Below are positions 1-35,470 of a stretch of DNA of 35,470 nucleotides, piece by piece (the stretch's first letter is position 1; the number at the start of each line of letters is the position of its first letter). The DNA comes from Heterotrichella gracilis (taxonomy: Eukaryota > Sar > Xanthophyceae > Tribonematales > Xanthonemataceae). The notes below the pieces were generated by a model. The model worked only from the letters and a program-made list of their open reading frames with translations, ran no database searches and was not told the DNA's origin. The position numbers and the translations under genes are program-made. Location of the stretch: assembly GCA_032358255.1 (NCBI GenBank), contig JAULBX010027628.1, positions 1-35,470 on the forward strand, written 5' to 3'.

Positions 1-790
1 TTGAACTCAGCGTCAGCAGAGGTAGATGACAGAATTGCCACCAGCCTCTTTTTCTCTTCCTTACATTGTTTGTCATAATCAAGTGTGACTAACTTGTAAA
101 TACACCCGTTTCATATTTGAGTTTGTTATTGGTGTGACTGTTTTATTGCCCCTCCGCCACCCCACCCCCTCCTTCCCCCCAGTGGGCATGTTAGCATGCT
201 TTTGTCATACTTTGTGTTGGGGCACCACTTGACTTGGGGTCAATGCATCCTGAGGCTGAGGATGACAGGGAGATCAACCCACATTGCATGGATCACTCAA
301 AGGGGTGCTTACATCATTATCGGCCTGCATATGGGTATTTGATGCTTGGGTATACATTTTACCACGTGTCTATTTGCGCCTGTGTGCATCAAAAGCATCC
401 ATCTCATATTCATTTGTTTTTTCGTCTACCTATGCATATTATGTATATCTACTATATCTACGTACGTACTTAGATAAACACAATAAGTGACGAATATAAA
501 ATATCTATTTACATATTTTTCATTTACTAATTATATTACCTATTAATTATATTCAGTTGTTTCAGCTACTTGTTTGGCTATCTACTTTTCCACTTGCAAT
601 TGATCTGTTCAGCACGTCAACCCCGCCTTTCTTTCATTACGCTGTATATCATGCATTGATCACTAAGTCTTCCTATTCTCTCATGCATGTCCACCCCATG
701 TGTGCAGCCAACACCTTTTCTTTTATTCATGTATCATTTATTGGACTAATTAATCTTTGGTGTTTAAGCATGTCCACTCCATGTGCGCAG
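1..790 (+). other. Intron 8 of gene A (3' part)
   Basis: No coding sequence is supported here. The stretch aligns by eye with intron 8 of gene B (about 11990-12256): both share a 'gtaaatacac..gttt' block, 'tgtgactgttt..ttgcccctcc' and a C-rich tract, and both end at a 'ccatgtgNgcag' acceptor. It is therefore the 3' part of the intron before exon 9 of gene A, and exons 1-8 of A lie left of the window. The short open frames at 234-490 and 557-991 have no cysteine-module content and are chance or shadow frames. A second, false copy of the exon 9 acceptor sits at 686-720. Confidence 0.7.
686..720 (+). repeat. Echo of the exon 9 acceptor and exon start (gene A)
   Basis: These 35 bases match 769-803, which span the true acceptor and the first 13 bases of exon 9, at 33 of 35 positions; the offset is 83 bases. 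The echo keeps the AG and the 'ccaacaccttttc' exon start but then diverges into AT-rich intron, so it cannot serve as a full exon. Confidence 0.85.
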
Positions 791-3700
791 CCAACACCTT
801 TTCCGCCACTATCAGCTCTTCCAACCAGGTCACCCCATTGCTGGCCGGCCTCAAAGCTTGCGCACCCCTGCCCACCGACCGCTGTGCATCCTCCGACCCA
901 AAGACTGGCTGCACCTCTTGCGGCGAGGGTGCCAGGTTCGCTCAAGCAGCCTACTGGCCACCGCCCACCCCTTACATTGCTGCCTTTCTGAAATCCTCCC
1001 AGAGCCAGTGCGTGAGCTGTGATTTCAACCTCAACTGCGCCACCTGCGGACTCCTGGCTGGCACTGGAGTAGAGGCCTGCCTCACGTGCCCCAAAGGCTA
1101 CACGCTCGAACAAATCACGAGAACCGCTCCCGACAACACTCCCTACACCACAATGAGATGCGTCCTGAAGGCCGTGAACTCAAGCTCTGCTCTGTGCTCT
1201 GCGATGGTGAGTGTGGTGACGGCTGGGGGCGCCAGGAGCGGTGGTGTGGGAGAATAGGGGATCAGTGCTGGTGTAATACGCAGTGTAGGGACCAGCCAAT
1301 ATGCTCTTGGGGAGGCAGAAAAGCTTTGGGCACCCACCAGCCCTTGCCGTTTGATATGACCACGTGCATCACAACTTTCCCTACACCACAATGAGATGCG
1401 TCTTGACGGCAGTGGGCTGTTCTGGGCAGGCAAGTGCTCTCCTGAAACATGTTGGAAAGGGGTGCGTGGGTAGGAAATTTCTCTCATGTTGTTGTACTGC
1501 TTTAGTATTTATGATTTTCTCAGTTTCATTAAAGCAGGCAGGTAGAGCTAGTGCTGCAGGGTGGCGCCTACAGCCGTGTGATTGGCCAAAAGCTTTATTA
1601 CTGGTTGTAGTCTGCAAAGCGTTTGGTAACGACGACTTTTGTATTACCCATGCATTCGATTTACCCATGCAGATGCACCATGCATTTGACCTTTGGATTA
1701 CCCATGCATGGAAATCCACCTCCACTTAGTGTGACAGCGGGTGGCAAGTGCCGCAGCCCAGCAACCCTAATCCTTGACTCCTAATCCTGGTTACCGGTTG
1801 TTGCTTGCTGATTGGACACCTGCCGGCCACTTGTGTGCAGGCAGGCGAGGGCTGCATCCCAGCACCCCTAAACCCTTAGCCCTACACCTGGTGTGCAGGG
1901 CGAAGGCTGCATCTCGTGCGAACGTCCTACTTCTACTGCCTTCTATTGCACCGCCGCATCCCCGCCCCCAAAGGGGTACTGGTACTTTCAATATGACGAG
2001 GGAGGTCTCGGCAAGGAGAAGTGTCCAACCAATTGCTTGAAGTGCGAGAATTTCAACGGGTGCTCGGCATGCAAGCCTGGCTACCTGCTACAAACGTACC
2101 AGTTTGGTCATGGAGACGGGCGCTGCATCTCCATGCCGGATCTGAAGTGCGCCAAGTCAGGTGCCCACGGGTGCACATCGTGCAAGAAGGGCTACTTCTT
2201 AAGAAATGTGCGCCCCCTGCCTACCCTGCCTTACTTGTGGTGTAATGCACCCTGCAATGCACCCGTAGTTGGCATTGTTTTCTCCCTTTTTATCCTCCCC
2301 CTCTTGGTTGGCCACCCATCAAGCTTGGTGCATGCGTCCTACATTGGTAGGCCCAAGCTTGGGGTTTGGGTAGGGCATACGTCAACCCTAATGCGTACAC
2401 TAGGTGCACCCGCATGGAGCTGTTGGAGCCGTTAGCAGTGATATATAATTGGACATTTTGTATATATTTTATTTTTGAGTTTTAGTACTCATAGAGTTGT
2501 TGAAGTTGTGGGCTAAATGGGCACAAGCCCCCTTGGAGATTGCAAAAGTTTTGCATGAAAGGCTTACAAGGCTTTGGATGCACGTATAGACAACCAAGGG
2601 TTTTATTGTGTCTTTGTATACATGCGTTTTGGCCCTGGGCCACACCAAATCTGGCAGCGTGATCACAATTGTGGGTCACATTCCTTGCATGCAGCCGCAT
2701 TCAGGATGTGTGTGGTAATGCATGTGTCAAGCCAAGAGAGGGGTTGCCCACCAAGAGGCCAATGGCTCACTGGTGCACCTGCATCTACACGAGGCAAATC
2801 ACATGGCAAACCCTAAACCCTTAACTTTAAAACCTACTCATTGGTTGCCCTCCAAGGGGTCAATGGCTTACTGGTGCACCCAGCATCATTGAGGCAAACC
2901 ACGATGTCAAAACCCTAAACCCTTTACTCTAACCCTAATCCTACGCTCAGGCATTAGGTGCCCCACTGGCTGATGGATGCATGTGCTGGAGGCACACCAC
3001 AGTGAACCCTATACCCTAAACCCTAGATATCTGCATGCAGGAGGCGAGCTATCAGGGCAAGCATGACATTAACCCTAAACAGGAACCCTAAAACAGAAAC
3101 CCTAAATGTGCATGCAGGAGGCAAACTACAACAACCAGCCCAGCTTTGGAGCGTGCATTAAGTGCCCCGCCGGGTGCAGCGAGGCCTGTGCGAAGGACAC
3201 CGGGTGTGGGAGTTGCAAGGTGCGGGGTGCAAGGTTCAGGGTTCATGGTTAGGGTTCAGGGTTTTGTACTGTTGTGGCTGTGCGAGGCCTGTGTGGAGGA
3301 CACGGGGTGTGGGAGTTGCTAGGTGCGGGGTGTAGGGTTTTAATCCCGGGTTTCGTACTGTTCTGGCTGTGGCGAGAGCAGTGGTGGTCCAATGACAGCC
3401 ATGACGCAGGGTGAACCCTACACCCAAAGTGAACCCTACAACCTAAGCCCACCATGCAGCATTTGCCTAACTCGCTGATGGTCGTGACCAGCATTGTAGA
3501 AAGGCATGACACTCAAGCTGATGATAGGGCATGGAGAGATCGACACCAACCAATCAACCACAAACAAAGAAAGAAACAAAAGGCGTTCCAAGCCGTCATC
3601 GGCTTATTGCCTAGTGTGCCCCTGAAGGGCACACATGAGGAACACTAGGTCCACAATGTCATGCGTAGTATAGTGAGGAAACAAACAAACACGTAATTAA

Positions 3701-6008
3701 ACTTGGAGCAGGAATTTGAGGCAATGCGCACGAATGAGTTCAAAGCGCTTCATGAAAAGCCATGACTGTGTCGAAAAACCCTACACCCTGAAACCCTACA
3801 CCTTAACGTCCTAAACCTTCCGTTGCAGGCCTGCTACGACTCCGTACACCCTACACCCTGCAACCCTAACCCTGCACTCGAAAACCCTAACCCTTCCGTT
3901 GCAGGCCGGCTACAACTCTGTTGAAGTGGGATCACCATGGGGTGATCCGACTCAAGCTTACGATATACCAATCTACACATCATGCGCCCCCACACCCCCT
4001 GCACCATCCTGCAACCTCTACTCAGATAACCCCGCGGGCCTGACCTTCCCTGTTGGCTACCAGAAGACTGACGGCTGTGCTGCATGCTCTTGGAGCGCTG
4101 GCTGCACACATTGCAAGCCGGGGTACTACAAGTGAGTGCAGGCGGCTAGGGCGGTGGACTTAGAAGGGTTTAGATTTGCTCCGGGGACACTGGCAGCACT
4201 TCATGCAAGCCTGGGCACTACATGTGGGTACAGGCAGCTGGGGCACTACAGCTAAGGGTTTTGGGTTGGACCTTTGCGGTTTAGGGTATCTAGGGTTGCT
4301 CCGAGCGCACTGGCTGCACTGCCTGCAAGCCTGCATCCTACCACTTGCCAGGGTATTGCATGTGAGTGCAGGCCGCTAGGGTATTGAACAGTGTAGAACT
4401 ACGTAGAAGGGGAAGGCAACCCTTTGTTGATGATTGGCTTAGAGTAATGGGGCTAGGACACAATGGTGCATAGCAGATGGTCGTTTGATTAGGAGATGGC
4501 CATTTGACAAAGCATAGGATTTTAACCATTGATCAAGTAGGTATAGTCACCATGCTAGGGGGGAATGCTCGGGTAGGTGTACTCACCATGCTAGGGGGAA
4601 CCCAGGCCCACATGTTCTGCCCTGTCATTGAGGACTTGAGGCCAAACACGCATGTACAAAGGGCAAGCCTTGTCCTTTGACCAATGTGGGCATGCAACCT
4701 CTCACCGAGAGGACGCCGCGCAGTGCAGTGCACTCAAGGGGTACTACAGGCATGCCAATGTTTCATGTGCATGTGTAGCATGTGCCACGGCGCAAGTGTA
4801 CCGATAAGTGGCTGCCATTACCTGCAACTACTTGTGATCATGTTGTTGCAATCGCATGCGATCATCCTCATCGGTTGTAATACTCGATTGCGCAGGTGGA
4901 GCTTCAAGTGCCTGCCATTGCATGCTTTTACTTGTGATCATGTTGCTGCAATCACGTGTGATTATCACCTCATTGGGTGCAATAATTGTTACGCAGGTGG
5001 AGCTTTAAGTGCCTGCCATGCAACATGTCCCCTGCTGCCGAAAACACCACAGCGGCAGACTGCAAGGCGCGCAAGTGTGTGGATGGCGAGGGCTGTAGCA
5101 AGTGCCCAGAGGGATACGTGCACATCCCCAGGAGCAAACCCAGTGGCAAAGGGCTTCCTCCCACTTGCATCAAGTGCACCGTGGTGGGCATGGGCTGCAC
5201 CGACTGCGATGCCACAATTGTGCGCTTGGCTGACTATTACCTGCGATCACTGTCATCACGTTGCTGCAATGATGTGGGATCAGTACGCCAATAGATGCAA
5301 TCAACGTTTGCGATGCAGCAAAAGGGTGGCGCCTGGTTAGCCTGAAGCATTGTGATCCCTTGTGAAAATATTTTCTGCTTCATTTAACTACTGATGATGG
5401 AACCATGTTGCAGCAATCATGTGCGATCGCCTCATTTTCATGCATCAACCATTTGCGAAAGGGGTATGCTTACTGAACATGTTGCTATTACTTCCAATCA
5501 CCAGCAATCATTACACCCAGAGCTGGCTGTTCCCACCCCCTGATCAAATTAATTAATAACATGTCAACATCAGAGAAAAGCAACTAAAGCTAAAGCAACC
5601 CGGGGCTGAAATCAACAATTACTCCCATCAGGATGCGGTAGATGCGGCGATTGACACGTTGCTTATGCTCTACAGGGCTGCATGACGTGCCCCAAGGGGT
5701 ACTACAAGACGCCAGGCAAACCCACAAGCTGCACCCCCTGCCCCACCGGCTGCAGAAAGTGCATGGATGGCAAGGGCTGTACCCAATGTGCGCCAAACTT
5801 CTTTGCAACAAACGGCGCCGATGGTGGGGGCAATGCAGCGATGCAGTGCAACAGCTGCCCCCTGTATCTGGACTGCCTGGGCGACTGCCACCCCACCAAG
5901 GGCTGTAGCAAGTGCCCTGTGGGGATGAAGCTAGCCAAGGCAGCACCTCGTTTTGGCGCCAAACTGCTGGTAGGGCAGGACCTCACGATGATGTGCGTGG
6001 CCGCCTGA
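791..6008 (+). CDS. Gene A: secreted Cys-rich repeat protein, 3' part (exons 9-14)
   Basis: Partial gene; the 5' exons are outside the window. Exons by homology to B and C: 791-1206, 1899-2207, 3118-3219, 3905-4131, 4997-5219, 5676-6008 (TGA). All introns are GT-AG. Intron phases are 0,0,0,2,0 and the incoming phase is 1, as in the complete paralogues. The joined frame is open for 535 residues. Content is repeated CxxC and GCTxC modules: 'GCTSCGEGAR' in exon 9, 'GCTSCKKGYFLRN' ending exon 10, 'PAGCSEACAKDTGCGSCK' in exon 11, 'GCTHCKPGYYK' ending exon 12, 'CLPCNMSP' and 'GMGCTDCDAT' in exon 13, and a last exon of about 110 residues ending 'LTMMCVAA'. No membrane segment or GPI-like tail is visible. 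Exon 9 differs from B and C in its second half (about 1030-1206), which has a longer tail. The function is unknown to me; an extracellular structural or surface role is inferred from disulfide-type cysteine spacing. Exon boundaries are predictions from splice motifs and paralogue agreement. Confidence 0.85.
1379..1414 (+). repeat. Echo of the exon 9 tail inside intron 9 (gene A)
   Basis: These 36 bases repeat exon positions 1141-1176 with three mismatches, 238 bases downstream of the original and inside the intron that begins at 1207. The tail of an exon has been duplicated into its own intron. Confidence 0.85.
1829..1860 (+). repeat. Echo of the exon 10 acceptor (gene A)
   Basis: 'cttgtgtgcag' followed by 'gcgagggctgcatc' at 1829-1860 mirrors the true acceptor and exon start at about 1888-1914 ('ggtgtgcag', 'ggcgaaggctgcatc'). 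The spacing is about 55 bases, with a CCCTAAA stretch between the copies. Confidence 0.75.
3031..3330 (+). repeat. Exon 11 with echoes of both its ends (gene A)
   Basis: The true exon 11 is 3118-3219. Its acceptor and head ('gcatgcag' + 'gaggcgagctatc') occur as a decayed copy at 3033-3055, about 77 bases upstream. Its tail and donor ('gcgaggcctgtg', 'gggtgtgggagttgc', then 'aggtgcgggg') recur at 3282-3330, about 105 bases downstream; there the last codon reads TAG where the exon has AAG. CCCTAAA-type repeats fill the upstream interval and TTAGGG-type repeats the downstream one. Confidence 0.8.
3820..3850 (+). repeat. Echo of the exon 12 acceptor (gene A)
   Basis: 'ccgttgcag' + 'gcctgctacgactccgt' at 3820-3846 copies the true acceptor and head of exon 12 (3896-3925), 76 bases further on. 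CCCTACA/CCCTAA repeats separate the two. Gene B has the same arrangement (about 15139-15172 versus 15223) and gene D likewise (about 34909-34930 on the minus strand). Confidence 0.8.
4186..4384 (+). repeat. Tandem echoes of the exon 12 tail and donor (gene A)
   Basis: Downstream of the true donor (4131/4132) the exon tail recurs in decayed form at about 4186-4232 ('tgcaagcctgggcactac', then 'gtgggtacaggcagct') and about 4308-4380 ('ctggctgcactgcctgcaag' ... 'gtgagtgcaggccgctag'). Each echo keeps the donor-like GTG(A/G)GT and the 'gcaggcNgct' that follows it. TTTAGGG-type repeats fill the gaps. Confidence 0.8.
4828..4996 (+). repeat. About 101-base tandem duplication at the start of exon 13 (gene A)
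   Basis: The block 'cttgtgatcatgttg..' through 'cgcag' + 'gtggagctt.aagtgcctgcca' occurs twice. The false acceptor is at about 4891 and the true one at 4992-4996, an offset of 101 bases. Gene B carries the same duplication at 15770 and 15872 (offset 102), so it predates the A/B split or was homogenised. Confidence 0.85.
5220..5675 (+). other. Intron 13 of gene A with GATCA-rich repeats
   Basis: Noncoding. It contains the repeat family 'tgcgatca..', 'gttgctgcaatNNNgtgNgatca', 'gatgcaatcaacgNttgcgatgcagcaaaagg', also present in intron 13 of B (16103-16426) and, inverted, in C, D and E. It ends at the acceptor 'ctctacag' before exon 14. Confidence 0.65.
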
Positions 6009-7781
6009 AAAACGGATTGAAAGTAACAGGTTTGTGTTGCAGCGGGTAAATAAATGAATTTGTGCAGTTTGGAACCGGGTATGTGTGGGGATTGTGGATT
6101 TAAAACTTCCACCTCAGCTATTATGGAAAGTGCTGGCCATGCACGTGTATGGGCAGCTGAAGAAAACAAAACGCCAAAGGGTCACATGGGCTTGATCAAC
6201 AGTAGAATTCCTGACACCTTCACTTCGTAATTTTATTGGAAAGAAAACAAATTGCACTGAGCCACATATGATAGCATGTGTTGCAGAGTGTTCAATGGTA
6301 TCACGTGATTTAGGAGATTCTCATGCCAATTTTCTTCGGCTTTCACTTCGGTGATTCGATTTTGTATTGGCCTGTAGAGTCTGGGGGATCATGCCCATCA
6401 CAACTCATTGGCAAGTAATAAGAGTACAGCAGTGTGGTCTGTGCAGGCTACCGTAGTACTTCTGTCTAGTACTTCTGTCGGGTAGTACTATTTTTGTACA
6501 AGCAACGCACAACTTCGTCGGCACAGTCACTAGTATGACGCAGTCACTTTCAACTTTAAAAGTAAAAAAAAAAATTGTGTCCTTTTACCAGCTTTTACCA
6601 GCTTTTGTTTTAAATTACTTCTACTATTCAAATTGCTTCTACTATTTTTATTCCACTTTTTTGCTGATAGATCGACTGCGATGTTAGATGTGATACGCGA
6701 TGTGATACGCGATGTTATCACATTATTTTGTAACATTATTCTTAATTATACTCCGTCAGGACTTTCGAAAACATCTTGCCGTGGTGTTCGTTATACTTCA
6801 CAGGTGATTGCTGGGTTGCAATTTCTCGCTATTCTAGACTCCTATGTTGTGTACACCAAACATCAACCCTTTTGCGTACTATGCATGCATGCATTGGCTA
6901 AGGCCAATGCTTGACCAGCCGTTCTGGCTGGTGTGGTGCCCTGGTGCGAGCCAGTGGCCCCTTAACTACCGTAGTAGGCGGCCAGTGTGCGTTCCTGTCT
7001 ATCTTTCGCTCTTCTTCATTAATCGGGGCTATGCTTAGGTGCTATGCCCTTGTTACCCACGCCATGTTCCACTGGTTGCTGCCCGGCTTGTCTGTGTTTT
7101 TCAACATTGCTGGTTGTGGTTTGCCGCCGTGTGTGGGGGCGTTCTGTTTCTTTCTTTCTTCCTTTCTTCGTCCATCTTTCTGCAGTCACCTTTCCCGCGC
7201 TTTTCTCCAATCAATACCCTGGGCACCCTAACAGCCGATACGACACTCGCGAGGCTTGCTTGCAAACATTTTTCGTTGGACGACCTGTATCATACAGGCT
7301 GGAGTTGTCGCGGTGCAACGAGAGACCCATTAGGCAAGCAGGTACACGTTTAAGAATGGTACGCAAGCTTGGAGATAAGTCATGCTGTTACATAGCAACA
7401 CCGAGTGTTTGCCTGCAACACCACTGGTTTGCCTGCAACACCACTTAGTTAGCCATTTGCCAGCGGAGACAGGCCCCTTTAACCGCTTGCCAACACATTC
7501 TTCTTCTTCCTGCGTGTAGCTACGTTTAGGTCCCAGCACGACCTTATTTCTCTTGCCGTACCCAACCGTGCACATACAGGTGTTGCCCTGGTTCTTCCCC
7601 CTATCACGTTGCGTCCACCAGCACCTAGGTGGTTGCGTTCCAACCGCTTCCACCGCGTCAACTGGGACCTCAAAACGGAAAGGATACATAAACCTGGTGG
7701 CTGCACATTATAGTTGCTTCCAACGAGGTTCCAGCTGGGTTGGGCCAGTTTTCTTCAACGACGAATAGCTCTTGTATCAAC
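6009..7781. other. Intergenic: 3' flank of A and 5' flank of B
   Basis: I see no supported gene. The first roughly 90 bases ('gcagcgggt', 'tgtgcagtttggNac') are shared with the sequence just after the stop codons of B and, inverted, partly C, D and E, consistent with a duplicated 3' UTR. Further right are AT-rich DNA with a poly-A run near 6566, a short tandem 'gatgtgatacgc' (about 6688-6711), a pyrimidine-rich tract (7146-7180), and a 20-base direct repeat 'gtttgcctgcaacaccact' (about 7407-7446). From about 7510 the sequence becomes similar to the region upstream of gene C on the other strand. Open frames here are short and have no recognisable content. Confidence 0.55.
7510..7781 (+). promoter_or_regulatory. 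Duplicated 5' flank / probable 5' UTR and promoter region of B
   Basis: By eye this region shares blocks with the reverse complement of about 29205-29390 upstream of gene C: 'ctgcgtgtag', 'ggtccca', 'gacctt.tttc.cttg', 'ccgtg'. It ends at a conserved ATG. Homology without an obvious shared reading frame suggests 5' UTR or promoter sequence carried along by the duplication. No TATA box or mapped start site can be assigned. Confidence 0.4.
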
Positions 7782-8596
7782 ATGGCAGCTGGCTGGAGGC
7801 GTACAACGGGAGCACTGGGAGCAGGTGTGTGAGGCGAAACCTCCTCCTAGCTGCCACCCTGAGCATCCTCATGATGCATACAACCCGGCCCTAGCTAGGC
7901 GCAGTGCAGCTGGCTATCTGCGTGGCTATCAGTGGCAGGGAACTCGTTGCAACTACCTGCCGAAACATTTCGCAGACCGCTGGGCTGGACCGTGTTGCAC
8001 CAAAGCCACACTACAAACTCCACCACTAGATGTACACAGTAGGCACCCAACTCGGTATTCTGCAAGCCACCCTCTCCTCCAGAATGTGCTGTTTTGCCAG
8101 GCACGCACTCAACGAGCCAACTCAGCTGCAGGCTTACAAGCGGGCTGGAGGGACAGCATGCACCCAGCGTGCTACATTACTGTCCTTTTTCTATCACAAG
8201 GGTTCCCTGGCCAGCGTGCTACAATGTCCTTTGCCTATCACAAGAGGTCCCTGGGCATGGTTCACAGATGACGTTTCTCCTTTGCCACTCCTGCCCGTAG
8301 GACACTGCCTGGGTCGGTCGACTTGTCCACCCTAAACCCTAACCCTGAACCCTATTTGCGTCTCAGACATCAGGATCCCCCTCCAGGATCCCGAAACCCT
8401 AACCGCCCATTGTGTGCCCCACTTTAGGGTTGCTGCTGCTCCTGGTGGTGTGCCACGCTGGGCTAGGCGCTGGAGAGGGGCTCGAGGCTGGTGCAAGGAG
8501 GCTGGTACTGGATGCCACCCCTTCCTGCCAGGCTGGGAAAGCAGGATGCACACAGTGCCAACCTCCTACCAACGCTGATCCTAGCTACTGCAGCAA
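7782..8596 (+). other. Signal peptide of gene B encoded across intron 1
   Basis: Exon 1 (7782-7824, 14 codons plus one base) gives 'MAAGWRRTTGALGA'. Exon 2 starts at 8428 after 'ccccactttag' and completes a Gly codon before LLLLLVVCHA. The donor is GCAG|GTGTGT. In gene C the same join gives 'ALVAGLLLLLVVCQA'. The phase-1 join is exact in both genes, which is the main support for this otherwise very small first exon. Reading exon 2 alone would need a GTG start at 8412, which I reject. Confidence 0.75.
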
Positions 8597-11500
8597 GTAA
8601 GGAGTACCTTGCAGTGGGGCAAGTCCTGCCAGTCGCCTTTAAACATACCAGCATGTGCAGCAGTGTCGCGCGTCTGCATTCTGCACCCACGCAGCTTGGC
8701 ACCCAGCAGTGGTGCACCCTAAACCCTAATGATGCCATAAACCCTAAATCCTAAGCACCCACGCAGCTTGGCGCCAGCGGTGGTGCACCGCGTGTAGCAC
8801 AGTAGTGTGGAGGTGACTAGGGATTGTTCAAAACAAATTGGAACCCAAACCCTTAGATAGAGCTTTTGGCACTGGCACTGGTGCCCCCTGGTTCGCTGGG
8901 CGCCCTAAAAAACCCTGCACCCTTGCTGGGCAAAGGGCTTAAACCCTTAACCCTAACCCTCCACACGCACAGTGCCAGAGACAAGGAGCATAGTTGGTGT
9001 GTCATGTGTTTATTGAGTTTGTGTCTCTGCCTATGCACAGGTGCGGCGCTGGGTACACGCTGATCGGCGCCCCACCTTACCAAGGCCCAAAGAACCTGCA
9101 CGCGGCACCTGTGTCAAAGTGCTACAGCTGCACCTCAGACCTGCACTGCCCCAGTGCGCAGCGCTGCATGCCAGGTGCGCGAGCTAACCCTAAACCCTAA
9201 ATCCGTACAAGCGTACTACTGTTCACCCTATGCTGCAGTTGCAGCTCGACCTGCACTGTCCCAGTGCGCTATATGCCATGTGCCAACCCTGAACCCTAAA
9301 CCCTGAACCCTAAACCCTAATGGTGCTCACTGCCGCCATGCCCAGCTGCTGGTGCGGGTTTAGTCCCAGGTGGGGACATACTCATGCAGGTGTATATCTA
9401 CAGTGCACCACTGTTAGTGTACTGATGGACCCCTCTTTTGGAATCCTCCCCCCTTTTAACATTTCTTTTATACGTGTCAATTTAATATATAAATGATAGA
9501 ACGACTTCATGTTTATAATTTATGTAAACTACATATGTTTTCCTTCATTTTAGAAGGAAGACTAACTTTAAAATGTATTTTTTTTCTGGCAGGTCTGGGC
9601 TGCACACTGTGCGGATCAGGGGACATCCTCATGCAGGAGCTGGTCCCAGAGCTGTACGATGGGGGCTACCTTGGCCTCCCCGGAATGGTCGATGCCAAGG
9701 TGCAGCGATGCGTGAAGCCCACATCCCTGGGGTGCGCCACGTCAGCTGACTTCCTGGGCTGCATCACATGCCCCAAAGGTGCGACGCAGGGAGTAATAGT
9801 ATAGGAAAAGTAGTTGGTGGCTGTCCAAAACGCTCCACGAGCTGATTAGGTGTTTAGGGTTTAATGCTTAGGGTTCGGGGCACACCACGAGCTGATTCGA
9901 AACGCTCCACGCGCCAGTTCCTTGCTTCTTTGATCGTTGCGCACCTGCAGCAGGTACCAGGGTTTAGGGTAAAGAGATTTGGGGCCTCCAGGTGGAGGTA
10001 TCAGGAGGCTGCATGCACATCTTGGCCACCCTCCCAGATACAGGGTTTAGGGTTTTTGTTAGGGTCATGGTTTCAGGGTTTGCCTCCTTTGCCGCAGGCT
10101 CAGTCAGGGTGGCTGAGGCGTACTACCACAACGCGTATGCCTTCCAGACCAAGCTGGGCTTGCCCACCAGCAACTTCACAGCATACGCAACAGGTGGGTG
10201 GGTGGGGCTGAGCGGGAGGAGAGGGTGGATGGTGCAATGCCACGGCGAACAAGATTGGCAATTGGGGTTTCTAGAAAGGAATGAATGGAACGCCGCTTTC
10301 CATTTAAGTGGCAGAATTTGTATTGTCTGCACCCATGCTGTGCTGGGTCGAGAGTTAGAAGAAAGCTGCTGCATTGAGGGGGGTGTTGGGTTTCCAACTG
10401 TAGCAGTCTGTTACCCTCACCCTGGTTGAGGGTGCCCCCTTCAGGAATTTATGTACTGCAGCCTTAACAAACAGCCATTACACTCATGGCTGTGGTTTGA
10501 TGGTCTGCAAGATGGTCATACGCAGCAGCCACTGTTTAGGGTTTAGGTTTAAGGTCTGTGCAGATGTTCATTTGCAGCAGGCGCTGCAGTAATGGTACGA
10601 TGGTTTGATCCTTGCACAGTATACTAAATGCTGGCCAAAACAGTTTCCCAGCGGCTAAAAAATGCCTACTTATTGGCCAAAGGTGCGGCAAAGGAGGCGT
10701 GTTTAGCCACGTTGTAGCCACCAGTTGCCAGGACGCAGCCACACACGGTTCCCATAGTGGTAACATCTATAACATCTATTTTATGACGCAAATGTACCCT
10801 CCTCGCATGCTACAGCTCGGCTTTGAGCAGGGTGCGACCCTTAGAAAATCCCTAGAGTAGTTATGTGCTCTCTTCACATACTTCACACTACGTGATGTGC
10901 CAAAATCTTGCGCAGGGTCGTCCTGCTTGCCCTGCTCCAAGCTGGGCTGCAGTGCTTCTGCCTGCAAGGACACAGTGGGATGCACCTCCTGCCCCACTGG
11001 CAAGTACCTAGGCTTCAGTGAAGACCCTAGGGTACCCATCTCTGTGCGCACCTGCGTGGCCCCGCCTGGTTTGACCAAGGAAAACTGCAAGTGAGTACTT
11101 ATTAAGAGACGCACAGCAAGCGCATTTCCGCAATTGAGGTGCAAACTTTGGCAAGCAGGAGTTAACCTGCAAGGTGTTGGGCATTTGACCCCGAGCGATT
11201 TATACTACAAAAAGGTAGCATTTGGGCATCCACTGCAAGCATTTGAACTGCAAACCTCATTCCTTCTTCGATATGCCAGGCTTTCTGCTTGCAAGCTGCA
11301 TTCCTTCCCACCATGCATGCTTTTTGCTGCCAAATTGCGCTTCTTGCTCTGATGTCCCTTTAGTGCAAAAGGAGGCATGCCCATTCGTGGTATGGTTTTC
11401 CATGTATCTGCCGAGCCAAGCTGTGGCGGTGTGCAAGAGACCTCCACTACTAGAGTCTGACCTCCACTACTTAAGAAAGGTGATTATAACTCTAAAATGA

Positions 11501-14500
11501 GCCGCACACATTCACCCTCTGCAGGGCGTTTGCTTCCAGTGGCGCATGCGCACAGTGCAACCCGGGGTACATGCTCTACCAGACGCCAATCATAGGCAAG
11601 ACCCTATTCAAAGCAGTGCACCCCCTGCCACTCAACCTGGCCAACACACAATGCAAGAGCTGCGCAACGCATGGCAGGTAGGTGGTTTTTTGATGCAGTT
11701 TAAGTTTTAACAAAGCCATACACACCAGGGCTATAGCAAACTACCAAAACCTCAAACCCTAACCCACAGGTGCGCCCAGTGTGACTCCACCAAGGGCTGC
11801 ACCTCCTGCCCCGCCAATTCCCTGATGGTTCTCGACCTCAACAATACCCTACTAGGGTCCCAGGTGTGCCGCAGCTGCCAGGAGGTGCTAGGGTGCGAGG
11901 AGTGCAACGGGAAGACAGGGTGCACCAGCGCATGCCCAGGTGAGAGAAGCGGGTTTGGGTGATGGGAAGGAATGGGAGTGGATATCATGAGTGCGTTATA
12001 ACATCAAGTGAGATTAAACTGTAAATACACTTGTTTAAGATATGAGTATGTGACTGTTTTCTTGCCCCTCCACCATCTCACCCTGTCTTTCCTTTTCTTT
12101 TTCTTTTTGGCTATTATAACAATGCAACTGCTGTTTAATTATGCATCTGTTTAGCATGTCAACCCTACTTTTCTTTGATGATTTGTATCACGCTATATAG
12201 TATGTATCGTTCACTACACCTTCATGTGTTCACGCATGTCCACCCCATGTGTGCAGCCAACACCTATTCCGCCACTGTCACCACCTCCAACAAAGCCAAC
12301 CCCCCTTTGGCCGGCCTCAAGGCATGCGCACCCCTGCCCAACAATCTTTGTGCATCCTCCGACCCAAAGACTGGCTGCACCGCTTGCGGCGAGGGTGCCA
12401 GACTGACTCAGGCGGCCTATTGGGGCCCCTCCCACCCGCTACATCACCGCCTATTTGAAGTCCTCCCAGAGCCAGTGCGTGGGCTGCGACTTTTGGCGCC
12501 TCTGCGCCACCTGCGATGACACAGGCAGCTGCCTCACATGCCCCAATGGCACATCGCTCATTGGCGGCGACCTTGGAACCAGCCAGGCGCGCTGCAGCCG
12601 AAAGGGATCTGAATGCGCGCAGAAGGTGAGCGGGTCTATACAGTTTAAACCTGTGCGTGTGTAGGAAAGCGGGTAGTGCTAGGCGCCACCGGTGCCCGTG
12701 CTGCAAAAGTAGCGTTCAAGACTGTGCAATTGGATTGGATTGGTGTCAGCAATTACAGCAATTGAATGCCGCATGAAAGGGTATATACTGAGCTTTTAGC
12801 TTTTAACCATTTGTCTTGTCAACGGCGGCAGCAGTGGCTCAGCAATCCTACACCCTAAACCATGCACCTGCCCGTCACACGTGTGCATGTGCAATCTGGC
12901 GACGACTGCGTCCCAGACCCTAAACCCTAAACCCCAGTACCCCAACCTGTTGCTGCTGAAGCCTGCCCGCCACGTGTGTGCAGTTTGGCGAGGGCTGCAT
13001 TGCTTGCGAATTCGATGGTTGCAACACCGTATCCCCAGCCCCTGCGGGGTACTATTACGGCATCGAAGTGTATGTTTACAAGGTGAAGTGCCCAGCCAAC
13101 TGCTTGTGTGAGAACTTTGCTGGGTGCTTGGGATGCAAGCCCGGCTCCCTCAAGCAAGTAGCCTTTGAGGATTATCCCGGTGGACGCTGCATCGCCGTCG
13201 CGGACCTGAAGTGTGCCAAGTCAGATGCCTACGGGTGCACGTCGTGCAAGAAGGGCTACTTCCTGAGAAATGTGCGCTCCCCGCCCACCTGCCTTACCTG
13301 TTTAGGGTGTATGGTGAACCCTAGGGTCCCTGCCTTTCCTGCTTTTCCTGCAATGCAATGCACCCTGCGTTTGTAGGCATCTGTGCGCTCCCTATCTTCC
13401 TTCCCTCACTTGGTAGGCCATCAGTCAAGCGTGCATGCGTCCTGCGTTGGTAGGCCCTAGTGTAGAGTTTGGGTAGGGCATCGGTGAACCCTAATACATC
13501 AGCTGTGTGCACCATCATGGAGTAAGTGGAGTGGCTTAACCACTTGTTTTCCCGGGATTGCATGCAGAGCCTCCCGGAGATTGCATGCAGAGCCTCCCAA
13601 GATGCACTCGGGATGCACTCGTAGTCAACACAGTTTCCAGTGGTATATATATATATATAGCCCCGCGGCACCACCAATGTTGACAGCTGGGCTTGTTTGT
13701 CACATTTGTTGACAATATGCCCCGCTGTCAACATTGGTGGTGCCGCAGGGCTATATATACACATACAGAAATACATACATCAGTGGAAACTCTGATATAT
13801 ATGCGTGCAGTAGAGTGTGCAACATCCCTTGTGTGAAGCCAAGAGAGGGGTTAGAGGGGTTGCCCTCCAAGGGATGAATGGCTCACTAGTGCACCCGCAT
13901 CTCCATGAGGCAAACCACGATGACAAACCCTCAACCCTACACGTTGGCATTCACTGCCCCATCGGCTGATGGATGCATTTGCTGGAGGGTAATCACGATG
14001 CTCCCCCGATATACACCCTAACCCCTAGACGTGTGCATGCAGGAGCGGAACTATGGCGGCCCATACATTAACGTGTGCCTGCCATGCCCCGCTGGCTGCA
14101 GCGGGGCCTGTGCGAAGAACAGCGGGTGTGGGAAATGCAAGGTGCGGTAGGTGCGGGGTCAGGGTTTACAATTTAGGGCGCTTTATGCTTCAGGCTTCAC
14201 CTTTCTGGGTATATCCTGGTAGGGTGTTCTTCAGGGTTATGGTTTAGGTTGATGCTGTGCTGCCTAGGCTCTGGCAGTTCTTAAGGTGCAGGTTTTAAAG
14301 TTCAGAGTTTGGGGTTTAACCTTGATGCTGTTCGGCTTTAGCTGGGGCGATCCCCATCTTCCATCAGGTCCAAGTGTGGGGAACATTGGATGTTGTGGTG
14401 TTCAAAGAGGTAGAGCTGTAGTGAACCAGTCACAGACATGGTTTACTCTACACCCTAGACCCATGATGTAGCCTAAACCCTAATATCTAAAGCCATGATG

Positions 14501-16756
14501 CAACCTACGCCCTGAACCCTACGCAATGTAGCCTTTGCTCGCCACTGGTGGTCATGACCATGATTCAGACAGGCACGAGACTCGATTTGAGGGTGACACA
14601 CGGCAGATTCGATGCATGTACAGACAAGGACAGCTACCTGCAGCTTGTTTGCTGTCTAGAACAATGCGCTCTGTGCATAAACCCTGAACCCTGATCTTGG
14701 TCTGGCACTCCTGGCTCTTGACGGGGTTGAAGTACCAAAATTCCTGGGGTATGCAAGGCTGGGACAAACGTGCCTCCAAGGCGAACCAAAGCAGTGATGG
14801 GTACCCTACTAGGGTCGACGTGGTTATTTTACAGTGGCTTTTGAGCACAGATGCCCTCCATAATGCGTGAAAGGATGCATGCAGGTCTCCTAAAAATCTG
14901 TATTTTTCGAGACTGGGAGTCGGCCGGGGGGATGACCGTGCAGGAATTTTTCAACTTTGGTGGCCAAATTCCAGTCGAAAATCGCTGAGGTGGTAGGGAA
15001 TGGAGCCTTGAAAACTTCTATCGCGGATTCAATCTTGCTTTAATAAAAGCCATGGCTAGCCAATACCAATGCTCCACAAACCCTAACCCCTCTACCTCAA
15101 CTCCACGCGTACCCCTTGGACCCCAACCCTTCTGCTACTTCCCCGCAGGCCGGCTACAGATCCATACACCCTAAAACCCCACACTGTATTCCCTAAAACC
15201 CTGCACCCTAAAACCCTAACCCTTTTGCTGTAGGCTGGCTACGAATCCGTTGGCGTGCGATCGCCGTGGTCCGTTGAGGAGATCTATGAAGATGGATCAT
15301 ACCGATCATGCACCATCCCAGCCCCCGTACCCCCCACCACGTCCTGTGACCTCTACTCAGACAACCCCGGGGGCCTGTTGTTCCCTGCTGGGTACCAGAA
15401 GACTGATGGCTGTGCCGCCTGCCCAGGGGGTAATGGCTGCATTTCCTGCAGGCCGGGGTACTACATGTGAGTGCAGGCAGCTAGGGAACTAACTTAGTGG
15501 GGTTTGGGGTTGGGATTTAGGGTTGCTCCAAGAGCATCGGCTGCATTTCCTGCAAGCGGGGAACTATATGTGAATGCAGGCAGCTGAACCTGGAAGGGTT
15601 TGGTGCAGGTTAGGTTTAAGGTTTAGGATTGTTCTTGACCAGTTGAGGGGTTATGGTTTGGGTTGTCTTTGACCAGTCAAGGTTTGCAACCTCTCACACA
15701 AAGACGTCGTCAAACTGCAGTGCACTGTATACTACTGGCATGCCAACGTTTCCTGTGCAAGTGCATTGGCGCAGGTGGACCTATTAGTGCCTGCCAATAC
15801 CTGCGATTTCTTGTGATCATGTTGCTGCAATCGCCTGCGATCATCACCTCAATGGATGCAATAATCAATTGCGCAGGTGGACCAACAAGTGCCTGCCATG
15901 CAACATGTCCCCCGCTTCGACAACCACCACAGCGGCAGACTGCAAGATCCGCAAGTGTGTGGATGGCGAGGGCTGCAGCACGTGCACGCAGGGATACGTG
16001 CACATCCCCGGGAGCAAACCCAACGGCAAGAGATGGCTTCCTCCAACCTGCATAAAGTGCACTGTGCTAGGCATGGGCTGCACCGACTGCGATGTCACAA
16101 AGGTATACTTGCCTGATCATTACCTGCGATCACTGTGATGATGTTATTGCATTTACGTGTGATCATTACCTACAATAGATGCAGTTAACGCTTGCGATGC
16201 AGCAAAAGGGCTTGCCATGCAGAGATGACATTATGTGGTTTCGATTATCACCACTGTTGCAGCTCAGCATAAATGCAATCCCTTGTGATCACTTCTAATT
16301 GCTAGCGATCATGAGACCCAGAGCTGCCTGTTCCTATTCACTGACCAGATCCGCCTCCACATCAGAGAATCAACGTGAGGCTGAAATCACCAGTTGGCAA
16401 ATGACATACTGCTTGATGCTCTACAGGGCTGCAAGACCTGCCCCGAGGGGTTCTACAAGGCGCCAGGCAAACCCACAAGCTGCACCCCCTGCCCCACCGG
16501 CTGCAAAAAATGCGTGGATGGCAAGGGCTGTACGGAATGTGCGTCAAACTTCTTTGCAACAAACAATGCCGATTCCCGGGGCCACGCCGTGATGCAGTGC
16601 AATAGCTGCCCCCTGTATTTGGACTGCCTAGATTGCCACCCAACTAAAGGCTGTACCAAGTGCCCCGTGGGGATGAAGCTAGCCAAGGCAGCCCCTCGTT
16701 TTGGCGCCAAGCTGCTCGTTGGGCAGGACCTCACAATGATGTGCGTGGGCGCGTAG
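7782..16756 (+). CDS. Gene B: secreted Cys-rich repeat protein, 14 exons, frameshifted in exon 9
   Basis: Exons: 7782-7824, 8428-8596, 9041-9174, 9593-9778, 10098-10193, 10916-11090, 11525-11677, 11770-11939, 12257-12625, 12984-13271, 14043-14141, 15234-15466, 15877-16102, 16427-16756 (TAG). All introns are GT-AG, and positions and phases match gene C. The start ATG (7782) is aligned with that of C and sits in 'caacATGGC'. Exons 1-2 encode an Arg-Arg n-region and a Leu-rich core ('GLLLLLVVCHAGLG'), a signal peptide. The rest is CxxC modules: 'KCYSCTSDLHCPSAQRC' (exon 3), 'GLGCTLCGSGDILMQEL' (4), 'GCTSCPTGKYLGFSEDPRV' (6), 'KGCTSCPANSLMVLDLNNT' (8), 'GCTSCKKGYFLRN' (10), 'GCISCRPGYYM' (12), 'GMGCTDCD' (13). 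With the extra base in exon 9 ignored, the product is 889 residues; read literally it stops at 12519 after about 460. No membrane anchor is seen. Either a young pseudogene or a sequencing error in a G run. Function unknown; extracellular role inferred. Confidence 0.85.
9235..9400 (+). repeat. Echoes of exon 3 tail and exon 4 core in intron 3 (gene B)
   Basis: 9238-9284 resembles exon 3 positions about 9124-9180 ('gcagct.gacctgcactg.cccagtgcgc' then 'atgccatgtgcc'), about 115 bases downstream and followed by a telomere-like run. 9373-9392 ('ggggacatactcatgcagg') resembles the inside of exon 4 ('ggggacatcctcatgcagg'). Gene C has equivalent echoes in its intron 3 (about 27680-27830 and 27505-27535). 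Confidence 0.7.
9284..9320 (+). repeat. Interstitial telomere-like repeat (CCCTAAA/CCCTGAA)
   Basis: A run of CCCTGAA/CCCTAAA units in intron 3 of gene B. Similar short runs occur in most introns of the cluster, for example 8717-8755, 12918-12935, 22566-22582, 22784-22815, 23663-23702 and 25018-25046. The strand is fixed relative to the host gene: intron 3 carries the CCCTAAA strand in sense, intron 4 the TTTAGGG strand in both B and C. Confidence 0.85.
12257..12625 (+). other. Exon 9 of gene B with a 1-base frameshift near 12421-12425
   Basis: Up to 'QAAYW' the frame matches gene A and gene C. At 'tattggggcccctcccacc' (about 12418) one base too many is present compared with gene A's 'tactggccaccgcccacc'. 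The frame then reads SHPLHHRLFEVL and stops at 12519. Shifting back by one base restores 'PPTRYITAYLKSSQSQC' and an open frame through 'TGSCLTCPNGTSL' to the donor at 12625. No other lesion is visible in the gene. Confidence 0.8.
13272..14042 (+). other. Intron 10 of gene B with hairpin insertion and short tandem repeats
   Basis: Noncoding. It holds a 22-base direct duplication ('gattgcatgcagagcctccc', about 13556-13600), a 10-base one ('gatgcactcg'), a (TA)n tract, the long inverted repeat at 13631-13791, and CCCTAA-type repeats before the acceptor 'gtgcatgcag'. The copies in A (2208-3117) and C (23313-22496) lack the inverted repeat. Confidence 0.7.
13631..13791. mobile_element. MITE-like inverted repeat in intron 10 of gene B
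   Basis: The arms 13652-13687 and 13724-13759 (36 bases, starting TATATATAGCCC and ending TTGACAGC) are complementary with one mismatch. An outer pair ('agtttccagtg' near 13632 and 'cagtggaaact' 13781-13791) extends the symmetry after a short gap. The loop contains a second, weaker palindrome. Absence from the paralogous introns suggests a recent insertion. No coding capacity. Class unknown; the TA-rich flanks would fit a TA-targeting DNA transposon derivative, but this is inference. Confidence 0.6.
15139..15172 (+). repeat. Echo of the exon 12 acceptor (gene B)
   Basis: 'ccccgcag' + 'gccggctacagatcc' at about 15141-15163 copies the true acceptor and head of exon 12 ('gctgtag' + 'gctggctacgaatcc' from 15227), about 86 bases upstream. 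CCCTAAAACC repeats lie between. Confidence 0.75.
15539..15585 (+). repeat. Echo of the exon 12 tail and donor (gene B)
   Basis: It copies 15435-15482 ('ggctgcatttcctgca', 'ctaNatgtgaNtgcaggcagct') with small changes, 104 bases downstream and inside intron 12. It retains the donor-like GTGAATGCAG. Confidence 0.8.
15770..15870 (+). repeat. Tandem duplication before exon 13 (gene B)
   Basis: 'cgcag' + 'gtggacctattagtgcctgcca' at 15770 precedes the real exon start ('cgcag' + 'gtggaccaacaagtgcctgcca') by 102 bases. The spacer is the GATCA-rich block 'gtgatcatgttgctgcaat'. Confidence 0.8.
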
Positions 16757-17682
16757 AACCGAATGGGAAAGAAGCCAGGGTTGACCCGCAGCGGGTGAAG
16801 GAGATATTTTTGTGCAGTTTGGGACTGAAAGGACTCGGTACGTGTCTCTCCAAATTGTGAATCTGGAGATATCCAGTCCAAGTTCGCCGGTTTTGGTCGT
16901 GTATAAGGTTTGCACCATTGTAGCATTATTGCACTTGGCCATTGAATGAAAATCAAATTTTGGTGGTGACGAAGAAGGCTTGGGCTTGCTTGCTTGCATT
17001 GCAATATCATAATGGTTGGTCGATGCAACAAAGTTGAGCAGTGCCACAGGAAATTCCTTAAGCGACGCACCAACTCGAGAGCAGCTGCATTATTGCACTT
17101 TTTATACAACATGGCTTACATGGCTCCGAATGGTTATGTCAACTTGAGCATCTTTTACATCTTTGTGACAAGCTTGTTTTAATACTATGGCATATTCAAT
17201 ATGCCAATTTGTGCACATCTTGATAACATCATTGTATTCAATTTGTTCTAATTGTTAAACAATGAAGTTAGGTTCCGTTGGCAACCAAGGTCATTGGGTG
17301 TGGCCCAGTAATTATTCCCATACTACATGACATGTTTGAAACTATACGCTGCTACAAAGCAATACTTGCCAAGTGAAAATATAAGAGATAAATCTTGCTT
17401 AACCAAGAATTCGGATCCGAGTCTTTAATGAAAACATAATGTGATAATAATGATAAAAAATCAGTCCGCATATACCAAGTACCAAGTTGGCTGGCCAATT
17501 TGTTATCGTTAGGCCCGCCTCAACAATAGGGACGGCCCTATTACCATTGTGACTGTGAGGAAAATATCACAAAAGGCTGAGGCCAGACAAAATGTGCATG
17601 AATGACTGTGGTTTGTGTGTACTGGAAGTACTGTCCATGTCCATATGGGCGTATTCTATTATGATCCCAATCATATAAAATC

Positions 17683-17748
17683 AACTTTTAAGGCTACAGC
17701 AGCGTGGTCTTTTATGTAAAAGACCACGCAGTTGTAGCCTTTAAAGTT
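17683..17748. repeat. Long imperfect hairpin (32-base arms)
   Basis: The arms 17683-17714 and 17717-17748 pair over 32 positions with about four mismatches around a 2-base centre. The core 'gcgtggtctttta' / 'taaaagaccacgc' is perfect. It could be a MITE remnant, or a transcript-end or small-RNA hairpin between the convergent genes. Nothing in the sequence decides. Confidence 0.7.
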
Positions 17749-17779
17749 AACTTTATTAATGAACAACAGTGGGTATGAT

Positions 17780-17804
17780 CCTAACAGAGTCTGACTCTGT
17801 TAGG
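17780..17804. repeat. 12-base inverted repeat
   Basis: Perfect palindrome 'cctaacagagtc' T 'gactctgttagg' with a single-base centre, 31 bases right of the larger hairpin. Function unknown. Confidence 0.7.
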
Positions 17805-18104
17805 CAAAACAATCACAAGTAAATCACCCTGCATCATGCAGCGGTGTGCAACACATCATGCAGGTTTTACACACAATGCACTGTTTATTGTGTCACACGA
17901 GTCACTGCTGGTCGAGCCTACATGACCCAATGCCCCTTTCCCCCAGACGCGCATGGGCCTACACAGCCCCAAACCAAGCAAACTCGGTTTTCCAACTCCG
18001 CAATCCCCCCACTGTGTGACACATTAGTTCCTATATTCCTTAATAGCAAAAAAACATGTCTTTTTCCCGCTGCGGGTCATCCCAAGTTGCTTTCTTGTTC
18101 TGTT

Positions 18105-18437
18105 TTACGCGCTCACGCACATCATCGTGAGTTCCTGCCCTATGAGCAGTTTGGCGCCAAAACGAGGTGTTGCCTTGGCTAGCTTCATCCCCACGGGGCA
18201 CTTGGTGCAGCCCTTGGTGGGGTGGCAGTCGCCCAGGCAGTCCAAATACAGGGGGCAGCTGTTGCACTGCATCACTGCCTGGCCACCACCATCAAGGCCG
18301 TTTGTTGCAAAGAAGTTTGGCGCACATTCGGTGCAGCCCTTGCCATCCACGCACTTTTTGCAGCCGGTGGGGCAGGGGGCGCAGCTGGTGGGTGTGCCTG
18401 GTGTCTTATAATGCCCCTTGGGGCAAGTCTTGCAGCC
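18105..18437 (-). pseudogene. Fragment E: isolated exon 14 of the Cys-rich family
   Basis: The minus-strand frame from the acceptor 'ctctacag' (18438) to TAA (18105) has exactly the 333 bases of exon 14 in A, C and D and is fully open. It encodes 'GCKTCPKGHYKTPGTP' through 'CLGDCHPTKGCTKCPVGMKLAKA' to 'LTMMCVSA'. Upstream of it only scraps remain: the intron 13 sequence, the last roughly 20 bases of exon 13 with donor near 18727-18747 (eroded 'ACCGACTGCGATGCCACAAAG'-like text), and the end of exon 11 at about 18919-18965. Exons 12, most of 13 and 1-10 are absent. So this is a 5'-truncated copy, although the exon itself is undamaged and could still be spliced into another transcript. Confidence 0.8.
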
Positions 18438-18726
18438 CTGTAGAGCATCAAGCATCGTGTCAATTGCCGATCTGAGAATAAGGGGTGGTATGTTTAAGCC
18501 CTGGGTTGTTTTTTTCTCAGATGTCGAGGCGGAGCAAATCAATGAATAGGAACAGGCAGCTCTGGGTCTTACAATCCCTAGTGATTGCGCAATCTGACAA
18601 GTGATCGAATTGAATGGATCAGGCTTAACATGATATGCATCTATTGTGGTAATAAGTACATGTGATTGCAGCAATATGGTGAAAATGATAGCAGGCAATG
18701 GTCGGGCAGGCGCACCTTTGTGTCTT

Positions 18727-18965
18727 TGCAATTGGTTCCAGCATTCAATAAAGTGATGATCACAATGACCGCAGGGCAATGATTAGGCACAGGCTGGTTG
18801 GCCACCATCTGCCACACTGGAAACAGTGTCAGTTAAGCCTTGGCTCTAGGACTGGGGTGAGGCATACCCAGACATGCTAAACTGGCTTCAAAGCTGGAAA
18901 GCAAATAGTTACCCTGCACCTTGCAACTCCCACACCCGGTGTCCTCCACACAGGCCTCGCACAGC
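18727..18965 (-). pseudogene. Fragment E: remnants of exon 13 tail and exon 11 tail
   Basis: Around 18727-18747 the minus strand reads like the end of exon 13 followed by a GTGCGC donor. Around 18919-18965 it reads 'gcgaggcctgtgtggagg', 'caccgggtgtgggagttgcaag' and a GTGCAG donor, the end of exon 11 (close to the echo at 3282-3330 in gene A). The roughly 170 bases between include 18838-18913, which is repeated inverted at the right window edge. Exon 12 is missing, so a deletion joined the two parts. Confidence 0.65.
18838..18913 (-). repeat. Inverted copy of the sequence at the right window edge
   Basis: The reverse complement of 18838-18913 matches about 35393-35470 almost base for base ('tatttgctttccagctttg', 'gcatgtctgggtatgcctca', 'cagtcctagagccaagg'). 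One copy lies beside the exon 11 remnant of fragment E and the other beyond intron 11 of gene D in opposite orientation. Confidence 0.85.
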
Positions 18966-19753
18966 AAGAACAGTACAAACCCTCGCACGCCCATCCCCAA
19001 TGTGAGGCTTATGTTATCTTTCCCTGTGACTATTTCCACCCACAAGGCAATAAGCCGATGGTGGTTGGGAATGCCTTTTTGCTGAAGATGTAAAGGCCAC
19101 ATATGTACACCTTGAGGTTATGGCGTGGTCTGATCAACACCAGCCGCCAAGTATCAGGCATGAGTATGGGTGGAGTGGAAGGGTAGTATTTACCAATAGT
19201 TTCAAACCTGTTTAGGTGGCTAGCCTACTAATGTGCTACATGCAGTACTTGCAGGCATGCGTCATGGCCAAGAAGGTGTATCCGTAGAAGGTGCGCGCTT
19301 GCAAACCCCTTTTACAGTTACCCTTGCTTCACAGGGTTAAATGTGCACATTAGGAGGCAAACCCTAAACCCTAAACCCTATCATTGTAATTTACTTTATG
19401 ATGATAGTGAGGGAACGGAAGCTTGCTTCGTAGCTTTTTTTGAAAACTTTATCTGATAATAAAAGTTCAAAATAGGTATCCGAGTACGTGACACTGGTAC
19501 CAAAGTAATTGGTACACAACACATAATTATTATTATATTCACAAAGGAAAGAGTGAAAAGACTGAGCCAAGACAGGCTGGACAATGACTATGGCTTGTGC
19601 TCTGCTTGCAAATACTGGCCAGTCCATGGACCTAGACAGACCACGTAGACCACGTTGTTGTAACCTGGAAATTCACCCAATATACTCCGCAACTGCATGA
19701 AGTCATCCCTTCTACCCGCGGCGGCGTAACCCTAGTTCCTTCCCCGTTATATT
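18966..19753. other. Intergenic between E and the 3' end of C
   Basis: No gene supported. It has a telomere-like run at 19360-19380 (three CCCTAAA units, plus strand). From about 19440 it resembles, in blocks, the region 33180-33340 downstream of gene D: 'atctgatAatNNaagttca', 'ctagacagaccac.ttgttgt'. It is therefore the duplicated 3' flank of these minus-strand genes. Short open frames here have no family content. Confidence 0.6.
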
Positions 19754-22700
19754 TCACGCGCCCACGCACATCATCGTGAGGTCCTGCCCTACGAGCAGCT
19801 TGGCGCCAAAACGAGGGGCTGCCTTGGCTAGCTTCATCCCCACGGGGCACTTGGTACAGCCCTTGGTGGAGTGGCAGTTGCCCAGGCAGTCCAAATACAG
19901 GGGGCAGCTGTTGCACTGCATCACTGCGTGGCCCCCACCATCGACGCCGTTTGTTGCAAAGAAGTTTGGCGCACATTCGGTGCAGCCCTTGCCATCTATG
20001 CACCTTGCGCAGCCGGTGGGGCAGGGGGTGCAGGTGGTGGGTTTGCCTGGCATCTTGTAGTACCCCTTGGGACAGGTCTTGCAGCCCTGTGGGAGCATCA
20101 AGCAGCATGTCATTTGCCAACTGGTGATTTCAGCCTCACGATGATTTCTCTGATGTGAAGGCGGATCTGGTCAGTGAATAGGAACAGGCAGCTCTGGGTC
20201 TCATGATCGCTAGTGATTGGGAAGCGATTTCGCAGTATGACAAGTGATCAAATTTAATCGATCAGGCTAGACATGAATTGCACCTATTGCAGTGACACCG
20301 ATGATGATCACACTTGCTTGCAGCAACATAATCACAGGTGATCGCAGGTAATGATCAGGCAGTGTACCTTTGTGGCATCGCAGTCGGTGCAGCCCATGCC
20401 TAGCACGGTACACCTGGTGCAGGTGGGAGGAGCCCATCTCCCGCCGTTGGGTTTGCTTGCGGGGATGTGCACATAACCCGCCGGACACGTGCTGCAGCCC
20501 TTGCCATCCAAACACACGCGCGTCTTGCAGTCGGCCGTTGTGGTGGTTTGGGCAGCTGGGGACATGTTGCATGGCAGGCACCTGTTGTATGGCTGGTATC
20601 CCCCAACCTGGTCAAACTTACAGTTGGGCTCGAAGTAACTGCACCAGCCTCCGCCCCACCTGCAGCAGCACATGCATGGAAACGTCAGTATGCAATGCAC
20701 TGCAGATTGCGCAAAGTATAAGTGCCTAACAGGGCCAAGCAAAGGCTGCTACGCTTGATAACACATTGGACAGTGGCTAGGGTAATGTAGGGTTTAGGGT
20801 CCTGGGTCCGGCGTTTAGTTGCCCTGGCTGGCCGCACCCACATGTAGCACAAAGAAGAAGAAAAAAAGAGTAAGCATATGTAGTATACCCAGCTTGCAGA
20901 AAGTGCAGCCAGGGTTTCTATGCGCCCTAAATCCCAACCCTACAAATCCCAAAACTGTAAAAGTCCAGTGCCTAGCTGCCTTAGCTGCCTGCACTCACAT
21001 GTTGTACCCCGGCTTGCAGGAAGTGTAGGATTTGCAGCCAGTGTTTTCCGAGGAGCAACCCCAAACCCTAAATCCCCAACCCAAAACCCTACTAGGTTTC
21101 GTGCCCTAGCTGCCTGCCTTCACATGTAGTATCCCGGCTTGCAGAGAGTGCAGCCTGTGTTCCCGGGCAACCCTAGACTCCAAACCCCAACCCTAGCTGT
21201 CCGCACTCACATGTAGTAACCCGGATTGCAGGAAGTGCAGCCATCACCCCCTGAGCAGGTGGCACAGCCATCGGTCTTCTGGTAGCCAGCAGGGAAGGCC
21301 AGACTCCCAGGGTTGTCTGAGAAGCGCGAGCACAGTGAGGTTGGTGAGCCTGGGGCCGCGCGGATGCATGATTTGTAGGTGTTGTAGGTGCTGCCGCCGT
21401 ATGGGGTCCCCGGCGATGGCACGTCAATTGAGTTGAAGCCGGCCTGCAGCAGAAGGGTTAGGGAGTAGGGTTTTATGGTGTAGGGTTGCTGAGCATTGTT
21501 GCTGACTTAGCCATGGGTTTCATTGAAGCGTAAAATTGCTTTTCAGTATCTATAATCCCTCAGGCGTGTGCTGAACAGTGCATGTGCTAGTGCTCACCAC
21601 CCATATTTGCCTAGCTTTTGTAGGTCAAGCACCTTACATCTCCGGCACTCCTGGCCCTTGACTGGGGTTGATGCATATCTAACCGTGTGACACGTAAGTG
21701 GGGATGCAGGGCTGGGACCCACATACAGTCCCAAGTACGGTACGTCAACAACGCAATAATGTGAGTGCAGGGTACAGTTCCGTATTGTTAAAATGGAAGT
21801 GGCTTTTGTGCTCAAATATATTTCAGGGACTTCACGCATGAAATCATGCAGGCTGGTCTAGCTAGTCTCATATAACCCACTTCATTTAGATTGTGTATGT
21901 TGACCTGTCCCAATTTCCATGATTCTGCCTCTGAATTAATTGAATGCATCACGGCCTTCAGGTTCCAAGTTTCGGTTGCGTCACTGGTGTATGGTTTAGG
22001 TAGTTTAGAGTACCACCTTGAACAGTCCTGCAACGCACGCCACACACGACGAGGGGAGGGCTAGGGCCTGTGATCGAATCAGGCCCTTGGGTCAAATTGG
22101 CTTTGGCCATGATGGTAGGGACACGTGAGGGAATGACCAGCCTCCGAGGCTGGCTCTCTCTCACTCTTTCTCTTCCTCAACCAACGCCCTCATTCTTGAG
22201 ATGAGGAGCGTAGCTGTTTATACATTGAATTATTTATTTATTTATTTAATTATTTAATTATTTAATAATTTAATTATTTATTTAATTATTTATTTAGGGA
22301 ACAGCTGCCCCATGGCTGTGACTGGTCTACCACCGTACTCGCCACAGCCAAAACACTATGTATGCCTCAAGCTTAAAGCTTAAACTCTCGCACCTTGCAA
22401 GTCGCACACCCGATGTCCGCCGCACAAGTCGTGCTGCAGCCAGCAGGGCACTGCAGGCACACCTTAAAGTATTCACCTTGAGCACTGTACTTCTCCTGCA
22501 TGCACAAGTTTAGGGTTTAGGGTTGAGAAATTTTAACTAGACAAGTGCACTTTTCTGCATGCACGTGTTTAGGGTTTAGGGATTAAGGTTGAGGTATTCA
22601 CTTTGACCACTGTACTTCTCTTGAATGCGCACATTTAGGGTTTAGAGTTAAGGGTTATGCGGTGATGGCCCTCGTATTCTCCTGCATGCACATATATGTC

Positions 22701-25700
22701 TAGGGTTTAGGGTGTATGGCGGGGTACACAATGTAGTTTGCGTTTGGCCATGCATCCATCAGGTATAGGGACACTAAACGCCACCGTTTAGGGTTAGGGT
22801 TAGGGGTGTAGGGTTTTAGGTTTGCCATCGTGCTTTGCCTCATATATGATGCGGGCGCATCAGTGAGCCGGCGACCCCTTGGAAGGCAATCCCTTCTTTG
22901 GCTTGACACTTGTCATGCTGCACATGCCCACAGAATGCAACAGATGTGGCCTACAAAGCACGCTTGCAGCAATGTGATCAACAAGCGTGATCATCAAACC
23001 TAGTGAACAAACCAAGTGGACCGCACGTGGTGCCCGCTGCGGGTGGCAGGCTCGCGACTCTTAACAACTGCATGGTGGTGCACGTAGTGGATGCAGAAGG
23101 GTTGACCAATGCCCTGCTCAAACCGTAAACTGGGGCCCATCAGCATCGGACGCTAAGTGTATGCTTGACCTGCGGCCTACCAAGCAAGGGGAGAACGGGG
23201 GCGCACAATGGCCTGCCAACGCAGGGTGCATTGCACCACAGGTAAGGCAGGGTAGGCAGGGAACCTAAACCCTAAACCGTAAAGAGGCAAGGCAGGGCCG
23301 GCAGGGAGCGCACATTTCTCAGGAAGTAGCCCTTCTTGCACGACGTGCACCCGGTATTGTCATCTAACTTGGCGCACTTGAGATCCGAGAAGGGGATGCA
23401 GCGCCCGGTTCCCTCGCCCTCCTCGTACTTTTGGTTCAGGTAGCCCCGCTTGCATGCCACGCACCCCCCGCCCATGTCGTAGTTTTTGCAATTCAAGCAG
23501 TTGCTTGGGCATTTATTCTTGGTGATGTAGTTTGACCCCAAATAGTACCAGTACCCCTTGGGGGCCGGGCCTACGCTTAAGCAGTAATCCTGTCTGCAAG
23601 CGATGCAACCCTCGCCAAACTGCACACATGCGGCAGGTAGACGTCAGCACAACAGGGGTCTAGGGTTTGGGGTTTAGGGTCTAGAGTTTAGGGGTTAGGG
23701 TTGCTGAGCTACTGCAAGTGGCCCTGGACTCTAGCTGCTATCACATAACGTGGGGGTTGAATGCACGGGTCAACCAAAAGTTGAATTGCCTCAATGTGCC
23801 ATACCGCATGGTGCTCATTCTATACCTTTTGGTGTGGTTGCTGACACCATTAAAATTTGAATCCTATCCAATTTGTGGTCACTGACTCCAATCCAATCCA
23901 ACCCAATCCATTTCAATCGGAATCGTGGTTGCTGACACCAATCCAATCCAATCTCATTTGCACCACCTTTGCAACACAAGCACTGGTGGCGCCTAGCACG
24001 GTTTGCCTTCCTACCACGCACGGGTCTTGGATCACTATAAAACCACTCACCCGCGCCGCGCAATTCCAGTCAGTCAGGTTGCAGAATTTGCCATGCAGGT
24101 AATCGTCGTCTGCCAGTGACGTGCCGTTGGGGCAGGTAAGGCAGCTGCCTTGATCATCGCAGGTAGCGCAGGATTTGTACCATTGGTCTCCACAGCCCAC
24201 GCACTGGTTCCGAGAGGCTTTCATATAAGCAGTGATGTAGGGTGTGGGCGGCGGCAAGTAGTCTATTTGAGCTACCCTGGCGCCCGCCTTGCAAGAGGTA
24301 CAGCCAGTTTTTGGGTTGGAGGTGTTGGAGGGTGCGCACAGGCTGTTGTCGGGGGGAGGGGCGCATGCCTTGAGGTCGGCCAGGGAGGGGTGGGCCTGGC
24401 TGGAGTTGGCGACAGTGTTGGAAAAGGTGTTGGCTGCGCACATGGGGTCATCACACAAAATGAGTACATGTTATACATGATACTGTGAAATGATTCAATG
24501 CTGTAAAATGATTCAATAGTATATGTAAAACTTGAAAGGTTGGGTGGCCATGTGTGAACGGATGATAGATAATAAATAAAAATGAATGCTCACTTCTTGC
24601 ATTCTATGCGTTCCAGCAGTAGCGCTTCAGTTTACAACAACTATGTGAAAATCCCGGGCCGAGCGGTTTCCGGTCCCCAGGAGGCACGCAGAAATCTGCT
24701 TAAGCAACTTGCTCTCTTATACAAGAAACGTGAAATTGTGATACTTATAAGGCAACCTGATGCCCACTCCCAAATGTCTCCATCACAAACAAGCTAGTCC
24801 TTCTCCGAAACCTAACCCTAACCCCGCTTCTCTCACCTGGGCATGCGCTGGTGCACCCTATCTTCCCGTTGCACTCCTTGCACCCCAGCACCTCCTGGCA
24901 GCTGCGGCACACCTGGGACCCTAATAGGGTGTTGCTGAGGTCGGAAACCATCAGGAAGTTGGCGGGGCAGGAGGTGCAGCCCTTGCTGGAGTCGCACTGG
25001 GCACACCTGTGGGGTGAGGGTTCAGGGTTCAGGGTTTAGGGTTTAGTTTTTTACAGTTGGCGGGGCAATGGGCCCACCCCTTGCAAGGTTACCAGCTGGT
25101 AGGTTCACACTGAGCTCATCTGTGGCAAAACCCCACACAAGGGTCGCGGGCACAGGGATCAACCAGGAAAGTTGCAATGGTAACAAACATAAATAAAAAA
25201 CCCTGAAAGGGTAAATCTGCAGCAACCATATGCACTGCTTGCTTTGTTGGGGCAACTAAGGAGCAAGCTTTTGAAGAATGGGGATGGGGCTGGGGAGGCA
25301 GAGACAACGTGGAACTTTGGGTGTTGGAGGAGTTTGGGCAGTTGCTTGATAAGTAGCCAAAACCGGTTGGGTTGCTGTGGATCCCAGTATTTTCTTTTCC
25401 TGCAATAGGAGCGCAAGTTGTCCTTTGCATGCCTCAGGATCGGGAAACCGCTCCAGTCGGATTTGCCTAGGGCCATGCTATTTATGGCTATATATGCATA
25501 TGCATATGTTATGTTACTTACTTTTATGGCTATATAAAACCATTGACCCTAAGGCAAAGCGCCACCCACCTGCCATGCTTTTCGCAGCTCTTGCACTGGG
25601 TGTTGGCCAGGTTGAGTGGCAGGGTATGCGCTGCACCAAATATGGTCTCACCCGATGGTGGCGCCTGGTGGAGCATGTAGCCAGGGGTGCAGTGGGAGCA

Positions 25701-28700
25701 TGCGCCACTGGTGGCAAAGGCCCTGCACAGGGGGAATGTATGCGGCTTGTTGTAGGGTTTAGGATTTAGAGTTAAGCAGTGGAAAGTATGTTCATGCAGA
25801 TAGCAAGCAGTGCGCATTGCCATAGCCTGGCGTGGCTCGTTCATCATCAACACAACACAGCAAGAATGGGCATGCATCATTTTGCACAGGAAGCAACAAA
25901 GCGATGAGAGTTACAAGCAGTAAGCGTGCGCTAATGAAGAAGGAATGAGGTTTGCTATTAAAAGACCTGCAGTGCATCCCCAAACCCTAAGCCCCAAACC
26001 CTGCAGGTATATCATGCTGCCCTTGCTTTGTCCCTCAATGTGCGGGGATGCGGAGGTTTGCAATTCAAATGCTTGCAGTGGATGCCCGAACCCTAAACTT
26101 CAGCCCTAAACCCTTGCAGGTAAACTCCTGCTTGATTTGGCCCTCAATGTGCAGGGATGCGCTTGCGGTGCGCTTTTTAAGCACTCACTTGCAGTTTGCC
26201 TTGGTGGAGCGAGGTGGGGCCACGCATGTGCGCACAGAGATGGGCACCCTAGGGTCTTGGCTGAACCCTAGGTACTTCCCAGTGGGGCAGGAGGTGCATC
26301 CGACTGTGTCCTTGCAGGCAGCGTCCTTACAGCCCAGCTTGGAGCAGGGCACGCAGGAAGACCCTGCGCAAGAAAAACCACACACATAGCTCCCGCAAAT
26401 GAGTACGTGAACATAATAAAAAACATATATAAAAACCCGTGCCCTGCTGTAGTTTAGGCTGTAGAATGCGAGCAGGGCACAATTGCACAAACCATCAAAC
26501 TACAGCCATTCCTTCAGTCGTTTGTCAAGGCTGCAGCATATTGACACCCCGGTGAAGGGGGACTACCACTCCTGTAGCGTGATGGCGACAGTGTGGAAAC
26601 AGACTATGCTGCAGTCAGAACCCCGTCCGCCACATCCCCACTGCAGTCTGTTTCTTGAAGGTATCAACCCAAGGGTGTAATTGATAGATACTCTGCCACG
26701 TAAATGGAATGATGACAAAAAAGGCATTACACATCGCTAGTCGACTTGTGTGCCTTAGCACTGCACCATCCACCCTCTCCCCCCGCTCAGCCCCACCCCC
26801 CACCCACCTGTTGCGTATGCTGTGAAGTTGCTGGTGGGCATGCCCTTCTTGCCCATTAAGCCATATGCGTTGTGGTAGTACGCCTCCGCCACCTTGACTG
26901 AGCCTGCGGCAGGGGGGCAAACCCTAAACCCAAAACCAAAACTTGAAACCTTAACGGGTGATGATGGTACGCCTGCTGCACCCGGATAAGCCTGCAACAA
27001 GGGGATAAACCCCGACACCCTTAACCCTTGCATCCAAGATGGTAACCATGCAAGAGTTGGTATCTCCAACTGGAGGATCCTAAACCCTAAACCCTAAACC
27101 CTGCTACCTGCTGCAGGTACACACATCTGGAACCAAGAAATCAACTCGTGGTGCGTTTTGGACGGCAACAATCTGGTCTCCATTGATATTATTATTCCTC
27201 CCTGCATCACACCTTTGGGGCATGTGAGGCAGCCCAGGAAGTCAGCTGTCGTGGCGCACCCCAGGGATTTGGGATTCACGCATCGCTGCACCTTGGCATC
27301 GATCAGGCTGGCGAATTCCTCAAAGCTCCCCCCATCGTAGCCCCGGTACAGCTGAGGAACCAGCTCCTGCATGAGGATGTCCCCTGCTCCGCATAGAGCG
27401 CACCCCAGGCCTGCCGAGAGGGAGTTTTTAGAATGAGGGGTGCATTAATGTAGTATCAATGGTGCACTGTAGGGATAAATCTCCATGCATAAGTTAATAA
27501 GGGGCGCACCTGCATGGGTATGTCCCCACATGCGCATCTGCTGCAGGGCATGGCAGCAGTGTGCACTGTAATGATTAGGGTTTAGGGTTAAATGGAGGCA
27601 AGGCATCAGACTGGGGGCATACACACAGGTATATGGGTCTCGGTGGGGTTTTAGGGTTGACGATGGGAACCTTGGCATGCTGGCTCCACTGGGGCAGCGC
27701 AGGTTTGAGCTGAAGCAAAGGATTTAGGGTTTAGGATCTAGGGATGTAGTTTTCAGAGTTGAGCTCGCCCACCTGTCGACACCTGGTATGCAGCGCAGGT
27801 CCGAGCTGGAGCTGCAACATAGGGTCTGCAGTACTTAGGGTTTATGATCAGGGTTGTAGGGTTAAGCGCCGCACCTGGCATGCAACGCTTGGCACTGGGG
27901 CAGTGCAGGTCTGAGGTGCAGCTGTAGCACTTCGACACATATGGCACAATAAGTTCAAGTGTGCGTTGATAGTTGGCGCCGATCAGTGTGTACCCAGCGT
28001 CGCACCTGTGCATAGATAGAGAAAGAAGTAGATTGGTAAGTAGACTATACAATGAAAAAGACAAAAATACTGCTGCCTTGTTGTCTTTCTTACTACACTC
28101 CTCAGAAAGACTGCTGTCTTTTTCTGTCTTTCTCACTGCTTGACTACACTCCTCGTCTCTAGCACCTGTGCGTGTGGAGGGTCAGGGTTGAGGGCTCGTG
28201 CTCTTTAGCACTGAACCCCTAACCCAGGACCATGCGAGGGTCTATAGCGCCCAGCCAACCAGGGGCCACCAGTGCCAATGCCAAAGCCCTATCAAAGGGT
28301 CTAGGTTACAACCCACTTGACCCAGTCCCTAGTCACCTCGACACAACTGTGCTGCACGCGCTGCACCACTGCTGGCGCCCAAGCTGAAAGGGTGCTTAGG
28401 GTGTAACGTTCAGGGTTTATATCAAACCATTAGGGTTTAGGGTGCACCACTGCTGGCGCCAAGCTGCGTGGGTGCACACTGCAGACAGGCGACACTGCTG
28501 CACATGCTGTTACGTGTGAAGTAGACAGGACCCGCTGCAAGGTACTCCTTACTTGCTGCAGTAGCTAGGGTCGCCGAGGCACTGCGCACAGCCGGCCGTT
28601 CCAGCCTTGCAGGAGGAAGGGGTGGCACCCAGCGCCAGCCTCCTTGCACCAGCCTCCAGCCTCTCGCTAGCTTGGCACACCACCAGGAGCAGCAGCAAGC

Positions 28701-29204
28701 CTAAAGTGGGGCACACCCACGGGGGTACATGCAGGGTTTAGGGCGTAGGGATTCTGGAGGGCACACCAGGGTCAATCATTGGCGTAGGGTTCAATTGTAG
28801 AGTTCAACTGGTTCAAGGGTTAGAGTTTGAGGTGGACACCGACTCAGGACACTGTCCCAAGGGGCACGGGCAGCCGTGGCAAAGGAGAAGGGGTCTGTTG
28901 TAAGCCAGTGAGGTGTTTTGAAAGGACTGTGCAGTAACTGGATGACTGCATGCATGCAGTGGCTTGTCCTTCCAGTGGACGCCACTGGGTTCGAAGCTTT
29001 AAGCATCACGGTGGGTCGTATGTCTGGCACATGCAACATATCCTGGGGAGGAGGTCGAGGTGGCTCGCAGGCTAAGCTGCACTTTGCCCTAGCTAGGACC
29101 CCGCTGTTGTGCGAGTACTAACCAGGAGGAGGTTTCGCCTCACCTGCTACCAGTGCCCCCGGGCTACGCCTCCAGCCATGCCAGAGCTCATGGCCAGCTG
29201 TCAT
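19754..29204 (-). CDS. Gene C: secreted Cys-rich repeat protein, 14 exons, intact
   Basis: Exons in transcript order: 29204-29144, 28700-28553, 28005-27875, 27410-27213, 26903-26808, 26363-26189, 25722-25570, 25006-24837, 24433-24051, 23619-23314, 22495-22394, 21443-21211, 20659-20368, 20086-19754 (TGA). The total is 2781 bases, 926 residues, with no stop or frameshift; all introns are GT-AG and phases match B. The ATG aligns with that of B, with 18 extra bases in exon 1. Residues 1-36 or so form a signal peptide ('HGWRRSPGALVAGLLLLLVV'), cleavage probably near 'VVCQASERLEA'. Modules in order: 'KCYSCTSDLHCPSAKRC', 'GCALCGAGDILMQEL', a short cysteine-free exon 5 with an NFT glycosylation motif, 'GCTSCPTGKYLGFSQDPRV', 'GACSHCTPGYMLHQAPP', 'KGCTSCPANFLMVSDLSNT', 'GSCLTCPNGTSL', 'GCTSCKKGYFLRN', 'GCTSCNPGYYM', 'GMGCTDCD'. 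The last exon has 15 Cys in 110 residues. No membrane anchor. Best candidate in the window for a working gene. Molecular function unknown; secreted disulfide-rich protein is the inference. Confidence 0.88.
20170..20367 (-). repeat. GATCA-rich repeats in intron 13 of gene C
   Basis: 'gatcatgttgctgcaatc', 'tgcgatcatNacct' and related palindromic words recur here and on both sides of exon 13 in A (4828-4990, 5228-5480) and B (15815-15870, 16110-16320), and upstream of exon 14 in D (33970-34115) and E (18580-18720). The family appears restricted to introns 12 and 13. Confidence 0.7.
20368..20659 (-). other. Exon 13 of gene C with two in-frame acceptors
   Basis: The upstream acceptor (gctgcag, exon from 20659) adds about 23 residues, including 'GGGWCSYFEPNCKF' with two cysteines, before 'RCLPCNMSP'. 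A second AG just before 'gtgcctgcc' (exon from about 20585) is in the same phase and would give an exon start like the shorter A and B forms. Gene D has an intermediate length (exon from 34367). I chose the upstream site because it follows a better acceptor context. Both could be used. Confidence 0.6.
20870..21165 (-). repeat. Array of exon 12 tail echoes in intron 12 of gene C
   Basis: The true exon 12 ends at 21211. Read on the minus strand, decayed copies of 'GCNTCNGCAAGCCGGGNTACNACATGTG' type text recur at about 21123-21160, 20995-21030 and 20875-20915, a period of roughly 115-125 bases. Each starts like the end of the exon and runs through a donor-like site. The same arrangement, with fewer units, occurs in A and B. 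Confidence 0.75.
22010..22300 (+). mobile_element. SINE-like or LINE 3'-end repeat with ATTT-rich tail (copy 1)
   Basis: This lies in intron 11 of gene C, antisense to the gene. It shares long blocks with 32508-32740: 'ccaccttgaaca', 'acgaggggagggct', 'tcaggccctt', 'gaatgaccagcctccgagg', 'ccaacgccctcatt', 'ttgagatgaggagcgta'. It ends in a tail of ATTT/AATT units (22225-22296), typical of a retroposed element's 3' end. Its position next to the LINE remnant's tail in the second copy suggests either a LINE 3' UTR or a SINE. No clear tRNA-type A/B boxes. Confidence 0.7.
22500..22820 (-). repeat. Array of exon 11 acceptor echoes with TTTAGGG runs (intron 10, gene C)
   Basis: Upstream of exon 11 (starts 22495) the minus-strand pattern 'CCCTAAAC...gtgcatgcag...agaagtacagt' recurs about every 60 bases: near 22500, 22555, 22620 and 22680 on the plus strand ('tgcatgcac..', 'actgtacttctc', 'tttagggtttaggg'). 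These are acceptor-plus-exon-head echoes separated by telomere-like repeats. Confidence 0.65.
23840..23965 (-). repeat. ATTGG / CCAAT tandem repeats near the exon 9 donor of gene C
   Basis: 'ccaatccaatccaa' tracts at 23890-23912 and 23938-23955 sit in a roughly 55-base duplicated block with 'ctgacNcca'. Gene B has a single equivalent ('ggattggattggtgtcagc', 12731-12749) in the same intron. Confidence 0.7.
24051..24433 (-). other. Exon 9 of gene C
   Basis: Open over 127 codons, phase 1 in and 0 out. It encodes 'ANTFSNTVANSSQAHPSLAD', 'GCTSCKAGARVAQIDYLPPP', 'NQCVGCGDQW' and 'GSCLTCPNGTSL', ending 'CAAR' at CGG|GTGAGT. It is the intact reference for the frameshifted exon 9 of gene B. It is 383 bases, against 416 in A and 369 in B; most of the length variation lies after 'CATC'. 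Confidence 0.8.
26439..26645. repeat. Inverted repeats in intron 5 of gene C
   Basis: 'gtgccctgct' (26439-26448) pairs with 'agcagggcac' (26471-26480). Further right, 'gaaacagacta..ctgcagt' near 26595-26615 pairs with 'actgcagtctgtttc' near 26639-26653. Neither is obvious in intron 5 of gene B. Possible small DNA-transposon derivatives. Confidence 0.5.
27080..27102 (-). repeat. Telomere-like repeat in intron 4 of gene C
   Basis: Three perfect CCCTAAA units on the plus strand, TTTAGGG in gene sense. Intron 4 of gene B also carries TTTAGGG in sense (9850-10080), so strand is conserved between paralogues on opposite chromosome strands. Confidence 0.85.
27500..27830 (-). repeat. Echoes of exon 3 tail and exon 4 core (intron 3, gene C)
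   Basis: Plus-strand 'atgcagcgcaggtccgagctggagctgca' (about 27790-27818) and 'ggggcagcgcaggtttgagctg' (about 27690-27712) are decayed copies of the exon 3 tail, at intervals near 100 bases. 'catgggtatgtccccac' (about 27513-27530) resembles the exon 4 core. The matching intron in B has the same two kinds of echo. Confidence 0.65.
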
Positions 29205-29590
29205 TAAAGCTGATGCGGCAACACAAAGCGGCTGATGGAAGCACTGCAGCACAGTCACTGACCAGGTGTGCTCAGTGTGCCAGGAACTTAGTGGACAGGT
29301 GTACCCACATCCCACACGGAGGTGGGCTTGACAAGGGAAAGAAGGTCACCCTGGGACCTACACGCAGGCCCAGTATGGACTATGAAGCACCTTTAAAGGT
29401 GACGAAGGAGGTCTACAAAGAGTCGTCAGTTGTGCATCCCAACGAGCCTTCAAGCAGGCAACCTGAAAGGTGTTGCTGTATGCAACAGCAGGTGCTTGGT
29501 CGACTCCTTTATTCCCCACGCTTTTCGTATCACGCACAACCGTTTGTGCCTGCATGCCAAATGTCTCTCGTTGGCCGGTACGTACCGTAA
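29205..29590 (-). promoter_or_regulatory. 5' flank of gene C, shared with gene B
   Basis: The minus strand here shares blocks with 7510-7781 ('cctgcgtgtaggtccca', 'gaccttctttcccttg', 'ccgtgtgggat') and ends at the homologous ATG. The frame upstream of the ATG stays open to 29315 but is not conserved in B, so I treat it as 5' UTR or promoter. No core promoter motif can be assigned with confidence. Confidence 0.4.
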
Positions 29591-29857
29591 AATGGGATAG
29601 TTCTAGCGTCGCATCGGCGGTAGGGTTTAAGGAAAACCTTGCTAAGGGTCTCCAACAAAAAAGCGCGGGAACAGACAGTACCTCATATTGCCCTCCCAGG
29701 TCTAAAAACGCTTACAGACTGTACCTCACTGTAGCTTTTCAAGTTGGGAACTGCTACACACTGGAGGTTTAAAAAAGGAACTAATATTCCATCTTTTTCG
29801 TGCGAAGATTGCGGCCGTATGTCTGTATTAGCCTAGTGTTTTTACAAACTAGTCAGG

Positions 29858-30640
29858 ATGCATTTACGATATACACGACACAGAGTGCTAGCGTGTGTGT
29901 ATAAGGGGCAATGCCCAGGGACCCTGAACCTGCAGCACCTGACAGTGTTGTTGCTGTACACTCGATTCATTCATGTCAAGCGCACACACCCTGCAAATCA
30001 TGACAAATACGAGGTACACACATTCGAGGAGGAGGTTTTCAAACTGCTAGTAAGGTACACGACAGGATACAAACAAACACGAACTGGCACCCCACTCAAA
30101 CTCTGCAACCACTGGGCAGTACAACCCACTGTCATGCAAATCCTCAGACACCACTTACACATAACTAAAGAGAAACTTGCAAGCCCGCTAAACTTTGATG
30201 CAGAAATGCATGCCTATTAGAGTGCCTACCCTCAGGATCAGATATTTGGAGCCAGTTACAATGCAATCTCCAGCAAATGGACTAAATGGACAGGTAGCTG
30301 TGAAGCCAACCCTGCCTATGATACGAACCCGAAGACATGGAAATGGCAATGAAATGGGCTTTTCTGCTATTGAGCAAAACACCACGCCCATGACAACTAA
30401 GCTTATCCTCCCAGCTTGGGACCAGTAAAGCAATACATTCTACCTAAAATGGACAGAAAAGCCTTTTCCTGAGCATGTAATCCTATAGGCCAGGATACCC
30501 AAAAAAAAATTCAAATTCTGCACCCCAAACGCACGGACAGGGGACCCGCAGTATGCAGGAAATCCTAAATGGGATGTCAACACTGTTCATTGCCAATTAT
30601 AATAATTATAACGGTCATAATTGGCAATGAAAAGGGCCTC
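29858..30640 (+). pseudogene. Retroelement remnant: PCIF1-like domain segment
   Basis: Open frame 29858-30220 encodes 'TRFIHVKRTHPANHDKYEVH', 'FKLLVRYTTGYK', 'LCNHWAVQPTVMQILRHHL' and 'LASPLNFDAE'. An in-frame TAG (30218) stands where a tyrosine would be expected. Beyond it the same frame reads 'SAYPQDQIFGASYNA' and 'GSCEANPAYD', then breaks by frameshift into 'PEDMEMAMKW', 'TTKLILPAWDQ', 'ARIPKKKFKFCTP' and 'NPKWDVN'. The order ASPLN, SA(F/Y)P, FG(S/A), G(S)xEANP(P/A)(F/Y), then a (I/L)xPxW strand matches the core of the PCIF1/CAPAM cap-adenosine methyltransferase as I remember it. Its catalytic NPPF is NPAY here. The reading frame is destroyed by at least one stop and two frameshifts. Confidence 0.6.
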
Positions 30641-30880
30641 CATCAGCTACAAACATCCCTCAATGAACACGAACTCAGTCTGGCTTTGCATCTGGCTTTG
30701 CACAGTGTGGCTACCAACACTGGTCGGGAAACATACAGAAACGTTAACCCATACCTGGTGACCAATTGGCAGAATGCGCCACGCACCCTCAAGGCAGCAG
30801 CAAAAGACATGTCACGACATATTAGAACCCACATGGATGAACACTACGCCCTGCAAATCCTGCGGCCGCTCACTCAATGA
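30569..30880 (+). pseudogene. Retroelement remnant: segment after the PCIF1-like region
   Basis: Open frame with 'NEKGLHQLQTSLNEHELSL', 'RNVNPYLVTNWQNAPRTLK' and 'MSRHIRTHMDEHY'. The content is not recognisable on its own. It follows the PCIF1-like part directly, interrupted by the small hairpin at 30586-30631, and is probably the linker toward the missing reverse transcriptase. Confidence 0.4.
30586..30631. repeat. 15-base inverted repeat inside the retroelement remnant
   Basis: 'ttcattgccaattat' at 30586-30600 pairs perfectly with 'ataattggcaatgaa' at 30617-30631 around a 16-base AT-rich loop. It sits in the degenerate coding region at the point where the PCIF1-like frame is lost. Confidence 0.7.
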
Positions 30881-31081
30881 CACACATAACCGACACTATG
30901 GATGGCGTTATATTTTCTGCACCCCGGAAATCCAGGAAAGCCACTGGTGACAAAGCAAAGCTGATTGAGATTGGACCACACACATATACCTAACACTTAA
31001 CTAACACAGACGTTCCCCCAAACAACCCTTCTCGTACTCCCATGGAGAGAAGCAATCTACAAAGGTGGCAGCCGGAGGAAT

Positions 31082-31500
31082 GTAGTAGACCCCACTACAA
31101 AAGCAGTGATTGGCACCACTCTTGGGTCAGGCATATACATACCACCCCCTAAAACCTCAATAGCCATTCCACAAGACTACAGGGAAGCAGGCACCAATAT
31201 TCTCATCAACCCAAGCAGTGCAGGACCAACAAAAACCATCAACAGGGCCGAATTAGTGGCTCTGTACTACGCGGTTAAACTTGGCACAGGAACAGTCATT
31301 GCAACCGATAGCGCAAGCAGCATGGATCAAATAAACAAAATGCTGAATCATCCTCGGAAAATGAAGTACCACTAGCACAAAGAGTTATTACAAGAAATTG
31401 TCATAGGATTCAAAATAGCCCAGCGCCCATCACAATAGTAAAAGTCAAGGCTCACTTTGGGATTGTTGGTAATTGGGACGCCGAGCAGTTCCAGCACCCC
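31082..31500 (+). pseudogene. Retroelement remnant: RNase H domain
   Basis: Frame 31106-31375 contains 'INRAELVALYYAVKLG' (helix with the catalytic Glu) and 'VIATDSASSMDQI' (catalytic Asp). A later, shifted frame near 31435-31490 contains 'IVKVKAHFGIVGNWDAE', equivalent to the usual K-KAHxGxxGNxxAD C-terminal motif of LINE RNase H domains. A stop (31373) and a frame change separate the two parts, so it is dead. No reverse transcriptase motif (such as YADD) is seen between 30880 and 31082; only about 200 bases are there. Confidence 0.75.
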
Positions 31501-31559
31501 TCCAAATGCATTGGCCTGCATGTGACACTGATGCAGCTTCTGCAACAACCCATGCAGAA

Positions 31560-32203
31560 GAACAGGCTGGCTCTACATCCACCATGCCTGGCAGCACTCT
31601 GTTTGAACACCTGTATAGCCCACTGAAACAGCACATGGAAAGGACACACACATTGGGTGCATCCAACACAGACAACGTCTACTACACTGTCTGGAAAAAT
31701 ATTGTACCTCTTGCAGATGTGCCACTCAGCCAAAAACTCGTGACAAGCCCCAACATTACCTTCTCTGAACGCAAACACGGCCTCCAATACCGATATTATG
31801 GACTCTACACTCGCATGCTAGCATACAGATATGGCCATGGCATTGCCCCCACACCTAACTGTCTCCTATGCGGGCAAATGGATAGCGGCCACCAGAGTGT
31901 CAGCGGATGCCCTGCACTCTCAGGTTTAGTGACAGAAAGACACAACATGGCAGGCAGATTAATACTACAAGCAATCTTCAATGGACAGCATGGTGTACAT
32001 GGTGCATCTCTCATAATGACCAATGTTGGAAGGAAAGAATGGAGCAAGACGGATTAAATCTTGCTGAAATTTATGCTAGCACCATCCCCGAATGGGTTCT
32101 CCCACAACTTACACTAAGCGCACGACGTTGCCTTTGCCCGGATGGACTGCTGATTCAACACGCACGAGGCGCCATTGCAGACGGCATTGTCAACATAATT
32201 TAA
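31560..32203 (+). pseudogene. Retroelement remnant: CCHC and restriction-like endonuclease-like tail
   Basis: Frame 31473-32057 carries 'CLLCGQMDSGHQSVSGC' (CX2CX6HX5C, 31860-31910), then 'ERHNMAGRLI' (RHN at 31938-31946). After a +1/-1 frame change, the 31907-32203 frame carries 'STIPEWVLPQLTL' and 'RRCLCPDGLLI' (PD at 32138-32143). A CCHC knuckle followed by RH(D/N) and then (K/R)xPD is the known signature of RLE-type LINEs (R2/CRE/NeSL, also Dualen in Chlamydomonas). The assignment is by motif only; the frameshift shows the copy is inactive. Confidence 0.65.
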
Positions 32204-32293
32204 TTTAGATACACTAATGACTGCTTCCAACAACACCAACAAAGCAGGGTAGACAACCAACACACAGGTCTGATAGCCGAGCTGACCCTTGAA

Positions 32294-32392
32294 CAAAGAC
32301 TGTGCCGCTCACTCCCAGGAGAATTTTATATAGTGTGAATGTTCAATAATATTTTCTGGTTATTCTCCTGGGAGTGAGCGGCACAGTCTTTG
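32294..32392. repeat. Perfect 31-base inverted repeat
   Basis: 32294-32324 ('caaagactgtgccgctcac..') is the exact reverse complement of 32362-32392 around a 37-base AT-rich loop. It lies just past the retroelement coding remnant. Perfect arms in a decayed neighbourhood suggest a young insertion or active maintenance. No coding capacity. Confidence 0.85.
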
Positions 32393-32507
32393 AGAAAACT
32401 ATGGCATCTCTCATTAAACTCTGTGTATCAAAATCATCAGCTAGAACCACAATGACCAAAGTTCACATTGAATCGATTAAATGGCTCCACAAATTCTACT
32501 ACACCAA

Positions 32508-32745
32508 GGCCCACCTTGAACAATCCCACAACGTGTAACGCCACACTCAACGAGGGGAGGGCTACGACCCGTTCCCGAGTCAGGCCCTTGAGCCAAACTG
32601 GCTTAGGCCATTATGGTAGGCACTACAGGGACACATGCAGGAATGACCAGCCTCCGAGGACGGCTCTCCCTGAGTTTTTCTCTTCCTCATCCAACGCCCT
32701 CATTATTGAGATGAGGAGCGTAATTATTTAATCATTTATTTGTTC
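32508..32745 (+). mobile_element. SINE-like or LINE 3'-end repeat (copy 2)
   Basis: Second copy of the element at 22010-22300, same plus orientation, diverged but with long shared blocks and a short 'attatttaatcatttatttg' tail (32722-32742). It directly follows the LINE remnant and inverted repeat, so it may be the LINE's own 3' UTR. Confidence 0.7.
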
Positions 32746-33524
32746 ACGACACAGAGTCTAAGGATAAGCTATGTACATCATCGGTGGCTAGGCATTTCTG
32801 TATTTTGCGCTAGTAGCTATGCTAGCTTACGGCAGCAAAACAAAATTGGGCGGTCACTTGGTGGGTGACGACGTTTGGGCCAAACCTTGGCAACGTGTGG
32901 GTAATTGCAACAACTGGCCTTTAGTACTGACTCAGAGTCGAGTCAAAGTTTTGTGCTGGGTAGAATATGACCGTCTGAAAATGACTTATCACCCGAACGG
33001 GTTGTTGCAACAACTGATAACACATGTTCAAACAGAGTTTGGCCCTGAGTGAATGCTAATAGCATCTAATAGTGCATTTATTGCACCCAAGTGTTTGAAC
33101 AAATTTATTTAGAACCGTCTGAAAAATAAACGCTCCTGCAAAGAACGTTTGACAGTGGAGGAAACAAAGTTGCTTCAAGCACTTTCTGAATACATTATCT
33201 GATATTGGAAGTTCACATATAGTCAAGCTTACCCAGCACCAAGGGAAGAAGTCGTATTATCATGGTCACAATGGAAAAAGTAGCCCACGAGGAAGTGAAC
33301 GATCTAGACAGACCATGTTGTTGTCGCATCATAGTTTACATGATGAACCAAAACAAGTATTACACCATCAAGACAAGACAAAATCACAAGTGCCCTGCAT
33401 CCGGCAACGTTGTGCAGTTGTTGGGATACTTGCTCTGCAGCAGCCATAACCCTCACGATCCCACACATACTTAGTGGGAAACTGCACATACTCACTCCAT
33501 ACAGCCCTTCTTTCCTGGCATGTT
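32746..33524. other. Intergenic, 3' flank of gene D
   Basis: No gene supported. Blocks from about 33180 rightward match the 3' flanks of C and E: 'attatctgatattggaagttca', 'ctagacagaccatgttgttgt', 'acaaaatcacaagtgccctgcat', 'gtatgtgtgggat'. The frame 32819-33052 is a short stand-alone ORF without recognisable motifs. Its text ('MLAYGSKTKLGGHLVGDDVW') could be a piece of a retroelement, but I cannot support that. Confidence 0.5.
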
Positions 33525-34819
33525 CTACGCTCCCATGCACATCATGGTGAGGTCCTGCCCTACCAGCAGCTTGGCGCCAAAACGAGGGGCTGCCTTGGCT
33601 AGCTTCATCCCCACGGGGCACTTGGTACAACCCTTGGTGGGGTGGCAATCGCCCAGGCAGTCCAAATACAGGGGGCAGCTGTTGCACTGCATCACTGCGT
33701 GGCCCCCACCATTGTTGCCGTTTGTTGCAAAGAAGTTTGGCGCACATTGGGTGCAGCCCTTGCCATCCACGCACTTTGCGCAGCCGGTGGGGCAGGGGGT
33801 GCAGGTGGTGGGTTTGCTTGGCGTCTTGTAGTACCCCTTGGGACAGGTCTTGCAGCCCTGTGGGAGCATCAAGCAGCATGTCAATTGCCGCATTCGATGA
33901 TTTGATTGTTAAGTCTAGCCTCAAATTGACAACTTTGATGCCAACCAAAGCAGTCAATACAAATATGCAGCTGAAATGATTGCTAACGATTGGAAGCGAT
34001 TGCATTGAATAGATCAGGCAACTGTGCCCCTTTTGTGGCTATGCTTTTGGGTTACAACATTTCCAATGAGCTGATGATTACTATGAATACACGTGATTGC
34101 AGGTAATGGCCAGGCAGATGTACCTTTGTGGCATCGCAGTCGGTGCACCCCATGCCCACCACCGTGCACTTGGTGCAGGTTGGAGGAACCCCACTGCCGA
34201 TGGGTTTGCTCCCAGGCATGTGCACGTATCCCTGGGGGCACTTGCTGCAGCCATCATAATCCACACAGCTGTTCGCCTTGCAGTCTGCCGCTGTGGTGGT
34301 AGGCGAAGCGGGGGACATGTTGCATGGCAGGCACTTATTGGTCCACTTAAGGCGCGTGGAGGTCCACCTGCGATGCGCAAAGTGTTGGCATGCTTGTAAT
34401 ACCCCTTGAGTGCACCGCAGCGTATGTAGTGTGCAACCTCCGTTTGATGACAAGTTGCGCGCTGTATTAGTCAAGAACAACCCTCAACCCTCACCCATAA
34501 GGCCTTAACCCTATATTTGAAGGCCTATATCCCCGACCCAAAACCCTTTTAAGTTCAGCGCCCTAGCTGCCTGCACTCACTTGTAGTACCCCGGTTTGCA
34601 GGAAGTGCACCCAATGCCCTCTGGGCCAGTGCAGGTGGCACAGCCATCATTCTTCTGGTAGCCAGCAGGGAAGGCCAGGGCCCCGGAGTTGTCCGAGTAG
34701 AGGTCGCAGGGCGGGGGAGGACCGGGGCGGCTGCATGAATTGTAGGTGCCGGGTAAGGGGCACTGGCCATCGCAATCGGATTGCCATGGCGATTCCACGT
34801 CAACGGAGTCGTAGCCGGC
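33525..34819 (-). CDS. Gene D: secreted Cys-rich repeat protein, 3' part (exons 12-14)
   Basis: Partial at the right edge. Exons: 34819-34581, 34367-34124, 33857-33525 (TAG), all GT-AG, phases 2 and 0 as in the paralogues; open for 271 residues. Exon 12 reads 'AGYDSVDVESPWQSDCDGQC', 'CDLYSDNSGALAFPAGYQK' and 'GCTSCKPGYYK'. It has two cysteines not seen in A or B near its start. Exon 13 begins 'WTSTRLKWTNKCLPCNMSP', longer than in A and B, and ends 'GMGCTDCDATK'. Exon 14 is nearly the same as in C ('GCKTCPKGYYKTPSKPTTC' ... 'LTMMCMGA'). Nothing is broken in the visible part. Exons 1-11 should lie to the right, unless the inverted segment at 35393-35470 marks a truncation. Role as for the other copies. 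Confidence 0.83.
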
Positions 34820-35392
34820 CTGCAGCGGAAGGGGTAGGGTTATAGAGTGCAGGGTTAGAGTGTTAGTGTGTAGGGTTAGGATTTTAGGGTGTAGGGTGTC
34901 CGGAGTTGCAGCCGGCCTGCAGCGGAAGGGTTGGGGTGTAGGGTTTAGTGGTGTAGGGTTTGCTGAGCATTGTTGCTGTCGCCGCCACGGCTGTCATTCA
35001 AGCGCAAGGGTGATTTTATTGAGCACCTCTAACAGTCTTGCAAGCCTTGGTTGGCTTCCTATATGTGACTGTAAAATAATATCTCGGGCATGTGCTAGAC
35101 ACTGCGTGTGCTAGTGCCCACTACGCAAGAAAGAAAAGAAAAGAAAACGGACGCCAAAGGCGTAAATAATGCAGCATAGCAACTACGCATAGCCCCCAAG
35201 ACAAGTCAATCCGGAAACCCAGCGCGTGAGGGGGAAAGTGTAGTGGTGGAGGGAGTGGTGGACGCGGGTGGAGCAACCGAGTGTCTGTACCAACAATACC
35301 AACCCATATTTACCCAGCTTTTGTAGACTTGACCAATGCAAACGACCTGCTCAATAACCTACACACCAACCAATAAACCTATAAGTAAGTCA
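34820..35392 (-). other. Intron 11 of gene D (acceptor side)
   Basis: Noncoding. It holds an exon 12 acceptor echo at 34909-34930, TTAGGG/TGTAGGG runs (34835-34965, CCCTAA in gene sense), a stretch resembling intron 11 of C ('accNacccatatttNcc.agcttttgtag', 35296-35330 versus 21596-21625) and a purine-rich AAGAA tract (35128-35149). Homology to intron 11 appears to end before about 35390. Confidence 0.6.
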
Positions 35393-35470
35393 ATAAGTAT
35401 TTGCTTTCCAGCTTTGAAGCCAGGTTAGCATGTCTGGGTATGCCTCACCCCAGTCCTAGAGCCAAGGCTT
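35393..35470 (+). repeat. Right-edge copy of the inverted segment
   Basis: Near-identical reverse complement of 18838-18913. Orientation is opposite to gene D, so the intron 11 homology gives way here to a differently oriented duplicated piece. It is cut by the window end. Confidence 0.8.

Follow-up and report, generated by a model that had tools for sequence, protein, structure and literature searches.

In the window, by which we mean the whole stretch of 35,470 nucleotides from Heterotrichella gracilis, the introns of a gene family with copies A to D contain real direct copies of the neighbouring exon edge, here called echoes. These echoes belong to the genome and are not special to this gene family. 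They are probably scars of recurrent local duplication that lengthens introns and leaves the protein unchanged, with break repair as the likely source.

Exon-edge copies in the window

The gene models, fixed by GT-AG junctions shared among the copies, comprise exons 8-13 of copy A, 1-13 of copy B, 11-13 of copy C and 1-13 of copy D, with an exon numbering that differs from that of the preliminary description. Read through its model, copy D has 905 codons without an internal stop. For this 905 aa protein Pfam gave no family at E 0.01, Rfam gave nothing in the window at gathering scores, and no relatives of exon 13 were found in viral, bacterial or archaeal contigs.

Probes of 25 nt of intron and 40 nt of exon were aligned to the adjacent intron, and a junction passed at p<=0.01 against dinucleotide shuffles combined with p<=0.02 against foreign introns. 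An echo passed at 19 of 64 junctions and the remaining 45 failed; the 64 include the acceptors of A exon 8 and C exon 11, whose upstream exon is unmodelled and whose intron start was placed manually, and later family counts use the 62 junctions without these two. The splice junction is crossed in 16 of the 19 passing cases. Nearest echoes lie at offsets of 58-125, and a junction has at most three extra copies (exon 10 acceptor and exon 11 donor of copy D).

The existence of echoes in these introns, first proposed in the preliminary description, is therefore confirmed beyond both controls, and all eight pairs listed there exist. The further statement that the pairs straddle junctions holds for seven: 686/769 (34/36 identical, offset 83), 3033/3109 (79), 3820/3896 (76), 4891/4992 (102), 9238/9124 (110), 15435/15539 (104) and 15770/15872 (102). 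It does not hold for 1141/1379 (44 nt, 89%, offset 238), which covers exon positions -74 to -30 relative to the donor and stops 30 nt short of it. At the exon 11 acceptor of copy B, where the echo was read by eye (Table 1), the automatic probe matched another stretch and the junction failed the test (p_foreign 0.224).

Table 1. Positions of exon-edge echoes and related features in the window
Feature	Position	Strand	Source and remarks
Copy A exon 8	791..1206	+	Modelled part of copy A begins here; exons 8-13 end at 6008
Copy A exon 8 acceptor echo with 13 nt of exon head	685..720	+	Source 768-803; 47 nt unrelated spacer
Copy A exon 8 interior-tail echo	1371..1414	+	Source 1133-1176; donor not reached
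Copy A exon 9 acceptor echo	1830..1858	+	Source from 1888; offset 58
Copy A exon 10 acceptor echo	3018..3051	+	Source from 3097; offset 79; end approximate
Copy A exon 10 donor echo	3282..3339	+	Source 3179-3236, 90%; 45 nt telomere-like spacer
Copy A exon 11 acceptor echo	3792..3845	+	Source 3868-3921
Copy A exon 11 donor, first echo	4209..4243	+	Source 4117-4151
Copy A exon 11 donor, second echo	4347..4381	+	
Copy A exon 12 acceptor, two echoes	4788..4918 (4788-4818, 4888-4918)	+	Source 4989-5019; period about 100; spacer related to intron 12
Copy B exon 2 donor echo	9248..9310	+	Source from 9138; offset 110; end approximate
Copy B exon 9 acceptor echo	12867..12905	+	Source from 12962; acceptor AG lost; end approximate
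Copy B exon 11 acceptor echo	15135..15165	+	By eye, from paralog listing
Copy B exon 11 donor echo	15539..15586	+	Source 15435-15482, 43/48
Copy B exon 12 acceptor echo	15767..15797	+	Source 15869-15899
Copy D exon 11 donor, three echoes	20872..21153	-	Source 21240-21189; echoes 21153-21102, 21028-20977, about 20908-20872
Copy D exon 10 acceptor, three echoes with telomere-like tract	22528..22721	-	Exon 10 start 22495; echoes spaced 59-66 nt
Copy D exon 4 acceptor echo	26966..27012	-	Source from 26924; offset 88; 35/47
Copy D exon 2 donor, two echoes	27650..27804	-	Source from 27914; offsets 110, 206; ends approximate; exon part alone aligns once telomere-like repeats are masked
In-frame 21 nt insertion, copy C exon 12 head	34347..34367	-	GTGGACC repeated; by eye
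Copy C exon 11 acceptor echo	34901..34937	-	Source 34840-34804, 33/37; offset 97

Echoes in unrelated genes of the genome

The comparison with unrelated genes that the preliminary description had proposed revealed echoes in chaperonin, light-harvesting and kinesin genes as well. In the family, 14 of 62 junctions bear an echo, against 11 of 90 in the chaperonin and light-harvesting genes (CCT/LHC), where neighbours failing the filters were left out of the counts. In kinesin genes, one of 17 introns has an echo, in a sample of seven contigs with eight gaps lacking an acceptable junction and several weakly scoring junctions among the 17 kept. The objection foreseen at the outset, namely that echoes might be no commoner here than in other introns of the genome, is thus half right: the family rate is nearly twice that of CCT/LHC and also above that of kinesin genes, but the feature is the genome's and not the family's. 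Rates differ among gene classes, kinesin being low. The 11 CCT/LHC echo junctions fall in six of the 15 modelled control genes, five of them in gene C902. They include a light-harvesting intron (C211) that holds an unmodelled exon, counted among the 90 junctions and 11 echoes and left out of later CCT/LHC counts, and a doubtful, low-complexity acceptor echo (C134); without these two, nine remain.

By intron, echoes were found at seven donors and nine acceptors of 31 family introns, at six donors and six acceptors of 44 CCT/LHC introns and at one acceptor of 17 kinesin introns, whereas under a Markov null no class in any set exceeded 0.67 introns. The Markov null was used instead of a reversed-sequence null, which was dropped since it counts mirror repeats. 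With telomere-like repeats masked, the alignment still reaches across the junction at 4 and 6 of the 16 sites in the family and, in the controls, at 10 or 11 of 13; at the remaining sites, the alignment covers the exon part only. A scan independent of gene models covered 27 control loci (135 kb) at score 36 and offsets of <=300, after simple repeats had been filtered out and telomere-like ones masked. It returned 28 direct-repeat pairs, with nine at modelled intron edges and none wholly within a modelled intron. Among the 18 pairs outside modelled introns, 17 were read by eye: ten mark further exon edges, two coding ends, and five are non-coding or unresolved.

Orientation, frame, paralogs and spacers

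Echoes are direct copies (23 of 184 probes, against none of 184 inverted, at score 28); the inverted rows of an early scan were rejected as inverted echoes, being hairpins in place. They also keep to their own border, with same-border echoes at 29 of 138 borders and opposite-border repeats in none of 69 introns of >=200 nt (score >=28 in both). Of 33 offsets, only 4 are divisible by three (p=0.005) and the other 29 shift the frame; with the nearest echo per junction, the count is 4 of 26 (p=0.036). These binomial p-values are too optimistic because echo events are not independent, as the clustering in C902 illustrates.

Paralogs differ in their echoes at all seven junctions compared, while intron positions are common to copies A-D with or without an echo. 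For instance, the exon 8 acceptor echo of copy A is missing in B, D, C41 and C493, which show the undoubled state (as paralogs, not alleles), and the exon 11 acceptor echo of copy A has a homologous echo in B and C and none in D and C493. Several echo acceptors or donors retain their AG or GT, and some echo sites have lost it.

Copies may be separated by filler or lie directly in tandem. At a chaperonin donor (C395), 57 of 58 nt are identical around a 55 nt unrelated spacer; at a kinesin acceptor (C59), 22 of 23 are identical around a 54 nt spacer that holds a short palindrome; and the chaperonin gene C902 contains a plain 122 nt triplication. In searches that give lower bounds, the C395 and C59 spacers had one match each in 68.5 Mb, and the exon 12 spacer, searched with very common words skipped, had at least eight matching places, all within this family. 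A dispersed repeat that had merely inserted near exons is therefore not what is seen, as none of the three spacers tested has copies beyond its own locus or family.

Telomere-like tracts

A telomere-like hexamer lies in the far flank of 11 of 19 family echoes, compared with 22% of random intron 30-mers. The corresponding values are 1 of 13 against 12% in CCT/LHC, and 0 of 1 in kinesin genes. Telomere-like repeats are also polarised, with the TTTAGGG type after donors and the CCCTAAA type before acceptors (counted by intron, p=0.0004 for the family and p=0.19 for CCT/LHC; kinesin genes have nearly none). Pairing of intron ends was considered and rejected, as own ends have no advantage in the family, where polarity is strongest: mean duplex energies for own, mismatched and shuffled ends are -42.2, -43.9 and -42.4 (29 introns). 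In the controls, own ends have a small advantage (-49.8, -46.2 and -47.1 in 29 CCT/LHC introns; -46.7, -40.4 and -43.0 in five kinesin introns).

Excess of edge copies over neutral duplication

Edge events were set against intron-only events after collapsing by hand, which is a judgement rather than a computation and gives about 12:0 in the controls and 10:6 in the family. The control tally uses 12 of 13 edge sites (C134 left out) and no independent intron-only event, two introns having been discounted: C902_1790, with a short copy 3 nt over the acceptor, and C487, with echo-to-echo matches. In the family, paralogous events were joined, and exon-interior matches near the acceptors of exon 3 (B, D) and exon 7 (D) were left out. 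The ten edge classes are the donors of exons 2, 8, 10 and 11, with the exon 8 tail falling short of its donor, and the acceptors of exons 4, 8, 9, 10, 11 and 12; the six intron-only classes are A_i9, A_i12, B_i1 with D_i1, B_i9, D_i5 and D_i8.

In simulations of uniform neutral duplication, edge events make up 39-51% of detectable events in the controls and 24-36% in the family. Longer units raise the control share to 59% (404 edge and 286 intron-only events); even against this longest-unit expectation, the one that favours an excess least, 12 edge events of 12 come to 0.0016 (0.585^12). Large deletions, by which intron-intron pairs would vanish sooner, are absent from the simulations. The suggestion that straddling copies exceed what ordinary intron expansion predicts is thus upheld, with about 12:0 in controls against 39-59% expected. 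Because both 12:0 and 10:6 exceed the simulated shares, something beyond neutral filtering may act on edge copies. This excess is the unexplained, novel part of the finding.

Origin of the echoes

The reading we favour is recurrent local duplication, in which some 20-160 nt would be copied in direct orientation beside the original, either in plain tandem or with about 25-60 nt of filler that may be unique, locally related or telomere-like. Where the duplicated piece includes an exon edge, the outer of the two copies would keep a correct splice site and everything between the copies would be intron from birth, leaving the protein unaltered; such copies would be tolerated because the outer one still splices correctly. 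Duplications within exons would persist only in frame, those beyond a coding end would be tolerated too, and the outcome would be intron growth. The insertion in C exon 12, read by eye, appears to be the same kind of event, retained as coding sequence. Which splice-site copy is used is predicted from reading frames, and the echoes are presumably neutral. Speaking against this reading are the edge excess over uniform neutral duplication, the six intron-only classes of the family and the unequal echo rates among gene classes. Repair of staggered or stalled breaks is the putative source: direct duplication flanks an unrelated spacer in C395 and C59, other echoes being plain tandem, and in the three spacers searched, with results that are lower bounds, the insert is non-mobile or locally copied. 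Among the three options originally offered, tandem duplication during break repair and intron growth thus come out as likeliest, and a reservoir of diversity does not.

That reservoir, of alternative partial exons or decoy splice sites kept to diversify or regulate a surface protein, is very improbable. Retained AG or GT would suit it, and the rarity of multiple-of-three offsets suggests that the inner site has been used at times; nevertheless, the same features occur in housekeeping genes, offsets mostly shift the frame where partial exons should be compatible with it, echoes vary among paralogs and some sites are lost. Slightly less credible still are introner-like or other mobile elements that enter exon edges with long target-site duplications. 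C395 and C59, both recent, do resemble target duplications (58 and 23 nt), and reports of introners come mainly from fast-evolving lineages, green algae among them, but the introner duplications given there (PMC9860276) are 3-9 bp, the spacer matches described above are few or confined to the family, and some echoes have no insert. Least probable are the two mechanisms of intron gain, which would set a duplicate of an exon end at the far border of the intron. Both are documented and yield direct repeats (PMC2891723, PMC3443670, PMC4202315), yet the borders counted here run the other way, although 4-12 bp repeats fall below the score threshold, and copies A-D share their intron positions with or without an echo; this origin is largely refuted.

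It is unlikely, though less so than the foregoing, that some mechanism linked to exons, to transcription or to the telomere-like tracts next to splice sites directs duplication to exon edges. The edge excess, the lack of intron-only pairs in modelled control introns at score 36 and the hexamers in family flanks speak for it. By contrast, the hexamers are nearly absent from control flanks, duplications occur at coding ends as well, exon copies stay recognisable longer, large intron deletions lie outside the simulation and control events cluster in few genes. A concentration of duplication at coding edges as such, with exon ends copied outward, into introns and beyond coding ends, far oftener than intron interiors duplicate, is doubtful, if a little easier to entertain.

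Relation to known systems

As reportedly described by Li et al. in 2009, new introns in Daphnia arose at staggered double-strand breaks. In a Daphnia study (PMC4202315), a 4-12 bp repeat joins the exon end to the opposite end of the new intron, and internal repeats, found in 55 of 90 new introns and 16.2% of established ones, are proposed to lengthen introns. There, as for echoes, direct repeats are attributed to break repair, but an echo repeats 11-90 nt of exon next to its own border, in introns that the paralogs have in common. Intron gain by tandem genomic duplication (PMC2891723, PMC3443670) is likewise local, involves splice signals and leaves the mRNA intact; echoes, however, bring no new intron position but double a splice site already present and lengthen the intron, and the hallmark of that process (exon tail at the intron 3′ end, exon head at the 5′ end) was found in none of 69 introns at score >=28. 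The direct repeats near exon/intron borders that Rogers and Bendich 2025 attribute to break repair (PMC11782384) match the 5′ with the 3′ border over 4-30 bp (mean 11.4), whereas an echo stays inside its own intron and doubles a single border. Telomeric repeats inserted at breaks, with direct target duplication in 3 of 66 horse loci, are described for mammalian loci away from exon edges (PMC7215372); here, telomere-like filler accompanies echoes in the family only. The introner hallmark of many similar copies genome-wide was not seen for two spacers, with one match each as a lower bound. Among the matches listed, no report of same-border exon-edge copies was found in the open-licence literature.

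Meaning for intron evolution

Where introns get their sequence and why they lengthen has long been asked, mostly with source DNA that can no longer be recognised. In echoes, the source is visible as the adjacent exon edge, and a junction-spanning duplication can be spliced correctly from birth. Should duplication indeed concentrate at coding edges, a dedicated or exon-coupled process would ratchet introns longer, and the splice junction itself would be a hot spot of local duplication. In the CCT/LHC sample, a readable duplication scar marks roughly a tenth of the junctions (11 of 90, with an uneven spread), and consequently the size, age and splicing effects of intron growth become measurable event by event in one genome.

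Gene copies and contig

The window is the complete contig C511 (35470 b) of an assembly of 68.5 Mb and 903 contigs. It carries a cysteine-rich, multi-exon gene type in several copies (A to D), with relatives on contigs C41, C493, C107, and C29, and the copies were modelled on common GT-AG junctions. Through these, copy D has an open reading of 905 codons; copy B, by reading, has frame breaks in exons 1 and 8. The protein matches no Pfam family at E 0.01. With a CP26 light-harvesting exon of the assembly, the first and third best chains, which we take to be from Dunaliella and Chlamydomonas, rank ahead of another, presumably from Chlorella. Because of these scores, the source organism is provisionally taken as a chlorophycean green alga. 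On contigs C1, C111, C68, and C222, aldehyde dehydrogenase frames run without interruption for 468-541 aa, and one for 720 aa, suggesting that the assembly includes bacterial contigs.

Gene copies and other features of the window
Feature	Position	Strand	Remarks
Copy A		+	Exons 8-13
Copy B		+	Exons 1-13
Copy D		-	Exons 1-13
Copy C		-	Exons 11-13
Fragment that includes exon 13	18437-18105	-	
Lone exon 10 tail with donor	18960-18915	-	By eye, closer to the copy A echo region than to a complete copy
Inverted repeat, copy B intron 9	13646-13765		104/122 or 100/116 (two computations); hairpin of the type left by small DNA transposons
ORFs between copies D and C	31001-32057		One with a weak RNase H match, under the curated cut-off; probably a decayed retroelement
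Reverse-complement repeat, contig end and interior	35394-35470; 18835-18911		75/77 identical; may reflect an inverted duplication or an end effect of the assembly

Exon-edge echoes and their anatomy

Echoes, that is, copies of an exon edge within the neighbouring intron, had been claimed for copies A to D, and they are real. Of the 64 window junctions, 19 are echoed in the neighbouring intron by a copy that is significant against both dinucleotide shuffles and foreign introns; in 16 cases the copy extends across the junction. Every example pair in the preliminary description is present, although that at 1141/1379 ends 30 nt short of the donor. Under a Markov null, no more than 0.67 introns are expected in any class and set; the 31 family introns include 7 with a donor echo and 9 with an acceptor echo.

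At score 28, echoes recur at the same border as their source, and no opposite-border repeat was found in 69 introns of at least 200 nt. At this score, direct copies were obtained with 23 of 184 probes and inverted ones with none (0/184). The exon portion spans 11-90 nt, the upper value being the probe limit, and the nearest offsets are about 58-184. Some echoes are simple tandem copies, while others are near-identical short copies around unrelated filler; for instance, in C395 (copy of 58 nt, spacer 55), in C59 (23 nt, spacer 54), and at exon 8 of copy A (36 nt, spacer 47), where the echo is missing from four paralogs. Among the genome matches found, two spacers have none other than themselves, and the exon 12 spacer is akin to intron 12, with at least eight matches, those found all lying within the family.

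Telomere-like sequence lies in the far flank of 11/19 family echoes, compared with 22% of random 30-mers. This is not general, since it is seen at 1/13 echoes in chaperonin (CCT) and light-harvesting (LHC) genes (12% of random 30-mers) and at 0/1 in kinesin genes. Telomere-like heptamers are well above Markov expectation in family and CCT/LHC introns, where they are absent from the 60 nt exon flanks, and are rare in kinesin introns. They are polar, with the TTTAGGG type behind donors and the CCCTAAA type ahead of acceptors.

When up to eight paralogs were read from the printed sequence, echo presence differed among them at all seven junctions compared. In addition, exon 12 of copy C contains a 21 nt in-frame insertion of a related kind, retained as coding.

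Echo presence among paralogs
Junction	Present	Absent	Compared
Exon 8 acceptor	A only		A, B, D, C41, C493
Exon 9 acceptor	A, B, C41	D	
Exon 10 acceptor	A, D	B, C493	
Exon 10 donor	A only		A, B, D, C493
Exon 11 acceptor	A, B, C	D, C493	
Exon 11 donor	A, B, D, C493	C, C41, C107, C29	
Exon 12 acceptor	A, B, C493	C, D, C41	

Echoes in unrelated genes

Echoes are not confined to this family. Among 45 introns of 15 genes modelled from Pfam hits (40 CCT and 5 LHC introns), junction-crossing echoes with a score of at least 30 occur at 11/90 junctions, compared with 14/62 in the family. These 11, of which those in C211 and C134 are doubtful, fall in 6 of the 15 genes, and C902 alone holds five. Some are obvious by eye; CCT genes show an exon tail with donor as three tandem units (C902), a 57/58 copy (C395), and an acceptor copy (C418, 130/166). 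A second set consists of 17 kinesin introns, short ones that average 210 nt, and one of them has an echo. The phenomenon is a property of the genome.

Possible origin of the exon-edge excess

A reservoir of partial exons that diversifies a protein, as once proposed, is disfavoured because few echo offsets are multiples of three (4/33, p=0.005; 4/26 with one offset per junction, p=0.036), and the echoes are probably not such a device. On weak evidence, this shortage may arise because frame-keeping duplications become exon, or because inner sites are occasionally used and the products lost.

A junction-spanning duplication would be tolerated because the correct outer splice site is kept, whereas one within an exon would not. 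A simulation of this tolerance filter, with slower decay of exon-derived similarity, puts the share of detectable events that fall at edges at 39-51% for control introns and 24-36% for those of the family; a variant in which units were longer and filler was left out yielded 404 edge against 286 intron-only events (59%). Once the observed events are collapsed by hand, edge and intron-only events stand at about 12:0 for controls and 10:6 for the family. The binomial values, at most 0.0016 for controls (at most 0.00031 using the 39-51% shares) and at most 0.028 for the family, are too optimistic, as events cluster in few genes.

A repeat scan free of gene models, covering 27 control loci (135 kb), returned 28 pairs: nine at modelled edges, none within modelled introns, one other, and 18 elsewhere. 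By eye, 17 of these 18 comprise ten at further exon edges (five in gene C189; one, L068, might instead be a coding end), two at CCT coding ends, and five non-coding or ambiguous. In both coding-end cases, the end is repeated downstream of the stop; by eye, the copied stretch spans the stop codon in L055 (sense 2016-2263) and ends just ahead of it in L052 (5278-5521). These duplications favour a general coding-edge filter over a splicing-specific mechanism. The residual edge excess could come from intron turnover outside the simulation, or from duplication preferring exons.

Relation to known duplications

Daphnia new introns (PMC4202315), tandem genomic duplication (PMC2891723, PMC3443670), and the repeats that Rogers and Bendich (2025) describe at intron borders (PMC11782384) share a repair logic with the echoes but differ in geometry. 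Same-border exon-edge copies were not found described in the titles and abstract openings listed in searches of the open-licence literature.

In effect, the echoes are real and are best read as genome-wide scars of duplication, placed at exon edges and making introns longer, and the interesting part of the finding is the excess at these edges over the simulation.
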